Source of the DNA: a virus
DNA length: 57,618 nt
Virus record (IMG/VR): IMGVR_UViG_3300031251_000022
Location: 1-57,618 of that record
Strand: one strand, 5' to 3'
The notes beneath the pieces are model-generated. The model was not told the origin of the DNA, did no database searches, and saw nothing but the letters and a program-made list of their open reading frames with translations. A program made the translations under genes and the position numbers. Shown here piece by piece: positions 1 to 57,618 of this stretch (the stretch's first letter is position 1; the number at the start of each line of letters is the position of its first letter).

Positions 1-242
1 TCAGGTCCGCATCGAGTTGGAGGCGGTCGGGAAGGAGATTTACGACCCGTCCAAGCAGCCGTCGCCAGTCCCGCTCGATCCGTTGGCGCCAAGGCCGACG
101 AACAATGCGGACGGATCGTGGAAGCCGGTTGATCAGCTCACGTACATCCCTACAGAGAATGGGCCGCCATCTTGGGAAACAGAGGACGAATTCTGCGGGA
201 ATGTCTCGCGAGACAAGGTTCTCCAGCCTGACGGGACGTACG
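1..242. repeat. Terminal direct repeat, left copy
   Basis: These 242 bases recur at 57377-57618. The only difference I found is G at 128 against A at 57504. The repeat joins the two gene fragments at the contig ends in one reading frame, so the molecule is circular, circularly permuted or terminally redundant, with a unique length of 57,376 bp. The mismatch points to population variation or a read error and not to a long biological repeat. Confidence 0.95.
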
Positions 243-1195
243 TCACTGCCCAGTCCCTCGCTCAGCAGTACATCTATCGAGCATGGCGAATTAAGCCGGA
301 TGGCGACGGGCTTGTCAGTATTCCCGGCTACGTCGAGAAGAGCATCGCGGGCGGCGAAGGACTGGGCAGCAACAAGGTCTTTCCGCGACAAATCATCCTC
401 ACCGAAGAGACGGTCGACAAGTACGTCAATGAGGATAACTCGCGGGCATACTCCCCGGCGTTTTGCGACTTCGTTGGCTGGCACAAGCTGCGGGCGGAAG
501 CGGGGAATTGCCCTGGCGGGACTCGGCTCGATTACCAGTCCGTGAACCCCGACGATCCGAATGAGATGGCGTCGTTCTCCATCGACGCGGAACGCGGGCT
601 CGTGTTCACTTCGATTGCCCTGCGACGATTCGAGAATCACGCGGACGGAGACGCGAAGTATCCCGCCCGAGTGTTCATCAATTGTGCCGTGATGATCCGC
701 GACAATCAGACCGGCCAGCCTGTGCGATACTCGAAGCTGAAGGTGGTACCCGGAGCGACTCCCGCCGATCCTGACTCGCCGAAGTTCGTACTGCCAATCC
801 GTGCCGACGACATCACCCAGCATTTCAAGACCACGTACAACATCGACGATGAGAGCGGCGACGGGTCCACCTACGCGACTCTCGACAATCTCGCCGAGTG
901 CGACGAACGGGCCGACTACTACATCAACTGCAAGCTGAAGGAATTCGAGGCTCCACAGGCACTGACGCGAACGTATCAGCTACTCGTTCCGCTCGATCTC
1001 GACGGGGCGATTCAGCAGATCTCCTACACGATCAGCAAGGCCGGGGCGAACACGAAGGCCAGCGTCGGGACGGAGCACGACTTCACCCGGCCGAGCTACC
1101 GCGACGCACAGCAGCGAGTCCTGCGGGGGAAGATCGCGACCGCCGAGAACGAGTGGACGATCCGCCAACTCAAGAGAGAGATGGGCAGTCTATGA
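1..1195 (+). CDS. Tail tip / hub-like protein, C-terminal part (joins 56697..57618)
   Basis: This is the C-terminal part of a 624-residue protein that starts at 56697 and crosses the contig end; the frames agree exactly through the terminal repeat. It lies after the tape measure and two tail-distal genes, where siphophages place the hub or tail-tip protein. No enzymatic motif is seen. The end reads QLKREMGSL, with one copy of the dispersed TGGGCAGT octamer at 1182-1189. The stop overlaps the next start (ATGA at 1192). The hub role comes from position and length and not from a recognised domain. Confidence 0.6.
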   Translation, partial: QVRIELEAVGKEIYDPSKQPSPVPLDPLAPRPTNNADGSWKPVDQLTYIPTENGPPSWETEDEFCGNVSRDKVLQPDGTYVTAQSLAQQYIYRAWRIKPDGDGLVSIPGYVEKSIAGGEGLGSNKVFPRQIILTEETVDKYVNEDNSRAYSPAFCDFVGWHKLRAEAGNCPGGTRLDYQSVNPDDPNEMASFSIDAERGLVFTSIALRRFENHADGDAKYPARVFINCAVMIRDNQTGQPVRYSKLKVVPGATPADPDSPKFVLPIRADDITQHFKTTYNIDDESGDGSTYATLDNLAECDERADYYINCKLKEFEAPQALTRTYQLLVPLDLDGAIQQISYTISKAGANTKASVGTEHDFTRPSYRDAQQRVLRGKIATAENEWTIRQLKREMGSL

Positions 1196-1866
1196 GCGGA
1201 GTTGCCCCGAAGCTGCCATTCCCGATCCTGAATCAGTCCGGCGAGGTCATCCCCCCTCGCTCGGCGGTGCTCGTGACTGGAGTCGTCACCGACACCGATG
1301 GGCAGTTCACGTACTCGACCGTTACCAAGTTCAACGGGGCGTCCGGGAACATCATGGTGACGGGCGACAAGTCCATCGCTATCGGCGGCATGGGGACCGC
1401 ATTCTACGACAACTTCCTTTACGTCTCCGTCGACCCTGGGGCGGCTGATCCTGTCGCAGGCCAGGAATGGGGGCCAGTGTCTGGCTCGTGGGTGCTTGGG
1501 TCGGCCGGATCTGGGTTCGTTGCTCAGGGTGCTCCGCTGTCTGGGAGCAATCCGAAGCGGGCATTGTTTTATCGCAAGCCAGGTGGTGGCGGTTCGCAGA
1601 TCGTTCAGTTCACTCTGACTTCGGCGGACTGTGTCGCCGGGACTGGAATCGCGGTCGTTGATTATGTGATTTGCGATGGGGCTACCGCCTCGCCAGGCGA
1701 TGTGATCGATTTAGTTGATCCGCTCGGGTATTTAACAGGAAACCCCGCACTGCTTGTTAACCACAAGGGCATGGCTGTCCGGATGGCCGAAACAGATCCT
1801 TACAACGGCGACTCCTGCGTCTATTCGATCATCTCAATGGATGATTTGGGCTATAACTGTGCCTAG
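1192..1866 (+). CDS. Hypothetical tail-associated protein
   Basis: This 224-residue protein starts at ATG 1192, overlapping the stop of the tail-hub gene by four bases, so translation is probably coupled. It is rich in Gly, Ser, Val and Thr with a beta-strand pattern and has no signal peptide or membrane segment. The C-terminal third holds spaced cysteines. Its position directly after the hub gene suggests a tail-tip or fibre-attached structural component. I recognise no family. The octamer occurs inside at 1299-1306, where it encodes DGQF. Confidence 0.6.
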   Translation: MSGVAPKLPFPILNQSGEVIPPRSAVLVTGVVTDTDGQFTYSTVTKFNGASGNIMVTGDKSIAIGGMGTAFYDNFLYVSVDPGAADPVAGQEWGPVSGSWVLGSAGSGFVAQGAPLSGSNPKRALFYRKPGGGGSQIVQFTLTSADCVAGTGIAVVDYVICDGATASPGDVIDLVDPLGYLTGNPALLVNHKGMAVRMAETDPYNGDSCVYSIISMDDLGYNCA

Positions 1867-3157
1867 AAAACCATCCTGCTCAGGCTGCTGTGTCCGCGAT
1901 CTATCGTGCACTGCTTGCGCGAGATGCCAGCCGAGATACCTCTGCGTCGATGTTGAGGTGTTGCCAGGTCCGTACGCTTCGCTTGGGTGCTGCGATGTCG
2001 ACGATTATGGGATTGGACACTTCTCGTTTCGCATGACGCGGCAATGCGGTGGGTGGTCTGGGTCCGGATCTTGCTCGGGAATCTTCGCCGATATTCAAGT
2101 CACACTAAGCGGAACGGGTCCGAGTTGCTCAACTGTCGTCAACTCAACACTGTTGGCAACACCGTTGGAGTTTGCTGGATTTCTCCCGGCGATAACGTTC
2201 GTTGCGGAAGACAGTGACGGGAACGAATTCACGATTACCATCTCGCGATCTAGTGTCGTCGAAAATCCAGTCATCAAGGAGCGTTGCTCTCCATGCACCT
2301 GCACGACATGCCTGCCAGCGAAGATCTGTGCCAGAGTGACGGCGACAGCAACCGACTATGCGGGCTCAGCTAATGACGCAGCGTCGCTTAACTGGGATTG
2401 TGAAACGAAGCAGTGGGCCGGATCGGTTGGCGACACCAGTGTCGTGATTCAGTTGAAGCCAGCATCGTCGGGAATTTGTGGCGTCGACATCACCGCGACT
2501 GGACCGCATGGAAGCTATTCCGGGATCTATTATTTCGAGGGGGCGCTGAACTCGCGGAAAATTCACGGCACAATCTGCCGGGATTCGGACAGCATTCAGT
2601 CAACTCTGGGAGCACCGGAGCTACTGCCGTGCGAGACGGAACCATGCGACGACCCGCCGCCTCAGGACTGGGTCAGCTTGATAGACGTTCATCTGTCTCT
2701 GCTCACCGGATCCACGGTGACGGGAACATTGAGCCTACGTGATCAATCGTGTGGAGAATGCACCCCGGCCTGTTCCGCAACGTGCTGCGACCCAGCGGAA
2801 GAGTCGGATTGCCATATCACCCTATCGTCGACGTGCTCCGCAATTAACGGTGCTTCGTGGCTGCTGACGCGAACAGGATCCCATCATTGGTCGGGCGGCG
2901 CTTCGATTGCGGGTCCGTCATTCACCACGATTGCATTACATGCCGACATGAGTTGTGTCGGAGATACCACAGGCGGCATCAGCGGCAGGCCGTTTAACGC
3001 CGCCATAACAATCAACGCCTGCTCCGTTTCGCTCGACGGAAACGGAATGTCGTGCGTGCCAATCATGTCTGGAACACTTGACCCTTCGACTGTCGACCTA
3101 ACGTCGTGTGTCATTGGATGCGGAGTATCAACTGTGTCTGCGGAGATCTCACCGTGA
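1859..3157 (+). CDS. Cysteine-knuckle repeat protein, probable virion surface protein
   Basis: This 432-residue protein probably starts at GTG 1859, which overlaps the upstream stop; the reading frame extends further but only as a shadow of the previous gene. It has three Cys-rich clusters, each followed by a beta-rich segment: near the N-terminus (CSGCC, CTACARC), around residues 140-160 (CSPCTCTTC) and around residues 300-320 (CGECTPACSATCC). The repeated knuckle-plus-sandwich layout suggests metal-bound or disulfide-linked stalk domains. Its place after the tail hub supports an adhesin or fibre role, which is inference. The stop overlaps the next gene at GTGA. Confidence 0.6.
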   Translation: MPRKPSCSGCCVRDLSCTACARCQPRYLCVDVEVLPGPYASLGCCDVDDYGIGHFSFRMTRQCGGWSGSGSCSGIFADIQVTLSGTGPSCSTVVNSTLLATPLEFAGFLPAITFVAEDSDGNEFTITISRSSVVENPVIKERCSPCTCTTCLPAKICARVTATATDYAGSANDAASLNWDCETKQWAGSVGDTSVVIQLKPASSGICGVDITATGPHGSYSGIYYFEGALNSRKIHGTICRDSDSIQSTLGAPELLPCETEPCDDPPPQDWVSLIDVHLSLLTGSTVTGTLSLRDQSCGECTPACSATCCDPAEESDCHITLSSTCSAINGASWLLTRTGSHHWSGGASIAGPSFTTIALHADMSCVGDTTGGISGRPFNAAITINACSVSLDGNGMSCVPIMSGTLDPSTVDLTSCVIGCGVSTVSAEISP

Positions 3158-4437
3158 GGCAGGAATGCGAACAGTTCCATGGTCGCCTGCGAGCATTGTG
3201 CGAGGGAACAGCGGAAGGTGTCACTGCTCGGACATGTGATCTATGGAGAATCACCAAGGGCTTGGCGCCATTGTCTGGCGTCTCGGCGGCAACGACTGTA
3301 GTCGCGACGAACAGGCGGGAGGCGTCACAGCAGATCGCATATACGTGTCAGCATCGTGGGGAAAAGATCCGCGATGACGAGAGCAATTTGTGCGGATCCA
3401 GAGGCGAGCAGATTTCCATTTTCCGTTGCAACCTGCACGACACAGAATGCAGCATGGCCCGATACTGCCAGCATCAGACCGTGAGGCAATGCAACCGCTG
3501 CGAGGATCGACAGCCGACAGAGATGCCGCCGCCATTCCCGCAACAGCGAGGGCCGAATCCATTCACCTACACGCCGGGGCAGATACCAGAATTTGTCACA
3601 ATGGAGCGTCTTCAGCAGGATGTGCGAACGCTCTCCAGCATGATTCCGCCTGAGACATCGATGATAGTTGGCGTCTCGCGGTCTGGCGTCACGATTGCCT
3701 CAATGATTGCCATGCTGCTGCATTTGCCTTTCTCGATTATCCGGCAGTCGATGGGCGATGTGATTGAGGCCGGTAATGGCTGGCGACTTACGGGCAACAC
3801 CGGAGGTCAAGGCCCGGCAGTGGTGGTCGATGACACATGTATGACCGGCAATTCATTCAAACAGGTAATGCCAATTGTGTGGAGATCGCTCCCTGGTGCA
3901 ATCAGTGCGGCGGTCTACGTTAATCCGCTTGCAAGGCTCAAACCTGATCTATTCGTTCGGGAGTTGCCTCACCCGCATTTGCTGGAATGGAACCTGTTCA
4001 ACTCTGTTTTCGGTCCAGGCATGGCTTGCGACTTCGACGGAATATTGTGTGCGGATTGCGACCCGCGGGACGATGATGACGGAGATCGGTATCGCGGGTT
4101 CCTGCTGACTGCGACCCCAAAATACATGGTTCGGAAAACTCGACTACCACTAATCGTGACCGCCCGATTGGAGAAGTGGCGGAAGGAAACTGAGCAGTGG
4201 CTGGCATGTCACGGCATCGCGTGCGATCAGATCATCATGGGTCCGTGGGCCAGTAATCGCGAGCGGGCGAAAGTGGACATTGGGCAGTGGAAGGGGGGGC
4301 ACTTCTCAGAGTTCATGCGTCGGAGGCATAGGATTAAACCGCCGCTGTTCGTCGAGTCAGATGAGAGACAGGCCCGCAGAATCGCCGAAGTCAGCGGCGG
4401 CGTCGTCGTGTGTCCTGCGGCCGGGAGGTGCTTCTGA
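3154..4437 (+). CDS. Phosphoribosyltransferase-HAD fusion with Cys-rich leader
   Basis: This 427-residue protein starts at GTG 3154, overlapping the previous stop. Residues 60-120 form a cysteine-rich domain with CQHRGE, C-x-x-R, FRCNLHDTEC and CNRCED, a type I associate with planctomycete glycosyltransferases and methyltransferases. Residues 145-270 are a type I phosphoribosyltransferase fold with the PRPP loop VVVDDTCMTGNS (224-234). Residues 290-420 look like a HAD phosphatase, with DFDGIL at 293-298 carrying the nucleophile Asp. Such fusions suggest making or recycling a nucleotide-like or sugar-phosphate compound. The substrate is unknown. It overlaps the methyltransferase start by one base. 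Confidence 0.7.
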   Translation: MRQECEQFHGRLRALCEGTAEGVTARTCDLWRITKGLAPLSGVSAATTVVATNRREASQQIAYTCQHRGEKIRDDESNLCGSRGEQISIFRCNLHDTECSMARYCQHQTVRQCNRCEDRQPTEMPPPFPQQRGPNPFTYTPGQIPEFVTMERLQQDVRTLSSMIPPETSMIVGVSRSGVTIASMIAMLLHLPFSIIRQSMGDVIEAGNGWRLTGNTGGQGPAVVVDDTCMTGNSFKQVMPIVWRSLPGAISAAVYVNPLARLKPDLFVRELPHPHLLEWNLFNSVFGPGMACDFDGILCADCDPRDDDDGDRYRGFLLTATPKYMVRKTRLPLIVTARLEKWRKETEQWLACHGIACDQIIMGPWASNRERAKVDIGQWKGGHFSEFMRRRHRIKPPLFVESDERQARRIAEVSGGVVVCPAAGRCF

Positions 4438-4982
4438 TGGATCGTCACGAGGCAGTAACTCGGTCTTATCAAATCCCAGGAATGATGTGGCCAACGGAGC
4501 TCTGCTGGCTGTATGACACGTTTGGCAAGTCGAGGAGTCACGCTGAAATTGGATCATTTTGCGGAAGGTCACTGTTCGCCGCGTGTGCCGGGATGTCACC
4601 GAAATCGCGAGTCTATGTGGTGGAACCATTCCTCGGCTACCATGACCATGTTCCGAGCGAGAGGTGGTGGCGAGCCGTATTCGCGGCTGCAGTCGCGGAA
4701 ATTACAGCAAGAGTCATTCACATTGAGTCAGGGTCGATCGAGTCTGCCCGCCAGTTGCATCGGTCAGGAGTGCAACTCGACTCGGTGTTTATTGACGGAG
4801 ACCATAATTTCGCCGAGGTCTGTGCAGATATCGAATCGTGGAAGCCGTTGATCAGGACGGGCGGGATAATATCTGGGCATGATTACAGCACTCAATATCC
4901 GGGCGTCATGGACGCGGTAAATCAATCGTTTTCGGGCTTCCGCGTTGTGCCGAATACGCGGATCTGGTGGTCACTGGTTTAA
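4437..4982 (+). CDS. Class I SAM-dependent methyltransferase (Methyltransf_24-like)
   Basis: This 181-residue protein starts at ATG 4437 in a TGATG overlap with the PRTase-HAD gene. The fold begins with an AEIGSFCGRS motif (SAM-binding loop) and VYVVEPF (acidic end of strand 2), then SVFIDGDHNFAEV and GGIISGHDY, the hallmark of small O-methyltransferases of the Methyltransf_24 / CmcI group. It probably modifies a small molecule or sugar made or carried by its neighbours. Together with the two upstream genes it forms a tightly coupled three-gene cassette. It ends by converging on a leftward lipoprotein gene, with four bases shared. Confidence 0.75.
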   Translation: MDRHEAVTRSYQIPGMMWPTELCWLYDTFGKSRSHAEIGSFCGRSLFAACAGMSPKSRVYVVEPFLGYHDHVPSERWWRAVFAAAVAEITARVIHIESGSIESARQLHRSGVQLDSVFIDGDHNFAEVCADIESWKPLIRTGGIISGHDYSTQYPGVMDAVNQSFSGFRVVPNTRIWWSLV

Positions 4983-5284
4983 TTGCGGATCTCGTGTGTG
5001 ACCTCGCGACCAGTCGCGTCGAATGTCACGTCATGCATCCGGTGGAGCGAGTCCCAGTAGCGATGCGATTCCAGTAGACCGGATGAATCATAGTCTCGCT
5101 GTTCGGCCCATTCTCCGGCGACAGTCCGGACTCGTGAGAACCCACCAAAGGGCCGCGGCTGCGTCTCCCATTCGGCCCCCGACATGGCGTCGGTATCAGG
5201 CCGGTCGGAAATGACCCAAGACAGGACAGCGCACCCGGCGAGCAGCGACAAGACGAGGAACAGGGAGCGACGGAAAGCGGCCAT
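4979..5284 (-). CDS. Small predicted lipoprotein
   Basis: This 101-residue protein is on the minus strand and overlaps the methyltransferase stop by four bases. The N-terminus RRSLFLVLSLLAGCAVLS is a typical lipoprotein signal with lipobox LAGC, so the mature protein would be anchored at Cys18. The rest is hydrophilic, with WETQPRPFGG and RDYDSSGLLESHRYWDSL, similar in style to short repeat-like beta hairpins. It may be a superinfection-exclusion or lysogenic-conversion protein, but that rests only on export and its isolated leftward orientation. The start has a GGGGA motif upstream. Confidence 0.55.
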   Translation of the reverse strand: MAAFRRSLFLVLSLLAGCAVLSWVISDRPDTDAMSGAEWETQPRPFGGFSRVRTVAGEWAEQRDYDSSGLLESHRYWDSLHRMHDVTFDATGREVTHEIRN

Positions 5285-5473
5285 GGAATAATCCCCGCAA
5301 CAAGTCGGTTACAGATGCACATCAGTGTCAGGCCGACACGAATTGCAAACGCAACGCCGTTGCACTAGATCATTTATTTCATCCTCAGTCCATGTGTTTT
5401 TGCAACTGCTTTGTAAAAAAAGAAAACAACCGACAATCCGACCGTGAATGAATCCGGTCGCAGCTGCTCCCCA

Positions 5474-5503
5474 TTGACTTTCCGCACTCGCTAAGTCGAT
5501 ACT
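5474..5503 (+). promoter_or_regulatory. Sigma70-like promoter upstream of the small RHH-like gene
   Basis: TTGACT (5474-5479) is followed after 18 bases by GATACT (5498-5503). It stands about 35 bases before the start of the small DNA-binding-like gene at 5538. The -10 box lies within the left arm of an inverted repeat. Confidence 0.55.
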
Positions 5504-5536
5504 CTTCGCGTCAACACACGAAACAGGAGTATCGAC
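5495..5536 (+). promoter_or_regulatory. Inverted repeat spanning -10 box and ribosome site
   Basis: GTCGATACT (5495-5503) and AGTATCGAC (5528-5536) form a perfect 9-bp inverted repeat with a 24-base spacer. The left arm holds the -10 box and the right arm abuts the ATG at 5538, next to the AGGAG ribosome site. The repeat could be a two-site operator bound by the encoded protein, or an RNA hairpin that hides the start. Confidence 0.5.
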
Positions 5537-5537
5537 G

Positions 5538-5735
5538 ATGGGCAGCGACAAACCGAAGATCGGGCGACCGCCGAAGCGTCCCGAGGATAAGTATCTGACC
5601 AAGGCCCGCCAGTTGGGGCGAATCCCCGACGAGGAATGGGACGAGATGCAATCCGCCGCAAGTGAGGCAGGCGAATCGTTTACGGCGTGGGCACGCGGAG
5701 TCCTACTGCGGGCGGCGAGACGATCTCGAAAATAA
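5538..5735 (+). CDS. Small RHH/HTH-like DNA-binding protein, possible regulator
   Basis: This 65-residue, strongly basic protein starts at ATG 5538 with AGGAG eight bases upstream. The N-terminal PKIGRPPKRP is an AT-hook-like stretch. The remainder, IPDEEWDEMQSAASEAGES followed by FTAWARGVLLRAARR, resembles the helical part of a ribbon-helix-helix (CopG/Arc) subunit. It has its own promoter and a perfect inverted repeat that could be its operator. It is one of few candidates for a regulator in this genome, because no CI-like repressor is evident. DNA binding is inferred. Confidence 0.6.
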   Translation: MGSDKPKIGRPPKRPEDKYLTKARQLGRIPDEEWDEMQSAASEAGESFTAWARGVLLRAARRSRK

Positions 5736-5760
5736 TTTTGAGAAAACTGCGTTTTGCGTA

Positions 5761-5789
5761 TTGACGTGAAAGTGGGACACCGATACTAT
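5761..5789 (+). promoter_or_regulatory. Sigma70-like promoter
   Basis: TTGACG (5761-5766), a 17-base spacer and TACTAT (5784-5789) make a good promoter just after the RHH-like gene. The -10 region again contains CGATACT, the sequence of the inverted repeat arm near 5495, so the same regulator may act here. The transcript would have a leader of about 200 bases before the gene at 6002. Confidence 0.5.
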
Positions 5790-5900
5790 TCCTGCACGTC
5801 CAACGCAGAACTGACTCCGGCCAGCCTCGTGTACGACGCCTCAGTCATGAGAATGAATGACCAGACCTCGGGAGTATGCTGAAAATCATTCCCAACGCCC

Positions 5901-5921
5901 GCCGGGTGCTGAAAACCCGGC
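5901..5921 (+). promoter_or_regulatory. Leader hairpin
   Basis: GCCGGGT (5901-5907) pairs with ACCCGGC (5915-5921) across a 7-base loop in the long untranslated leader between 5790 and 6001. No T-run follows, so it is not a standard terminator. I see no gene in the 5736-6001 gap. Confidence 0.4.
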
Positions 5922-6001
5922 AAATTATTGCCCGACCAAGAGGGCACTGAACACTTCCGCTCAGTCGGCGCGCCGGCCGCTTCCGGCGACAAGGAAATCA
6001 A

Positions 6002-6235
6002 ATGATTCACGCGAACAACATCAGCAACGCGGGCTCCAAGTCGTTCTATTTCGTGGGCGACGGCTGCGAAGTCGTTGCCGTTTTTGAAGATTCTGGCAGC
6101 GCGGAGTCGCGGGCCAGGGCGCTGAACGAACAGCATGACACGCGGGAGTACGTCGCGTATTCTCGCGATTATGAAGAAACGCTTGAGTCGCCTTGCGAGC
6201 TTGCCGCTTGCCGCGCGGCTGGATTGATTGATTGA
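6002..6235 (+). CDS. Hypothetical small protein
   Basis: This 77-residue acidic protein starts at ATG 6002 with AAGGAAA seven bases upstream. It has a beta-alpha pattern (SFYFVGDGCEVVAVFED, then SAESRARALNEQHDTREY) of the kind seen in small phage accessory proteins. There are no membrane or metal motifs. It is the first gene after the promoter at 5761 and runs co-directionally with the next three genes. The function is not recognised. Confidence 0.6.
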   Translation: MIHANNISNAGSKSFYFVGDGCEVVAVFEDSGSAESRARALNEQHDTREYVAYSRDYEETLESPCELAACRAAGLID

Positions 6236-6345
6236 TCGAGCATCTGATCAACACAGCCCGCCAGAGCTGCAATCTGGCAACTTTAGACTCTCGCGGCGAC
6301 GTGCCGCAGACCAATAACCGGGCGAACGATTGAGGGGAATGAATC

Positions 6346-6804
6346 ATGCTGACAACGGAACAACGCGACACGCTGGTTGCTGAGATCGAAGCCGCGAATC
6401 TGACCAATCCTGAGATCGTCGCTGACTACGTCCTGTCCTGCGAGACAATCGAGGACGCCCGCGCCGAGTTTGCAAAGGCAGTCGCGAATGAGCCGACCGT
6501 AAGCATTGATTCCAGTGTTGGCGGCTCGATCTGGTTGGCCTGTGGCGGGATGCGATACATGATCGACGGAGGCGACGGGTCGGTCGGTATTGAGGTTACC
6601 ACGATCGATCTGGATGCTTGCAACGATTGCGATGTCTCTCCAGAGGATCTGCGTCGGAGATTGTCGACCGCAACGTCGAGATATCTCAGCCACCACGTCA
6701 GCGGGAAATCTCTTGAGCAGGCGATGGAGTGGCTCGACGACAACACCACGCATGATCGGTCGGATTGGTACAGCGTCGACGATCTGGAGTCGGCTACCTG
6801 TTAG
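6346..6804 (+). CDS. Hypothetical protein
   Basis: This 152-residue acidic protein starts at ATG 6346 with a GAGGGG ribosome site. The N-terminal part, TTEQRDTLVAEIEAANL and onward, is helical. The middle, GGSIWLACGGMRYMIDG, is beta-rich. The C-terminus, ending DWYSVDDLESATC, is acidic. No family is recognised. It belongs to the accessory block of 5.5-7.9 kb, which lacks the genome-wide TGGGCAGT octamer between 4.3 and 7.4 kb, fitting recent acquisition. Confidence 0.6.
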   Translation: MLTTEQRDTLVAEIEAANLTNPEIVADYVLSCETIEDARAEFAKAVANEPTVSIDSSVGGSIWLACGGMRYMIDGGDGSVGIEVTTIDLDACNDCDVSPEDLRRRLSTATSRYLSHHVSGKSLEQAMEWLDDNTTHDRSDWYSVDDLESATC

Positions 6805-6805
6805 T

Positions 6806-7252
6806 GTGCCGAATGATCCCGTCGCACGTCGCGACGGGGGATCTCTTAACGACATTATTATTGATCGCAATAACATGATCCTCAGCACGTACAAAGTATT
6901 CGGAAGCGGTTCGGCGGGCGTCATCAGCTACGTACGGCCGGACCTGACCCTCGCGCAGTACATCGCAGCAATTGATGAGTTGCGCGAGATTGCTGTCGAC
7001 GACGGCAATAATGGATTCATCGGTACTCTCAGCGTTCCGGACGACGCCGCGCTCGTGCGCGGCGTCTGGCGGGAGCTGTGGTCTGACCCAGGGTGCGGCG
7101 GACATTGCCCACCAGATGACATGATCCGCGTTGTGTACTCATATTCGCAGTTGCTGCCGTACGTCTCCGCGTACGGCAGCGCGCTGATCGCTGACATCGC
7201 GGTGCTCGACAGCCTGGAGCGACTGCACCCAGTCACCACGGTCAGCACTTGA
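6806..7252 (+). CDS. Hypothetical protein, start uncertain
   Basis: This protein has up to 148 residues. GTG 6806 follows the previous stop (TAG at 6802-6804) and would couple translation. The first ATG is at 6875 (MILSTYKVFGSG) and gives 125 residues, but it has no clear ribosome site. The body contains YIAAIDELREIAVDD, GNNGFIGTLSVPDDAALVRG and a Tyr-rich C-terminal part. No domain is recognised. The frame is protein-like throughout and matches its neighbours in codon use. Confidence 0.5.
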   Translation: MPNDPVARRDGGSLNDIIIDRNNMILSTYKVFGSGSAGVISYVRPDLTLAQYIAAIDELREIAVDDGNNGFIGTLSVPDDAALVRGVWRELWSDPGCGGHCPPDDMIRVVYSYSQLLPYVSAYGSALIADIAVLDSLERLHPVTTVST

Positions 7253-7285
7253 TTTCCGAACAATCGTGTTTACGTCGGGGCACCA

Positions 7286-7399
7286 ATGCGTCCCTGTGAC
7301 ACCAGAAACGCCATCGCCGGTATCGCGACCATAATAGCCCTGGTCGCGTGCTGGCTGGTCTATGAGGCGGTGAGGTGGGTGGTCGTCCGGCTCTTCTGA
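7286..7399 (+). CDS. Small single-pass membrane protein
   Basis: This open frame encodes 37 residues, starting MRPCDTRNAIAG and continuing with IATIIALVACWLVYEAV as one clear membrane helix, then a short Val/Arg-rich tail. ATG 7286 has GGGG six bases upstream. Two octamer-family sites sit at its 3' end: TGGGTGGT 7376-7383, and ACTACCCA 7399-7406 overlapping the stop. The role is unknown. Small inner-membrane proteins in phage accessory blocks are often exclusion factors. Confidence 0.45.
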   Translation: MRPCDTRNAIAGIATIIALVACWLVYEAVRWVVVRLF

Positions 7400-7428
7400 C
7401 TACCCATTCTCCACGCCGAAAAACACGC

Positions 7429-7456
7429 TTGACGCAGGTCCGCCGCGCGGTACACT
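7429..7456 (+). promoter_or_regulatory. Sigma70-like promoter
   Basis: TTGACG (7429-7434), a 16-base spacer and TACACT (7451-7456) precede the gene at 7585 by about 130 bases. The leader between them carries no gene that I can see. Confidence 0.5.
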
Positions 7457-7584
7457 CTGCCCGCAATCCAATGACATGCCCATCCGGACAACGACGGGCA
7501 GTAACTCAGGGTGACACGCCGGGACGTAGTGAATCCGTCCTGCCCATCTCTCGTGTCGATCAGCTCTCGTGAGGGGCCATTCTC

Positions 7585-7866
7585 ATGACGACGACGACTG
7601 ACGATCTGTTCTGTGATAACTCCCGCATCGCATTTGACTACCCTCGCCACAACTTCTACGGGGTGTTGTCGAAGCTGGAGCCGCGACGCCTGCAGGTGAC
7701 TGCCATCCGCGACCTGACCTGCGACCCGATTGAGGGTCAGACGTTCGAGCTGAATCCGCTGCTGAAGCGAGGGCTACTTCTCGTGACGGGGATCGATCTC
7801 GACAAGGGCCAGGAGCGGAGCTTCTACGTCGAGTCGATGCGGCGAGTGAAGCGGATCGAGGGGTAG
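7585..7866 (+). CDS. Hypothetical protein, WYL-like C-terminus
   Basis: This 93-residue protein starts at ATG 7585 with GAGGGG upstream. The segment around residues 30-90, with a TAIRDLTCDPIEGQTFEL stretch followed by LKRGLLLVTGIDL and RSFYVESMRRV, resembles the short beta-barrel of WYL-type ligand-binding modules, but the match is loose. It is the last rightward gene before the integration region and is followed by a strong hairpin that would separate it from the leftward integrase operon. Confidence 0.5.
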   Translation: MTTTTDDLFCDNSRIAFDYPRHNFYGVLSKLEPRRLQVTAIRDLTCDPIEGQTFELNPLLKRGLLLVTGIDLDKGQERSFYVESMRRVKRIEG

Positions 7867-7899
7867 CAAGACCAAAGGACGAAAGATACTTTGGGCCAA

Positions 7900-7931
7900 C
7901 GACCCGGACGGCGTGACAGCTTTCCGGGTCG
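7900..7931. terminator. Bidirectional hairpin terminator candidate
   Basis: CGACCCGG (7900-7907) and CCGGGTCG (7924-7931) form an 8-bp GC-rich stem with a 16-base loop. It lies 33 bases after the stop of the gene ending at 7866 and faces the converging integrase operon. Downstream is CTTCGTTTC, only weakly T-rich. Confidence 0.5.
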
Positions 7932-8083
7932 CTTCGTTTCACGGGCAAAGTGTTGAGTGAAAAGTTGAGTGAAACGGCGAAATCGTCTCTCGATCCGGCC
8001 TGTCGATTTCCGCGAAAATAAACAAACCGCCTGCACCTCTCAAGAGATTTATTCGGCCGGTTTAATCATTTTGAATCCGGTGA

Positions 8084-8124
8084 GATTATGAGTCCTCTGC
8101 TCTAACCGATTGAGCTACGGTCCC
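8084..8124 (-). other. attP core: 5' half of a CAU-anticodon tRNA gene
   Basis: Read on the minus strand, 8124 to 8084 gives a tRNA 5' half: a 7-base acceptor strand, TA, a D-arm with GCTC/GAGC and AATCGGTTA loop, and an anticodon arm with loop CTCATAA (anticodon CAU, Met or Ile2). Pairing fails after the second base following the loop and no T-arm follows, so it is a tRNA fragment. It lies just past the 3' end of the integrase gene. This is the classical att arrangement for tyrosine integrases. Recombination would regenerate a full tRNA at one junction. Confidence 0.8.
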
Positions 8125-8147
8125 GACACTGTAAAAACAGGCTGTTT

Positions 8148-9323
8148 TCAACTTTCCTTGCTGCTGTCGTCGGGCGGTGTTGAGTCGAAAGTTGAGTGAT
8201 TTTTCCCGCCTTTCGACTTCCTCACCTCCGCCGATATCTTCTGGGCATCGAGGTTTGCGTAGTAGGTTGTGGTCGTTTTGATGTCCTTGTGTCGCATGAG
8301 TTTCTGCAGGACGACTGGGTACACCCTTGGCGCCCAGCGAGTCCCGAACGTGCGGCGGAGATCCTGGGCGGAAGCGAACTTGCCTCTCCTGTGATCGACC
8401 ACAATACCGGCCTTCTCTCCAATTTCCGAGATCGTACGGGAGAGGTTCGTCTCATTGTTTATCGGGTGCCCTCGCTCCCCAAGTGGATTGAAGACGTGGC
8501 CGTGCCGCTCGCTCTCCGGGGTCCGCAGCAGGAACCTCTCGAAGTCGTCCGTGATCGGCAGACTCGTCGTCGTGCGGCCCTTGTCGTCCTCCGCGTCGAT
8601 CTCAATCACTGGGTACTTTTCCTTGAGGCTGACCCGTGGGGCGATTGGGTCGTCCCAAGACAGCTCGGCGGCTTCTGCCAGGCGAAGACCGGAGATCCAG
8701 AGCCCGATCAACAGGTGTCTCCACGATGCGACCTGAGGCGGGGTGACGACGAGGGAGACCGCCCGCAGCATCTTGACGAACTCCCAGAACGTCAGGTCGC
8801 GGCCCTTCACCTTGCGTCCGCGACTGGTCCTGAGCTTCGCCTCAGGGAGAATGGGTAGTGTCGCCAGATGCCCCTGACCTACTGCCCACTCCAACGCACA
8901 GCGAATCGCGATGATGTGCCCACGGATGGTGTCTTCGGCCCGGCCAAGTCCCCGCAGCTTGGCGATGTATCGGGAGATCTCGACCGAGTCCAGCGAGGCT
9001 AGCGTCTCCGGCTTCATCGTCTTTTCGTAGACGTGCAACTTCGAGATGTGCCACTTCTCCGTCGCCTCATCCATGCTGCTGGTTTCCCGGTCATGGTAGA
9101 CGACGAGGAAGTCTTTCCAAAGGAGCGACCCATCGCCCTTGGGGATTCGCTGGTTGAGTTCCGCCTCCAGCCTCACGCGGGCGGTTTCGGCGTCGCGTTT
9201 CTTGGTGCATTTGCTTGAGCGAGTCTCGCGTTTGCCTGTCTTCGGATCCGTCCACTGGAGATAGAAAAACTTCCGTCCAGCGTCGATCACGTAGACTTTG
9301 ATGGAGTCGGCCGGCGTGCTCAT
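8148..9323 (-). CDS. int: Tyrosine-type site-specific integrase
   Basis: This 391-residue phage integrase has a beta-rich N-terminal arm-binding region, a SAM-like core-binding domain (about 75-160) and a catalytic domain. Visible catalytic residues are R214 (GLRLAEAAELSW), K248 region (DDKGRT), R323 in QDLRRTFGTRW, H345 (LMRHKDIKTTTTYY) and Y354 or Y355. The usual His of the HxxR box is Gln320. Its 5' end overlaps the upstream lipoprotein gene by four bases, so it is the last gene of a three-gene leftward operon. The attP core lies 23 bases beyond its stop. Confidence 0.93.
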   Translation of the reverse strand: MSTPADSIKVYVIDAGRKFFYLQWTDPKTGKRETRSSKCTKKRDAETARVRLEAELNQRIPKGDGSLLWKDFLVVYHDRETSSMDEATEKWHISKLHVYEKTMKPETLASLDSVEISRYIAKLRGLGRAEDTIRGHIIAIRCALEWAVGQGHLATLPILPEAKLRTSRGRKVKGRDLTFWEFVKMLRAVSLVVTPPQVASWRHLLIGLWISGLRLAEAAELSWDDPIAPRVSLKEKYPVIEIDAEDDKGRTTTSLPITDDFERFLLRTPESERHGHVFNPLGERGHPINNETNLSRTISEIGEKAGIVVDHRRGKFASAQDLRRTFGTRWAPRVYPVVLQKLMRHKDIKTTTTYYANLDAQKISAEVRKSKGGKNHSTFDSTPPDDSSKES

Positions 9324-10243
9324 GGCTTGCTCAGGATCTGCTCTGCTTCAGTCGCTGCTGCTGTTCCCGGATAGGATTCAATCAGTTCTTTCAGCCATTT
9401 CCGGCCTGTTTCGGTTTCCTTCTTGTCGATGAACTTCTTCGCCAGGGCCAGCTTCGCGGCGGCTTTCTTCTCGTCCATCTCCATCTTGGCCTTTTTCTCT
9501 TCGTTGGCCTTGGTGTCATCCTCTTTTTTCTTTCGGGCTGCGATCGCATCTAGTGCGATTTGTCTCTTCTTTTTCTCATCTGGCGTCAGGTCTGGGATTG
9601 TTGCATCGATCTCATACTGGCTGAACTCGCCTGTAGGGAGTTCCGATTGGTCGAAAATGCAGAGCAGTTCATGGACTGTCTTACTGCCCATCCCCACGGT
9701 TTCGTATGTCACGGTCCCTTGCACCTCAAATAGCGACTGATCGAGCTTTAGCTTCTTTCCGTCGACGACGTTCTCAAGATTGAGTCCGCGAATCATTACG
9801 AGCACTGGCCTGTCTCGTGAAATTGCCGCCAGGCATGATCCCATCTGTTTTGACACGACCTGAATCACCTCGACGGTGGATGTGATCGATCCGGAATCTC
9901 CCTTGTCCATGTCTCTGAAATTGATCGGCGGGAGCTTGGTCGCTTCGGATATTATCAACCTGAGCGACGCGATCTCCCTGTTGAGAGATTTCATTGCGTC
10001 CTGCTCTCCTGCTGTGTCCGCCGAGATCCTGCAGTCCCTCACCTTCGACTTCAGGGTGTTGATCAACTCGACGGAACGCTTGGCGGACAAATGAGCGGCG
10101 TCGATTCGATTCTGAACCGTTTGATGGATCTTCTTCTTGGGTGGCGACTTGGCGCCAGGCTTCGCAACTGCAGATGTATCCTGGGCATGGGAGGTACATC
10201 CGAGCAGGATCACGCACAAAACAGCCAAGCTACACATGATCAC
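9320..10243 (-). CDS. Predicted lipoprotein co-transcribed with integrase
   Basis: This 307-residue protein begins MIMCSLAVLCVILLGCTSHA, a lipoprotein signal with lipobox LLGC. The mature part has a basic linker, a helical region, a beta-rich middle (residues 150-215) and a Lys/Glu-rich coiled coil ending in a TPR-like helix pair (KKFIDKKETETGRKWLKELI). It overlaps the integrase by four bases and the gene upstream by four bases. An exported protein expressed with int is a good candidate for lysogenic conversion or superinfection exclusion, but that is inference. Confidence 0.7.
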   Translation of the reverse strand: MIMCSLAVLCVILLGCTSHAQDTSAVAKPGAKSPPKKKIHQTVQNRIDAAHLSAKRSVELINTLKSKVRDCRISADTAGEQDAMKSLNREIASLRLIISEATKLPPINFRDMDKGDSGSITSTVEVIQVVSKQMGSCLAAISRDRPVLVMIRGLNLENVVDGKKLKLDQSLFEVQGTVTYETVGMGSKTVHELLCIFDQSELPTGEFSQYEIDATIPDLTPDEKKKRQIALDAIAARKKKEDDTKANEEKKAKMEMDEKKAAAKLALAKKFIDKKETETGRKWLKELIESYPGTAAATEAEQILSKP

Positions 10244-10584
10244 CCCTTCTTTCGCGTCGATTTCTTGACGATCCCCAGTGAGTTCGCTTTCGCGAGAGCC
10301 TCTCTCTTGGCCTTGTCAAACGCATTCTTCTGCTGCCGGATTTGGAACGCCGCTGGCTTCCCCGTTTTTTTGGCGTGGAGCTGGTTTCGGAACTGAAACT
10401 CCGATTCCGTGCAAAGCCTGTAAAGTGAGTCTGCGTAAGTTTTTGCGACAGACAATTGCAGGTAGATCGGCGAAAACTCGTGGTCCTTCATGTTCTTTGC
10501 GAGAGACGCGAGGGCATCGGAAGCGGCCTTCATCGCGGATGCCAGGTACTCGATGTCTTCGATCGTGTGCGGTGTGAACGCCAT
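10240..10584 (-). CDS. Hypothetical helical protein, first gene of the int operon
   Basis: This protein has 114 residues from ATG at 10584 (MAFTPHTIEDIEYLASAM); a GTG at 10638 would add 18 residues but looks less protein-like. It is almost wholly alpha-helical and basic at the C-terminus (IVKKSTRKKG). No membrane or metal motif is visible. It overlaps the lipoprotein start by four bases. It could be a cytoplasmic partner of the operon or a small regulator, with no family recognised. Confidence 0.55.
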   Translation of the reverse strand: MAFTPHTIEDIEYLASAMKAASDALASLAKNMKDHEFSPIYLQLSVAKTYADSLYRLCTESEFQFRNQLHAKKTGKPAAFQIRQQKNAFDKAKREALAKANSLGIVKKSTRKKG

Positions 10585-10700
10585 TGGATTCTCGAATTCT
10601 TGAAATTCTTTTTGCGACGCAAATCTCCGACAGATCACTGCTTAAATCAAACCGCTATCTGGATAGAGCTAGATTTTTCTAAGCTATTTCACGAAATATC

Positions 10701-10729
10701 TTGACGCCATTGGCGGTCGGGTGTTTAAT
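10701..10729 (+). promoter_or_regulatory. Early rightward promoter candidate
   Basis: TTGACG (10701-10706), a 17-base spacer and TTTAAT (10724-10729) make a strong sigma70-type promoter. It lies in the AT-rich gap between the leftward int operon and the rightward early genes, the expected position of an early/lysogeny switch. Nearby imperfect palindromes (for example around CTATCTGGATAG at 10651-10662 and ATTTCACGAAAT near 10686-10697) could be operators. Confidence 0.6.
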
Positions 10730-10805
10730 CCACCCATCAAACGCATCACAAAAACGATGCGACGAACGAAAACAAAACCGAATTCGCGGGCCGGGAGAGA
10801 CTGAG

Positions 10806-11123
10806 ATGACCACCAAGAAGCCAAGGGCGAAGGTGAAGGATCACCAGGCCGAACAGCGGACGTACTCCGCTGGTGTCGACCCAACCGTGAGCTACCCCGT
10901 CAATGACTTCCTGATCGTGGCCCGGCTGTCACGTGCCCGTCTGGCCTACGCCAAGCGGCGTGCGAGAGAAATGGGGATCGATCTCGTCCGTGATACAGGA
11001 ACGCCAACGGTCCTTGGCAAGGACTGGATTGCCTACTGCGAGCGATGCAAGGCGTACACGACCGTTCGCGGTCGACCGCGGCAGTCGAAGGAGTCCACGG
11101 CGGGCAACGCGACTTCCACTTAA
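10806..11123 (+). CDS. HTH_17/MerR-like small DNA-binding protein A
   Basis: This 105-residue basic protein starts at ATG 10806 with GGGAGAG upstream. The core, YPVNDFLIVARLSRARLAYA followed by KRRAREMGIDLVRDTG and VLGKDWIAYCE, is a winged-helix of the excisionase / HTH_17 type. It is a paralogue of the protein at 11212, which shares the same order of motifs and a similar basic tail (RGRPRQSK). As first gene after the early promoter it may be an excisionase, an early regulator or the lysogeny repressor. The exact role is open. Confidence 0.65.
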   Translation: MTTKKPRAKVKDHQAEQRTYSAGVDPTVSYPVNDFLIVARLSRARLAYAKRRAREMGIDLVRDTGTPTVLGKDWIAYCERCKAYTTVRGRPRQSKESTAGNATST

Positions 11124-11165
11124 CCAGATCACCGCAAAATCGCTCAACCCCGTAAAAACAGCACA

Positions 11166-11183
11166 TTGACCACACTTTGACCA
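11166..11183 (+). promoter_or_regulatory. Tandem TTGACCA repeats, possible operator
   Basis: TTGACCA occurs at 11166-11172 and 11177-11183, spaced 11 bp (one helical turn), just before the second HTH gene. This is the layout of a tandem binding site. One copy could alternatively serve as a -35 box. Confidence 0.4.
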
Positions 11184-11211
11184 GATTCCCACTCGCACGG
11201 ATGGACGCGAC

Positions 11212-11472
11212 ATGGCAGGAGCCAAGACGAGCACGAGTGGGATCTGGTCGAGTCGATCGTACCCGATTCGCGAGTTCCTCAAGATCATGGGGCTCACTCG
11301 CAAGAAGCTGGCTGAGCTGAGATCACGAGGGCTGATTGTCCGTGATGCGGGCCAGCCTGTGATCCTCGGCTCCGACTGGCATGAGTTCCTCCGATGCTGC
11401 CCTGAGTACCGCCCACTTCGCCGAGGGCCAGGGCGTCCGCGAAACTTCGACAAGTCACCCGCGTCCGACTGA
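11212..11472 (+). CDS. HTH_17/MerR-like small DNA-binding protein B
   Basis: This 86-residue protein starts at ATG 11212. Residues 15-65, starting with YPIREFLKIMGLTRKKLAEL and continuing RSRGLIVRDAG with VILGSDWHEFLR, form a clear helix-turn-helix plus wing of the excisionase / HTH_17 group. The tail RRGPGRPRN is AT-hook-like. It is a paralogue of the protein at 10806 and is preceded by tandem TTGACCA repeats. The pair could form a regulatory switch or combine excisionase and repressor roles. Confidence 0.7.
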   Translation: MAGAKTSTSGIWSSRSYPIREFLKIMGLTRKKLAELRSRGLIVRDAGQPVILGSDWHEFLRCCPEYRPLRRGPGRPRNFDKSPASD

Positions 11473-11519
11473 CGCGACCCCTTAAACGTCACCTGACAAC
11501 CGTTCTGAAAGGTGCTCTC

Positions 11520-11954
11520 ATGGCTACCGGTACGCCTATTGCCGAATTCGATCCTGCCTCAATGGCGAATCGGATCGTTCTCCCGTCCCTCCCCGAGCTT
11601 CGTGGTCTTCAGGAAATCATCGACCTGCAGACGCGGGAGCTGAACCGGCTGAAGAAGTTTGCTGAAGAGCATCGCAAGCTCGTCCAGTGGCGTGATGGGA
11701 TCGTCGCCGAAGATCTGGCCGACAAGATCGACGTGCGGCTGGAGGACTACCAAGACGACGGAGGTGGGCGGTCTGCCGTCGCCATCGATCAGGAGTCCGT
11801 CGCGATTGACCTGTCGTGCGAACAGGAGGAAGGCGACTTCATCCCGTCCGTCGTGATCGTGACGAAGGATCTGGAGGACGGCGACACCTGCCGCCTGCGA
11901 CTGACGCTGCGGGCTACCCATCTCGTCTACGACGTTGAACTCGCTTCAAGCTGA
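11520..11954 (+). CDS. Hypothetical protein with coiled coil
   Basis: This 144-residue acidic protein starts at ATG 11520 (AAAGGTG upstream). Residues 25-60 form a heptad-like coiled coil (LQEIIDLQTRELNRLKKF), and the C-terminal half is beta-rich. It lies between the HTH pair and the CsrA homologue. No catalytic motif is seen and the function is unknown. Confidence 0.6.
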   Translation: MATGTPIAEFDPASMANRIVLPSLPELRGLQEIIDLQTRELNRLKKFAEEHRKLVQWRDGIVAEDLADKIDVRLEDYQDDGGGRSAVAIDQESVAIDLSCEQEEGDFIPSVVIVTKDLEDGDTCRLRLTLRATHLVYDVELASS

Positions 11955-11962
11955 AGCATCCC

Positions 11963-12039
11963 CCGCAGCCGCCCGAACGGGCGTGATCCTTTTGTGTTGG
12001 CCCGCACGAGGTTCACGTGGGCGGCTGCGGTTTCTCTCT
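11963..12039 (+). terminator. Nested hairpins: terminator or attenuator
   Basis: CCGCAGCCGCCC (11963-11974) is a perfect inverted repeat of GGGCGGCTGCGG (12019-12030), followed by TTTCTCTCTC. Inside, CGCCCG (11970-11975) can instead pair with CGGGCG (11978-11983), followed by TGATCCTTTTG. The two structures exclude each other, as in attenuators. The site lies directly before the small membrane gene and csrA. Confidence 0.5.
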
Positions 12040-12072
12040 CAATCTCAATCTCTCGGGGCCAAGGATCGAATC

Positions 12073-12267
12073 ATGCCGCTCGTCAACTTCGATGCCCATC
12101 AGGCGATTGGACCTGTGCTCGTGTTCGCGAGCGGTGCTGTGACGTGTGTTTTGGTGTGGCTGTTTCAGGGTGCGGATCGACCCGCAGGAAGTGGAGGCAT
12201 GGATGCTCATTTTGACGTTGACAATTGGCGGTTCAGTGATCGTGGGCGAGGGCGACGCGGCAACTGA
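12073..12267 (+). CDS. Small membrane protein overlapping csrA
   Basis: This 64-residue frame starts at ATG 12073 with AAGGATC upstream. One membrane helix is clear (AIGPVLVFASGAVTCVLVWLF), followed by a soluble tail. The last 65 bases overlap the start of the CsrA homologue in another frame. The N-terminal half is convincing and the tail may simply run into csrA. The function is unknown. Confidence 0.45.
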   Translation: MPLVNFDAHQAIGPVLVFASGAVTCVLVWLFQGADRPAGSGGMDAHFDVDNWRFSDRGRGRRGN

Positions 12268-12406
12268 AGTCTGCGTCCTGTCGTCGAAAGGTGACAGGGT
12301 GAAGATCGGAGTGAAAGGCCCTCAACGAGTTGTCCGCGATCTGGTCGACGGACGAGCCAAACAAGCAAGAAAGGACAAGGTGGGCAGTGAGCCAAACGAC
12401 CTGTGA
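12203..12406 (+). CDS. csrA: CsrA/RsmA-type RNA-binding regulator
   Basis: This 67-residue protein starts at ATG 12203 with GGAGG five bases upstream. It begins MLILTLTIGGSVIVG and continues with VCVLSSKGDRVKIGVKGPQ, matching strands 1-5 of CsrA (MLILTRRVGE, VKIGI-type motif), then a short C-terminal helix. CsrA dimers bind GGA-containing hairpins near ribosome sites and change translation and mRNA stability. A phage copy could redirect host carbon or motility control, or regulate phage leaders, several of which form hairpins nearby. It has an insertion of a few residues between strands 2 and 3 relative to the usual family. Confidence 0.75.
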   Translation: MLILTLTIGGSVIVGEGDAATEVCVLSSKGDRVKIGVKGPQRVVRDLVDGRAKQARKDKVGSEPNDL

Positions 12407-13385
12407 ATTCCCCGATCTCGACACAACGCCGGATGACACCGACGATCTGCTCGCGGGCATCGGCATCGACATCGATGCGGAGATTGAAACGACCCTCTCC
12501 GCAGACGACGCGGCGAAGGCGGCAGAGGCTGAAGGGCTGGAGCGAATCCGCGAGTTCATCGCATCGCCTGCCAGGACTGGCGAGCCGTTCTACTTGGACT
12601 TTGAGACGATCCCCGACTTCTCGCGGATGGAGGCATTCGGGCTCGATCCACTGCCCACTCTTCCACCTGTGGAGGGGCTGGACGAGCTTCTCCCTCCCGA
12701 CCAGTTCCTATCGCAAACAGTCCCTGAGATCGACGCCTACCTGGGTCGTCACAATCCGCCAGGGGAGTGGATTGCGGAAGTGATTGAGACAGAGAAGGCT
12801 GGCAAGGCCCGCAAGGGAGTCTTCGAGAAGATCGAAGCTCACCAGCGGCGGATCTCGTCTATCGCCAACGCGGAAACGGATCGCATCAAGCTCATGTCCG
12901 TGACGCCGATGATGTGCCGCATCTGCTCGATGGCGTTCGCTGTCGGGCGGGACAAGCCGAGATCGATCTACTGCGGCGATAACACGCTCATGGAAAAGCA
13001 CGTCCTTGATATGGCTTGGAAGCTGATCCATCGGCACGGCCCACTCATCGGGTTCGGCGTCGGATTCTTCGACATCCCCGTTCTGCTGACGCGGTCGATG
13101 GTGCTGCGGGTTCACCCGTCGAAGGTGCTGGATCGGAAGCGATTCGGATCATCTGACGTGCTGGACTTGGGGCAGGAGCTGTACGGCGGAGGGAGGAATC
13201 TCGGACTCAAGCCGACGTGTGCGAGCCTGGGGATTGAGGCGTCGCTGCCGGACGTGGATGGGTCGCAGGTCTACGAGATGTTTAAGGCCGGCCGGACTGA
13301 CGAGATCCGGGCGTACAACGAGAGCGACGTTGATCTGGTTCAGCGTCTGCACCTCGACCGAATGGCAGGGTACTTCTGCGTCTAG
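12387..13385 (+). CDS. 3'-5' exonuclease, RNase H-like (DnaQ / PolB exonuclease type)
   Basis: This protein has 332 residues from GTG 12387, which sits inside a TGGGCAGTG octamer and overlaps the csrA end. Exo I motif FYLDFETI lies near residue 70, Exo II IGFGVGFFDIPVLL near 220 and Exo III YNESDVDLV near 309, giving the DEDD metal ligands. The arrangement fits predicted 3'-5' exonucleases related to the PolB proofreading domain. It probably acts in phage DNA recombination with the following RecT. An acidic N-terminal segment carries DDLLAGIGI, a motif repeated at the ends of two other phage proteins. Confidence 0.8.
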   Translation: MSQTTCEFPDLDTTPDDTDDLLAGIGIDIDAEIETTLSADDAAKAAEAEGLERIREFIASPARTGEPFYLDFETIPDFSRMEAFGLDPLPTLPPVEGLDELLPPDQFLSQTVPEIDAYLGRHNPPGEWIAEVIETEKAGKARKGVFEKIEAHQRRISSIANAETDRIKLMSVTPMMCRICSMAFAVGRDKPRSIYCGDNTLMEKHVLDMAWKLIHRHGPLIGFGVGFFDIPVLLTRSMVLRVHPSKVLDRKRFGSSDVLDLGQELYGGGRNLGLKPTCASLGIEASLPDVDGSQVYEMFKAGRTDEIRAYNESDVDLVQRLHLDRMAGYFCV

Positions 13386-13427
13386 CCTGCTGCGGGAACG
13401 TGATCGCGATTGCTGCCGCAGCAAGGC
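13385..13427 (+). promoter_or_regulatory. Intergenic hairpin
   Basis: TGCTGCGG (13388-13395) pairs with CCGCAGCA (13416-13423), extended by GCC/GGC with one bulge. It overlaps the exonuclease stop and lies in the 143-base leader of the RecT gene. No T-run follows. It may protect or regulate the mRNA. Confidence 0.35.
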
Positions 13428-13528
13428 AGTCCCTTAGACGGCTGATCGCGGGGCCGGGTAGCGGGCCAGAACGCACCGATGGCACTCGGGACAGACCGAG
13501 ATTACGGCAACTCACACAAAGGAAAATC

Positions 13529-14662
13529 ATGACCGACTCGACTTCACTCTCGATTCTCGACAGGGTCCAAGACCCGCAGAACTTCATCATCGGCATGGGC
13601 AAGATGTTTGCCCTGTCTGCCATGTTCGGCTGCAAGACTGAGCCGCAAGGGATCGTGCTCGCGATGCACTGTGCGATGGAGCGAGTCTCCCCACTCAAGA
13701 TCATGTCGCGTTACCACTTCATCGACGGCAAACTGCGGATGAAGGCTGCGGCAATGCTCGCCGAGTTCAGGCGGATGGGTGGTCAGCACACCTGGGTTAA
13801 GGACGGAAGCGACGGAAAGGTTGCGACAATCGAACTGCGACTCGGCGAAGAAAAGGTCACATCGACATTCACGATTGACGACGCGAACCGCCAGGGGCTG
13901 GTCAAGGCCGGGTCCGCATGGACGAAGGCACCGGCGAACATGCTCCGCTGGCGGGCGGTGTCGAATGGCGTTGACATGATCTGTCCGGAAGCGGGGATCG
14001 AAGGGTCAGGGCTGGACGAGTCCGACGATCCGAACGACGGCGAGATCATCGACGTGACGGCTGAACCTGTCAGCCCTGCTCCTGCTCCGGCGAACCCCGC
14101 TCAATCTGCCGCCGAAAAGAAGACTCGCAAGGCAAAGGCCGAGTCCGCTCCCGCTCCTGCCGCGACGGAATCTGCACCCGCTCCCGCGGCTCCCGCGACG
14201 ACCGAACCAATTCAGCAGCAGTCCAGCGAGCCCGCTCCGCAGGAGACTACCCACTCGACTGCGGCTGCGGCTGTGGCGCCCACGACGGCAGCAGCGGAAC
14301 CGGCTCCCGCTGCTGAACCTGCCCCTGCAGCGACCCCTTCCGCCGATCTCCCGCCCATCGTCACCGAGATCCTGCAGTTAATCGACTACGTCGGCAAGCG
14401 ATGGCCATCCGACAAGGGGACATGGGACGACGCCTTCGGCAAGGTGAAGTCGGTACTCAAGTTCCCGGAAGGCAACACGCTCGCGGAGCAGGTGACGAAG
14501 CTCCCTGACGCAATTCGCCAGAAGCTCGCCGGATGGCTCAACACCGAGCGACAGAAGATCGACCGTCTCGGCGGGGCGAAGGATCTATCGGCCTGGGCGA
14601 ACCAGTCCCCTCAACAGGCGGCGGCAGCAGCGGCAACGTCGACCCCCGCATCCGCGAGCTGA
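13529..14662 (+). CDS. recT: RecT-family single-strand annealing protein
   Basis: This 377-residue protein starts at ATG 13529 (AAAGGAAAA upstream). Residues 1-190 resemble RecT-type recombinases: FIIGMGKMFALSAMFGCKT, VLAMHCAMERVSPLKIM and the KAPANMLRWRAVS segment near 155 correspond to conserved positions of the family. Residues 195-300 are an Ala/Pro/Thr-rich linker, followed by a helical C-terminal domain of about 70 residues that most RecT proteins lack. With the upstream exonuclease it forms an annealing-recombination pair. Confidence 0.75.
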   Translation: MTDSTSLSILDRVQDPQNFIIGMGKMFALSAMFGCKTEPQGIVLAMHCAMERVSPLKIMSRYHFIDGKLRMKAAAMLAEFRRMGGQHTWVKDGSDGKVATIELRLGEEKVTSTFTIDDANRQGLVKAGSAWTKAPANMLRWRAVSNGVDMICPEAGIEGSGLDESDDPNDGEIIDVTAEPVSPAPAPANPAQSAAEKKTRKAKAESAPAPAATESAPAPAAPATTEPIQQQSSEPAPQETTHSTAAAAVAPTTAAAEPAPAAEPAPAATPSADLPPIVTEILQLIDYVGKRWPSDKGTWDDAFGKVKSVLKFPEGNTLAEQVTKLPDAIRQKLAGWLNTERQKIDRLGGAKDLSAWANQSPQQAAAAAATSTPASAS

Positions 14663-14829
14663 ACCCTGCCCTGCAAGCTCTCGCAACTCGGCACGGGTTC
14701 GAGCGGCTTAACGATGCGTGCCTGGAATCACTCGGATACCCGCTGGTGATGACTCATCAGCAGAGCGAAATCGAAACGGCAATTCGGCATTTACTGGCAA
14801 CACAAGCACAAACAAGGAATCGATCATGA
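14533..14829 (+). CDS. Hypothetical short frame overlapping the recT end
   Basis: The frame has 98 codons from ATG 14533, but only the part from about 14640, ending with HQQSEIETAIRHLLATQAQT, looks like a real protein. The first 35 codons lie inside recT in another frame and read as shadow. Either a non-ATG start lies near 14660 (CTG after the recT stop region), or the segment was once part of the recT product. The frame stops on the ATGA of the next gene, typical of a real coupled gene. Confidence 0.35.
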   Translation: MAQHRATEDRPSRRGEGSIGLGEPVPSTGGGSSGNVDPRIRELNPALQALATRHGFERLNDACLESLGYPLVMTHQQSEIETAIRHLLATQAQTRNRS

Positions 14830-15518
14830 GCACGGGAACAGATTGGGCGAACGACGTTGGCGGAGAACTCCCGACATCGGACGACGGGTTCGGATTCAGC
14901 GGCGGCGAGTTCGGCTTCGACGATATGGACGTGACCGGCGTCGACGCGAAGGAAGTGGGCAGTGGGCATCTGAAGGTCGACAAAAAGGGCTGGTATCAGT
15001 TCCGCATCGAGGCGACTGCGAAGCCGAAGCCGTACGAAGAGAACGACATGAGCAAGCCTCGCAAGCCGTCGATCTCCCTGCGGATGGTCGTCGTCGCGAG
15101 TGACAACGGGACTCCACCCGGAGCGATTCACTATCACGATCTGATCCTGGGCGGCAAGGGGGCAGGCGTCGCGGTGGATAAGTGGGATATGGAGCGGACG
15201 CTGAACTTCCTCGTGGGCTGCGGCGTGCTGCGGAAGGAAGGCGACAAGGTCATCGACCCTGAGACGGGAACCACGAAGATCCGATCGAGCACGCTGGAAA
15301 AGCGACTGAGCGGGCTGAACGTCATCGGCAAGATCGAACTGACTCCTGCCAGGACGGACGAGAAGAGCGGCAAGACGTACTCCGAGCGGATCGAATTCCC
15401 GTTCGGGCGAGGGCTGTTCCACCCGGCCGCGAAGGAAGTCGCCCATCATAAGTGGGTGAACGACGAAGTGCTGAAGGCTGCGGGGATCGTCCGCGGTGCC
15501 GCGAAGCCGAATGCGTGA
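14826..15518 (+). CDS. DUF669-like single-stranded DNA-binding protein
   Basis: This 230-residue protein starts at ATG 14826, coupled to the frame above. The acidic N-terminal tail (TSDDGFGFSGGEFGFDD) is followed by a beta-rich OB-like core with WYQFRIEATAKPKPYEE, ISLRMVVVASDNG, HDLILGGKGAGVAVDKW and LSGLNVIGKIEL. This is the pattern of phage DUF669 proteins that sit beside RecT and act as ssDNA-binding proteins. The acidic tail is at the N-terminus rather than the C-terminus. An octamer of the TGGGTAGT variant begins right after the stop (15519-15526). Confidence 0.65.
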   Translation: MSTGTDWANDVGGELPTSDDGFGFSGGEFGFDDMDVTGVDAKEVGSGHLKVDKKGWYQFRIEATAKPKPYEENDMSKPRKPSISLRMVVVASDNGTPPGAIHYHDLILGGKGAGVAVDKWDMERTLNFLVGCGVLRKEGDKVIDPETGTTKIRSSTLEKRLSGLNVIGKIELTPARTDEKSGKTYSERIEFPFGRGLFHPAAKEVAHHKWVNDEVLKAAGIVRGAAKPNA

Positions 15519-15529
15519 TGGGTAGTCGG

Positions 15530-15600
15530 TGACTCGCCCCGTGGCTGCGGACGCTGGACTCACCACCCCAGCGGAGAGGGTTCGATGCCCTCGCGAGTTA
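15530..15600 (+). ncRNA. tRNA-like cloverleaf, non-canonical
   Basis: The sequence folds as a cloverleaf. The acceptor is TGACTCGC (15530-15537) with GCGAGTTA (15593-15600), 8 bp with one G-U. The D-arm is CCG-TGGCTG-CGG (15539-15550), whose loop contains GG. The anticodon-like stem is CGCTGG/CCAGCG (15552-15557, 15568-15573). The T-arm is GAGGG-TTCGATG-CCCTC (15576-15592), with a canonical T-loop. It departs from a working tRNA in three ways: no U8, a 10-base anticodon loop, and no encoded CCA. It may be a decayed tRNA or a tRNA mimic. Confidence 0.5.
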
Positions 15601-15611
15601 ATGGTCAGCGG

Positions 15612-15737
15612 GCCGGTTCGTTCCGGCTGCAACGTACCGGGAACTGCGTTGCAACGCTGGCGAAACCCGGAGGCCGTCATGTTGGCGGTGTGAGCGATGC
15701 GGGCGCAGCGTTCACAACTCCGGGGTTTTTACACCGC
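15612..15737 (+). ncRNA. Structured leader RNA upstream of GNAT gene
   Basis: Several perfect stems follow the tRNA-like element: GCCGG/CCGGC (15612-15616, 15623-15627), CCGGG/CCCGG (15637-15641, 15666-15670) enclosing the palindrome GCGTTGCAACGC (15646-15657), and GCGGTGT/ACACCGC (15685-15691, 15731-15737). The 240-base gap holds no convincing gene. The density of stems suggests a structured RNA or a regulated leader for the two genes that follow. Confidence 0.45.
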
Positions 15738-15758
15738 GATTCTAATCGGGAGGCCAGC

Positions 15759-16250
15759 ATGGAATCAGCGACGACGACGAGCAGTCAGCAGCAGCGGCAG
15801 AGGCTGGACGTTCAGCTTCGGTGGGGGATTCGTCGCGACATGGCAGAGGTCATGGAGATCGAGCAAGCCTGCTTCAGCGATCCATGGACTGAAGAGGAGT
15901 TCCTCGCCGAACTGAAGATGCGAGACAGGATCATCATCGTCGCCGAACGTGGCCAGCAGATCGTCGGCTACATGATCTACGTGCTGACGAAGCATGACCT
16001 GCAGCTCATCAACTTCGCGGTGTCGCCGGACTTCCAGCGGCAAGGAGTGGGCAGTCAGCTGATCGACAAGCTCAAGGCGAAGCTCAGCCAGCAGCGGCGG
16101 CGGAAGATCATCGACCATGTCCGCGAGACGAATGTGCCGATGCAGTTGTTCTTGCGGTCGCAGGGGTTCACCTGCAGGGCGATCGAGCGGGATGCGTTCG
16201 AGAACACCGATGAAGATGCGTACGTGTTCGTGTTCGAGGGGAGTCACTGA
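15759..16250 (+). CDS. GNAT N-acetyltransferase, RimI-like
   Basis: This 163-residue protein starts at ATG 15759 with GGGAGG upstream. It has the GNAT fold: an N-terminal IEQACFSDPWTEEEF segment as in RimI, strand 4 with INFAVSPDFQRQGVGSQLI (acetyl-CoA loop QRQGVG at 93-98) and a C-terminal FLRSQGF motif. It should transfer acetyl from acetyl-CoA to an amine. RimI acetylates ribosomal protein S18; other GNATs acetylate aminoacyl-tRNA. It lies directly after a tRNA-like structure and before a nucleotidyltransferase. Confidence 0.8.
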   Translation: MESATTTSSQQQRQRLDVQLRWGIRRDMAEVMEIEQACFSDPWTEEEFLAELKMRDRIIIVAERGQQIVGYMIYVLTKHDLQLINFAVSPDFQRQGVGSQLIDKLKAKLSQQRRRKIIDHVRETNVPMQLFLRSQGFTCRAIERDAFENTDEDAYVFVFEGSH

Positions 16251-16251
16251 A

Positions 16252-16764
16252 ATGGAACGAAGAGCATTCATCACCGGAAGCCATGCGTACGGAACCCCGC
16301 GTCCCGACAGCGACATTGATCTCGTGATCCTTGTTGATTCCGCGACATGTGCGTTGCTTTGTGATGGCGGAAGCGGTCCATCCAGAGTGCTGGCGGATGG
16401 GACCGGAAAGGCGTTTTACGGATCAGAGGATTCGATGCTGAACCTGATCATCCTCACCGACCCAGCCGAGTTCGATCTGTGGCTCAAGGGGACTCAAGAG
16501 CTGATCGCGATGAGGCCAGTTGATCGCGAGACCGCGAAAAAGCATCTCACGGCAATGGGACTGACGAATCAGGGTGTCGGGCAAGATCCCGCAGGGAGAC
16601 CCTCTCGACGTGCTGCTGTCATGAGATGGGCAGTCGAGATCTATCACCCTCACTTCGGCTGGCTTCGCTGGGAGGAAGGCGACAAGTCCTACTCAACGAA
16701 GCCTGAAGCCGAAGCCGCAGCAATTCGCTCCGCCTACAAGACTCGAATCGTTCAGGTCCAGTAG
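16252..16764 (+). CDS. MNT-type nucleotidyltransferase domain protein
   Basis: This 170-residue protein starts at ATG 16252, one base after the GNAT stop. The N-terminus FITGSHAYGTPRPDSDIDLV carries the polymerase-beta superfamily signature G9-S10 and D21-x-D23. Such minimal nucleotidyltransferases attach nucleotides to proteins, tRNA or small molecules. The C-terminal 50 residues (WAVEIYHPHFGWLRWEEGD) look like a separate small domain. The order tRNA-like RNA, GNAT, nucleotidyltransferase suggests a functional cassette. The substrate is unknown. Confidence 0.7.
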   Translation: MERRAFITGSHAYGTPRPDSDIDLVILVDSATCALLCDGGSGPSRVLADGTGKAFYGSEDSMLNLIILTDPAEFDLWLKGTQELIAMRPVDRETAKKHLTAMGLTNQGVGQDPAGRPSRRAAVMRWAVEIYHPHFGWLRWEEGDKSYSTKPEAEAAAIRSAYKTRIVQVQ

Positions 16765-16766
16765 CC

Positions 16767-19166
16767 ATGTCCGCTCCACTCCAAGAACTTCGCGGCACGT
16801 TCCGTCGCCTCGCCTACTCAGCAAAAGGCGATGGGCGGCGGTTCGTCATCGCGGCAATCGAAGTCGACGGAGAGGAGAAGCACGTCTCCGTCAAAGGCGA
16901 CGCGGACCCGAACGAGTTCATTCACGATTTGCAGTATCGATTCTGGGGCAAGTGGGAAAAGGCCAATGACTATGGCAAGCAGTTCGCATTCAAGCAGCTC
17001 AAACGAGACGAGCCTCACTCCCGCGTCGCCGTCGTCGGATACCTGCGACAGTTCGCGACTGGCATCGGACCCGTCTACGCTGCCCAGCTCTGGGACGCAT
17101 TCGGAGCCGACGCAGTTCGTGTTCTGCGAACTGATCCGCATCGTGCAGCGGTGGCACTCGGCATCCCGGCATCGCGAGCCAGGGGCGCCAGCGACGCACT
17201 GAACCGCGACGGGGCGAATGAGGATCTGCGGCTCGAACTCGTCCAGCTTTTCGAGGGGCGGGGGTTTCAAAAGAAGCTCGTCGATCAGGTGATCAAGCTC
17301 TGGGGGCTGTCCGCTCCGCAGAGGATTCGACGCGACCCATTCACTTTGTTGGTTCATCGTCTGCCGAGCTGCGGGTTCGCCCGATGTGATCGGCTGTATG
17401 TCGATCTCGGTCTGCCGATGGAGAGATTGAAACGGCAATTCGCCTGCATCTGGAAGTCGCTGAAGGACGACGGCGAGGGGCACACGTGGCACCCGATGGA
17501 GGCCGCAGCGAAGGCGGTCATGCAGGGGGTCAGCGGTCTGCCGGAGGGAAAGCTCAACTGGCAGCGTGCGGTGCGACTTGGCGTGAGGGCCGGGTGGCTG
17601 CGGGTCCGCAAGGATGAGAACGGGAAGTGGTGGGTAGCCGAAGCGAGGCGAGCTGACAATGAGTTGGCTGTCGCGGCGGACATGCGGAGATTGATGGGAG
17701 GGCGGGACGATGGACGAACAGACATTCAGAACAGTGCGGACAGTGATCTTCGCGACAGCGATCTTATCGGCGATACTGTCGTCGGCGGTGACGATGATCG
17801 TGATGCAGATGTCAAAGTAGCCTGGCCAAACCCAGACGACATCAAAGGACTGACCGCCCACCATCGCGAGCAACTCCGCATCGCCTTCGCCGGCCGCGTC
17901 GGCATCCTCACCGGAGACCCTGGCACTGGCAAGACGACCGCCGCGTCCCTCGTGCTTCGGCATCTCCGCAGCACTATCGGAGCGGAGCATCTACTCGTGT
18001 GCTCGCCAACGAACCTCGCGGCGATGCGGCTGCGGGACGTGCTCGCCTCGCACGGAGTCACGGACGTTCCTGTTACCACTTTCCACCGAGCACTCGGAGC
18101 ACAACGCAATGGACACGACGGAGCTGGCTGGGGATTTTTTCACCATCGAGGCAACCCGCTTCCTTGCAAGGTGCTTTTCGTCGACGAGGACTCGATGCGA
18201 GATGTTGATATTTCAGCAAGTCTCCTCCAGTCTCTTCGTGACGGAACGCTCGTTCTCTTTCTGGGTGACACTAACCAGCTTCCCCCAGTGGGACATGGGG
18301 CACCACTCCGCGACGGAATCGCAGCGGGAATCCCTCACGGACACTTTACGGAAGTGCTTAGAAACTCGGGCTCAATCACGGACTTCTGCCGCAACGTCAG
18401 GGCCGGGAGACGACCCACTCCACCGGCGGTCATCGACCTCGAAGCCGATCTCAACTGGAAGCACTTCGAGACGTCATCTCCAGAAAGCCAAAAGGCGATT
18501 CTGGGGTCGCTCCTGAGCACGTTGGGCAACTTCGAGATTGACGGGCAGAAGATCGACCCTATCCGCGATGCACAGATCCTGGTCGCACTGAACGAGAAGG
18601 GCGACCTGTCGCGGAAGGATCTCAACACGCTGGCCCAGTCGATCCTGAATCCCTTCGGCGAGACGGTCGACGGGAATCGGTTCCGCGTCGGCGACAAGGT
18701 GATCTGCCAGGAGGGCTGCAGTCTTAGCCTGTGGGTCGACCCGGAGGAAGTGGGCAGTGACGAACTTGCGGAACGCGAGGACGAGACGCTGAAAGAGTTC
18801 GTCAGCAACGGCGAGATCGGCATCGTCACGCGGGTGGAGAAGCGGTTCTCGGTTGTCGAGCTGGCCGGGGAGAGAATCGTCCGCGTGCCTGCCGCGAGAG
18901 GCGATGACGAGAGCACAGGGAACTTCGATCTCGCGTATGCGGTGACGTTCCATAAGGCCCAAGGAAATCAGTGGAAAATCGTGTTCTGCCTGAGCGACCG
19001 AGCGGCGAACAGGATGGGTAGTCGCGAGTTGTGGAACACGGGCGGAAGCCGTCCACAGATGCTGCTCGTGACGATCGGGGAGTTGGCGACGATTCAGAGG
19101 CAATGTCAGCGTGTGGCACTGCGGGACCGGAATACGTTTCTGAAGGAGCTGATCTGCGATGTGTGA
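16767..19166 (+). CDS. RecD-like SF1B DNA helicase
   Basis: This 799-residue protein starts at ATG 16767. The N-terminal region has an OB-like part and a helix-hairpin-helix (ATGIGPVYAAQLW near 95). The motor has Walker A GDPGTGKTT (about 382-390), Walker B VLFVDEDS (about 470), motif III LGDTNQLPPVG (about 500) and the C-terminal VTFHKAQGNQW motif (about 728), as in RecD2/TraI helicases. It probably unwinds DNA 5' to 3' in replication or recombination. DED-S replaces the more common DEA-S in motif II. The next gene overlaps its end. Confidence 0.88.
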   Translation: MSAPLQELRGTFRRLAYSAKGDGRRFVIAAIEVDGEEKHVSVKGDADPNEFIHDLQYRFWGKWEKANDYGKQFAFKQLKRDEPHSRVAVVGYLRQFATGIGPVYAAQLWDAFGADAVRVLRTDPHRAAVALGIPASRARGASDALNRDGANEDLRLELVQLFEGRGFQKKLVDQVIKLWGLSAPQRIRRDPFTLLVHRLPSCGFARCDRLYVDLGLPMERLKRQFACIWKSLKDDGEGHTWHPMEAAAKAVMQGVSGLPEGKLNWQRAVRLGVRAGWLRVRKDENGKWWVAEARRADNELAVAADMRRLMGGRDDGRTDIQNSADSDLRDSDLIGDTVVGGDDDRDADVKVAWPNPDDIKGLTAHHREQLRIAFAGRVGILTGDPGTGKTTAASLVLRHLRSTIGAEHLLVCSPTNLAAMRLRDVLASHGVTDVPVTTFHRALGAQRNGHDGAGWGFFHHRGNPLPCKVLFVDEDSMRDVDISASLLQSLRDGTLVLFLGDTNQLPPVGHGAPLRDGIAAGIPHGHFTEVLRNSGSITDFCRNVRAGRRPTPPAVIDLEADLNWKHFETSSPESQKAILGSLLSTLGNFEIDGQKIDPIRDAQILVALNEKGDLSRKDLNTLAQSILNPFGETVDGNRFRVGDKVICQEGCSLSLWVDPEEVGSDELAEREDETLKEFVSNGEIGIVTRVEKRFSVVELAGERIVRVPAARGDDESTGNFDLAYAVTFHKAQGNQWKIVFCLSDRAANRMGSRELWNTGGSRPQMLLVTIGELATIQRQCQRVALRDRNTFLKELICDV

Positions 19167-19356
19167 CCTATGCAGTACCGACGAAAAGGAAAGAGAAGCT
19201 GCCCGCAGTCAACTGCGATACGAGGCAGAGCGGCTTCGCGAACTGGCTGCGTACCTCGAATCCATCGCCTCAGGATCCGTTAAGCCACACGCACCGGGAA
19301 TGGCCCTGGGTCCGATGGCGGCTGGCGTGATCCGCATTTGTGCCGAGTACCTGTGA
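19159..19356 (+). CDS. Hypothetical small helical protein
   Basis: This 65-residue protein starts at ATG 19159, overlapping the helicase stop by eight bases. CDLC at the N-terminus may bind metal; the rest is a long charged helix (REAARSQLRYEAERLRELAA) followed by a short hydrophobic part. It is translationally coupled between the helicase and the ERCC4 nuclease, so a partner role is possible. No family is recognised. Confidence 0.55.
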   Translation: MCDLCSTDEKEREAARSQLRYEAERLRELAAYLESIASGSVKPHAPGMALGPMAAGVIRICAEYL

Positions 19357-19358
19357 TC

Positions 19359-19949
19359 ATGAAAGACGAACCGGCTCACTGCCCATTTAGCATCTGCTGC
19401 GACAATCGCGAGCAATCGCCCTGGTCGTTCCGTGGACTCACTGCCAACGCGGACCGTGACTACCGCCCACTTCTTGTGGATGTGCGGCCCGCGACTCTCG
19501 CGACCGGGGACTACTCCATCGCAGGGTTCGAGTCGCAGATCACCATCGAGCGGAAGTCGCTCTCCGATGCGTTCTCCACCTTCACTCACGACCGCGAACG
19601 GTGGGAGCGGGAGCTTGAACGGATGCGATCCATCCCGTCCTGCCATGTCGTAATCGAGGCGGGGTGGGAGGAGCTGTCGGCAGGGCCAGTCCGCGACGGC
19701 GGGGCGAAGGTGGGTAAGGCGGTGATGCGGTCCATCTTCGCATGGACGATCCGCTACCCGCACGTCCACTGGTGGGCGATGCCATCGCGGGAGTTCGCGG
19801 AGGTCACGGCGTTTCGCTTGCTCGAAAAGTTCTGGGAGGAGGATCAATGGCAGTTGAAGGAGTTGGGGAAACTGAGCCTCGAACCCGCGTCAGGCTCACC
19901 AAGGAAGTCAAGACAGTCGCGGGAAACACGTTCCCTACCGGGACTCTGA
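19359..19949 (+). CDS. ERCC4-domain (XPF/Mus81-type) nuclease
   Basis: This 196-residue protein starts at ATG 19359. The nuclease core is visible: D15-x-R17-E18 (CDNREQSPW), L-x-TGDYSI (GD at 50-51) and IERKSLSD with E64-R65-K66 and D70, the conserved V-E-R-K-x3-D motif of ERCC4 nucleases. It should cut branched or flap DNA. It carries no HhH pair, which phage forms often lack. The last 34 residues are coded in a region overlapping the next gene by 103 bases and look unconserved. Confidence 0.82.
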   Translation: MKDEPAHCPFSICCDNREQSPWSFRGLTANADRDYRPLLVDVRPATLATGDYSIAGFESQITIERKSLSDAFSTFTHDRERWERELERMRSIPSCHVVIEAGWEELSAGPVRDGGAKVGKAVMRSIFAWTIRYPHVHWWAMPSREFAEVTAFRLLEKFWEEDQWQLKELGKLSLEPASGSPRKSRQSRETRSLPGL

Positions 19950-20128
19950 TGGACATTGTCAGCGTCACGCTGCGACAGCCAGGAGCGAAGAGCTACGACG
20001 TGTATGGGGTTTACCCGGACCGGTTCGAGTTCATCAGCGAGCCGCAGAGGAGTGGGCAGTTGGAAGCGGTGGCAGAGGAAGTGGTGACGGACGAGATCGA
20101 GGATGAGCTTTCGAGGATCGGAATATGA
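19847..20128 (+). CDS. Small SH3/KOW-like protein with acidic IGI tail
   Basis: This 93-residue protein starts at ATG 19847 with GGGAGGAGG upstream. A small beta-barrel-like core (residues 12-66) is followed by an acidic tail that ends in DELSRIGI. The tail resembles the end of the DNA methylase at 22105 (DELAGIGI) and a segment of the exonuclease (DDLLAGIGI). Such tails suggest binding to a common partner. It overlaps the nuclease gene by 103 bases and the next gene by four. An octamer lies at 20053-20060. Confidence 0.6.
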   Translation: MAVEGVGETEPRTRVRLTKEVKTVAGNTFPTGTLMDIVSVTLRQPGAKSYDVYGVYPDRFEFISEPQRSGQLEAVAEEVVTDEIEDELSRIGI

Positions 20129-20679
20129 GCGTGGTCAATTGGAATGAATTCGTCGCGACCCCAGGAGATGCCACGCGGTATGCGATCGACGCACCGTTCG
20201 TCATCAACGGGATGAAGTACGCGACGAATGCACGAATCGCAATTGCCGTCCCGTGCGACGAACCTGACACCGCCACGTGCGGAAGGCGACTTCCGAACGT
20301 GAAAGGACTGTTTGACGGCGTCCGCTCCGTCAGCACGTGGCATCCAATGCCGGACTCCAAGCCGTGCGAAGCGTGCAAGGGATCCTGTCGAAGGAAGTGC
20401 CAGCAATGCGACGGGAAGTGTTACCTCGAATGCAATCTCGGCCATGAACATGCTTGCGAGAACTGTGAGCTTGGACTTGAGACATGCGATCAGTGCTCAA
20501 GTCATGAGCATGGAGTGACGTTCGGGGATCGGGTGATCGCTCTCCGGTTCTGCAGTTCCATTTCTCGACTGCCAGGCCCTGTGCTCTGGGGAGTTTCAGG
20601 CAGCGACCCGCGAGATCCGGTCTGTTTCAAGTTCGACGGCGGTGTCGGTGTCGTCATGCCTGTTGTCGAGGGAGCTTGA
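20125..20679 (+). CDS. DnaJ-type zinc finger (CxxCxG) protein
   Basis: This 184-residue protein starts at ATG 20125 in an ATGA overlap. Residues 75-130 carry repeated Cys pairs (CEACKGSCRRKCQQCDGKC, CENCELGLETCDQC), similar to the DnaJ central zinc-finger domain that binds two zinc ions. The flanks are unlike DnaJ: no J domain is present, and an N-terminal region of 70 residues is followed by a beta-rich C-terminus. Phage proteins of this type are common next to replication genes, but their role is unknown. Confidence 0.65.
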   Translation: MSVVNWNEFVATPGDATRYAIDAPFVINGMKYATNARIAIAVPCDEPDTATCGRRLPNVKGLFDGVRSVSTWHPMPDSKPCEACKGSCRRKCQQCDGKCYLECNLGHEHACENCELGLETCDQCSSHEHGVTFGDRVIALRFCSSISRLPGPVLWGVSGSDPRDPVCFKFDGGVGVVMPVVEGA

Positions 20680-20681
20680 AC

Positions 20682-22100
20682 ATGAACGACTACAAATCCT
20701 TCCTCGCTAACAAGCGGACCTATCGCCCCGACAGCGGCATCGTCATCGAGCAGGGCGAACTCAACCCGCTCCTCAAGCCGTGGCAGGGGGACTGCGTGCG
20801 GTATCTCCTGCGACGTGGTTCCGCCGCAGCCTTCGAGGAGTGCGGTCTCGGCAAGACTTTCCAGCAGCTTGAATGGGCATACCAAGTTGCCAAACACACT
20901 GGCGGACTCGTGCTCGTCCTGTGCCCCCTCGCGGTCTCTCACCAGACGCACCGAGAGGCAGATCGATTCAACGTCTGCCGAGACAAGTCACTGCCCATCG
21001 GTGTGTACGGTTCGCACGATGCCATTCCGTTCACCAATGGAATCGTCATCGCGAATTACGAGAAGCTCAAGCATCTCAAGCCAGAGCGGTTCGCGGGGGT
21101 CGTGCTCGATGAGTCGTCGATCCTGAAATCATTCAACGGAAAGACGAAACAGGGCTTGTGCCAATCCTTCGAGGCGACGCCATTCCGCCTCGCCTGCACG
21201 GCGACCCCCGCCCCGAATGACCAGATGGAGCTTGGCAATCACTCCGAGTTCCTTGGTGTGCTCCGCTCGTCCGAAATGCTCATGCGGTGGTTCATCAACG
21301 ACACCATGCACGCGGGGAAGTACCGCCTGAAGGGGCACGCCGAGGCGGATTTCTGGGACTGGGTCAGCTCGTGGGCAGTGTCACTGGAGACGCCGGACGA
21401 TCTCGGGTACCCCGCTGACGGGTACGTGCTCCCGCCGCTGAACATCCACGAGCACGAAGTTGAAGCGGACGACGCGGCGCCCACAGGCAGCGGGCTGCTA
21501 TTCCGTAATGAAACGATCAACGCGACGACGGTCCACAAGGAAAAGCGGCAGTCCTGTGCGGCCCGGGCGGAAGTCGTCGCAGGGCTTGTGAACAATTCCA
21601 CAGAAGCGTGGGTGGTGTGGTGCGATACAGACTACGAAGCGGATGAACTGGTCAAGCGAATCCCCGATGCCGTCGAGGTTCGCGGGTCAATGAAGGAGTC
21701 GAAGAAAGAACAGCACATCGACATGTTCTCTCTCGGCTTGGCTCGCGTGATCATTAGTAAGCCCGAAATTTGTGGGTTTGGCCTAAATTGGCAGCACTGC
21801 CACAAGACCGCCTTCGTCGGCCTGTCGTACTCGTTCGAGCGATTCTATCAGGCGATCCGCCGCCTGTGGCGATTCGGCCAGTTGTTCCCGGTCGATTGCC
21901 ACGTCGTCAACTCGGCGGCCGAGCAAGTCGTCTGGCGAGCCGTGAAGCGGAAGGAACAGGAACATCGCCTCATGAAGCGGTCGATGTCTCAGGTGATGCT
22001 CGCCAGCCAGATGGAGCGAGTCAGAGGGAAGCTGCGGGTCGAGTCGTATCGGCCCGAGATGAAGATTGAACTGCCCAGTTGGGTGAAAGCGAGAGCGTGA
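20682..22100 (+). CDS. SNF2-family DNA helicase/translocase
   Basis: This 472-residue protein starts at ATG 20682, five bases after the previous stop at 20679 in effect. Motif I EECGLGKT (about 52-59), Ia VLVLCPLAVSHQ, II LDESSILK (about 140), III TATPAPND (about 172) and the C-terminal motifs GFGLNWQHC (about 366) and YQAIRRLWRFGQ (about 388) define an SF2/SNF2 motor. It is paired with a DNA methylase in the next gene, a common phage pair, and may load or steer the methylase or aid replication restart. It is shorter than chromatin SNF2 proteins, as usual in phages. Confidence 0.85.
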   Translation: MNDYKSFLANKRTYRPDSGIVIEQGELNPLLKPWQGDCVRYLLRRGSAAAFEECGLGKTFQQLEWAYQVAKHTGGLVLVLCPLAVSHQTHREADRFNVCRDKSLPIGVYGSHDAIPFTNGIVIANYEKLKHLKPERFAGVVLDESSILKSFNGKTKQGLCQSFEATPFRLACTATPAPNDQMELGNHSEFLGVLRSSEMLMRWFINDTMHAGKYRLKGHAEADFWDWVSSWAVSLETPDDLGYPADGYVLPPLNIHEHEVEADDAAPTGSGLLFRNETINATTVHKEKRQSCAARAEVVAGLVNNSTEAWVVWCDTDYEADELVKRIPDAVEVRGSMKESKKEQHIDMFSLGLARVIISKPEICGFGLNWQHCHKTAFVGLSYSFERFYQAIRRLWRFGQLFPVDCHVVNSAAEQVVWRAVKRKEQEHRLMKRSMSQVMLASQMERVRGKLRVESYRPEMKIELPSWVKARA

Positions 22101-22104
22101 AACA

Positions 22105-23157
22105 ATGGACTGCCTCAACCAAGAATCCGGCAACAATTGGGCGATGTACCACGGCGACTCGTGCGAGTTGATCAAGTCCATCCCGGACAGCTCGATTGAC
22201 TTTTGCATCCACTCCCCGCCATTCGCCAATTTGTACACGTACTCCGACAGCGAAGCGGACATGGGGAACTGTCAGTCCACCGAGGAGTTCATTGCCCATT
22301 ACAAATTCCTCATCGCCGAGCTGCTCCGCGTCACCGTGCCTGGTCGCCTCTGTGCGATCCACGTCAAGGATTTGCCGCGTTACAAGAACCGTGACGGAGC
22401 CTCGGCCCTGGAGCGGTTCCCCGACAAGTGTGCGGACGCCTTCGAGGAATGCGGCTGGGATTTCCATTCTCGCGTCACGATCTGGAAGTGTCCCGTCACC
22501 GAGCGAGAGCGAACGAACAACTGCGGCCTGCTCCACAAGTCGATTCTTCGCGACTCGTCCTGTGTCCGGCAGGGGATGGCAGACTTCCTTCTCGTGTTCC
22601 GCAAGAATCCCGGCGACACGCTCCTCAGCGAAAAGCCAGTCGCGCGACCGCAGGGGCTGACCGAATACATCGGCGACGAGCGATTCAATCCGCTCAGTTC
22701 GGACTACCACCCATCTCCCTACGCTCGCACCGGAAAGCCTGACCCGATCCAGTCGTCGATCTGCGTCTGGCGGAGATATGCCGAGCCAGTATGGTGGGAC
22801 ATCGATCAGACCGACGTGCTGAATTACAAGGTCGCGACAAGCGAGAAGGACGAGAAGCATATCTGCCCGCTCCAGATGGGAGTCATCAAGCGATCCATCC
22901 AGCTATGGACGAACCCCGGAGACACGGTACTGACCCCCTTCGGCGGCATCGGCAGTGAGCTTGTCGGGGCAATGCGTCTTGAGCGGAAGGCGATCGGCTT
23001 CGAGTTGAAGAAGGAGTACTTCCAGCAGGCCTGCAAGAACTGTCGGATTGAGGAATCTTACGTCGACGCGCCGCGGCTTCAGTTCGACGAGGAAGTGGGC
23101 AGTGAAGGCGGCGGCACAGCGGACATGGACGACGAACTCGCGGGGATCGGGATCTGA
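22105..23157 (+). CDS. Beta-class DNA methyltransferase (N4-C or N6-A)
   Basis: This 350-residue protein starts at ATG 22105. Motif IV is SPPF (about residues 37-40) and comes before the SAM motif TPFGGIGSELVGA (about 277-289), the beta-class order. SPP-type motifs are typical of N4-cytosine enzymes but also occur in some N6-adenine enzymes. A Trp-rich segment (WRRYAEPVWWDIDQTD) precedes the SAM motif. The C-terminus ends DMDDELAGIGI. It probably protects phage DNA or marks specific sites. The recognition sequence is unknown. No restriction partner is seen. Confidence 0.85.
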   Translation: MDCLNQESGNNWAMYHGDSCELIKSIPDSSIDFCIHSPPFANLYTYSDSEADMGNCQSTEEFIAHYKFLIAELLRVTVPGRLCAIHVKDLPRYKNRDGASALERFPDKCADAFEECGWDFHSRVTIWKCPVTERERTNNCGLLHKSILRDSSCVRQGMADFLLVFRKNPGDTLLSEKPVARPQGLTEYIGDERFNPLSSDYHPSPYARTGKPDPIQSSICVWRRYAEPVWWDIDQTDVLNYKVATSEKDEKHICPLQMGVIKRSIQLWTNPGDTVLTPFGGIGSELVGAMRLERKAIGFELKKEYFQQACKNCRIEESYVDAPRLQFDEEVGSEGGGTADMDDELAGIGI

Positions 23158-23203
23158 TCCTTCGCCCAGTGTCGCGACTGCATCTCGTGGAAGTGATCGG
23201 CCA

Positions 23204-23914
23204 ATGATGTCCCAAGAATCAAAATCAGTGTTCCCCTACGTCGTCGACTGGCTGTCCGTGCTCGTCGGCGACGATCAGGTCTTCGAGATTCGCGGCATCG
23301 GCAGCGGTCGCAAGTACTCCGGATTCTACGATCGTGCCCACATCCGCGAGGCGGCGATGCACGCACTGTCACTCACCGACCGCAAGGAGCGTGGGCAGTG
23401 GGCCTGCAACGGCATCTACTGGACGCTGAACCCACTTGACCCCTCCGTGCTCGCTCGCCGAGCGAATCGCATCGACGTGGCAAGCCGCGACTTCTCCCCG
23501 GCCAGGGACGCGGACGTGATCAGCCGACGATGGGTGTTGATCGACTGTGACCCAGTCCGCACGGCGGGAGTGTCATCCGACGCGGATGAACTGCGGGCGG
23601 CGTTCGATGTGATCATGGAAGTGCGGGACCACCTTCGGCAATGGATCTCGACGGACTCGATCTTCGCCGAGAGCGGCAACGGGTTCCACCTGTTGTATCG
23701 GGTCGACATGCCGAATGACGAGGCCAGCACGAAGACCGTCCGCGACATCCTGCGATACCTCGCAAGCAAGTTCGACACGGAGAGAGCCAAGATCGACACG
23801 AGCGTCTTCAATGCGAGCCGAATCTGCAAGCTGTACGGGACCGTGAGCCGGAAGGGTGACTCGACGGAGGATCGTCCGCATCGTCGGGCGGGGATGAGCG
23901 AGGTCGGAGCATGA
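23204..23914 (+). CDS. Archaeo-eukaryotic-type primase-like protein
   Basis: This 236-residue protein starts at ATG 23204 (GGAAGTG upstream). It has the two hallmarks of AEP primases in phages: an acidic motif RRWVLIDCDPVR (DxD near 108-110) and the FAESGNGFHLLYRV motif (near 155) that binds nucleotide, followed by a conserved SRICKLYGT segment. It probably makes primers, or extends them, for replication. It stands apart from the D5-type helicase at 28010, and the two may form a split primase-helicase. Confidence 0.7.
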   Translation: MMSQESKSVFPYVVDWLSVLVGDDQVFEIRGIGSGRKYSGFYDRAHIREAAMHALSLTDRKERGQWACNGIYWTLNPLDPSVLARRANRIDVASRDFSPARDADVISRRWVLIDCDPVRTAGVSSDADELRAAFDVIMEVRDHLRQWISTDSIFAESGNGFHLLYRVDMPNDEASTKTVRDILRYLASKFDTERAKIDTSVFNASRICKLYGTVSRKGDSTEDRPHRRAGMSEVGA

Positions 23915-24309
23915 TCACTCGGGAGTTCATCCTCGCAGGCCAGGCGACCTTCACCGTCTCGAATCCGCAGGGAGTCCACTACACGTTCCGCGTCGCGATG
24001 TCTGGCACTGCCCACTTTGCTGCGGTGCTCACCGGGTCGGACAACGAGCGGAGCTACACCTACGCGGGCATCGTCAACGCAGTGGATGGGTCGTTGAGGG
24101 CGACGGGAGCGAGCAGGATTGCTGCGGATGCGGAGTCGTGGAAGGTACTCGCGTGGGCACTGCGGCGGATCTGGCGTCAGGACGAGCTTCCCCAGGGCTA
24201 CGAGATCCGCCACGCCGGGAAGTGTGGGCGATGCGGAAGAGTGCTGACGACTCCGGAGAGTATCGAGAGTGGACTGGGGCCGACATGCAGGGCCAGGCAG
24301 GGAGAGTGA
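23911..24309 (+). CDS. DUF6011-like protein with C-terminal zinc ribbon
   Basis: This 132-residue protein starts at ATG 23911 in an ATGA overlap with the primase. The N-terminal 90 residues are beta-rich. The C-terminus carries CGRCGRVLTTPESIESGLGP followed by TC, the signature of the DUF6011 zinc ribbon, which is common in phage replication regions. DNA or RNA binding is likely, but the exact role is unknown. An octamer is present at 24007-24014 on the other strand. Confidence 0.7.
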   Translation: MITREFILAGQATFTVSNPQGVHYTFRVAMSGTAHFAAVLTGSDNERSYTYAGIVNAVDGSLRATGASRIAADAESWKVLAWALRRIWRQDELPQGYEIRHAGKCGRCGRVLTTPESIESGLGPTCRARQGE

Positions 24310-24312
24310 TTG

Positions 24313-24408
24313 ATGGATCTACTTAACCGCACAACAGTCCCGCATGTGCTGGACCGGATTGAGGCGTCGTGGCGTTGGTTTCAATTGGCGATTGGAGGTG
24401 CGAGGTGA
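24313..24408 (+). CDS. Very short open frame between coupled genes
   Basis: This frame encodes 31 residues (MDLLNRTTVPHVLDRIEASW and 11 more) from ATG 24313 and ends exactly on the GTG start of the next gene (GGTGAG). The tight coupling favours a translated leader or a micro-protein. No domain is seen. Confidence 0.35.
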   Translation: MDLLNRTTVPHVLDRIEASWRWFQLAIGGAR

Positions 24409-24734
24409 GCGTATCAGAAGCGGCGGAACGGTTGCGGCGGATTGTTCCAATTGAGTCTGGCCTGTGGGAGAAGACTGGCAACAGGTGGACGCAAGAGGAC
24501 AAGGATCTATGGCGTGTGGCAGGTGCCCTTCTCCACGAGCTTGACCCGACTCCGGTTGATGAGGAGTGGGCGAGGGGCGTGGCGGTGAAATACGTGCTCG
24601 AATTTTCTTGGGACTGCGGTGATTGTTACGTGACCATTGCGGCATGCGCGAAGATCACCAACCCGACACGCGGTCAGGTGCGGACGATTTACAGGGGGTT
24701 GTTTGGGCAGGCACTGAAGGAGGATGGGCGATGA
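24405..24734 (+). CDS. Hypothetical protein
   Basis: This 109-residue protein starts at GTG 24405 with TGGAGGTGCGAG upstream, a strong ribosome site. It is mixed alpha/beta with several Trp residues and a C-terminal basic region after CGDCYVTIAACAKITNPTRG. It belongs to a run of small coupled genes (24.3-27.9 kb) of a kind phages exchange readily. Function unknown. Confidence 0.55.
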   Translation: MSVSEAAERLRRIVPIESGLWEKTGNRWTQEDKDLWRVAGALLHELDPTPVDEEWARGVAVKYVLEFSWDCGDCYVTIAACAKITNPTRGQVRTIYRGLFGQALKEDGR

Positions 24735-25219
24735 GCGACAAGTCAAAAGCGGCATTGATTCAGGTCATGAACGTCTTCAGATTTGACCGCGAATCATTCT
24801 GCGTGGTGTTCTGCCGAGAGAACTCGGGCGTTGTGCAAATGACATCGAATCTGCCAGACAAGGAGTTGGCGGAGCGGTGCGCAAGCATGATCCGGGATCG
24901 CGGCGGGCATGTGTTCAGTGTTGTCTCGGCAGGCGTGCTGATTGCTGCCCTGAAGCTGATCAAGCAGAAATCATCGCAAGATGGCCTGACCACGAACAGC
25001 GTCTCCCAATCCTATTCCGCACCAGAGCAACGGGAGCCGATGCGGTTGATCCAGGATAACGATTCGCATTGGTACATCATCCCGGCCGCGAAGGTGGACG
25101 AATTCCGCCTGTGGTGCAAGGCGATGGAGGATTGCACGGCACCGCCCAGCGATTGGGAACCCGAGAGGATCAATGGCCCGCACACACTGAACATTTTTGA
25201 TTGGGAGGATGGGCGATGA
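24731..25219 (+). CDS. Hypothetical protein
   Basis: This 162-residue protein starts at ATG 24731, overlapping the previous stop. The junction GGAGGATGGGCGATGAGCG is repeated exactly at the next gene start (25204-25222). The N-terminal 80 residues look alpha/beta; the C-terminal part has HWYIIPAAKVDEFRLWCKAM and NGPHTLNIFDWEDG, a short sequence I associate with phage hypothetical proteins that modify or bind small ligands. Not assigned. Confidence 0.55.
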   Translation: MSDKSKAALIQVMNVFRFDRESFCVVFCRENSGVVQMTSNLPDKELAERCASMIRDRGGHVFSVVSAGVLIAALKLIKQKSSQDGLTTNSVSQSYSAPEQREPMRLIQDNDSHWYIIPAAKVDEFRLWCKAMEDCTAPPSDWEPERINGPHTLNIFDWEDGR

Positions 25220-25680
25220 GCGCGACGTTTCTGAAATGCCCGAAATGCGACGAAGGCTACGCTGGCCACGACTGCACCGGCGAGGCGATGGACTGCCACT
25301 ACTGCGACGGGACCGGGCGAATCACGGCAGCGATGTTTTGCGAGCAAAGCGAACGGATGTGTGCTCTTGTCGGTGATGCGATGGTGGCCGATGCCATTCG
25401 TCGAGAAGGATCTGAGCCAATCGACGAGGGCTGGCTGCGGGAGATTGGGTTTTCGGGTCGCTGTGCCTCATGGGGTGTATGGAGCCTCGCAATCGACAAC
25501 GATTTCTCGATTGAAATGGACCAGTGGCCGCCAACTGGAGAATGGCGAGTGTTCGCGGTTCGTGCTGATCTGTTTGATCCAACGCAGAAAATTTCAGTCA
25601 AGTTGGGAGTAGCACCATTCACAACCCGCGCGCAACTGCTGGACCTGCTCGCGGCACTGGGACAGGGGGTGCAGGGATGA
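25216..25680 (+). CDS. Zinc-ribbon hypothetical protein
   Basis: This 154-residue protein starts at ATG 25216. The N-terminus has CPKCDEGYAGHDC and CHYCDGTGR, two Cys pairs likely to bind zinc, the second like a DnaJ CxxCxG repeat. The remainder is alpha/beta with WSLAIDNDFSIEMDQWPPTG. It overlaps both neighbours by four bases. The role is unknown. Confidence 0.6.
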   Translation: MSATFLKCPKCDEGYAGHDCTGEAMDCHYCDGTGRITAAMFCEQSERMCALVGDAMVADAIRREGSEPIDEGWLREIGFSGRCASWGVWSLAIDNDFSIEMDQWPPTGEWRVFAVRADLFDPTQKISVKLGVAPFTTRAQLLDLLAALGQGVQG

Positions 25681-26447
25681 TTGACGCCAACAAAACCGGA
25701 GAAACGCGGCGGGTCACAGAGGCAGCGGCGATCTGGATGGGTAGCCACGGATTCAAGCCGGTCGAAACGGAAGTGCCTGTCTCAGATGGTTGGCTGGCTG
25801 ACATCGCCGGGTGTGCGACGTTCACGCGGTCGGAAGCGATCCAGATGGGCCTGATCCGTCGAAAGCCAGCGTGGGATCGTCAGTGGCAGCATCAAATTGC
25901 ATTGTGGGAGAACGAGTTCGCAAGCATTCCGCAGATAATTACAGCGGCAATCGAAGTGAAAACCAGCCGCAGTGACTTCACGCGAGATCGAAAATGGTTC
26001 GCTGAATCGCCGGTTCATCTGCTTTATATTGCCAGCCAGCCAGGATTGGTCAGCCAAGAGGAATTGCCAGATAACATTGGACTGTTGTCGTGTGGTGACG
26101 GCGTGCCTCGATGCGTGCGAAAGGCCAAACTGTCTTCAGTCGCCCAGCGGCAAGTCTTGGCAGTGGTGTTTCAGATTGCGATGCGTAGAGACCATTTCAC
26201 CGCCTATGCACGGTGGCGCGAATTTGAGAGGCAGGCACGTTCTCGCGACAACGAACGGACGAACGTGTGCCGCGTCAACAATGTTGTGAATGCAGTGCTG
26301 TCAATCGTCGACGGACACTGCACTGCTGAGGATGCGATGCGATCTCATGGAATCAACGCTGGAAAGCAGAACGACAAGATTGTCAGAGAGCTTCGCAGGG
26401 TGGAGCAGAGATTCGCGACAGCACTCAACGAGGAGCCGCAGCAATGA
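25677..26447 (+). CDS. MmcB-like PD-(D/E)XK nuclease-fold protein
   Basis: This 256-residue protein starts at ATG 25677. The core has a DGWLADIAGCATF segment (acidic residue D) and IITAAIEVKTSRSDFTRDRK with the E-x-K nuclease motif, then VHLLYIASQPGLV. This order fits the MmcB/restriction-endonuclease-like fold seen in DNA repair and phage proteins. The C-terminal 90 residues are helical. It may act in repair, or as a resolvase-like or defence nuclease. Catalysis is plausible but unproven. Confidence 0.6.
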   Translation: MIDANKTGETRRVTEAAAIWMGSHGFKPVETEVPVSDGWLADIAGCATFTRSEAIQMGLIRRKPAWDRQWQHQIALWENEFASIPQIITAAIEVKTSRSDFTRDRKWFAESPVHLLYIASQPGLVSQEELPDNIGLLSCGDGVPRCVRKAKLSSVAQRQVLAVVFQIAMRRDHFTAYARWREFERQARSRDNERTNVCRVNNVVNAVLSIVDGHCTAEDAMRSHGINAGKQNDKIVRELRRVEQRFATALNEEPQQ

Positions 26448-26866
26448 CACCCGACATCGACAGCATGACCGGCAGGGAGTTGGACGAGGCGGTTGCGATT
26501 GCCTCTGGGTGGAAGTGGTGGCGAACATGGAGAGTTGACACCCAGCGGTACGAACGATACCTGGCCGCTGCAACACCGCTTCAGCCGGGTGCCTCCGATG
26601 GAACGGAACCGCTAAAAGTAGGATGGGACGCGGTCCTACCATATTGGCACACCGACACCGGAGCCGCGTTCGGCCTGCTGATGGGGCTGGATGAGCAGAT
26701 CAACATCCAGACATCTGCGGATGGCGAATCGATAACGGTCCTGCGGTGGGACGGCACGACGGATCAGCGCGGAACGTGGGTCGAACTCGCAACCGGCCCG
26801 AAAGCCGACGCCGCGGCAACAATGGTACGAGCGTGGTTGAAGGTTCAAGCGAGGAAGGGAGAGTGA
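26444..26866 (+). CDS. Phage ABA-sandwich domain protein
   Basis: This 140-residue protein starts at ATG 26444 in an ATGA overlap. It opens with the typical MTGRELDEAVAIASGW motif and has the W/P-rich DAVLPYWHTDTGAAFGLLMG segment and a C-terminal helix (AAATMVRAWLKVQARKGE) of the phage ABA sandwich (DUF2591-like) family. These small proteins are frequent in phage early regions and have no known function. Confidence 0.7.
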   Translation: MTPDIDSMTGRELDEAVAIASGWKWWRTWRVDTQRYERYLAAATPLQPGASDGTEPLKVGWDAVLPYWHTDTGAAFGLLMGLDEQINIQTSADGESITVLRWDGTTDQRGTWVELATGPKADAAATMVRAWLKVQARKGE

Positions 26867-26869
26867 GGG

Positions 26870-27118
26870 ATGGCGGATATTCTGAGGCTGAAGAAATGGA
26901 GCACGTATCTCAGTGATGGGCGGTCGTATTCGTCCAATTCGTGCGCCGACAAAAAAGAGGTCGCCGTTGCAGTGATCGTCGGTTTCGAGCCAGCGAAGAT
27001 TGACGACGAGAAACAGTTTTTGAATGTGGACGATGTCATTTTGGATATGGCTGAACACATTCGTGGCGTGAGAAAACGAGAGCAGTCAAAGAAAAAACGA
27101 AAGGCGGCACAACCATGA
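26870..27118 (+). CDS. Hypothetical small protein
   Basis: This 82-residue protein starts at ATG 26870. It has a beta-rich core (KKEVAVAVIVGFEPAKIDD) and a very basic C-terminus (RKREQSKKKRKAAQP), suggesting nucleic-acid contact. It overlaps the next micro-frame by four bases. Not recognised. Confidence 0.55.
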   Translation: MADILRLKKWSTYLSDGRSYSSNSCADKKEVAVAVIVGFEPAKIDDEKQFLNVDDVILDMAEHIRGVRKREQSKKKRKAAQP

Positions 27119-27266
27119 CGGACGAGCGTAAACAAACATCATTCCGCGACTTGCTGAAGGGGCCAGAATGGAGTGAGCCAAACATCGGCTGGTGAGTTTC
27201 GCTGACACGCCAGAAGACGCGATGCGTCGCATCGACGAACTGTACCTGCCGAGAGAGGGGGAGTGA
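27115..27266 (+). CDS. Two coupled micro-frames, possibly one frameshifted gene
   Basis: ATG 27115 encodes 26 residues (MTDERKQTSFRDLLKGPEWS...) and stops at 27195. GTG 27192 then encodes 24 residues (SFADTPEDAMRRIDELYLPR...) to 27266. Joined by a one-base shift they read as a single protein of about 50 residues. This may be a decayed gene, a sequencing error or two very small genes. The second part overlaps the next ATG. Confidence 0.35.
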
Positions 27267-27571
27267 TGTCCGAGAAATGTCCGAAGTGTGGATCGTCGCA
27301 CATTGCAGGTCTGATGGAATCGTTCTGGGTTCCGCTGGACGAGGACGGAGACCATCCACCGTGGGAGCAACTGTCGTCAGAGACCGAAGTCGGTGCTGAG
27401 CGGATGTGCTACGACTGCGGATGGACCAGCGAACCGGAGCGCGAACCAATCGACTACGAGCAGGCGTGCCGGGAGTTGATTGTTATCTGGCACCAGTGTC
27501 CGGGGAAGTCCGTTGACGAGTCGTGCAAACACATGGCCGCGAAACTGCGGCAGATCGTGGAGGGGGAGTAG
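27266..27571 (+). CDS. Zinc-ribbon hypothetical protein
   Basis: This 101-residue protein starts at ATG 27266 (GAGAGGGGGAG upstream). CPKCGSSHIAG and CYDCGWTSEP form a two-knuckle zinc ribbon in the first half; the second half is helical (YEQACRELIVIWHQCPGKS). Acidic overall. It is one of several zinc-ribbon proteins in this phage and may bind nucleic acid or a protein partner. Confidence 0.6.
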   Translation: MSEKCPKCGSSHIAGLMESFWVPLDEDGDHPPWEQLSSETEVGAERMCYDCGWTSEPEREPIDYEQACRELIVIWHQCPGKSVDESCKHMAAKLRQIVEGE

Positions 27572-27925
27572 ATGGATGGCGATTGCATTAACTGCGGCGA
27601 ATCTGGCAATTGGTGTAGATGCGACACCGAGAAAAAGACCATCGCCATCGATTTCGACGACACGCTGACGGCACTGCCGGCCATCTGGAACGCGTTCATC
27701 AAATCATGCTATGCGGAAGGCCACACCGTCTACCTCATCACAGGCCGACGCGACACAGACGAAAACCGCGAGACGATCCGCGATTTCCTGACCGAGCACG
27801 ACCTGCCGCGACTGCCAATTGTGTTTTCTGAACTCGGCTCGAAAATCGAGGCGTGCAATCGGCGAGGGATCAAGCCGGATATCTGGATCGACGACGACCC
27901 TGTGAAGCTGGTTCACGGGCACTGA
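27572..27925 (+). CDS. HAD-superfamily hydrolase with Cys leader
   Basis: This 117-residue protein starts at ATG 27572 immediately after the previous stop. The leader CINCGESGNWCRC may bind zinc. It is followed by the HAD motif IAIDFDDTLTALP (nucleophile D27, D29), motif II LITGRRD and motif IV WIDDDP. It resembles small phage HAD phosphatases that act on nucleotides or the 5' ends of DNA. The octamer variant ACTACCCA (27925-27932) overlaps the stop. Confidence 0.75.
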   Translation: MDGDCINCGESGNWCRCDTEKKTIAIDFDDTLTALPAIWNAFIKSCYAEGHTVYLITGRRDTDENRETIRDFLTEHDLPRLPIVFSELGSKIEACNRRGIKPDIWIDDDPVKLVHGH

Positions 27926-27960
27926 CTACCCACTCGCCTGCTACAATACCATTCCCTCAA

Positions 27961-27990
27961 AACCCGCCTCACCACGAGTGCGGGTTCTTT
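27961..27990 (+). terminator. Rho-independent terminator candidate
   Basis: AACCCGC (27961-27967) pairs with GCGGGTT (27980-27986), a 7-bp stem with a 12-base loop, followed by CTTTT. It ends the small-gene operon before the primase-helicase gene. Confidence 0.65.
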
Positions 27991-28009
27991 TCATGAAAGG
28001 ATTCTCCCC

Positions 28010-30037
28010 ATGTTCGGACGACCCATCTTCATCTCTCGCACCTTCCTCGACATCCCCCTCACCGCCGATGACTTGGCGCCCATCGCCGCACTCGCCCCTC
28101 CCGAGCCCGTCCGCCAGAAGCGAGCCCCGAAGCACTCCCGCCTCTCGAAGCATCAGATCATTGATCGTGCCCGAGCGTACGTCGCCAAGGCGGACCCGGC
28201 CATCAGCGGCCAGCACGGATCGGACCAGACGATGGACGTCGCCTGCGTGCTCATCCTGGGGTTCGACCTAGCGATTGAGGACGCACTGCCCATCCTGCAG
28301 GAGTGGAATGACCGCAACGACGAGAAGTGGACGGAGCACGAGCTGCTGCACAAGCTCAAAGGGGCGGACGAGCGGGGCGGGGACCGGGGGTATCTGCTGA
28401 CGGAGTCGGCTTCACTCCAGTTTCCGCCGCGGGAGATCACCACTCTCGACACCTCCCTGAACTCGTTCGAGCCAATGGAGCATGTCGTCCAGAGCGAGGT
28501 GATCGTCCTACCATCCTGCGACGACTCGCCGCTCGTCGACCAAGAGAACCCCATCGCGTCATTCGGATTCCAGGACATGGAGACTTCAACGACCGAAGTC
28601 ACTGTCGCCCCTGAGCCGAAGCCACTCCGCACCGTGCCCATGAACTGGGACTCGCCTCGCGTGCAGGAAGGCCGGACCGACATCGCCAACGGATCTCGCC
28701 TTGCACGGATCATCTACAAGCGGGCCAGGTACGTCGAGTCCTGGGACTCATGGGTGATCTGGGACGGGAAGCGATGGAAGGTCGACAACCTTGGAATCCG
28801 AGAGTTCGCGAAAGAGATCCCTGGGACGATCCTAGCAGACGCTATGGCCGAACCACCCATCGACCCGTACGCCTGCAAATGGGCGATCGAGTCGTCCTCG
28901 CGGCCACGGATCGAAGCGGCAATCTCGATGTGCAAATCGATCCAGGGCGTCAACATCAGCCACGAGGAACTCGACGCGGATCCATGGCTACTCAACTGCC
29001 AGAACGGAATCGTCGACCTGAGGACTGGGCAGTTGTCCCCGCACGACCCGACGAAGATGATCACCCGCATCACGAACGTCGAGTACGATCCCGACGCCGA
29101 GACGTATGAGTGGGACCGGTTCCTCGAGAAGATCCTGATTGATGACTCCCTGATTCGCCACGTGCAACGCCTCATCGGCTACTGCTGCACGGGCTCAACG
29201 CGGGAGCAGGTACTGCCCATCTTCTGGGGTGAAGGATCGAACGGGAAGTCGACGATGCTTGACACCCTTAAGGCGGCCCTGGGGACGGACTATGCCTCAA
29301 CCGCCCCTCCCTCGCTGATCGTGCAAAAGAAGTCCGAGTCCCATCCGACCGAGCTTGCCGGGCTGTGCGGGAAACGCATGGTGACAGCCATCGAAACTGA
29401 GAAGGGCCAGCGGCTGAATGAGCCACTCGTTAAGCAGCTGACCGGCTCCGATTCGATCTCCGCTCGCCGGATGCGGGAGAACTTTTGGGAGTTCAAACCG
29501 ACTCACAAGATCATCCTCTGCACGAACCACGAGCCACGGGTCGGGGACGATTACGCCATCTGGCGGCGACTGGTCATGATCCCTTTTACGGTCCAATTCT
29601 GGAACCCGGAGAAGGGGGAGACGGGCCCAGTCGAGTTGCAGCGAGACAACGACCTTCCGGCCAGGCTGGAGAAGTGCCTGCCAGGTGTGCTGGCGTGGGC
29701 AGTCCGCGGGGCAATCGACTGGTTCAACGGCGGGCTCTCGGTGGACGAAAAGACACGGCAGGCGACGGCAGAATATCGTGAGCGACAAGACTACTTCGGT
29801 CGATTTGTGGCCGAGAGATGCGTCACCGGACCAGTGTACAGAGTCCAGTTCTCGAAGCTGTACGATCAGTACAAGGACTGGGCCGAGGAGAACGGGGAAC
29901 GGGTCGCGTCGAAGAAAAGCTTCGGGGAGTGGCTTAATCAGAAGCGATTCGAGAAGGACAAGTCAAACGGCATCTGGATAATTGGGCTATCTTGGAAAGC
30001 TGAATACGACAAGTCGTCAAGTTTTGAACAGTTTTAG
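28010..30037 (+). CDS. D5/P4-type primase-helicase (SF3 helicase)
   Basis: This 675-residue protein starts at ATG 28010 (AAAGGATT upstream). After an N-terminal helical region, residues 210-330 resemble the D5 N-terminal domain. The SF3 motor has Walker A WGEGSNGKST (about 404-413), motif B region TAIETEKGQRLNEPLVKQLT, and the KIILCTNHEPRV and WRRLVMIPF motifs. A C-terminal DNA-binding domain follows (YKDWAEENGERVASKKSFGE). It should unwind the origin and drive replication. Just beyond its 3' end is an iteron array that is probably its origin. Confidence 0.88.
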   Translation: MFGRPIFISRTFLDIPLTADDLAPIAALAPPEPVRQKRAPKHSRLSKHQIIDRARAYVAKADPAISGQHGSDQTMDVACVLILGFDLAIEDALPILQEWNDRNDEKWTEHELLHKLKGADERGGDRGYLLTESASLQFPPREITTLDTSLNSFEPMEHVVQSEVIVLPSCDDSPLVDQENPIASFGFQDMETSTTEVTVAPEPKPLRTVPMNWDSPRVQEGRTDIANGSRLARIIYKRARYVESWDSWVIWDGKRWKVDNLGIREFAKEIPGTILADAMAEPPIDPYACKWAIESSSRPRIEAAISMCKSIQGVNISHEELDADPWLLNCQNGIVDLRTGQLSPHDPTKMITRITNVEYDPDAETYEWDRFLEKILIDDSLIRHVQRLIGYCCTGSTREQVLPIFWGEGSNGKSTMLDTLKAALGTDYASTAPPSLIVQKKSESHPTELAGLCGKRMVTAIETEKGQRLNEPLVKQLTGSDSISARRMRENFWEFKPTHKIILCTNHEPRVGDDYAIWRRLVMIPFTVQFWNPEKGETGPVELQRDNDLPARLEKCLPGVLAWAVRGAIDWFNGGLSVDEKTRQATAEYRERQDYFGRFVAERCVTGPVYRVQFSKLYDQYKDWAEENGERVASKKSFGEWLNQKRFEKDKSNGIWIIGLSWKAEYDKSSSFEQF

Positions 30038-30180
30038 TCCACAAATTTGGAACGATTGGAACGATTGGAACGAGGTTTCGGTATAGCAAAAAATTTGACT
30101 ATATAGGGGTTTATACGGGAAGTTCGTTCCAATCATTCCGATCGTTCCAGTGTACAAAAACTGTCCAAAATGTACACTAG
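30038..30180. other. Candidate replication origin with inverted iterons
   Basis: Three perfect tandem copies of TTGGAACGA (30047-30073) face three inverted copies at 30124-30150 (TCGTTCCAA, TCATTCCGA, TCGTTCCAG). The 50-base AT-rich core between them holds runs such as AAAAAATTT and ATATAG. Partly overlapping is a second inverted repeat, AGTGTACA (30149-30156) and TGTACACT (30171-30178). Position next to a D5-type helicase gene and this symmetry suggest a replication origin, or a complex operator. Confidence 0.7.
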
Positions 30181-30490
30181 TCGAACCATGTGGAGCACTC
30201 AATCGATTTGACGTAAGTGCGTTTTCAATTGAGTCTCCGCAGCCATCCCACCGCAGAACTTTTTTCCGCCTACCGTAATTTCCGCCTCGCCACTCTCCGC
30301 ATCTCTCCACCCCTCAATAAGTTCCGGTTTCGCAATCCATCGAACAAGAAACAAAATCGCCGGTAAAGTGAAACTAAATTCGTAAAACAGACAGAATGTC
30401 TAGTATTGCCAATCGTCGCGAAGCCTGTCCATCATCCCCGCCATCGCTTGACATTCGAGCCATGACGCGATTGACCAAGGGGCAGGGAGC
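30181..30490. other. Non-coding AT-richer gap
   Basis: I see no credible gene in this stretch. It holds short inverted repeats: ACTCAAT/ATTGAGT (30197-30203, 30228-30234) and AGACA/TGTCT (30389-30393, 30397-30401). Possible -35 boxes TTGACG (30209) and TTGACA (30450) lack good -10 partners. It probably belongs to the origin and promoter region of the lysis cassette. Confidence 0.4.
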
Positions 30491-30495
30491 ATGTG

Positions 30496-30942
30496 ATGCC
30501 AGCCGGAACGACGATCGATCTGACGAAGCTGTTGACGCGGTCGAACCTGTTGCGACTCGTCGCCCTGGGGATGGGCAGTGCAGCGGCATGGGGTGCGATG
30601 GGGACGGTGCCGAAGATGGCGAGTGCCTCTGGTGCTCCCGTCAACGACGTGCTCAACACGATCCTCCCGGCAGTGGGTGGTGTGGTCGCGTGGATCTGGG
30701 CGAGGGCATCGGCGGTCAAGCCGGAGCTGATCCAGGCGGCGATTGCAGCCTTCGCGAATCCGACTGACGCGGTGGCCGACTTCAGGCTCGCGGTCCAGTT
30801 CTCGGCATACATCCGAAGCCAGTGGCCGGGGTCGCCTGCACTGGAGTATCTCGATCAGGCGGTGAAGGCTCTTGGGGTCGACGTGATCAAGGACTCGACG
30901 GGTCAGGCGGTCGCTCAGCAGCCGCAGGCGAGTGGGCAGTAG
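30496..30942 (+). CDS. Membrane protein, holin candidate
   Basis: This protein has 148 residues from ATG 30496 (CAGGGAG upstream). Hydrophobic stretches are RLVALGMGSAAAWGAMG and VLNTILPAVGGVVAWIW; the rest is an amphipathic helical region and a Gln/Ala-rich tail. Two membrane segments at the start of a cassette with spanin-like and lipoprotein genes suit a holin, but size and order are not diagnostic. An octamer forms the stop (GGGCAGTAG) at 30933-30940. Confidence 0.5.
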   Translation: MPAGTTIDLTKLLTRSNLLRLVALGMGSAAAWGAMGTVPKMASASGAPVNDVLNTILPAVGGVVAWIWARASAVKPELIQAAIAAFANPTDAVADFRLAVQFSAYIRSQWPGSPALEYLDQAVKALGVDVIKDSTGQAVAQQPQASGQ

Positions 30943-30977
30943 CTGATCAACGATGTGGCCTCGATCAAGGATGGGTC

Positions 30978-31439
30978 ATGTTCCAAGGACGGACATCTCG
31001 ACTGCTGGCCTTCATGCTCCTGCTCGCCGCAGGCGGGTGCAACGTCCAGTGGGTGCCCGTCGATCCGGTCAAGCCGGACCCGAACCCGCCAGGGCCAGTC
31101 GTTGGCGAGAGAGCGTTCCGCCTGCTGATCGTCGAGGAGACTGAGGATCGAGCGAAGCTCCCTGCAGCACAGCAGACCATCTTCGCGAGCGTCCCTTTGC
31201 GGAAGTATCTCCGCGATCACTGCCACAAGCTGAGCGATGGCAGCGAGGGGTTCCGCTTCGTCGACAAGGATCAGTCGGGTGAGCTTCCAGACGAGCTGCG
31301 GAAGGCCGCTGACCAGCCTCGTCAGGCTCTCCCATGGCTGTACGTGACGGACGGGGTGAAGGGGTTGAGTTGCCCACTGCCTGCGACGGTGGACGATGTG
31401 CTCGCGAAGGTCAAGCCGTACGCGGAGGGAACGCCATGA
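30978..31439 (+). CDS. Predicted lipoprotein
   Basis: This 153-residue protein starts at ATG 30978. The signal RLLAFMLLLAAGGC ends in lipobox AAGGC, so the mature chain is anchored through Cys21. After a Pro-rich linker (VKPDPNPPGPVVGE) comes a compact alpha/beta domain ending LPWLYVTDGVKGLSCPLPAT, thioredoxin-like in outline. It overlaps the following protease gene by four bases. It may be an outer-membrane spanin-like or inhibitor component; this is uncertain. Confidence 0.6.
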   Translation: MFQGRTSRLLAFMLLLAAGGCNVQWVPVDPVKPDPNPPGPVVGERAFRLLIVEETEDRAKLPAAQQTIFASVPLRKYLRDHCHKLSDGSEGFRFVDKDQSGELPDELRKAADQPRQALPWLYVTDGVKGLSCPLPATVDDVLAKVKPYAEGTP

Positions 31440-32272
31440 CGTCCATGCTCTACGACGGCGAGCCGATCATCAACGCGGCGACAATTGCGGATCATCTCGG
31501 CAACGACACGGACCGACGCTGCGGCACTCTCGCCCGCGACTTCGACCTCACTCCGGTAGGCTCCATCGCCGGTGCCCCTGCTCTCCCCGAGTCGTTCAAG
31601 GTCGTCGACCGCAGCGAGTGGCCGGACCGCATCGCAGCGATGGAAAAGGACGGCTCACGCATCTCCGACATGATCGTCGATTCAGCGATCCCCACGCAGA
31701 ACCAAGAGCATCTCTCGTTCTGCTGGGCGTACTCCTGCGGGGCTGCTGTCATGGTGATGCGGGCACAGCAGGGCCAGCCATTCGTCCAGCTTTCCCCCGA
31801 ATCCATCGCAGGGCCAGTGAACGGGTATCGCGACGGGGGGAACTACCTGTCACGAGCACTTGCCCGAGTGACGCAGTTCGGCATCGCGTCGACGGCGTAC
31901 GTCCCACACCTCGCGGTCAGTAAGTCCGACTTCAAGCCGGGGTGGGAGCAGGACGCACAGCAGTACGTCGCGGAGGAGTTCTGGGACTTGGGCAGCGATG
32001 ACGGTCACATGTTCGACCGCATCATGACGTGCCTATTCGCCAGGATGCCCGTCCCCGTGAACTATCAATGGTGGAAGCACTCCGTCCTCGGTTGCGATCC
32101 GTTCATGCGGAAGGCCGGGCGGAACAGCGGGCAGTACGTCTTCGGCAATCGCCTGTGGAACTCCTGGGGGAGCGGCTACGGGTCGAACGGGTTCGCTGTC
32201 GTCGAGGAGCCGTACACGAACGCGGCAGAGGCATACGCACTGCGATCGATCAAGTTGAAGGGAGCGAAGTGA
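31436..32272 (+). CDS. Papain-like (C1A) cysteine peptidase
   Basis: This 278-residue protein starts at ATG 31436. All catalytic elements of family C1 are present: Q90 oxyanion, C96-W97 (LSFCWAYSCGAA), H215 (WWKHSVLG) and N242 in LWNSWGSGYGSNGF. There is no signal peptide and no long propeptide. Phages rarely encode C1 peptidases. Its place between lipoprotein and thioredoxin-like genes, in a cassette without a known endolysin, suggests a role in lysis or in processing of an envelope protein. The octamer-like CGGGCAGT lies inside. Confidence 0.8.
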   Translation: MTSMLYDGEPIINAATIADHLGNDTDRRCGTLARDFDLTPVGSIAGAPALPESFKVVDRSEWPDRIAAMEKDGSRISDMIVDSAIPTQNQEHLSFCWAYSCGAAVMVMRAQQGQPFVQLSPESIAGPVNGYRDGGNYLSRALARVTQFGIASTAYVPHLAVSKSDFKPGWEQDAQQYVAEEFWDLGSDDGHMFDRIMTCLFARMPVPVNYQWWKHSVLGCDPFMRKAGRNSGQYVFGNRLWNSWGSGYGSNGFAVVEEPYTNAAEAYALRSIKLKGAK

Positions 32273-32982
32273 TGCCCACGATCCGCAAGGTTCCTCAGGA
32301 AGTCGCCATCGCGTCGGCACTCGCTCAACTGATCTCCGCGAGGGGGCAGGTCGACGAGTACCGCCAGGATCAGGAGCGGTACGATGCCGACTTCGCCAGG
32401 CGTCGCCGTGCCGCGTCAATCGCGATGTTGTGGGCGACAGTGCTCTTCGCGTTGCTGCCCATCATCGCGTGCCTGCTGGCAGGGTGCTCGTCCCGGCCGG
32501 CCGTTGCTCACGCCTTTCCGATCACGACCGTCGAGTCTGTTGCGTCACCCGAAGCGATCGAGTCCCTCTCGGCGACATCTCCGGAGTCGTCCCGCGGAAA
32601 TGCACCGCAGCCCAAGGACGGGGCCGAGGGGGATTTTCCCATCACCGAGTTCGAGGAGCGGAATGACGTGCCGCCTGTCACCCCTCCCGCGAAGCTCGTG
32701 CAGCGTCGGGCGGTGATCATTGGCGCCAACTGGTGCGGCCCGTGCGTCGCCTTCGCCCAGCGGAACAGCAAGGGAAGCGACCGTCTCCTGCTGGTCTACG
32801 CGAAGCTCGACGAGCCATTCCCTGCGGAACTGACGACGGGTGAGCTGGCACAGGTGCGGGCCTGCATCAACGCCGGGCTGACGATCCCGATGGCGGTGTG
32901 GCAGGAGCCGAGCGGCAAGTGGTGGCGGAAGCCTGTCGGGGGCTGGACGACGGATCGACTGCTCAAGCTCATGGAGGAATGA
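32272..32982 (+). CDS. Membrane-anchored thioredoxin-like protein
   Basis: This 236-residue protein starts at ATG 32272, overlapping the peptidase stop. A cytoplasmic helical part (1-48) leads into a membrane segment (SIAMLWATVLFALLPIIAC) with LLAGC resembling a lipobox. A Ser/Pro-rich linker then precedes a thioredoxin fold with GANWCGPCVAF (active Cys pair near 155-158). It would place a disulfide reductase or oxidase outside the membrane, perhaps to serve the Cys-rich virion proteins or the adjacent Cys-peptidase. Confidence 0.7.
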   Translation: MPTIRKVPQEVAIASALAQLISARGQVDEYRQDQERYDADFARRRRAASIAMLWATVLFALLPIIACLLAGCSSRPAVAHAFPITTVESVASPEAIESLSATSPESSRGNAPQPKDGAEGDFPITEFEERNDVPPVTPPAKLVQRRAVIIGANWCGPCVAFAQRNSKGSDRLLLVYAKLDEPFPAELTTGELAQVRACINAGLTIPMAVWQEPSGKWWRKPVGGWTTDRLLKLMEE

Positions 32983-33173
32983 TGGCACCGTTTCAGCAGC
33001 GTGTGGTGGACGAAAAGTATCAGCTTGACGGCAAGCGGGCGGCACTGGAGCAGTTCATTCGCGGGGCGGTGTTCCCGTCCCTTCCTGCCGATGAGCAGGA
33101 CCGGATGAATCGACAGTACGCAGCGATGACCGAGTATTCCAACATCCTCGCGGAAAGGATCGCCGCGTTCTGA
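32982..33173 (+). CDS. crAss001_48-related small protein
   Basis: This 63-residue protein starts at ATG 32982. The pattern FQQRVVDEKYQLDGKRAALE followed by QFI, F...LPADEQDRMNRQ and MTEYSNILAERIAAF matches the crAss001_48-related family, found in many unrelated phages. Two helices are predicted. Function unknown. It overlaps both neighbours by one base each, implying coupled translation. Confidence 0.7.
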   Translation: MAPFQQRVVDEKYQLDGKRAALEQFIRGAVFPSLPADEQDRMNRQYAAMTEYSNILAERIAAF

Positions 33174-33823
33174 TGGACTCCGTCGCAGTATCATCGTCGT
33201 CCGCCTCTCCCGTCTCGCTGCAGGTGCGATACCTGCTCAGCACGATCGAGCGGTACGTCGGCCTCAACCGCAAGTTCAAGCTGATATGGCTACGGACCGG
33301 TGCGGCGGAATTCCCGTTGCTCGGCGGGGACGTGTCGCAATGGACTACGGAGCGGATCTACGGCCAACTCGGGCGATTCTCAGTGCTCCTTCCGGGTCTG
33401 GTGATCACGGAGGCGAGCCTGCAGTATGAGCTGAAGGGGAACGACCTGACGCTCGCTGCCGGGTTCACGCTGCCGGGGTTCGTCGAGAGGCTGTCGCCGA
33501 TTCATCCGCAGGAGGTGGGCAGTACTGGCGTCGTCGAGTCCGCTGGGTCGTTCAGCATCATGGCGGTGTTCTCCCTGCTGTCGGTCGTGTGGACGCTGCT
33601 CCATCCCCGCGTGACGCTTCGCCTGCCGGGTTCCGTCGAGCTGTACGCGACCCTCGTAGAGAGTGGACGGCTGGTGATCGACTTCGTGAGCCCGCCCGAG
33701 ATCGAGTGCATCTTCGGCGTGGCGTTCACCTGCACGCCGAACTCGCTGACGCTGACGGGTGACGCGGTGAAAGTGCAGTACAAGGCGGGCTGGTTCGCTC
33801 GCGAGAAGGAGTGGCAGATCTGA
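33173..33823 (+). CDS. Hypothetical protein
   Basis: This 216-residue protein starts at ATG 33173. It is predominantly beta-strand with some hydrophobic stretches (SIMAVFSLLSVVWTLLHP) that could be one membrane pass or a buried core. It lies in the lysis/host-interaction cassette. No family is recognised. It contains one octamer at 33516-33523 (EVGST). Confidence 0.5.
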   Translation: MDSVAVSSSSASPVSLQVRYLLSTIERYVGLNRKFKLIWLRTGAAEFPLLGGDVSQWTTERIYGQLGRFSVLLPGLVITEASLQYELKGNDLTLAAGFTLPGFVERLSPIHPQEVGSTGVVESAGSFSIMAVFSLLSVVWTLLHPRVTLRLPGSVELYATLVESGRLVIDFVSPPEIECIFGVAFTCTPNSLTLTGDAVKVQYKAGWFAREKEWQI

Positions 33824-34086
33824 TGGCAATCACCGTCCTGTCAGTCATCGCGATCGTGTTCCTCGTGGCCCTCGTGCGGCGAGGGAACGAGATCGACCGC
33901 CTGCGAATGGAATTGACTGACCGAGATCGACTGTTCGAGGCTCGCCGGAGAATCCTCGATGGTGCGTCAAGGGAGCTTGAGAATCTCCGCGAGGACAACG
34001 CCCGCCTCAGTGCCGCGTACCAGTCCGAAGCCGCAATCGTCCGACGAATCCGTGACCTGATGAACGACACGAAAGGGGTCGAATGA
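33823..34086 (+). CDS. Spanin-like (Rz-type) membrane coiled coil
   Basis: This 87-residue protein starts at ATG 33823. The N-terminal membrane helix (MAITVLSVIAIVFLVALV) is followed by a long charged coiled coil (RRGNEIDRLRMELTDRDRLF and onward to 85). This is the plan of inner-membrane spanins that bridge to an outer-membrane lipoprotein. The lipoprotein at 30978 could be the partner. It overlaps the next membrane gene by four bases. Functional assignment is by topology only. Confidence 0.6.
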   Translation: MAITVLSVIAIVFLVALVRRGNEIDRLRMELTDRDRLFEARRRILDGASRELENLREDNARLSAAYQSEAAIVRRIRDLMNDTKGVE

Positions 34087-34421
34087 CAGACGAATCTCAA
34101 TCCTCAATCCCGGTCCCCTCTGACCCGATCAGCCAGCGTGCCGCGTGGTGGTTCGCCATGGTCAGGGCGGTTGGCTGGCCGACGATCCTGCTATTCGTGG
34201 TGGGGTTTGCGGGCTATCGCTTCACGGTCTGGTTCGAGCCGAGAGCGTCCAAGGTGATCGACACGCACGTCGAAACGGTGGGCAGTCTGCGAGTCCAGTC
34301 CGAGAAGCAGACGCAGATCCTGGGCGAGATGAGCGATTCGCAGAAGTCGCAAGGTGACATGCTGCGGGACATCCACCGGGCAGTCGTGAGACCAGCTCAG
34401 CAGGCGAAGAACGACAACTGA
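34083..34421 (+). CDS. Single-pass membrane protein, second holin candidate
   Basis: This 112-residue protein starts at ATG 34083. One or two membrane helices lie in AMVRAVGWPTILLFVVGFAG (residues 25-47), followed by a hydrophilic helical tail (QSEKQTQILGEMSDSQKS). With the spanin-like gene upstream it may complete a lysis set. An octamer occurs at 34279-34286. The class is uncertain. Confidence 0.5.
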   Translation: MTDESQSSIPVPSDPISQRAAWWFAMVRAVGWPTILLFVVGFAGYRFTVWFEPRASKVIDTHVETVGSLRVQSEKQTQILGEMSDSQKSQGDMLRDIHRAVVRPAQQAKNDN

Positions 34422-34481
34422 GCCAGTCGATGGGTGACACACAAGCAGCGGTCCGCGACCGCATAGCGAGGGGGTGATCCT

Positions 34482-34598
34482 TTGTTTGTCGTGATTCGAG
34501 TCTGGCTTGGCTATGCACTGTTTCGGATGGCTGGAGTGATTGGCGGGCCAGAGTTTCGGCGTGTGATTGTCGAGTCGTTCGCAGCGGAGTTGAGATAG
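34482..34598 (+). CDS. Short hydrophobic open frame
   Basis: This frame encodes 38 residues from TTG 34482 with GAGGGGGTGATC upstream; GTG 34491 is an alternative start. The sequence VIRVWLGYALFRMAGVIGG is hydrophobic and the tail is charged. It could be a micro-protein of the cassette. A hairpin GCGGTC/GACCGC (34448-34462) precedes it and a strong terminator follows. Confidence 0.35.
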   Translation: MFVVIRVWLGYALFRMAGVIGGPEFRRVIVESFAAELR

Positions 34599-34601
34599 CC
34601 A

Positions 34602-34662
34602 GCGTGAGGCACCGACCGGATCCTCGGACCGTCATAGACGGCCGGCGCCTCATGCGGTTTTT
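34602..34662 (+). terminator. Terminator with 9-bp outer stem
   Basis: GCGTGAGGC (34602-34610) pairs with GCCTCATGC (34647-34655), one G-U, enclosing a smaller hairpin CCGT/ACGG, followed by GGTTTTTGG. It separates the lysis-type cassette from the surface-protein module. Confidence 0.65.
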
Positions 34663-34675
34663 GGGAGTGGAGTGA

Positions 34676-35209
34676 ATGACACCTGAGCAATTGAAAGCCC
34701 TGATCGACGCGGATCCTGAGTTCTTCCGCCCGGCAGGCTCGGACGACGTGCAGCCGGACGGGTACGTCTCAACTCCACACCTGTTCAACTTGCTCACTGG
34801 CGTATACGGGGAGATCGACAATCCATCACCCGCCCCGTCAGTCCCGAAACCTGTCACGGTGTCAGCCCTCGCGGCAGCGGCCCCCGTCACGCTCACGACG
34901 GTATCGGATGTGGTGTGGATCGAGATCGGCAAGCGGGTCGACGCACAGGATCGAGTTTGGCTGGCGACAACGGCGGACGTTCTGCTCGCTCGCAGGCAGA
35001 TGCCGCAGATGGAGCATGACGCGGTGCTGGCCCTGATGACTGAGACGATCAGCGACCCATCCTGGCCAGCGAAGGTGCCCGCCCTGCCGCGATTCTCGGG
35101 TGATCCATTCGATCTGCTCAGTGTTGTCGAAACTGCCGAAGGGTCGGGCGAGCGGGTCGTGAAGCGTGTTGGGCTAATTGACCAGGCACTCGGAAGGGCG
35201 GTGGCATAA
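34676..35209 (+). CDS. Hypothetical protein
   Basis: This 177-residue acidic protein starts at ATG 34676 (GGGAGTGGAG upstream), just after a terminator, so a promoter nearby or antitermination is needed. A Pro/Ala linker (PSPAPSVPKP) separates a small N-terminal domain from an alpha/beta C-terminal domain. It is the first gene of a module with lectin-like and fibre-like genes and may be structural. No family recognised. Confidence 0.55.
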   Translation: MTPEQLKALIDADPEFFRPAGSDDVQPDGYVSTPHLFNLLTGVYGEIDNPSPAPSVPKPVTVSALAAAAPVTLTTVSDVVWIEIGKRVDAQDRVWLATTADVLLARRQMPQMEHDAVLALMTETISDPSWPAKVPALPRFSGDPFDLLSVVETAEGSGERVVKRVGLIDQALGRAVA

Positions 35210-35679
35210 TGGCGACGAACTTCCTCTGGGGCACTCGGCAATCGGGCGTCAACCTGATCACCACTGAGGCGAACACACTCGCGAGCGGATCTGCTACGGC
35301 ACTCGGCCCCGAGATCGATAACCGGCTCGCAAACTCTGCCGGGTGGCAGATGGCGGACCTGTTCCTGACTATTGCGTCGAACTCGTCCGCGTTCACTGCG
35401 GCGAGCTATTTCAACGTCGCGTTCCTGACCAAGTTCGACGGGACAAACTACCCGACGTTCACCAGCGGATCGTCATTCAAGCTCGCCCTGCAGAACTACC
35501 TTGCGGGATCGATCTGGATCAATCCAGCGACCCAGTCCGCCAATGTCGTCTATGAAGGCATCCTGCGGGTGCTATTGCCGTCGACGTACTTCAAGACGGT
35601 CTTGATCAATCAATCGGGCATCACTCTCCCATCGAGCGGTAACACGCTCGTCATGTACCCAACGCCGGAGCAGTATTGA
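35209..35679 (+). CDS. Probable structural protein
   Basis: This 156-residue protein starts at ATG 35209, overlapping the previous stop by one base. It is rich in Ser, Thr, Ala and Asn with many aromatic residues (AASYFNVAFLTKFDGTNYPT), a composition typical of tail or fibre beta domains. No catalytic motif. It overlaps the lectin-like gene start region. Likely part of a receptor-binding or decoration set. Confidence 0.5.
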   Translation: MATNFLWGTRQSGVNLITTEANTLASGSATALGPEIDNRLANSAGWQMADLFLTIASNSSAFTAASYFNVAFLTKFDGTNYPTFTSGSSFKLALQNYLAGSIWINPATQSANVVYEGILRVLLPSTYFKTVLINQSGITLPSSGNTLVMYPTPEQY

Positions 35680-36458
35680 TGCCTCGCGTCAGGTCAAACA
35701 GTCCGCTGCGGAACGTCGCTCGCTGCAAGGCGGAAGCGATGTTCCCGCAGCTGTGGGACGGTATCGGCCCCCTCTGGTATATCCCGGCAGGGCTGAACGG
35801 GACCACGGTCATGGACTTTGGCCCGTACAAGATGACCGGGACGCTCAGCGGGTCCGCCGTCGCAACTGCTGGGCAGTCTACAGCGGGGCTCGCTGCCGTC
35901 GTCTGTGCGGCGACCACCAGCAACGGCTGGACCTTCACCGACTCGACGAATTTCTGCACCCCTGGCACGAGTGATTACACCTTCGCGGCATGGATGGAGC
36001 CGACAGGAACGTCGTCGGGGATCTATGTTGTGTGGGGCTGGAACTCGTCCCGATGGCTCGGGTGGTTCCAAAATACGATGGGGTTCGATGGGTCGGGCGA
36101 TTCGGCTGGCGGGACGTACCACAACGCAGGCCTGCGGCACTTCCTCTGGACGCGATACCTGGGCAGTAAATACCTCTACGTCAATGGTGTCGCGACGTAC
36201 TCGGGCGGGGCGGATTCCGTCAACAGCAACACGAACAACGCAACCAGCGTCGGCTACTGGAACGGGGCAGGCTTCCCGACGAACGCGAAGTACGTGGAGG
36301 CCAGCTACCACAACCGCGGCACATCGGCAGGTGAAGCGAGGCTGCGGTATCAGCTTGGCCCTGGCGGGATCCTGACTCCGCGACGGAAGTTGTATGTCGG
36401 AGTGGCGGCAGCGGTGGGGAATCGGCGTCGACGGCTGCTGGCCGGGGGAGTGATCTGA
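35679..36458 (+). CDS. Concanavalin A-like lectin/glucanase domain protein
   Basis: This 259-residue protein starts at ATG 35679. Residues 60-230 have the jelly-roll pattern of LamG/ConA-like domains: DYTFAAWMEPTGTSSGIYVV, then WGWNSSRWLGWFQN, HFLWTRYLGSKYLYVNG and ATSVGYWNG. Such domains bind glycans in phage tail and head fibres. The C-terminus is strongly basic (GNRRRRLLAGG). Octamers at 35870-35877 and 36160-36167. It probably binds host or environmental polysaccharide. Confidence 0.7.
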   Translation: MPRVRSNSPLRNVARCKAEAMFPQLWDGIGPLWYIPAGLNGTTVMDFGPYKMTGTLSGSAVATAGQSTAGLAAVVCAATTSNGWTFTDSTNFCTPGTSDYTFAAWMEPTGTSSGIYVVWGWNSSRWLGWFQNTMGFDGSGDSAGGTYHNAGLRHFLWTRYLGSKYLYVNGVATYSGGADSVNSNTNNATSVGYWNGAGFPTNAKYVEASYHNRGTSAGEARLRYQLGPGGILTPRRKLYVGVAAAVGNRRRRLLAGGVI

Positions 36459-38122
36459 TGCAATTTCTGAAGCAATCCACCGCGTTCACACTCCGAGTCG
36501 GGCCGATCCTCGATTCAACCGGCGTCGAGTATTCCGGTGCGGTTATCGGCGATTTGTCGATCACCAAGAACGGAACGACGGCCGCAATGGCTGCAGCGGC
36601 AACGCTGACCTATGACGCCAATGGGTATTATTCCTTGGTGGGTACGACCGGCAATTCTGACACGCTGGGACGTCTCGACATCACATGCAATAAGTCCACG
36701 TACCAGATGCCCCCGGTGCGTCTGCAGGTCTTGGCGGCAGCAGCATTCGATACGATTGTGACGAACGGGACGATCGCCAGCACGACCAGCGGCAGGACGA
36801 TCACCACGGACGCTGCTGGGCTGGTCGACGCGAACGCGGTCAAGATGGGGCCGAGCGGGTCAGGGACGGCGTTGACGGCACGCGACATCGGCCTGTCTGT
36901 GCTGCTCTCGGCGGGGACCGGGACCGGGCAGCTGGACTTCACCAGCGGTGTCGTCAAGGGGAATACTACCCAGTGGCTCGGCGGGGCGATTCCGGCCGTC
37001 AATGTCACCGGCGTTCCGAAGGTTGATCTCGTCGACTGGCTCGGGACTGCTCCGCTGTCGCTTTCGTCTCAGCAGGTGCAATCGGTTGTCCCGACGTCCA
37101 CCGTCGTTGCGTCCGTAACCGGAGCGGTGGGCAGTGTCACTGGTGCTGTCGGATCCGTGACGGGTGCGGTGGGGTCGATCAGTGGGGTCACATTCCCGAC
37201 GAACTTCTCCCTCCTGTCGATCGATGGAAGCGGAAGGATTGATGTCGGCAAGTGGCTCGGGACCGCTCCCCTCGTGCTGTCGTCTCAACAGGTGCAGGCA
37301 GTCGTTCCGTCGTCGACGGTCGTCGCCAGCGTCACGGGAGCGGTGGGCAGTGTCACCTCGAACGTCAACACGAACGCGAACTCGACGGAAACAGCGATCA
37401 AGGCCAAGACGGATCAGCTCACGTTCACTACCTCGCTGCACGTGGACGCGACAGCCTCGATTGACGCGGCGTCTGTGCGGACTGCTCTCGGCATGGCATC
37501 GGCGAACCTCGATTCCCAGCTTTCCGAGATTCAGTCGTCCGTCGATGCGATCAACACCGGGGCAGGCTCTGGCGCCCACACCGTCACGATCACCGTCAAC
37601 GACGGCACGAACCCTCTGCAGAACGCGACCGTCACGGCATGGGTGAACAACAGCCAGCAGGGCAGCGTTGCGACGAATGCCAGCGGGGTTGGGGTGCTCG
37701 CCCTCGACTCGGCGACGTACACGCTGAACGTCACCTGCCCCGGATACGACGGGTCGTCAAGCTCGCTCGTCGTCAACGGGAACGTGTCTCACACCTACTC
37801 GCTGACGCAAACGAACATCACCCCGTCGACCGGAAGCCAGACGACCGCCTATCTGACCGTCGTTGACGCGACCGGGGCGGCGAAGGCTGGCGTCTCCGTG
37901 CGACTGACGATCACTGCTCTCGCGACCGGGACTGGCCTGGCGGTGGACGACCCATCCTCTGTAGCGGTGACTGGATCGAACGGGCTGGTTCAGTTCTCCG
38001 GCCAGCCGCAGGGGGCGAGCTACAGCGTCTACATCGGGAGCGGCGGGGGAGCTTACAAGGGGACACTGGCGTCGGCGTCGACGAGTCCGCTGGTGAATTC
38101 GCTCGGTCAGGTAACGGCATGA
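36458..38122 (+). CDS. Fibre-like protein with internal repeats and Ig-like domains
   Basis: This 554-residue protein starts at ATG 36458, coupled to the lectin gene. The N-terminal 90 residues are of the phage minor-structural type (LRVGPILDSTGVEYSGAVIG). Residues 190-300 hold two copies of a module WLGTAPLxLSSQQVQ with valine/glycine-rich VTGAVGSVTGAVGS repeats. A coiled-coil part (325-370) leads to two Ig-like / CarboxypepD_reg-like domains (380-440, 455-550). The layout fits a trimeric fibre. Each module contains one octamer (37128-37135, 37344-37351). Confidence 0.7.
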   Translation: MQFLKQSTAFTLRVGPILDSTGVEYSGAVIGDLSITKNGTTAAMAAAATLTYDANGYYSLVGTTGNSDTLGRLDITCNKSTYQMPPVRLQVLAAAAFDTIVTNGTIASTTSGRTITTDAAGLVDANAVKMGPSGSGTALTARDIGLSVLLSAGTGTGQLDFTSGVVKGNTTQWLGGAIPAVNVTGVPKVDLVDWLGTAPLSLSSQQVQSVVPTSTVVASVTGAVGSVTGAVGSVTGAVGSISGVTFPTNFSLLSIDGSGRIDVGKWLGTAPLVLSSQQVQAVVPSSTVVASVTGAVGSVTSNVNTNANSTETAIKAKTDQLTFTTSLHVDATASIDAASVRTALGMASANLDSQLSEIQSSVDAINTGAGSGAHTVTITVNDGTNPLQNATVTAWVNNSQQGSVATNASGVGVLALDSATYTLNVTCPGYDGSSSSLVVNGNVSHTYSLTQTNITPSTGSQTTAYLTVVDATGAAKAGVSVRLTITALATGTGLAVDDPSSVAVTGSNGLVQFSGQPQGASYSVYIGSGGGAYKGTLASASTSPLVNSLGQVTA

Positions 38123-38150
38123 AAAAGACACTCGAACAGCAAAGGAGCTG

Positions 38151-38263
38151 AACACCAGTGAGCCAGGATCCTTGGTGTAAAAGGCGTAGCACACTCGCAA
38201 GAGAGGTCTCGTTCAGCCGGTGCCAAACGGCAGGGAAACCGAGAGGGTCTCCTCACTGGTGTT
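38151..38263 (+). promoter_or_regulatory. Long inverted repeat upstream of terminase: RNA element, cos or pac candidate
   Basis: AACACCAGTGAG (38151-38162) is a perfect 12-bp inverted repeat of CTCACTGGTGTT (38252-38263). The 89-base interior contains further stems (TCTCG/CGAGA, GCCG/CGGC) and the near-palindrome CCAGGATCCTTGG. It occupies most of the gap between the fibre-like gene and the small terminase gene. The position suits a packaging site, and the stems suit a structured leader RNA. Confidence 0.6.
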
Positions 38264-38293
38264 TCATCCTTCGCTCACAAGCGGATATCGGAA

Positions 38294-39049
38294 ATGATCG
38301 ACAAAGTCCCTGACAACCCAAACGAGGAGATCGACATCCCCGATGGACTGATGCTGCCCAGCCTGCCGAAGTCGCAACGCAACGCTCGGGCCTGGGCGAT
38401 GTACGAGATGCTCGGCAAGGGGGCCAGCTACAAGGAGATCGCAGATCACTTCGCGACGACGATCGGAAAAGTCGCCAAGGCGTGCAACGAGATTGACCAG
38501 TTCTTGTCGAAGTTCTACGTCTCGAAAGTAATCGAGATGAGGGTTCGGCACACGCAGCAGTTGCAGGACATTCGGCGGAAGGCGATGGAGGGCTGGGAGC
38601 GGTCGCTTGAGGATTCTGTGACGAAAGAGGACGAGGACGGGATGGGGGCGAAGGGCTTCATCTCGAAAACGAAGACGACCATTAAGGGTCAAGCAGGCGA
38701 CCCGCGATTCCTGTCAATCGCAAAGGACTGCATCGAGTCGGTCGGAAAGATCTGGGGAATCAACGAGAGTGAACCTGAGAACAAAGTCCCCATCAACGTC
38801 AATGTTGGTGTCTCTGTGATCGCACGAGAGGCGATGCAAAATGCCCCTGAATTCCTTGAATACCTTGAGCAACGAAAGCTGGACGAGTATCGCGACTCCG
38901 TTGTTGTGGGCGGTGACGACGAGCGGGGGGAAGTACAAGTGTCCGCCGCATCTGGTGACGCTCAGTCATGCGGTGCGGAAGACGCTGACGGGGGAGGATG
39001 GCATTCGCCGATTGATGGTCATGATGCCCCCGAGGCATGGAAAATCTGA
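38294..39049 (+). CDS. terS: Terminase small subunit
   Basis: This 251-residue protein starts at ATG 38294. An N-terminal helix-turn-helix (GASYKEIADHFATTIGKVAK, residues 45-65) would bind the packaging site. A central coiled region (VRHTQQLQDIRRKAMEGWER) for oligomerisation is followed by a C-terminal part. The last 69 residues are encoded where the large subunit already begins in another frame and are rich in Gly, Asp and Glu, consistent with a flexible tail. It lies next to the large subunit, as usual. Confidence 0.75.
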   Translation: MIDKVPDNPNEEIDIPDGLMLPSLPKSQRNARAWAMYEMLGKGASYKEIADHFATTIGKVAKACNEIDQFLSKFYVSKVIEMRVRHTQQLQDIRRKAMEGWERSLEDSVTKEDEDGMGAKGFISKTKTTIKGQAGDPRFLSIAKDCIESVGKIWGINESEPENKVPINVNVGVSVIAREAMQNAPEFLEYLEQRKLDEYRDSVVVGGDDERGEVQVSAASGDAQSCGAEDADGGGWHSPIDGHDAPEAWKI

Positions 39050-40199
39050 GTTCTGTAGCAAGTACCTGCCCAGTTGGTACACGGGCACATTTCCGGACAA
39101 ACGAGTGATCCTGAGCAGCTATGAAGCGACGTTCGCCGCGACGTGGGGCCGCAAGTCCCGCGACCTGCTGGAGGAGCACGGCCATAGGTTCGGCGTCAAG
39201 GTCGCGTCGTCGCCAGCCGCAGCGAACCAATGGGAAGTCGAAGGCCACGGCGGCGGGATGCAGACGGCAGGGGCAGGCGGTGCGATCACGGGCAAGGGGG
39301 CGGATCTCGTCATCGTCGACGACCCGATCAAGAACTCTGAAGAGGCGGCGAGCCAGATCATCCGCGACAAGATCTGGGACTGGTGGCAGTCTACCCTGTA
39401 CACGCGACTTGAGCCGGACGGAGTCGCAATCGTCATACAAACTCGATGGCACGAAGACGACCTTTGCGGGCGACTGCTGGCGGACGCGGCGAACGGCGGC
39501 GAGGCGTGGCGGGTACTCAAGATGCCAGCCATCGGGAGCGACGGGGCGGCACTCTGGCCCGAGCGGTACGACATCGAGCGACTGATGCAGATCCGCAGGT
39601 CGGTGGGCGAGTATCACTGGAACGCTCTCTACCAGCAGGACCCAACGGCGAGGGAAGGCGGATTGTTCAAGGTGAACCGGTTGAACTGGGTCGACGCTGA
39701 GCCTGCCGGACTGCGATGCGTGCGGGCCTGGGACTTGGCGGCGACCGAGAACGACGGGGACTACACCGCGGGCGTCAAGCTCGGCGTCGATGGGGATGGG
39801 CGGTTCTACGTCTGTCATGTCGCCAGGGGGCAGTGGGCGACCGACGAGCGGGACAAGGAGATTCGTCTCGCGGCGAACATGGACGGGCGGAAGTGCAGGA
39901 TCCGTCTCGCACAAGATCCTGGGCAGGCGGGGAAGTCGCAGGTGCTGGCGATGACGCGGATGCTGGCCGGGTTCCCCGTGACGGCGAAGACAGTCAGCGG
40001 CGACAAGGCGACTCGGGCGGACTCGTTCAGCTCTCAAGTTAACGCAGGGAACGTGTACGTCGTGCGAGGCGACTGGAACTGGAAGGCATACGTCGAGGAG
40101 TTGCGGCAGTTCGACAAGGGGCCGAACGACGATCAGGTCGACGCGAGTGCGGATGCGTTTGAGGAACTGACGGCGAAGAAGCAACCTCTGATCGCATAG
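38841..40199 (+). CDS. terL: Terminase large subunit (ATPase-nuclease)
   Basis: This protein has 452 residues. ATPase motifs are Walker A PPRHGKSE (about 63-70) and Walker B DLVIVDDP (about 154-161); coupling motif region VIQTRWHEDDL is near 203. The nuclease part has RAWDLAATENDGDYTAGV (about 296) and AQDPGQAGKSQ with later Asp residues (DDQVDASADAF, about 435). It pumps and cuts DNA during packaging. The first 57 residues overlap the small subunit gene in another frame, but include the conserved segment before Walker A, so the overlap appears real. Confidence 0.93.
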   Translation: MPLNSLNTLSNESWTSIATPLLWAVTTSGGKYKCPPHLVTLSHAVRKTLTGEDGIRRLMVMMPPRHGKSEFCSKYLPSWYTGTFPDKRVILSSYEATFAATWGRKSRDLLEEHGHRFGVKVASSPAAANQWEVEGHGGGMQTAGAGGAITGKGADLVIVDDPIKNSEEAASQIIRDKIWDWWQSTLYTRLEPDGVAIVIQTRWHEDDLCGRLLADAANGGEAWRVLKMPAIGSDGAALWPERYDIERLMQIRRSVGEYHWNALYQQDPTAREGGLFKVNRLNWVDAEPAGLRCVRAWDLAATENDGDYTAGVKLGVDGDGRFYVCHVARGQWATDERDKEIRLAANMDGRKCRIRLAQDPGQAGKSQVLAMTRMLAGFPVTAKTVSGDKATRADSFSSQVNAGNVYVVRGDWNWKAYVEELRQFDKGPNDDQVDASADAFEELTAKKQPLIA

Positions 40200-40217
40200 C
40201 TGAAGGAGTGGGCAGTC

Positions 40218-40472
40218 ATGGACATTCCGCCAGTGTCGTCCAGCGGCATACCGGACAAGAGCAAGCCGAAGTCGTCGAGCGAGAGTCCGCAGGTGCTCTA
40301 CCTGAAGATTCGACGCGGGATGAAGTGGACGTACTGGTCAGAAGACGGTGAGGTCGATTCGCTGTCTCTCGCGACGGAGATCAAGTTTTACCGAGAGGCG
40401 AAGGTGATGGTTCAGGAATGGATTCGGAAGCCAGGCGTCGATGCCTGTGAAGTGGAGATCGTGACGCGATGA
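40218..40472 (+). CDS. Hypothetical small protein
   Basis: This 84-residue protein starts at ATG 40218; the octamer TGGGCAGT (40209-40216) lies directly in front of the start, next to AAGGAG. After a Ser/Lys-rich N-terminus comes a small beta/alpha region (YLKIRRGMKWTYWSEDGEVD). It overlaps the portal start by four bases. Not recognised. Confidence 0.5.
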   Translation: MDIPPVSSSGIPDKSKPKSSSESPQVLYLKIRRGMKWTYWSEDGEVDSLSLATEIKFYREAKVMVQEWIRKPGVDACEVEIVTR

Positions 40473-42568
40473 GCAAAAAGAAGCACAAGAAGTCCGGCAA
40501 GGTGAAGCCGTCCGAGTCCGCTGCAAGTGCGTCTCTCGACTCGCGGGTCGAAGCGGCCGTCACCAAGTCGCTCGGCGGAATGCTCGGCGGGGTGATTACC
40601 GCTCTCCGCGGTGGCCTGCCAGGTGGGTGGTCATCCGATCACCGCGAAGAGGCTCAGCACAATACCGGCTGGAACTACATCGCCATCCACGCGATCTCCT
40701 GCCAGGTCGCGTCCGCAGACGTGCAGGTGTATCGGGATACGGCGAATGAACCTGGGCGGAAGATGCGACGCAAGGCCATCCGGGAACAGCACGGCTCCGT
40801 CTCGCGATACCGCACGATGCACAAGGCTCTTTACGGTCGCGAGGATCGAGAGACCGATCCGCTCCCGCAGGATCACCAGCTCGTCCAGATCCTGAGCAGG
40901 CCGAACGCGAAACAGTCAGGGGGCCACTTCAACTACCAGCGAGCACAGCAGCTCAGGCTCACCGGGTGCTGTCTCGTCTGGAACTGCCCATCTCAGGCGG
41001 TGGGTGCCAACGGCGAGCGGCTTATCTACGAGCGATACGTCATCCCGACGGCGATTGCGACGCCTGTCGCGGTGCGGACTGCGGACATGCCTCTCGGTGG
41101 ATGGAGGATCAGCGGCGGGGCGTCACGGTGGATCAACCTGAGTGACGACGGATTCACCGAGTACCCTGGGTGGTATCAACTGCTGAACAAGGTCGTCGAC
41201 GCACGACAGGTGCAGGTGATCCGACTGCCGCACGCGAACTGGCTGGACGATGGGCAGTCCCCGATCTCGGCCGGGGCACTGTGGACGGACCTGTCGAATG
41301 AGATTGACACCGCCCGACTGCATCACCTGAAGCGAGGAGCGACGCCATCGATCCATGTCGACCTCGGGCCGGAGTCGCAGCTTGATCAGGACGGGATGGA
41401 TCGTGCTGCCGAGAAGTACGGAAAGAAGTACGGCGGAGCGGACAAGACGGGGGCAGTGTTCATCACTCAGGGTGATGTCAAGATCAATCCGCTGAGCGAC
41501 ACCGCCAAGGATATGTGCTACCAAGAGGGGTTCGCGGACTCGAAGGCGGCCTGCCTGTCGCTTCATCAGACGCCGCCCGTCGCCGTGGGACTGCAAGAGG
41601 CTGGGGCATACGCCGCCTATTACGCCTCAATGATGTCGTGGCGACACTCCGCGATTCAGCCGATCTGCGATATGCTCGCCGAGTCCGACACGATCACGCT
41701 CGGGCCGATCTACGGCGATGGGCTGGTGATCGAGATCGAAGCTCCTGACGTGCAGGACAAGGATCTGCTGGAGAAGCAGCTCGCGAACGATCTCGCCGCA
41801 CGGACGATCACCGTCAACGAGTGGCGGGCGATTCGCGGGAGACCACCCATCCCTGGACCAGAGGGGGATAGGCTGGTGGGCGATGCTGGTGCTGACTCTG
41901 CTGCCGTCGCTGGAACTGGCATGGAAGGCGACGCATCCGCTGCCGGAAAGACTGTCGCCGAAGAGGCGTTGAATGGTGCCCAGATCGCGAGCCTGATGGA
42001 CATCCTGTCGTCCGTCACGAGCAAGTTGATTCCGCCGGAGACCGCACTCGCGACAATGCAGGCAGCATTCCCGTCGCTCGATCCAAGCGTTCTCAGCGGG
42101 ATTCTCGACCCTCTCATCGGTTACGTCTCTCCAGTGCTGGCGGACGGATCTCCGAACCCTGCCGCCGCTGGCGGTGATGGCGGAAGCACTGGGGGCGGAG
42201 AGTTCTCCGACACGAGTCGGCTTCAGTGGAAGCGGAATATCAGTGCGATTCGCGACGTGCTGAACGATGTCATCAGCGGCAAGAACTCGGACGTGATGGC
42301 ACAGACGCTGCTTGAGTCTCTCGGCCTGAGTTCTGACCGTGCAGACAAGCTGATCCAAGACGCGAAGGACGGCAGCATCGACGACCCGGATATCGCAGCG
42401 GGGACGGTTCCAGCCGCGACTCCAGCGAAGTCGCATCGAATCAATGGGCTCGCCACAAAGCTACTCGGAAAGTCGACGCTGAACACTGCCCGCGATGCCT
42501 TCCTCGAGATTGAGGACAGTCCCGCGGAGCGACGGCGAATCATCACTTCGGGATCGAAAAGGAACTAA
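40469..42568 (+). CDS. HK97-family portal protein
   Basis: This 699-residue protein starts at ATG 40469. Portal features include NYIAIHAISCQVASADVQVY (N-terminal wing), the HPLVQ-like DHQLVQILSRPNAKQSGG motif, VIRLPHANWLDDGQSPI and the clip/stem region KGMCYQEGF... ending in SMMSWRHSAIQP. The C-terminal 220 residues form an unusual extension with Ala/Gly-rich linkers (about 490-600) and helical ends. It forms the 12-fold DNA gate of the head. Two octamers are within (40983-40990, 41251-41258). Confidence 0.88.
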   Translation: MSKKKHKKSGKVKPSESAASASLDSRVEAAVTKSLGGMLGGVITALRGGLPGGWSSDHREEAQHNTGWNYIAIHAISCQVASADVQVYRDTANEPGRKMRRKAIREQHGSVSRYRTMHKALYGREDRETDPLPQDHQLVQILSRPNAKQSGGHFNYQRAQQLRLTGCCLVWNCPSQAVGANGERLIYERYVIPTAIATPVAVRTADMPLGGWRISGGASRWINLSDDGFTEYPGWYQLLNKVVDARQVQVIRLPHANWLDDGQSPISAGALWTDLSNEIDTARLHHLKRGATPSIHVDLGPESQLDQDGMDRAAEKYGKKYGGADKTGAVFITQGDVKINPLSDTAKDMCYQEGFADSKAACLSLHQTPPVAVGLQEAGAYAAYYASMMSWRHSAIQPICDMLAESDTITLGPIYGDGLVIEIEAPDVQDKDLLEKQLANDLAARTITVNEWRAIRGRPPIPGPEGDRLVGDAGADSAAVAGTGMEGDASAAGKTVAEEALNGAQIASLMDILSSVTSKLIPPETALATMQAAFPSLDPSVLSGILDPLIGYVSPVLADGSPNPAAAGGDGGSTGGGEFSDTSRLQWKRNISAIRDVLNDVISGKNSDVMAQTLLESLGLSSDRADKLIQDAKDGSIDDPDIAAGTVPAATPAKSHRINGLATKLLGKSTLNTARDAFLEIEDSPAERRRIITSGSKRN

Positions 42569-42569
42569 C

Positions 42570-43223
42570 TTGGCCGAAATCTCGAATCGCGATGAGATGG
42601 AGGAGAAGCTCGCCAAAAGCATGGGCAGTCTCACCGCCAAGCATCGCAAGGAACTCGTAAAGCTGCTCGGCAGTCCGCCACGTTACGACAACATTCCGAA
42701 GTCGTTTTGGAAGAAAGTCGAAGACGATGTAAAGGCGGAACTGGCGACGGCATTGCTGTTGATCTTCAGTGAGTCTGCGACCCAGCACGGATGGGCCGGG
42801 GACGACGCGACAGTCGCCGCCGAAGGGTGGGCAGCAGAGCGGGCCGAGTCTGTCGCCGAGAGCTGGGTCGAGACTGGCAAGGATATGGTCCGCACGGCTT
42901 CGGATCGATGGGAGTCGTACGACGAACCGCCCACCACTGCGGAGATCAGCGAAGACACGCTGAGTGCATTCGGCCCTGACCGCGTCGCCCGTGCCGCAGA
43001 GAACGAGACGACCGTCGCCAGGCACCAGGGGAGCGAGGTCGCGGTTGAGGCGACGACGGGATTGTCGGACGGCGATCTGTGGGTGAACACGGGAAGCAAC
43101 GTCTGCCCGGTCTGCAGGGATCTGGACGGCAAGCCGCGGAGCTACTGGGAGAAGTTCTTTCCCGGTGGACCGCCTGACCCGCACGTGTCGTGCAAGTGCT
43201 ACATCGAGTACGTGAATGAGTGA
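42570..43223 (+). CDS. Head morphogenesis protein (SPP1 gp7 / Mu gpF-like)
   Basis: This protein has 217 residues from TTG 42570 with AAAAGGAAC upstream, two bases after the portal stop. The C-terminal signature NVCPVCRDLDGK, GPPDPHVSCKCYIEYV is the minor head protein motif (C-x2-C ... H-x-x-C-x-C) of the gp7 family, which often sits after the portal. It probably enters the head or aids assembly. The TTG start and the octamer near the N-terminus (42622-42629) are notable. Confidence 0.8.
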   Translation: MAEISNRDEMEEKLAKSMGSLTAKHRKELVKLLGSPPRYDNIPKSFWKKVEDDVKAELATALLLIFSESATQHGWAGDDATVAAEGWAAERAESVAESWVETGKDMVRTASDRWESYDEPPTTAEISEDTLSAFGPDRVARAAENETTVARHQGSEVAVEATTGLSDGDLWVNTGSNVCPVCRDLDGKPRSYWEKFFPGGPPDPHVSCKCYIEYVNE

Positions 43224-43395
43224 AAGAGACGAACCCAAGCTGGTCTTCTGTCCGTACTGCGGTGGGCAGAACTTCGCGAAACAGAAGGGGTACTCGCCGC
43301 CACGCTGCCTCGATTGCCGATGCACGTTTCATCTTCAATTTTCGAGATGGCTTCGCAAGGCTGCAAGAAAGAAACCGACAGCAAAGGAGTGCTGA
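43216..43395 (+). CDS. Small zinc-ribbon protein A
   Basis: This 59-residue protein starts at ATG 43216, overlapping the head morphogenesis stop by eight bases. FCPYCGGQNF and PPRCLDCRCTFHL give a complete C-x2-C...C-x2-C zinc ribbon, followed by a basic helix (SRWLRKAARKKPT). It may bind nucleic acid, or serve as a chaperone or transcription factor. It is coupled to the next zinc-ribbon gene at TGATG. Confidence 0.6.
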   Translation: MSERDEPKLVFCPYCGGQNFAKQKGYSPPRCLDCRCTFHLQFSRWLRKAARKKPTAKEC

Positions 43396-43652
43396 TGTCC
43401 GTGGCTGAACCGATCCGACCGAAGCGAGCTTGGCGCCCGTGGTGGATGCTGCCTGTAGACCAGCAGCCGATCTGCCCGAGGTGCGGGGTCGCGTGCATTG
43501 CCACAAGCTCACCCACCGTCGACGGGCGGAAGGTGCAGCATCGGAAGTGCCCGAAGTGCTCGTACACCTGCAAGTCCATGCCGGACGCGGTTGACGGAGG
43601 AACTGCGATCGACATCAAGCCGCCCCAGTCGCCACAGACCGATGGGCAGTAG
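43395..43652 (+). CDS. Small zinc-ribbon protein B
   Basis: This 85-residue protein starts at ATG 43395. CPRCGVACIATSS and HRKCPKCSYTC form a second zinc ribbon. The N-terminus has a Trp/Pro-rich segment (AWRPWWMLPVDQQP). It ends in an octamer whose last base starts the TAG stop (43643-43650). With its neighbour it makes a tandem of zinc-ribbon proteins inside the head module, which is uncommon. Confidence 0.55.
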   Translation: MSVAEPIRPKRAWRPWWMLPVDQQPICPRCGVACIATSSPTVDGRKVQHRKCPKCSYTCKSMPDAVDGGTAIDIKPPQSPQTDGQ

Positions 43653-43657
43653 CCGCC

Positions 43658-43675
43658 TTTACAAACATTTGTAAA
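43658..43675 (+). promoter_or_regulatory. 18-bp palindrome, operator candidate
   Basis: TTTACAAA-CA-TTTGTAAA is a perfect 8+2+8 palindrome in the 75-base gap before the prohead protease gene. It is AT-rich against a GC-rich background, so it may be a protein-binding site or a processing signal. No T-run follows that would make it a terminator. Confidence 0.5.
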
Positions 43676-43727
43676 CAACCCTCACATCGCAATTCCATAA
43701 TCCTGCCGTCGACGCACAATCGTTGGC

Positions 43728-45206
43728 ATGGCGAATGGAACCACCACACGCAGGCGTCGGACGAAGACCATCGAGTCGGTAATCGGCTCGCAGATCGGTC
43801 GTCCCCGCTCGCCCGGTGCGTTCTACAAGCTCGCTCCAGCTGCCCCATCCCTCGCGATGGATGTCAACGACGGAGCCCCTTACGTCGACCGTGCTGCGAT
43901 GTCCGCTCGTGCGGTGATCTCGACGCCTGCTCTCGACCGAATGGGCGACGTTCTCGTCCCCGAAGGGATCAGGCTCGATAACTATCGACGCAATCCGGTC
44001 GTCCTGTGGGCTCACGGATTCGAGGGGATCACGATTCCGCTCGGGCGGTCCGAGGATCCCGACGGCAACCTGACCGTCCGCGTCAATGGCGGGGCGGTTG
44101 AGGCGACGTGCTTTTTCTCGCAATCGACACTCGAAGCGGAGCAGATCTTCGAGCTGATCGCGGAAAAGATCGTGCGGGCGACGTCCGTACGCGAGACGCC
44201 GATCAAGTCCTCATGGACTCACGACCCGGTTCTCGGCGACTTCCTCTACGTCGAAGAGTGGGATCTCGAAGAGTGGTCTTGGTGCTGCGTCCCTGTCAAT
44301 CAGGAGTGCGTTGCAAAGGCTACGGAAATCTTCCATCGCGGACGACTCGCGGGGCGGCCCATCGGTCCGTCGATCATGAAATCGCTCTCGGTGATCGCAC
44401 CAGAGTTGAAGGCTCTCGGGGTTGGACTCGATTTCGCAAAGGGCGATACAGTGAAAGTTAAGTACACCAAGGCTCAATTGAAGTCCATGTCGCTCGCCCA
44501 ACTGAAGGCGGCGAAGGCTGACGCGGAAGATCCTGCGGCGGTTGAGGAAGAGGAAAAGGCCCGCAAGGCCGACGATGCCTCTGACCCCGCGAACAAGCCA
44601 GCCGAAGATGTCGCGGAACCCGAAGACACCACGACTGCCGCAGCCGAATCGACGGACGGCGAAGAGTCGAAGGATGCAGGCACGATGCCTTATGGGCAGC
44701 AGCTCTTGTCCGCAGCGTTCACCAGCCTGAGCGATTGCATCAAGGGGCTGGAATCGTCGCTCGGTCCGCTTGAGCAGGAGACGGTCAAGGGAGGGCTCGG
44801 TGACATCCTCTCAGCCCTGAAGGATCAGCAGACGGCAATCGACGGCCTGCACTCCTCCGTCTATGGCAAAGCACTGGGCGGTGGAGAACCTGACGGCGAT
44901 GAGGGCGGCGACGCCGAAGCGATGAAGTCATTCCTCGCCTTGGGCAAGGGTCGCGACCTGCAAGTCTTCGGGCTGGCCTCACGGCTGAAGTCGCTATCGA
45001 CCGCGAAAAACTTGACCGCCGATCAGCGGAAGATGCTGAACGACGTGGACGGGCATCTGCGGCGACTCGTCAGCCAGGCGAAGTCCGCTGCCGCTGCGAA
45101 GCCTGCCGAAAAGCCTGCCCCCGCAGCGGCTGCCGAGGATCCGGAAAAGATCGCGGCCCTGCAAAAGATGATCGACGACTTGAAGTCGAAACTGCCCACC
45201 GCTTGA
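43728..45206 (+). CDS. HK97-type prohead protease with scaffold-like extension
   Basis: This 492-residue protein starts at ATG 43728. The protease domain (about 40-225) has the catalytic His in VVLWAHGF (about 96), a Ser in RATSVRETP (about 153) and the herpesvirus-like protease fold pattern. The C-terminal 270 residues are acidic, helical and Ala/Lys/Glu-rich (KSMSLAQLKAAKADAEDPA), resembling a fused scaffolding domain. It would direct assembly of the procapsid and then degrade the scaffold. The capsid gene follows after 55 bases. Confidence 0.85.
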   Translation: MANGTTTRRRRTKTIESVIGSQIGRPRSPGAFYKLAPAAPSLAMDVNDGAPYVDRAAMSARAVISTPALDRMGDVLVPEGIRLDNYRRNPVVLWAHGFEGITIPLGRSEDPDGNLTVRVNGGAVEATCFFSQSTLEAEQIFELIAEKIVRATSVRETPIKSSWTHDPVLGDFLYVEEWDLEEWSWCCVPVNQECVAKATEIFHRGRLAGRPIGPSIMKSLSVIAPELKALGVGLDFAKGDTVKVKYTKAQLKSMSLAQLKAAKADAEDPAAVEEEEKARKADDASDPANKPAEDVAEPEDTTTAAAESTDGEESKDAGTMPYGQQLLSAAFTSLSDCIKGLESSLGPLEQETVKGGLGDILSALKDQQTAIDGLHSSVYGKALGGGEPDGDEGGDAEAMKSFLALGKGRDLQVFGLASRLKSLSTAKNLTADQRKMLNDVDGHLRRLVSQAKSAAAAKPAEKPAPAAAAEDPEKIAALQKMIDDLKSKLPTA

Positions 45207-45261
45207 CGACGTGGCCGGATGACGGCCGTAGGAAGTCCGCTTGCCACGAACCGAAGGAACG

Positions 45262-46626
45262 ATGATGTCAACCGCAACCGCAACGAAGTCTGTCGCCGAG
45301 CTGGAAGCCGAAGTGAAGAAGCTGGCGGAGTCCGTCACCAAGAGCCAGCAAAGCAAGCCGGACCTGTCGGGCCTGCATCGCTACGACGATGAGGGGCGGC
45401 TCGTCGCGTCCATGGAACCGACCGACGAAGAGGTGACGATCAGTGCTCCTGGGCCGAATGCCCTCAGTGCCTACAAGTCGATGAAGCTCCGCAAGCGGGC
45501 GATCCGCGAGCAACTGAAGTCGGCTGGCTACGTCCCCCGCAGCGAGTTCAAGTCGTTCAACGACTTCGTCCGATGCGGCATGGACCACGGCGGGGTGAAC
45601 TTCGCCGGGGCCGCGACGACCCAGTCGTCCAAGTTCACAAATCGCCTGGACAATCACTTCAAGGCGTTGAAGGCCGTCCAAGGGATGTCCGAAGGGGTCG
45701 GGGCCGAAGGTGGTTACACCGTCATCCCTGAATTCGCTCCGGGCATCATCGACCGCGTCTATGCAAATAACCTGTGGAACGAGACGGACAACTACACCGT
45801 TTCGGGAAACAACATGACCTTTAAGGCGAACGCGGAAACGAGTCGCCGGGATGGAAGTCGTGCAGGGGGTATCCGCGGCTACTGGGTTGATGAAGGGGCA
45901 TCGCTGACCAGCAGCAAGCCGACCTTCCGCGACGTGACGCTGAAGCTGAACAAGCTTGCCGTTCTGGTCTACCTGACCGACGAACTGATCAACGACACAA
46001 GCGATGCCCTTGAGTCCTATGTCACCAAGAAGGCCAGCGAGGAATTCAACTTCCTGATCGGCAACTCGCTGATCAACGGTACGGGTGTTGGCCAGCCGCT
46101 GGGGATCCTGAATGCCCCTTCGCTGCTCGCCATCTCGAAAGAGAGTGGGCAGTTGGCGGCGACGATCCAGACGGAAAACATCGAGAAGATGTACAACCGG
46201 TTCTACGCTCCGAACCTGCCGAGTGCCAAATGGTATCACAACCAGGACTGCCAATCGCAGCTTGGCCTGATGACGCTCGGCATTGGTGCTGCGGGCATCG
46301 CGACTGGCATGAACGGGGACATGTTCCCGAATATGTCAGCCGCTCCATTCGGCTCGCTGAAGGGGATTCCCCGCCAGCCGATCGAATTCGCTCAGACCGT
46401 CGGAACCCAGGGCGACATCATCCTCGCGGATATGCGGCAGATGCTGTCGATCAGCAAGGGCGGTGTGATGCAGGCTGTCTCGATGCACGTCGAATTCCTG
46501 ACCGATCAACTGGCCCTGCGATTCGTCATGCGTCTGAGTGCAACGCCATGGGAGATCAGCCCGATCACCCCATTCAACGGCAGCAACACTCAGAGCAACT
46601 TCATCACCCTCGCGACCCGTGCATAA
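45262..46626 (+). CDS. Major capsid protein, HK97 fold
   Basis: This 454-residue protein starts at ATG 45262 (or 45265) with GAAGGAAC upstream. A helical N-terminal delta domain (about 1-130) precedes the HK97 core: GGYTVIPEFAPGIIDRVY, FKANAETSRRDG, the E-loop WVDEGASLTSSKPTF, LAVLVYLTDELINDT and the A-domain MLSISKGGV and LRFVMRLSATPWEI. It forms the icosahedral shell. The delta domain is expected to be removed by the protease. Confidence 0.92.
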   Translation: MMSTATATKSVAELEAEVKKLAESVTKSQQSKPDLSGLHRYDDEGRLVASMEPTDEEVTISAPGPNALSAYKSMKLRKRAIREQLKSAGYVPRSEFKSFNDFVRCGMDHGGVNFAGAATTQSSKFTNRLDNHFKALKAVQGMSEGVGAEGGYTVIPEFAPGIIDRVYANNLWNETDNYTVSGNNMTFKANAETSRRDGSRAGGIRGYWVDEGASLTSSKPTFRDVTLKLNKLAVLVYLTDELINDTSDALESYVTKKASEEFNFLIGNSLINGTGVGQPLGILNAPSLLAISKESGQLAATIQTENIEKMYNRFYAPNLPSAKWYHNQDCQSQLGLMTLGIGAAGIATGMNGDMFPNMSAAPFGSLKGIPRQPIEFAQTVGTQGDIILADMRQMLSISKGGVMQAVSMHVEFLTDQLALRFVMRLSATPWEISPITPFNGSNTQSNFITLATRA

Positions 46627-46684
46627 CGTCCGCTTGATTGCGGTTTGATCTGATCTTTCGAGTCACAATTAGCGGAGTTGAATC

Positions 46685-47173
46685 ATGCTTCTGAATCGTC
46701 GCTGGACTGAGGAAGTCCATCATGTCATCGGCCTGGCCCCGGTGGCGAACGCCTTCGCGGGGACCGTCACATCGCAGGCGGTCAGCATGTCGCTGTGGGA
46801 CAAGTGCCAGTTTGAGATCACCAAGGGGGTCGGGGCAACTGGCACAGCGACAATTACTGTCGAAGCGTGCTCCGATGCCAGCGGATCAAACCCGACCGCA
46901 ATTCCGTTCACCTATCGTGAGTACATCACGAGCGGATCGGATCTACCCGGTGCGATCAAGTCCGCGACATCGGCCGGATTCACAACGACTGCTGGATCGA
47001 ACCAGATCTATGTGATTGAAGTCGATCAGGGTGCGTTGATTGCCAGCGGCTACAAGTACGTTCGACTGAAGTCGGTCGAAGTCGTCGCCAACGCAGTGCT
47101 GGGTGGGATCAATATTCACCTCACCAATCCCAACTACCAGGGTGCGGCGATCCCGACGACCGTTATCACGTGA
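46685..47173 (+). CDS. Probable head decoration/stabilisation protein
   Basis: This 162-residue protein starts at ATG 46685. It is beta-rich and uncharged (FAGTVTSQAVSMSLWDKCQF, GATGTATITVEACSDASGSN). Its size and place directly after the capsid gene suit a decoration protein. No family is recognised with certainty. A weak 4-bp hairpin CCGC/GCGG followed by TTT lies in the gap before it. Confidence 0.6.
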   Translation: MLLNRRWTEEVHHVIGLAPVANAFAGTVTSQAVSMSLWDKCQFEITKGVGATGTATITVEACSDASGSNPTAIPFTYREYITSGSDLPGAIKSATSAGFTTTAGSNQIYVIEVDQGALIASGYKYVRLKSVEVVANAVLGGINIHLTNPNYQGAAIPTTVIT

Positions 47174-47179
47174 CCCAAA

Positions 47180-47209
47180 GGAGTGGGCAGTACGACCCGC
47201 TCCGTTTTT
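47180..47209 (+). terminator. Rho-independent terminator containing the octamer
   Basis: GGAGTGGG (47180-47187) pairs with CCCGCTCC (47196-47203), 8 bp with one G-U, followed by GTTTTTC. The octamer TGGGCAGT (47184-47191) forms part of the left arm and loop. This end would reduce transcription after the capsid and decoration genes. Confidence 0.75.
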
Positions 47210-47244
47210 CATAGCTCTTACCAGTCAACGTCAGGACTCGACAA

Positions 47245-47700
47245 ATGGCCGATGACAAGAATCAGACTCAAGACAAGCCGCAGTCTCTCCCTCCCGTCGA
47301 AGGGGTGGCACTGGAGCTGTTCAAGGCCCGCTCCCTCCTGTCTTCGATCCGTGCGGCAGAGCAGATCGCAGTGCGGTGTTTTCAGGACGCTGCGATCTTC
47401 GTCGCCTGCGTGAAAAAGTTCCGCACAGGTGAACTTTCCGCCGCTCCCGAGTCTGTCTGGGGTGCGGACTGCATCGCCGCGAAGCTGCCCAAGTATCACC
47501 CGATCAACATGGTCAGCTCCGAATGGGGCGACCGTGCCAGGGTCAATCGGATCGCTCAATGGCTGGAGAAGCATCCGAGCGACGACGTTCCGTATCAGGA
47601 AGGCGATCTCTCGTGGAGCGTCGCCGAAACCCGCACAGCTCGGGCACTGTTCCCGGCCTATGCGGACAAGCCAGCCGAGAAGGCGACCGTCAACGCCTGA
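47245..47700 (+). CDS. Hypothetical structural-region protein
   Basis: This 151-residue protein starts at ATG 47245. It is mainly helical (GVALELFKARSLLSSIRAAE) with a Trp-containing middle and acidic tail (ADKPAEKATVNA). It sits between terminator and beta-helix protein in the head module. It could be a head assembly or connector protein. Not recognised. The variant ACCGCCCA overlaps its stop region. Confidence 0.5.
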   Translation: MADDKNQTQDKPQSLPPVEGVALELFKARSLLSSIRAAEQIAVRCFQDAAIFVACVKKFRTGELSAAPESVWGADCIAAKLPKYHPINMVSSEWGDRARVNRIAQWLEKHPSDDVPYQEGDLSWSVAETRTARALFPAYADKPAEKATVNA

Positions 47701-47758
47701 CCGCCCACTCTTCAGCGCGAAGTCAGAAGTACCGATTGAGTCATAACCGGAGAATCAG

Positions 47759-48643
47759 ATGAACGCTCAGCAATTCAGGTCAGCCCGCCAGGCTCTTCGG
47801 TTTACAACTCAACCGACTGGCGGCGACATCTACTTCGCCGGTTCAGCCAATGCCAACGCGGCGGCGACCGGCGGCTACTATTCCGATGTGCCGACACTGA
47901 CACTGGCCCAAGCTCAGACGCTCTGCACTGCCGCGAACGGCGATGTCGTGTTCGTCCAGGCGGGACACGCCGAAACGATCACCGGTGCGGCCGGCATCAC
48001 ATTCAGCAAGTCGGGCGTCAAGTACGTCGGACTCGGGAACGGGCGAGCACGACCCACGATCACCTTCAGTACTTCGACCGCCGCTCAGCTCATCGTGAGC
48101 GGTGCGAACATCACATTCGAGAACTTCATTTTCGACTTCACGGGGATTGATGCGATTGTCGCAGCGATCTACGTCACCGCGAACGACGTCCGCTTCGACA
48201 ACTGCGAATTCATCTGCAACAACGCGACCGCTGGTTGCGTGCTGGGGATCCTGACTGCTGCGACCGCCACTCGATTCGCAGTGGTGAACTGCCGATTCCT
48301 GGGCCAGGCGACAAACTCGGGGACCACCACAACCGCCCAGATCCAGCATGAGTCTGGCGACGATTTCCTGATCCAGAATTGCTACTTCACCGGCAAGATG
48401 ACTCAGGCGATTTTGAATACAACGAACACGGTCCTGCGAGGGCTGATCGACGGCAATCGATTCGTTGTCTCGACGGGAACCGCGGCGATCACGATGAAGT
48501 CCACATCAACTCCCTTCATCACGAACAACCGCATGAACGTGGCGAGCGGGACCGCTCCAATCGCTGCCGCTGCGGGATTCGTCGCAGGGAACGTCTACTC
48601 GGCTGCGGCTGGTGTCACCGCTGGAACCGCTAGCACGATCTGA
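47759..48643 (+). CDS. Right-handed beta-helix protein, probable head/surface fibre
   Basis: This 294-residue protein starts at ATG 47759. From residue 55 on it shows repeating short strands (ITFSKSGVKYVGLGNGR, ANITFENFIFDFTG, DVRFDNCEFICNNATAGC, FAVVNCRFLGQA, FLIQNCYFTGKMTQ) with stacked Asn and Cys, the signature of pectate-lyase-like parallel beta-helices. In a head module it may decorate the capsid. It has no visible catalytic triad. Confidence 0.7.
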   Translation: MNAQQFRSARQALRFTTQPTGGDIYFAGSANANAAATGGYYSDVPTLTLAQAQTLCTAANGDVVFVQAGHAETITGAAGITFSKSGVKYVGLGNGRARPTITFSTSTAAQLIVSGANITFENFIFDFTGIDAIVAAIYVTANDVRFDNCEFICNNATAGCVLGILTAATATRFAVVNCRFLGQATNSGTTTTAQIQHESGDDFLIQNCYFTGKMTQAILNTTNTVLRGLIDGNRFVVSTGTAAITMKSTSTPFITNNRMNVASGTAPIAAAAGFVAGNVYSAAAGVTAGTASTI

Positions 48644-48663
48644 TCTGTGAAACCAAACCGAAG

Positions 48664-48697
48664 GGCCGGTCGATGTCGAGTCGGCTGGCCTTTTTTT
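48664..48697 (+). terminator. Strong Rho-independent terminator
   Basis: GGCCGGTCGA (48664-48673) pairs with TCGGCTGGCC (48681-48690), 10 bp with G-U pairs and a 7-base loop, followed by seven T. It ends the head transcript before the connector genes, so read-through or another promoter must serve the tail genes. Confidence 0.85.
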
Positions 48698-48707
48698 GTG
48701 AACCATC

Positions 48708-49373
48708 ATGGCGCTGTCGACAGTAACATCGGTGAAGACTCAGGCGGGGATTCCTGCGTCCGATACGTCGCGAGACGATCAGATTGCAGCGATCCTCGCT
48801 GGCGTTACTGCCCACGTCAAAAACACGCTGAACCGCGACATTGAGCAGGCGACCTACACCGAATACTACTCGGGGGACGGTACGCCTGTCCTGCTGCTGC
48901 GACAGAGGCCAGTCACCTCGATCACGTCCATCTATCTCGACAATGCGGGCTACTGGGGAGACGGGGCGAACAGCCCATTCTCCTCGCCGCGGCTGCTGGT
49001 GGACGGGGTCGATTATGCCCTGCGGCGAACGTCGGCGACCCTCGGATCTCCTGCCGGTCTGGTCTATCGGATCAACGGAGTCTGGAACTACCCGACGCGA
49101 CGGCAGCAAGGCTACGTGAGCAACCAGCCAGGTGTGGGAAACGGCAATCTCAAGGTCACGTACATGGCGGGGTTCCCGACGATTCCGGCTGACCTGCAGA
49201 TGGGCGTGAACTCACTCGTGATGCGGATCCTGAACGCGGCGGCGATGGGCGGGCAGGCACAGCAGGCGAGCTACGAGGACGCGAGCGTCGTCTACCTCGC
49301 ACCGGGGGAAGCGGCCAAAATGATGGGCAGTATCGAAGCGGCACTGGCGCCACACGCGGACGTTCCAGTTTAG
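48708..49373 (+). CDS. Head-tail connector protein (gp6-like)
   Basis: This 221-residue protein starts at ATG 48708. The N-terminal VTSVKTQAGIPASDTSRDD and IAAILAGVTAHVKNTLNRD helices, followed by LLLRQRPVTSITSIYLD, are typical of phage gp6-like / QLRG head-tail connectors. A long insert holds Tyr/Asn-rich residues. It completes the portal-side adaptor. The end contains an octamer (49324-49331) and another stands between it and the next gene (49380-49387). Confidence 0.75.
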   Translation: MALSTVTSVKTQAGIPASDTSRDDQIAAILAGVTAHVKNTLNRDIEQATYTEYYSGDGTPVLLLRQRPVTSITSIYLDNAGYWGDGANSPFSSPRLLVDGVDYALRRTSATLGSPAGLVYRINGVWNYPTRRQQGYVSNQPGVGNGNLKVTYMAGFPTIPADLQMGVNSLVMRILNAAAMGGQAQQASYEDASVVYLAPGEAAKMMGSIEAALAPHADVPV

Positions 49374-49389
49374 AACGAATGGGCAGTAG

Positions 49390-49758
49390 ATGATCTCGAA
49401 CCAGCTCGCACGAGCGTTGAGGGACCAGACGATTCCGCAGTCAGAGCGGTTTCCGGCTACCGTCACGCTCCTGCCGGACTCGGGTTCACCGACGACAATC
49501 GCTGCCCAGGGGTGTTGGTGGAAGCCGCTCGACGTGACGCTGGACAACTACGGCGGGATCCTGCTGGAGGGGTCCGAGCGGATCATCAACATTCCCGCCG
49601 AATGGATTCACACGACAGGGGCACCCGCCGAGGCCCGCCAGGAGATCCGCCGTCGCGACCGCGTGACGGTGGGCAGTGTCAGCTATCTCGTGCTCTCGGC
49701 TGGCCTGCGGTCTGTATCGTCGCGATGGGAATGCCTCGTCAGGGAGATTGAGGCATGA
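49390..49758 (+). CDS. Head-tail joining protein candidate
   Basis: This 122-residue protein starts at ATG 49390, directly behind a TGGGCAGT octamer. The beta-rich profile (FPATVTLLPDSGSPTTIAAQ, DRVTVGSVSYLVLSAGLRSV) and position suit a stopper or head-tail joining protein. It overlaps the next gene by four bases. No firm family. Confidence 0.55.
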   Translation: MISNQLARALRDQTIPQSERFPATVTLLPDSGSPTTIAAQGCWWKPLDVTLDNYGGILLEGSERIINIPAEWIHTTGAPAEARQEIRRRDRVTVGSVSYLVLSAGLRSVSSRWECLVREIEA

Positions 49759-50192
49759 GCGGAATCAGCAACCATTACGACACGCTGAACAAACTGAAGA
49801 CGATCATCGACGGACTGAGCCTGTCGGGCGTCACGACCGTCGTCCGTCCTGTCTGGCAGCATCAGAAGGGCGACACACTGCCCATAGTCACGATCTCGCC
49901 GTTCGGCCCGGAGGAGTCCGACGACTGGACGAACCAAGAGGATGAAGTCGGCTATCCCTGCCTGATTGCGATCATTGCTCAGCCGGACGACACAACGCTC
50001 GAAACTCTGCTCGGCTGGCGGCAAAAGATCCGGCGGCAGTTGCGGAACAGGAAGCTCGATTCGGTGGCACTTCCGCAGCAATACAACATCATCCCGCGTC
50101 CGCTGGCTTGCGTCGATCAGCAGGCGTGGATGAAGGGGCTATATGTCTCGGGGATCGTGGCGAACGTCCAATTCACGGAGCCACGAACATGA
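49755..50192 (+). CDS. Tail terminator / tail-completion candidate
   Basis: This 145-residue protein starts at ATG 49755. It combines an N-terminal helix (NHYDTLNKLKTIIDGLSL), a beta part with TTVVRPVWQHQKGDTLPIVT and a C-terminal strand VSGIVANVQFTE, like phage tail terminator proteins. It overlaps the genes on both sides by four bases. Assignment by position and pattern. Confidence 0.55.
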   Translation: MSGISNHYDTLNKLKTIIDGLSLSGVTTVVRPVWQHQKGDTLPIVTISPFGPEESDDWTNQEDEVGYPCLIAIIAQPDDTTLETLLGWRQKIRRQLRNRKLDSVALPQQYNIIPRPLACVDQQAWMKGLYVSGIVANVQFTEPRT

Positions 50193-50641
50193 TCACGGAA
50201 CTACTCGACGACGTGGCGGAACTCGGCGGGATCTTCCTCGATCTGAGCCAGCGGTTCGACAAGCTCGAATACACGGAGCAGTTGCAGGAGTTCAATAAGG
50301 ACGTCGCTGCGGGGGAGCAAGCGGCGTTCGCTGGCGAGCGTTCTCCAGGCGGCGAATCCTGGCCGGAACTATCACCTGTGACGATCGCCCGCAAGGGGCA
50401 CGACCGCATCCTGTACGAGACGGGGCGACTGGAAGCGTCACTCGTGAGCGTGGGTGGTCCGGGGAATATCCACGAGATCGGAGAACGCGGGAGCCTGTTC
50501 GGCACTGACGCTGAATACTCGCTCTACCACCAGCTCGGCGGCGGGCGACTACCGCGGCGAGAGCATGTCGGGACGGACTCGGCGACGGTGGACGACCTGG
50601 CGGACGCGATCGCTGAGCACGTCGTTGAATCACTCAAGTAA
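50189..50641 (+). CDS. Virion morphogenesis protein (Mu gpG-like tail-completion type)
   Basis: This 150-residue protein starts at ATG 50189. AAFAGERSPGGESWPELSPV (the WxPLSPxTI-like motif), ILYETGRLEASLV and AEYSLYHQLGGGRLPRRE with a final helix match the phage virion morphogenesis family (gpG of Mu, gpS of P2). It should help complete the tail or connector. Octamer variant TGGGTGGT at 50451-50458. Confidence 0.8.
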   Translation: MITELLDDVAELGGIFLDLSQRFDKLEYTEQLQEFNKDVAAGEQAAFAGERSPGGESWPELSPVTIARKGHDRILYETGRLEASLVSVGGPGNIHEIGERGSLFGTDAEYSLYHQLGGGRLPRREHVGTDSATVDDLADAIAEHVVESLK

Positions 50642-50653
50642 AAGGTCTGACAC

Positions 50654-50929
50654 ATGTCGAAGCCTGTTGAAAATACGTGGCGGATTCACGGATGCACGAT
50701 CAGGCAGGTCGGGGCCGAGACTCCCGCGGACCCGCTCAGCCCGGAGCACGATGGGTGGTCGACGACCGTGGAGAGGGACGGGACGACTTACGGCCCATTC
50801 GCCTTCACGGGGGACGCCGTCCGCAAGTCCCGCGAGTTGGAGTTCCCGGTACTGCCCACTCCTACGGAGCCTGCCGTCGAAGCTCCTGCCGCCGAGCCTG
50901 CTCCGCCAGCCGAACCGCCAGCCGCCTGA
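50654..50929 (+). CDS. Hypothetical small protein with Pro/Ala tail
   Basis: This 91-residue protein starts at ATG 50654. A small beta domain (NTWRIHGCTIRQVGAETPAD) is followed by a Pro/Glu/Ala tail (TPTEPAVEAPAAEPAPPA). The gene lies just before the tail tube gene. Two octamer-family sites occur within (50752-50759, 50851-50858). Function unknown. Confidence 0.5.
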   Translation: MSKPVENTWRIHGCTIRQVGAETPADPLSPEHDGWSTTVERDGTTYGPFAFTGDAVRKSRELEFPVLPTPTEPAVEAPAAEPAPPAEPPAA

Positions 50930-50974
50930 GCCTATTGATTTGGTCCGCAACATCGAGAAAAGGAATGATCGAAC

Positions 50975-51868
50975 ATGACTGAATCAATGGCCTATCTGGC
51001 CAATATGTGCATCAAGAACGCATCGTCTCTCGGGACCGGTGCGGCGAAGATGAAGTATCTGACGAACGGGCTGAAGGAGATGCGGCCCATCGAGCAGAAC
51101 GACGGGATTCGCGGCACCCGCTCGCGGAACGTCGCGGACATCGCCCAGGGGAACATCAACGTCGCGGGGCAGATCACTGTTGAGCCGACACCGATCGAGC
51201 TTGACCGGTGGCTGCCGTTCATGGGGTTCTCAGTTTCGACGATCACGTGGTCGCTCACCGAGACGCTGTCGGACCTGTACATTCGAACCGACATGACCGC
51301 GAAGGTGTACGACTTCCTCACGCGGATCTCGGCATGGACGTTGACGCTGGAGCCCGGAAAGAAGTGGAAGCTTGCCCTTGATCTCGTCGGCAAGACGCTG
51401 ACGGTTCAGTCGTCTGGGACATCGCTCTCCGGGAGCGTGGATGACCTGTCGCGGCCCTACATGATGTATGACTCCGGGGGCGGCATCACGATCGGCGGCA
51501 CGCTGTACGATGTGGACAAACTTGAGATCAAGTGCGACCACAAGATCGAGCCGACGTTCATGTCTGGCCAGACCGCGACGGACCTTGAGCCGACAGACCG
51601 CATCGTGACCGTGACCGTTCAACCGAAGTACACCGCCAGCGAAACGGGACTTCTTGACGCGGCACAGGCACTGACATCGCAGGCGGCGAGCCTCACGCTG
51701 ACGAACGGCGGATGCTCCTGTGCGATCAGCTTCCCGGCCTTGGTTGCGGATTCTCAGTCGGTCGAGATCGCGGCCAGGAACGCGAAGCTGCGTCTGCCGC
51801 TGACCTACTATGCGTACAAGTCGAGTTCGACCCCCGAAATCGGAATTGTGAACGACTCATCGGCGTGA
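50975..51868 (+). CDS. Major tail tube protein
   Basis: This 297-residue protein starts at ATG 50975. Alternating strands (NINVAGQITVEPTPIELDRW, ITWSLTETLSDLYI, RIVTVTVQPKY) and a C-terminal extra domain match tail tube proteins. It comes directly before the frameshifted chaperone pair and the tape measure, the invariant siphophage order. It forms the hollow tail tube. Confidence 0.75.
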   Translation: MTESMAYLANMCIKNASSLGTGAAKMKYLTNGLKEMRPIEQNDGIRGTRSRNVADIAQGNINVAGQITVEPTPIELDRWLPFMGFSVSTITWSLTETLSDLYIRTDMTAKVYDFLTRISAWTLTLEPGKKWKLALDLVGKTLTVQSSGTSLSGSVDDLSRPYMMYDSGGGITIGGTLYDVDKLEIKCDHKIEPTFMSGQTATDLEPTDRIVTVTVQPKYTASETGLLDAAQALTSQAASLTLTNGGCSCAISFPALVADSQSVEIAARNAKLRLPLTYYAYKSSSTPEIGIVNDSSA

Positions 51869-51927
51869 CGCTGGGCGCCACAGCATCCGCAGGAGATGGG
51901 TAGTCAAGGGATCACGGAAGGAACGAA

Positions 51928-52359
51928 ATGCCGAGCTTTATCGACGACGGTTACACGCGAGACGATGGGTACATTGCAGCCGCTCCAGCGGACGAGGGGC
52001 GTGAGCCGATCCACGGCGATCTGGAGTTCACCTACCGCGTCTCAACTCGACGGGAGTGGATTCCGCTGGACGCTGCGGTCGACAAGGAGCTGAAGAAGCA
52101 ATCGCCCGACCCAGTGAAGATCGAGATGCTCGCCTGCGAGTTCGTCGCGTCGCACATCAAGGAGTGGTCGCTCAAGAATCGCGGAGGGCACGATGTCCCC
52201 GTGACTGCGGAGAACGTCATGGGGCTGCAGGTGACGCTGTTCAATCGCCTGTACCAGATCATCCGAGGGAACGACACCAGCGACCCGAAGCCTGGCAGCG
52301 ACGCCAAGCCGAAGTCGGACGGGGAAATGTTGGGAAACTCAGTAGCGGTGTCTGGCTGA
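51928..52359 (+). CDS. Tail assembly chaperone, G-type product
   Basis: This 143-residue acidic protein starts at ATG 51928 with GGAAGGAACG upstream and an octamer variant (51897-51904) before it. In lambda-type phages the gene after the tube makes gpG and, by -1 slippage near its end, a longer gpGT that guides tube assembly around the tape measure. A slippery heptamer is present at 52332-52338 near the stop. The body is helical with VAEN-like segments (VPVTAENVMGLQVTLFNRLY). Confidence 0.75.
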   Translation: MPSFIDDGYTRDDGYIAAAPADEGREPIHGDLEFTYRVSTRREWIPLDAAVDKELKKQSPDPVKIEMLACEFVASHIKEWSLKNRGGHDVPVTAENVMGLQVTLFNRLYQIIRGNDTSDPKPGSDAKPKSDGEMLGNSVAVSG

Positions 52360-52814
52360 TCCTCAGGCACCCGAAAGTCGCGAACAGGGATTGCCAGAAG
52401 TGCCTCAAGTATCAATACGACGAGGAGACTGGCGAGGTGATCAAGGGGCGGGACGGCAAGGCTGACGAGCGGTTCGACGCCTGCTGGGCTCCATGCCGGG
52501 ACAGGAACAACAATCCGCTTCCGATACTTGGGGATCTTGATGAGAACGGACTGGAGATCGACGACCCGAAGCTGTGCTCAAGGTGCCCAAAGGGGACAGC
52601 GGAACGGCAGCGATCATTGAGTCCCGAGAACTGGCAGTGTTACGAACACTACCTCGAATGCAAGGCGGTGAGCAGTTTCCCTGACGACCCAGTAGTACGG
52701 CGGAACGCGGTCGAGATCAGGCGAATCGAGGAAGCGAACGAGCAGTGCAGGCAGGGCGAGTTCTATTCCCTGCTGACGATGCTGGCGATTAGAAGGGGGG
52801 CGGCAAGTGGCTGA
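51928..52814 (+). CDS. Tail assembly chaperone GT-type fusion by -1 frameshift
   Basis: Slippage at GGGAAAC (zero frame G-GGA-AAC, 52332-52338) moves the ribosome back one base, so translation goes on from 52338 as LSSGVWLILRHPKVANRDC and ends at 52814, about 295 residues. The T-like part is Cys-rich (CQKCLKYQYDEETGE, CWAPCRD, CSRCPKG, CYEHYLEC), suggesting metal binding. This part lacks its own start near the junction, which supports frameshifting. It overlaps the tape measure start by eight bases. Confidence 0.75.
52332..52338 (+). promoter_or_regulatory. Slippery site for -1 ribosomal frameshift
   Basis: GGGAAAC in the exact X-XXY-YYZ phase of the upstream frame (codons GGA at 52333 and AAC at 52336). 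Lambda uses the closely similar GGGAAAG at the same place between G and T. Confidence 0.8.
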
Positions 52815-54351
52815 GACAATTCGCGACGTCATCATTCGCGTTGCCATCGAGCAAAAGAACGCCTCTCTCAAGATGCCTGACGTCACGCCCATCGAGACGG
52901 CGAACGTCGGTGTCGCGAAGTCGATGCAGGACGTGGGCGACGCTGCCGCAAAGGAGTACGACCGGGCGGCAAATGAGGCGATGTCTGCCTACTCGCGGAT
53001 CATGAAGTCTCGCGAGGAAGCGGAAAAGAAGGCTCAGGATCTATCGAAGCAAACCCAGTCCGCTCAGTCTGAGCTGCTCGGCGTCTACGCTCAGACAGCA
53101 GGGGCGGCGATGCAACTGGGTAAGGGTATCGCGTTCGTGACGGCTGCGAACGAGGAAGAGGCGGATTCGTTCGTCAAATCCATCGCAGCGGCACAGGGCT
53201 ACTACGACGCAGCAGTGGGCAGTATCCAAGTCGTCAAGTCGCTCGGGGACATGCAGCGGAAGGCGGCGGCGTACATCGCCTTGACCACGGCGGCGACGAC
53301 TACCCAGGGGGTTGCGGCGAACGCTACGTCGGCTGCGATGACTCGGCTTGCTGCGGCGACAGTTGCGGCGACAGGAGCGGCCACCGCGTTCGGCACTGCA
53401 TTGCTTGCAACTCCGCTCGGGTGGATTGCTCTCGCAACAGCAGCGGCAGCGGCGGGGATTATCGCGTGGAACCGCTCGACGACATCCGCAGCGAAAGAAG
53501 CCGCCGAAGCGATGGACCGCTCCATCTCTCGACAGGTGGAGGATCTGCAGAAGCTCGCCAAATATCAGCAGGAGGTGTCTTCGCTCTCCCTGTCTCAGGT
53601 CGAGTCGAACGATTCGGTCGGGCTCGCCAAGCAGCTCGAAGACATGGAGAAGCAGCGGAAGGAGTTCGCCCAAAAGGCCAGAAACGTCCCAATGGGATTC
53701 GAGAATCGGCAGCAGGTTCTGAGCGGTCTTGAGCGGCAGAACGAGCTGCAGCAGACCAATATGGAAATGCTGCAGAAGGAGCTTGAAGCTCGCGGCCAGT
53801 TGAAGTCATCGCTGGAGAGCGAATTGTCGGTCGCACAGCAGATCCTGCGAACGGCCCAGGATACGGCGGCGGAAGAGGAGAACCGGAACAAGTCGGAACT
53901 GATTCGGCTTGGCTTGCTCAGCCAGGCTGACAAGTCCCGTGTGAAGCGACTGTACGACGCGGCACAGAACGGCCCACTCAGCCTGCGGCAAGCTCAGGAG
54001 GCGTCGCGGTTCGGCATCCTTCAATCCGAGGTCGCAGCGACTGCCGCACGCGAGGCGGAACGCAGTGGAATCACTTCCCGTCGCGAGGCGTCGTCCGACA
54101 ATCAGCCGCTTGAGCAGGCCCGCAAGAACCTCATTTCCGCCCGAAACACGGCAGGGCTGGCGATTGAGGATATCAAGGGGGCGATTGAAGAGAACGAGGA
54201 CGCAGTGAAGGAGCTTGCCGTTACGGTCAAGAATGGATTCGCAATGGCACGTCGTCTCGGCTCGCTGTTCGATGAGGTCAAGCGGGAGATCGAAGACTTC
54301 AAGCGGGAGAATGATAAGCGGTGGATTAAGCTGCGGGAGCCGGGAACATGA
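52807..54351 (+). CDS. Tail tape measure protein
   Basis: This protein has 514 residues from GTG 52807, overlapping the T-part stop. It is almost wholly helical with coiled coils (45-95, 235-330, 340-380) and a hydrophobic stretch (residues 155-220; FGTALLATPLGWIALATAAA) typical of tape measures, which may insert into the host membrane. At about 0.15 nm per residue it predicts a tail of roughly 75-80 nm, short for a siphophage. Position after the chaperone pair supports the call. Octamer at 53216-53223. Confidence 0.82.
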   Translation: MAETIRDVIIRVAIEQKNASLKMPDVTPIETANVGVAKSMQDVGDAAAKEYDRAANEAMSAYSRIMKSREEAEKKAQDLSKQTQSAQSELLGVYAQTAGAAMQLGKGIAFVTAANEEEADSFVKSIAAAQGYYDAAVGSIQVVKSLGDMQRKAAAYIALTTAATTTQGVAANATSAAMTRLAAATVAATGAATAFGTALLATPLGWIALATAAAAAGIIAWNRSTTSAAKEAAEAMDRSISRQVEDLQKLAKYQQEVSSLSLSQVESNDSVGLAKQLEDMEKQRKEFAQKARNVPMGFENRQQVLSGLERQNELQQTNMEMLQKELEARGQLKSSLESELSVAQQILRTAQDTAAEEENRNKSELIRLGLLSQADKSRVKRLYDAAQNGPLSLRQAQEASRFGILQSEVAATAAREAERSGITSRREASSDNQPLEQARKNLISARNTAGLAIEDIKGAIEENEDAVKELAVTVKNGFAMARRLGSLFDEVKREIEDFKRENDKRWIKLREPGT

Positions 54352-54662
54352 TTGCGACCGCCCATCTCACTCCGCTAGGATGCACGCTCCCAGATGTTCC
54401 CACGTCTTCGGGTGCGACGCTTCCCATGTCAATCGAGCGAGATGTCGACGGCATTCGCGACGAGATTTCCGAGCTTTGGAACTGTATCAAGCAATTCCAG
54501 AACGTGCTCGCCGCTTTGAAAACGTCCGACGACGCCAAGACGAAATACCTCGTTGAGCTGAACGAGTATCTGAAGCAGTTGCAGTCGAAAGTTGAGGAGC
54601 TTGGCGGGACTCCCCCGCCAGTCCCTGACAGGCTGAAGGACTTCTGGGGGCACAAGAATTGA
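54348..54662 (+). CDS. Hypothetical tail-region protein
   Basis: This 104-residue protein starts at ATG 54348 in an ATGA overlap with the tape measure. A central coiled coil (RDEISELWNCIKQFQNVLAA and on) dominates. An internal ATG at 54426 (MSIERDVDGIRDE) gives 78 residues and could be the true start. It overlaps the next gene by four bases. Confidence 0.5.
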   Translation: MIATAHLTPLGCTLPDVPTSSGATLPMSIERDVDGIRDEISELWNCIKQFQNVLAALKTSDDAKTKYLVELNEYLKQLQSKVEELGGTPPPVPDRLKDFWGHKN

Positions 54663-55390
54663 GCCAGGCGGTTTACGGTTCCTACACTCACGACGTGAAC
54701 ATGGTGGGCTTCAACAGCTTCACTCGTGAGTACGTGGACGGACCGACCGGCTACCACAAGCTTCTCCGCGTCACGTGCGACATCAAGGCCCGGATCATCC
54801 GCTCGACGCAGACTGCGGTATTCGCCGAACTGGAGGTCATGCGAGCGGCGTACTCGATCGGCGGCCAGTCGTTCGGCTTCTATGACGATTATGGCAACCT
54901 GCTCTCATGGGCTCTCGACACGTCGACGGCGGTGGGCGGGGTGACGGTGCTTAAGCCAGTCTCCCACGGCGATATCAAGGGCTCTCACGGGGTGAACTAC
55001 CTCGACTGCAACGTCGTCCTGCAGGCGGACTACCTGCAACCACTGGGGGATGGGCAGTACCTCACATTCCAAGAGTCTGTTGACTTCTCGGGAAGCGGCC
55101 GGCCGCTGAAGGTCAAGCGAGTCCCTGCCATTGGGCGACCGTTCAAACAGCAGGTATCGACGGCGTCATGGTTCTACGCGACGCAGTCCGGCTCGCTGAC
55201 GACGACGACCCCTTTCCCGCGTCCGATGGCTCCGCTCGCACCGGACCTATTTGACGGCGACGAGGGGGATCAGGAGATCAAGGGACCGTACCCGATCACG
55301 CAACGCGGTCAGGCGGTGGAGTGGGTGGTTGGATGGACCTACCGCTACTCGTCACCAGACCCGATCCTCATTCAACCGAACATCCGCTGA
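54659..55390 (+). CDS. Distal tail protein candidate
   Basis: This protein has 243 residues from TTG 54659. It is beta-rich with TREYVDGPTGYHKLLRVTCD and a DUF2460/Dit-like outline (GGQSFGFYDDYGNLLSW, VEWVVGWTYRYSSPDP), where a ring protein joins tube and tip. It is located after the tape measure. The TTG start is unusual but coupled to the previous stop. Octamer at 55051-55058. Confidence 0.55.
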   Translation: MSQAVYGSYTHDVNMVGFNSFTREYVDGPTGYHKLLRVTCDIKARIIRSTQTAVFAELEVMRAAYSIGGQSFGFYDDYGNLLSWALDTSTAVGGVTVLKPVSHGDIKGSHGVNYLDCNVVLQADYLQPLGDGQYLTFQESVDFSGSGRPLKVKRVPAIGRPFKQQVSTASWFYATQSGSLTTTTPFPRPMAPLAPDLFDGDEGDQEIKGPYPITQRGQAVEWVVGWTYRYSSPDPILIQPNIR

Positions 55391-55426
55391 CCACTGACCG
55401 CAGACGATTCAATGGAGTGATTTGAC

Positions 55427-56668
55427 ATGGCAACAAAGCGATGGGTGGGCGGTGCTCAGTCGGTCAAGGACGTGTGGACCCTGACGCTTTCGGGGACCGT
55501 CACGAGTCAGACCTACACGATCACGATCGGGACGAAGTCGATCTCGTATACGGCTGGCGGGGCAGATACGCAGGCGGTGATCTTCGCGGCACTGCTGGCA
55601 ATGTGGAACTCGACAACATCGCCCGTTCCGCCAGAGTTCAAGGAACTGACGGCGACCGGCGGCGTGACGAATCTCGTGCTCACGGGGACGGTCACTGGAC
55701 GGCCCAGCGTTGTCTCGTTTACGACGGGCGGCGGAGCGACGGCGACGGCGACGAACACGATCCCCGCGAGCGGCCCATCCTTTTTCAACGTCGCGGCGAA
55801 CTGGTCAGGCGGCGTGGCGCCAGCGAACAGCGATATACTCGTCTTCGACTCGGGTTCCGTCCCCTGCAAGTACGGGCTGTCGTCAACCCTCACGGGTGTG
55901 ACAGTGCAGGTCAATCCCGGCTACAGCGGCACGATCGGTTTGACCGACGTGAACTCGGATGGGAATTCCTACCACGAGTACCGCACGACATCCCTGACGC
56001 TCGACGGCGGAACTCTGGTCTGCAACTCGCCGAATATCAGGCTCTGCCGCCTCGCGTTCGGGACAACCCTCGCGACGGTGCGAGTGCTCAACAGCGGCCA
56101 GCGTCTCGACCCGAATGCCCCTGCCGTTCTGATCACGGGCGGGGCGGTTTCGAGCGAATGCGATGTCACCCGCGGCGATGTGGGACTGGCGTTCTATGCG
56201 GGGGAGACAGCGAACTTCCCCACGCTCAAGATCGGCTACGTCACTCAGCAGCAGTCGGACGCACGAGTCTACGGTGGCGTCGGGCTGACGGTGACGACGA
56301 TCACCAAGACGGGCGGTGATCTCACGCTCAACAGCAACGCGACGACGATCACCCAGGGACCGAACGGCGGGACGCTGACTGTCGCAGCTGGTGCGGTGAC
56401 GACCTTGAACGCGAACGGCGGGAGCGTGGTGTACAACTCGACGGGGACACTCGGCACGCTGAACATCCGGAACGATGGGGCGGTCAGCTTTGACGCGGAC
56501 CCGCGAGGGGTGACGGTGACGAACACGATCAACATGTACGGCCCATCTGCTCGGCTGAAGGATAACCAGAAGCGAGTCAGCTCGGGCGTTCTCACGGTCG
56601 CGACGACTGGGACGCCAGCCGGGAACATTGAGCACGATGTCACCAATACGTCGATCGTGCTGACGTAA
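55427..56668 (+). CDS. Beta-rich tail/receptor-binding candidate
   Basis: This 413-residue protein starts at ATG 55427. The N-terminal 100 residues have Thr/Gly-rich strands (TLTLSGTVTSQTYTITIGTK), then a repeating beta-solenoid-like region (SLTLDGGTLVCNSPNIRLCR, TTITKTGGDLTLNSNATTIT, GTLTVAAGAVTTLNANGGSV). Phage tail adhesins and host autotransporter-like proteins have similar repeats. It lies between the distal tail and hub genes, so a tail-tip role is likely. Confidence 0.6.
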   Translation: MATKRWVGGAQSVKDVWTLTLSGTVTSQTYTITIGTKSISYTAGGADTQAVIFAALLAMWNSTTSPVPPEFKELTATGGVTNLVLTGTVTGRPSVVSFTTGGGATATATNTIPASGPSFFNVAANWSGGVAPANSDILVFDSGSVPCKYGLSSTLTGVTVQVNPGYSGTIGLTDVNSDGNSYHEYRTTSLTLDGGTLVCNSPNIRLCRLAFGTTLATVRVLNSGQRLDPNAPAVLITGGAVSSECDVTRGDVGLAFYAGETANFPTLKIGYVTQQQSDARVYGGVGLTVTTITKTGGDLTLNSNATTITQGPNGGTLTVAAGAVTTLNANGGSVVYNSTGTLGTLNIRNDGAVSFDADPRGVTVTNTINMYGPSARLKDNQKRVSSGVLTVATTGTPAGNIEHDVTNTSIVLT

Positions 56669-56696
56669 CTCACGCAAGAGGAATGGGTGGTCAGGG

Positions 56697-57618
56697 ATGG
56701 CCCGCAACGAAGAGAAACTCGCGACCGTCACCTATCCGGGGATTCTCCAGTATGAGGACTGGGACTTCACGGATCAGGCTGGAATTGCACCCGCGACAGG
56801 GATCATGACCGTCTATCCGCAGCCGAATCCGCCTGCACTGGAGGGCGACATCGTCATGCAGCAGGGGACGAATCGAATCGTCCTGCGGCGGATGCGTGTC
56901 GACAAGGTCTTCTACCAGGCAGGCAGCGGGGGGCAGGTCGCACAGGTCACGTTCCTTGACGAGCGATGGCGGTGGAATCAGGGCTACGTGATCCATGGGC
57001 GGTACAACACGCGACTCCCCGACAGCACCGTCGACCCACTCAGGGAGAAGAAGCCGATCGAGCTTGCCGAGTTGCTCATCGAGGCGATGGACGCGGACAA
57101 CATCGACGCGGGGATTCTGGAGAGCGACCCTGATATCGCGAACGACCGGCCCGAGGTAGGGTGGGACGTGTCGAATCCCGCTCAGGAATTGCAGCGACTG
57201 TGCGAGCTGTACGGATTGCGGATCGTTCCGCAGCGGTCGACGGGGAAGTTCGTCCTCTGCCGCACCGGGGTAGGTGGGCAGTTACCAGAGGGCTTGCCGT
57301 ATCAAGACCCATCACAGGGAATCGACCCGAAGGAGATTCCTGACGCGGTGCAGGTGTTCGGGGCACCGATCCGCTATCAGGTCCGCATCGAGTTGGAGGC
57401 GGTCGGGAAGGAGATTTACGACCCGTCCAAGCAGCCGTCGCCAGTCCCGCTCGATCCGTTGGCGCCAAGGCCGACGAACAATGCGGACGGATCGTGGAAG
57501 CCGATTGATCAGCTCACGTACATCCCTACAGAGAATGGGCCGCCATCTTGGGAAACAGAGGACGAATTCTGCGGGAATGTCTCGCGAGACAAGGTTCTCC
57601 AGCCTGACGGGACGTACG
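56697..57618 (+). CDS. Tail tip / hub-like protein, N-terminal part (joins 1..1195)
   Basis: The start is ATG 56697, six bases after the octamer variant TGGGTGGT (56684-56691). The first 307 residues are here, and the frame continues at base 1 through the terminal repeat. Features are VTYPGILQYEDWDFTDQAG near the N-terminus, TFLDERWRWNQGYVIHGRYN, and AQELQRLCELYGLRIVPQRS, the last typical of baseplate hub domains (gp27/gpD-like). It should form the tail tip and trigger ejection. An octamer lies at 57275-57282. Confidence 0.65.
   Translation, partial: MARNEEKLATVTYPGILQYEDWDFTDQAGIAPATGIMTVYPQPNPPALEGDIVMQQGTNRIVLRRMRVDKVFYQAGSGGQVAQVTFLDERWRWNQGYVIHGRYNTRLPDSTVDPLREKKPIELAELLIEAMDADNIDAGILESDPDIANDRPEVGWDVSNPAQELQRLCELYGLRIVPQRSTGKFVLCRTGVGGQLPEGLPYQDPSQGIDPKEIPDAVQVFGAPIRYQVRIELEAVGKEIYDPSKQPSPVPLDPLAPRPTNNADGSWKPIDQLTYIPTENGPPSWETEDEFCGNVSRDKVLQPDGTY
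57377..57618. repeat. Terminal direct repeat, right copy
   Basis: Second copy of bases 1-242, differing only at 57504 (A here, G at 128) as far as I can see. It marks where the assembled circle or redundant molecule was cut. Confidence 0.95.

What the first reader, a model, noticed from the sequence alone, without database searches (positions are those of the whole stretch)
1182..57282. Genome-wide overrepresented octamer TGGGCAGT, a possible stoperator- or Chi-like site
I read at least 48 exact copies on both strands; composition alone predicts about two at 60 percent GC. Examples: + strand 1182, 4281, 12381, 14956, 16048, 18751, 20053, 23096, 30572, 34279, 40209, 41251, 46146, 49324, 49380, 55051; - strand 8881, 9683, 12650, 20990, 28285, 45191, 50851. 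They are read as V-G-S, W-A-V or G-Q in different genes, so protein sequence does not explain them. About 70 percent face the direction of transcription. Cluster A mycobacteriophages carry dispersed repressor sites (stoperators) with a similar habit. Chi sites, FtsK-orienting sequences and a modification target are alternatives.
Basis: partly seen in the sequence, partly recalled or inferred. Interest (0 to 1): 0.88.

Follow-up and report, generated by a model that had tools for sequence, protein, structure and literature searches.

The report
Dispersed phage DNA word TGGGCAGT

Summary
Confirmed. TGGGCAGT occurs 49 times (34 on +, 15 on -) against 2.9 expected by a third-order Markov model, and is the most over-represented octamer in the genome. 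Genes hold 42 copies; 200 codon shuffles that keep proteins and codon usage never exceeded 7. The recognised element is nearer RR-TGGGYRGT. The apparent 70% facing of transcription equals the composition background (p=0.65). Copies show no preference for gaps between genes and are spaced at random. Real stoperators, run as a control, lie 70-85% outside genes, so placement and orientation do not fit a stoperator. The host is unknown. A distant terminase relative, a prophage in a Chloroflexota genome, has its own word, TACTSAGTA, at similar density, also inside genes; none lies elsewhere in that 3.1-Mb genome. Contigs with unrelated capsid genes share that word together with a recombination module (ERCC4 nuclease, RecT or Sak4, RecB-like exonuclease). 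The window also encodes RecT, ERCC4 and RecD2-like proteins. Best reading: a Chi-like dispersed site read by a recombination or end-processing enzyme, probably phage-encoded. The reader protein is not identified, and host Chi remains possible.

The parts
1182..1189 (+). TGGGCAGT copy (one of 34 on +: 1182,1299,4281,12381,14956,16048,16627,18751,20053,21372,23096,23392,29026,29696,30572,30933,33516,34279,35870,36160,37128,37344,40209,41251,42622,43643,46146,47184,49324,49380,49670,53216,55051,57275)
245..252 (-). TGGGCAGT copy (one of 15 on -: 245,8881,9683,12650,19378,20990,22070,24007,28285,29212,40983,45191,48807,49877,50851)
49324..49677 (+). densest run of copies: 49324, 49380, 49670
40209..40216 (+). 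copy lying between a Shine-Dalgarno-like AGGAG and the ATG at 40218, one of few outside CDS
13776..13783 (+). near-cognate TGGGTGGT, one of 14 (1.4 expected)
8148..9323 (-). tyrosine integrase (temperate phage)
   Evidence: PF00589, phrog_1
12387..13385 (+). 3'-5' exonuclease (PolB exo2 / RNase H fold)
   Evidence: PF10108
13529..14662 (+). RecT-like ssDNA annealing protein; distant homolog in TACTSAGTA carrier G004
   Evidence: phrog_561 3e-17
14826..15518 (+). possible ssDNA-binding protein next to RecT (by position only; fold prediction failed)
   Evidence: pLDDT 42
16767..19166 (+). full-length RecD2-like helicase (OB_YrrC, HHH_RecD2, AAA, UvrD_C), candidate reader
   Evidence: PF14490, PF13245, phrog_4412
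19338..19949 (+). ERCC4-type nuclease, candidate reader or partner
   Evidence: PF02732 5e-8, phrog_3490
20682..22100 (+). SNF2-type helicase
   Evidence: phrog_62, PF00176
22105..23157 (+). N6/N4 DNA methyltransferase (tested as word determinant, weakened)
   Evidence: PF01555
10806..11123 (+). small protein with GRPR tail, paralog of 11212-11472 (39% identical); no Pfam match
11212..11472 (+). paralog of 10806-11123; no Pfam match

Best explanation
TGGGCAGT (extended form about RR-TGGGYRGT) is a dispersed recognition site for a DNA-processing protein, kept about once per 1.2 kb along the phage chromosome regardless of gene or transcription. The most likely mechanism is Chi-like: a helicase-nuclease or annealing complex working in from a DNA end meets the word and changes activity (stops degrading, loads RecT), so that phage DNA is recombined into concatemers and not destroyed. 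Shown here: enrichment; independence from protein, codon, gene position and transcription; and a sister phage group with a phage-specific word tied to a recombination module. Inferred: that the window's word belongs to the same class, that it is bound, and what happens there.
For: 49 vs 2.9 expected; 42 vs at most 7 under codon shuffling; background orientation, random spacing, homologs keep comparable residues without the word (45% identity at sites vs 50% overall); no intergenic preference, unlike stoperators. Sister class: TACTSAGTA at about 0.5-1.0/kb and 50- to 220-fold over Markov expectation in most carriers, centre C or G almost without exception; all 21 copies in a 3.1-Mb Anaerolineaceae assembly lie in one 29-kb prophage; none of 251 Chloroflexota genomes is enriched genome-wide, and a second prophage-like cluster appears in one; 5 of 9 word positions are shared between L022 and G004 orthologous CDS, vs 9.3% of all 9-mers identical, two with the centre flipped. 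Carriers with unrelated structural genes share one module: a 243-aa protein with weak SSB-like fold, ERCC4 nuclease, RecT or Sak4, RecB-like exonuclease, VapE helicase. The window has RecT, ERCC4, RecD2-like helicase and exonuclease. Chi over-representation in phages without a RecBCD inhibitor is a known precedent (PMC3784561).
Against: No reader protein is shown. The window's own host is unknown, so host enrichment could not be tested. The window and the TACTSAGTA phages are linked only by TerL, one small structural gene, a distant RecT and the ERCC4 domain. ERCC4 is not sufficient: G085, Drs3 and HRTV-27 have it without a comparable word. In TACTSAGTA carriers the annealing protein is RecT or Sak4 with the same word, so the annealer does not set the word. 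TACTSAGTA is palindromic and TGGGCAGT is not. Reported Chi enrichment in lambdoids is only about 2-3 fold at 0.2/kb, far weaker than here. Known Chi acts in one orientation; no excess orientation is seen here.
Confidence: 0.42

Rival explanations
1. Host Chi: the word is the Chi site of the unknown host's RecBCD/AddAB-type enzyme, and the phage carries many copies to survive it.
For: E. coli phages lacking RecBCD inhibitors over-represent host Chi (PMC3784561); asymmetric G-rich octamer like GCTGGTGG; dispersed within genes.
Against: O/E about 17 and 0.85/kb against 2-3 and 0.2/kb for Chi in lambdoids. The sister word TACTSAGTA is phage-specific and not a word of its host chromosome.
Confidence: 0.18
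2. Binding site of a phage nucleoid, partition or packaging protein that coats or marks phage DNA, with no role in recombination.
For: Orientation-free, random, gene-independent placement; phage-specific in the sister class.
Against: No ParB-like gene was recognised in the window among the proteins searched; the sister word follows a recombination module.
Confidence: 0.17
3. Stoperator or operator: an immunity repressor binds the sites to silence the prophage.
For: Temperate phage with integrase; asymmetric short site, dozens per genome, as in Cluster A; near-cognates tolerated.
Against: Not intergenic (4/49 vs 12/17 and 11/13 in real stoperator phages), no excess orientation, no immunity repressor recognised.
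Confidence: 0.12
4. Target of a DNA methyltransferase or a self-recognition mark.
For: An N6/N4 methyltransferase is encoded at 22105-23157; the strictness of the sister word resembles restriction-type sites.
Against: About 80 contigs with the methyltransferase at 58-68% identity lack the enrichment; target over-abundance is not usual for methylation sites.
Confidence: 0.07
5. Composition or codon artefact.
For: Order-5 and order-6 models lower the excess (15 and 36 expected), as they must once they absorb the word itself.
Against: Orders 3-4, codon shuffles and homologs without the word all reject it.
Confidence: 0.01

Closest known systems
Chi sites in phage genomes (E. coli GCTGGTGG; Bobay et al. 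2013, PMC3784561)
   Same: Exact octamer dispersed on both strands within genes, linked to recombination functions
   Different: Here about 17-fold enriched at 0.85/kb against 2-3 fold at 0.2/kb; near-cognates TGGGYRGT also enriched; the phage has its own RecT and RecD2-like genes; host counterpart unknown
Stoperators of Cluster A mycobacteriophages
   Same: Asymmetric short site, tens of copies spread over a temperate phage genome
   Different: Stoperators are 13 bp, intergenic and oriented with transcription; this site is intragenic with background orientation
SPbeta repeated element (SPBRE) bound by MrpR
   Same: Phage-specific repeated element across a prophage
   Different: About ten copies in promoter regions (PMC10516654), not inside genes
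Neisseriaceae DNA uptake sequence carried by prophages (seen in L013, L023)
   Same: Similar density of about 1 per kb in a phage or prophage
   Different: DUS is a host-wide word (own knowledge); no host for TGGGCAGT is known, and the closest tested analogue, TACTSAGTA, is phage-only
TACTSAGTA word of Chloroflexota phages
   Same: Similar density, intragenic, unlinked to transcription, phages with ERCC4 and an annealing protein
   Different: Palindromic, stricter, different sequence, shared by many diverged phages

Membership tests
Stoperator | Sites lie mainly in short intergenic spaces or promoters | tested here: not met
   4/49 outside CDS, 5.5 expected; controls 12/17 and 11/13
Stoperator | Oriented with transcription beyond background | tested here: not met
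   34:15 vs background 1.91:0.98, p=0.65
Stoperator | Bound by a phage immunity repressor | not testable with these tools
   No repressor family recognised in three candidate small proteins
Chi site | Over-represented exact octamer dispersed in coding DNA | tested here: met
Chi site | Enriched in the host chromosome whose enzyme reads it | tested here: inconclusive
   Host unknown; not enriched in 198 Actinomycetota or 60 other genomes
Chi site | Alters a helicase-nuclease and stimulates recombination | not testable with these tools
   needs biochemistry
FtsK-orienting sequence (KOPS) | Strong strand polarity beyond composition | tested here: not met
Methyltransferase target | Word tracks the methyltransferase gene | tested here: not met
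   about 80 contigs with a homologous methyltransferase lack the enrichment
Phage-specific dispersed word (TACTSAGTA class) | Not a word of the host chromosome | tested here: inconclusive
   Met for TACTSAGTA; window host unknown
Phage-specific dispersed word (TACTSAGTA class) | Annealing protein plus ERCC4 nuclease encoded | tested here: met
   not sufficient

The most novel reading that the evidence does not exclude
Some temperate phages carry their own private Chi: a phage-specific word, not a word of the host chromosome, placed about once per kb and read by a phage-encoded recombination or end-processing enzyme, so that phage and host DNA ends are treated differently. TGGGCAGT and TACTSAGTA would be two dialects.
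Probability: 0.28. Interest if true: 0.88.

Novelty: new variant of a known kind. Interest (0 to 1): 0.66.

Why it matters
Known dispersed phage words are either host Chi borrowed by the phage or repressor sites in promoters and gaps. A dense phage-only word inside genes, tied to a recombination module, would be a way for a virus to mark its own DNA for recombination and against degradation, and gives a simple sequence test for finding more such systems and their readers.

Tried and rejected
Structural genes as the determinant: G001 shares the structural module (TerL 66% identical) but has one TGGGCAGT in 76 kb. Viral contigs with close TGGGCAGT pairs: two loci (L212, L219) are tandem repeats; G075 has an upstream-of-start element AGTGGGCA, operator-like and separate; no second dispersed carrier of TGGGCAGT was found. 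Planctomycetota as host was a guess from memory of protein style; the two plasmid stretches of that phylum that I could fetch have no TGGGCAGT, and its genomes could not be reached. Major capsid, RecD2 and RecT searches of viral contigs found no relatives. The 243-aa module protein gave a medium model (pLDDT 68) with only weak SSB-like matches. Word-setting by ERCC4 alone was rejected. No paper in the library contains the octamer as a word.

Full report
What is there. The window is a virus record of 57,618 bp whose ends overlap by 242 bp with one mismatch, so it is a complete genome of about 57,376 bp. It encodes a tyrosine integrase, a tailed-phage structural module and a DNA module with RecT-like, exonuclease, RecD2-like, SNF2, methyltransferase, ERCC4 and primase-helicase proteins. 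TGGGCAGT occurs 49 times, against 2.9 expected under a third-order and 5.6 under a fourth-order Markov model; it ranks first of all octamers at both. Orders 5 and 6 absorb the word itself and so lose power.

Not a codon effect. In called genes there are 42 copies; 200 shuffles of synonymous codons across the genome gave a mean of 2.7 and a maximum of 7. In homologous proteins of G001, L029 and L030 the matching residues are about as conserved as the rest (45% against 50%), while the DNA word is missing in 18 of 19 aligned sites.

Shape of the site. Positions -2 and -1 are purines in 86% and 88% of copies against about 55-60% at other TGGG. TGGGTGGT (14 seen, 1.4 expected), TGGGCGGT (15, 3.8) and TGGGTAGT (9, 0.6) are also enriched and have the same purine flank. 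A recogniser that tolerates a pyrimidine-purine step in the middle is the simplest account (inference).

Placement. Copies are spaced at random. As a positive control I took two Cluster A phages: the same word scan finds their stoperator core ATGTCAAG (top word in Peaches, fourth in RedRock), which lies outside genes at 12/17 and 11/13 sites where 0.8 are expected; for TGGGCAGT the figure is 4/49 with 5.5 expected. The literature defines stoperators as intergenic and oriented (PMC6550527, PMC9283540). Stoperator placement is therefore not met. Gene boundaries used here are my own calls, with a few added by hand.

A sister class. Among TerL relatives, several have another dispersed word, TACTSAGTA, at 0.3-1.0 per kb and mostly 50-fold or more above expectation, with the central base C or G almost without exception. 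One relative is a prophage in an Anaerolineaceae assembly: all 21 copies in 3.1 Mb lie within its 29 kb; the expected number elsewhere is only about 2.5, so this shows phage specificity, not avoidance by the host. In 251 Chloroflexota genomes none is enriched genome-wide, and a second cluster of 13 copies in about 29 kb was found in one of them. A pair search found further contigs with 11-33 copies each. Comparing orthologous genes of the prophage and G004, five of nine word positions are shared, against 9.3% identical 9-mers overall, and in two the centre changed between C and G with the word kept: the site is under selection inside coding DNA. The words are again not concentrated between genes.

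What the sister phages share. Structural genes differ; a module is common: a 243-aa protein (weak SSB-like fold), ERCC4 nuclease, RecT or Sak4, RecB-like exonuclease, HARP/DnaJ protein, VWA-type protein, VapE helicase. The annealing protein changes type without the word changing, so it is not what sets the word. The window has RecT and ERCC4 domains too. ERCC4 is found in 6 of the 10 word-bearing viral records scanned (of the four without it, three are fragments under 17 kb and one is 23 kb) and in the prophage, and in 1 of 19 records without such a word; but the carriers are related, and G085, Drs3 and HRTV-27 have ERCC4 without a comparable word. The association is therefore suggestive only.

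Mechanism. The site acts on DNA, not on transcription; it is dispersed, orientation-free beyond background, and in the sister class phage-specific and tied to recombination genes. A Chi-like switch for an end-processing enzyme fits best (0.42), with a phage-encoded reader more likely than a host one. Host Chi remains a serious rival because the window's host is unknown; Chi in lambdoid phages is a precedent but only 2-3 fold enriched at 0.2/kb (PMC3784561). In 198 Actinomycetota and 60 other genomes TGGGCAGT is at most about 0.06/kb. Binding by a nucleoid, partition or packaging protein, and repression, are less likely but open.

Limits.

Noticed in passing
L022/L118-L120, G004, G093-G098, G105, G210:C27:144366-173209: Phage-specific palindromic word TACTSAGTA dispersed at about 0.5-1 per kb in Chloroflexota-type phages and prophages; followed up as the sister class.
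   Followed up: yes
L293 (G075:20001-40000): AGTGGGCA 18 times in 16 kb, in one orientation and often just upstream of start codons of small genes; looks like an operator or stoperator.
   Followed up: partly
L304 (Halorubrum virus HRTV-25): GGTTGGGT about 20 times, mostly beside start codons, and GGCAGGAAG 9 times, dispersed, apparently mostly inside genes.
   Followed up: partly
L109 (Planctopirus pPLIM01): This plasmid is a phage-plasmid with head and tail genes and a Gam-type gene; the palindrome CCTGCAGG is over-represented.
   Followed up: no
L002: Over-represented GAGTACTC in a TerL relative (13 kb).
   Followed up: no
window 16767-19166: Full-length RecD2-like helicase with OB, HHH, AAA and UvrD_C domains; only one phage record has a match covering 80% of it.
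   Followed up: partly
window 10806-11123 and 11212-11472: Two adjacent paralogous small proteins with GRPR tails, no known family.
   Followed up: partly
window TGGCGCCA sites (84, 3263, 10150, 32721, 49345, 55815, 57460): Second over-represented palindrome, 7 places (two are the terminal repeat); may reflect strong background avoidance.
   Followed up: no
window 1-242 and 57377-57618: Terminal overlap, 241 of 242 identical, mismatch at 128.
   Followed up: yes
L013, L023: Neisseriaceae uptake-type word AGGCTGCC/AGGCAGCC at about 1.2 per kb in phage DNA.
   Followed up: no
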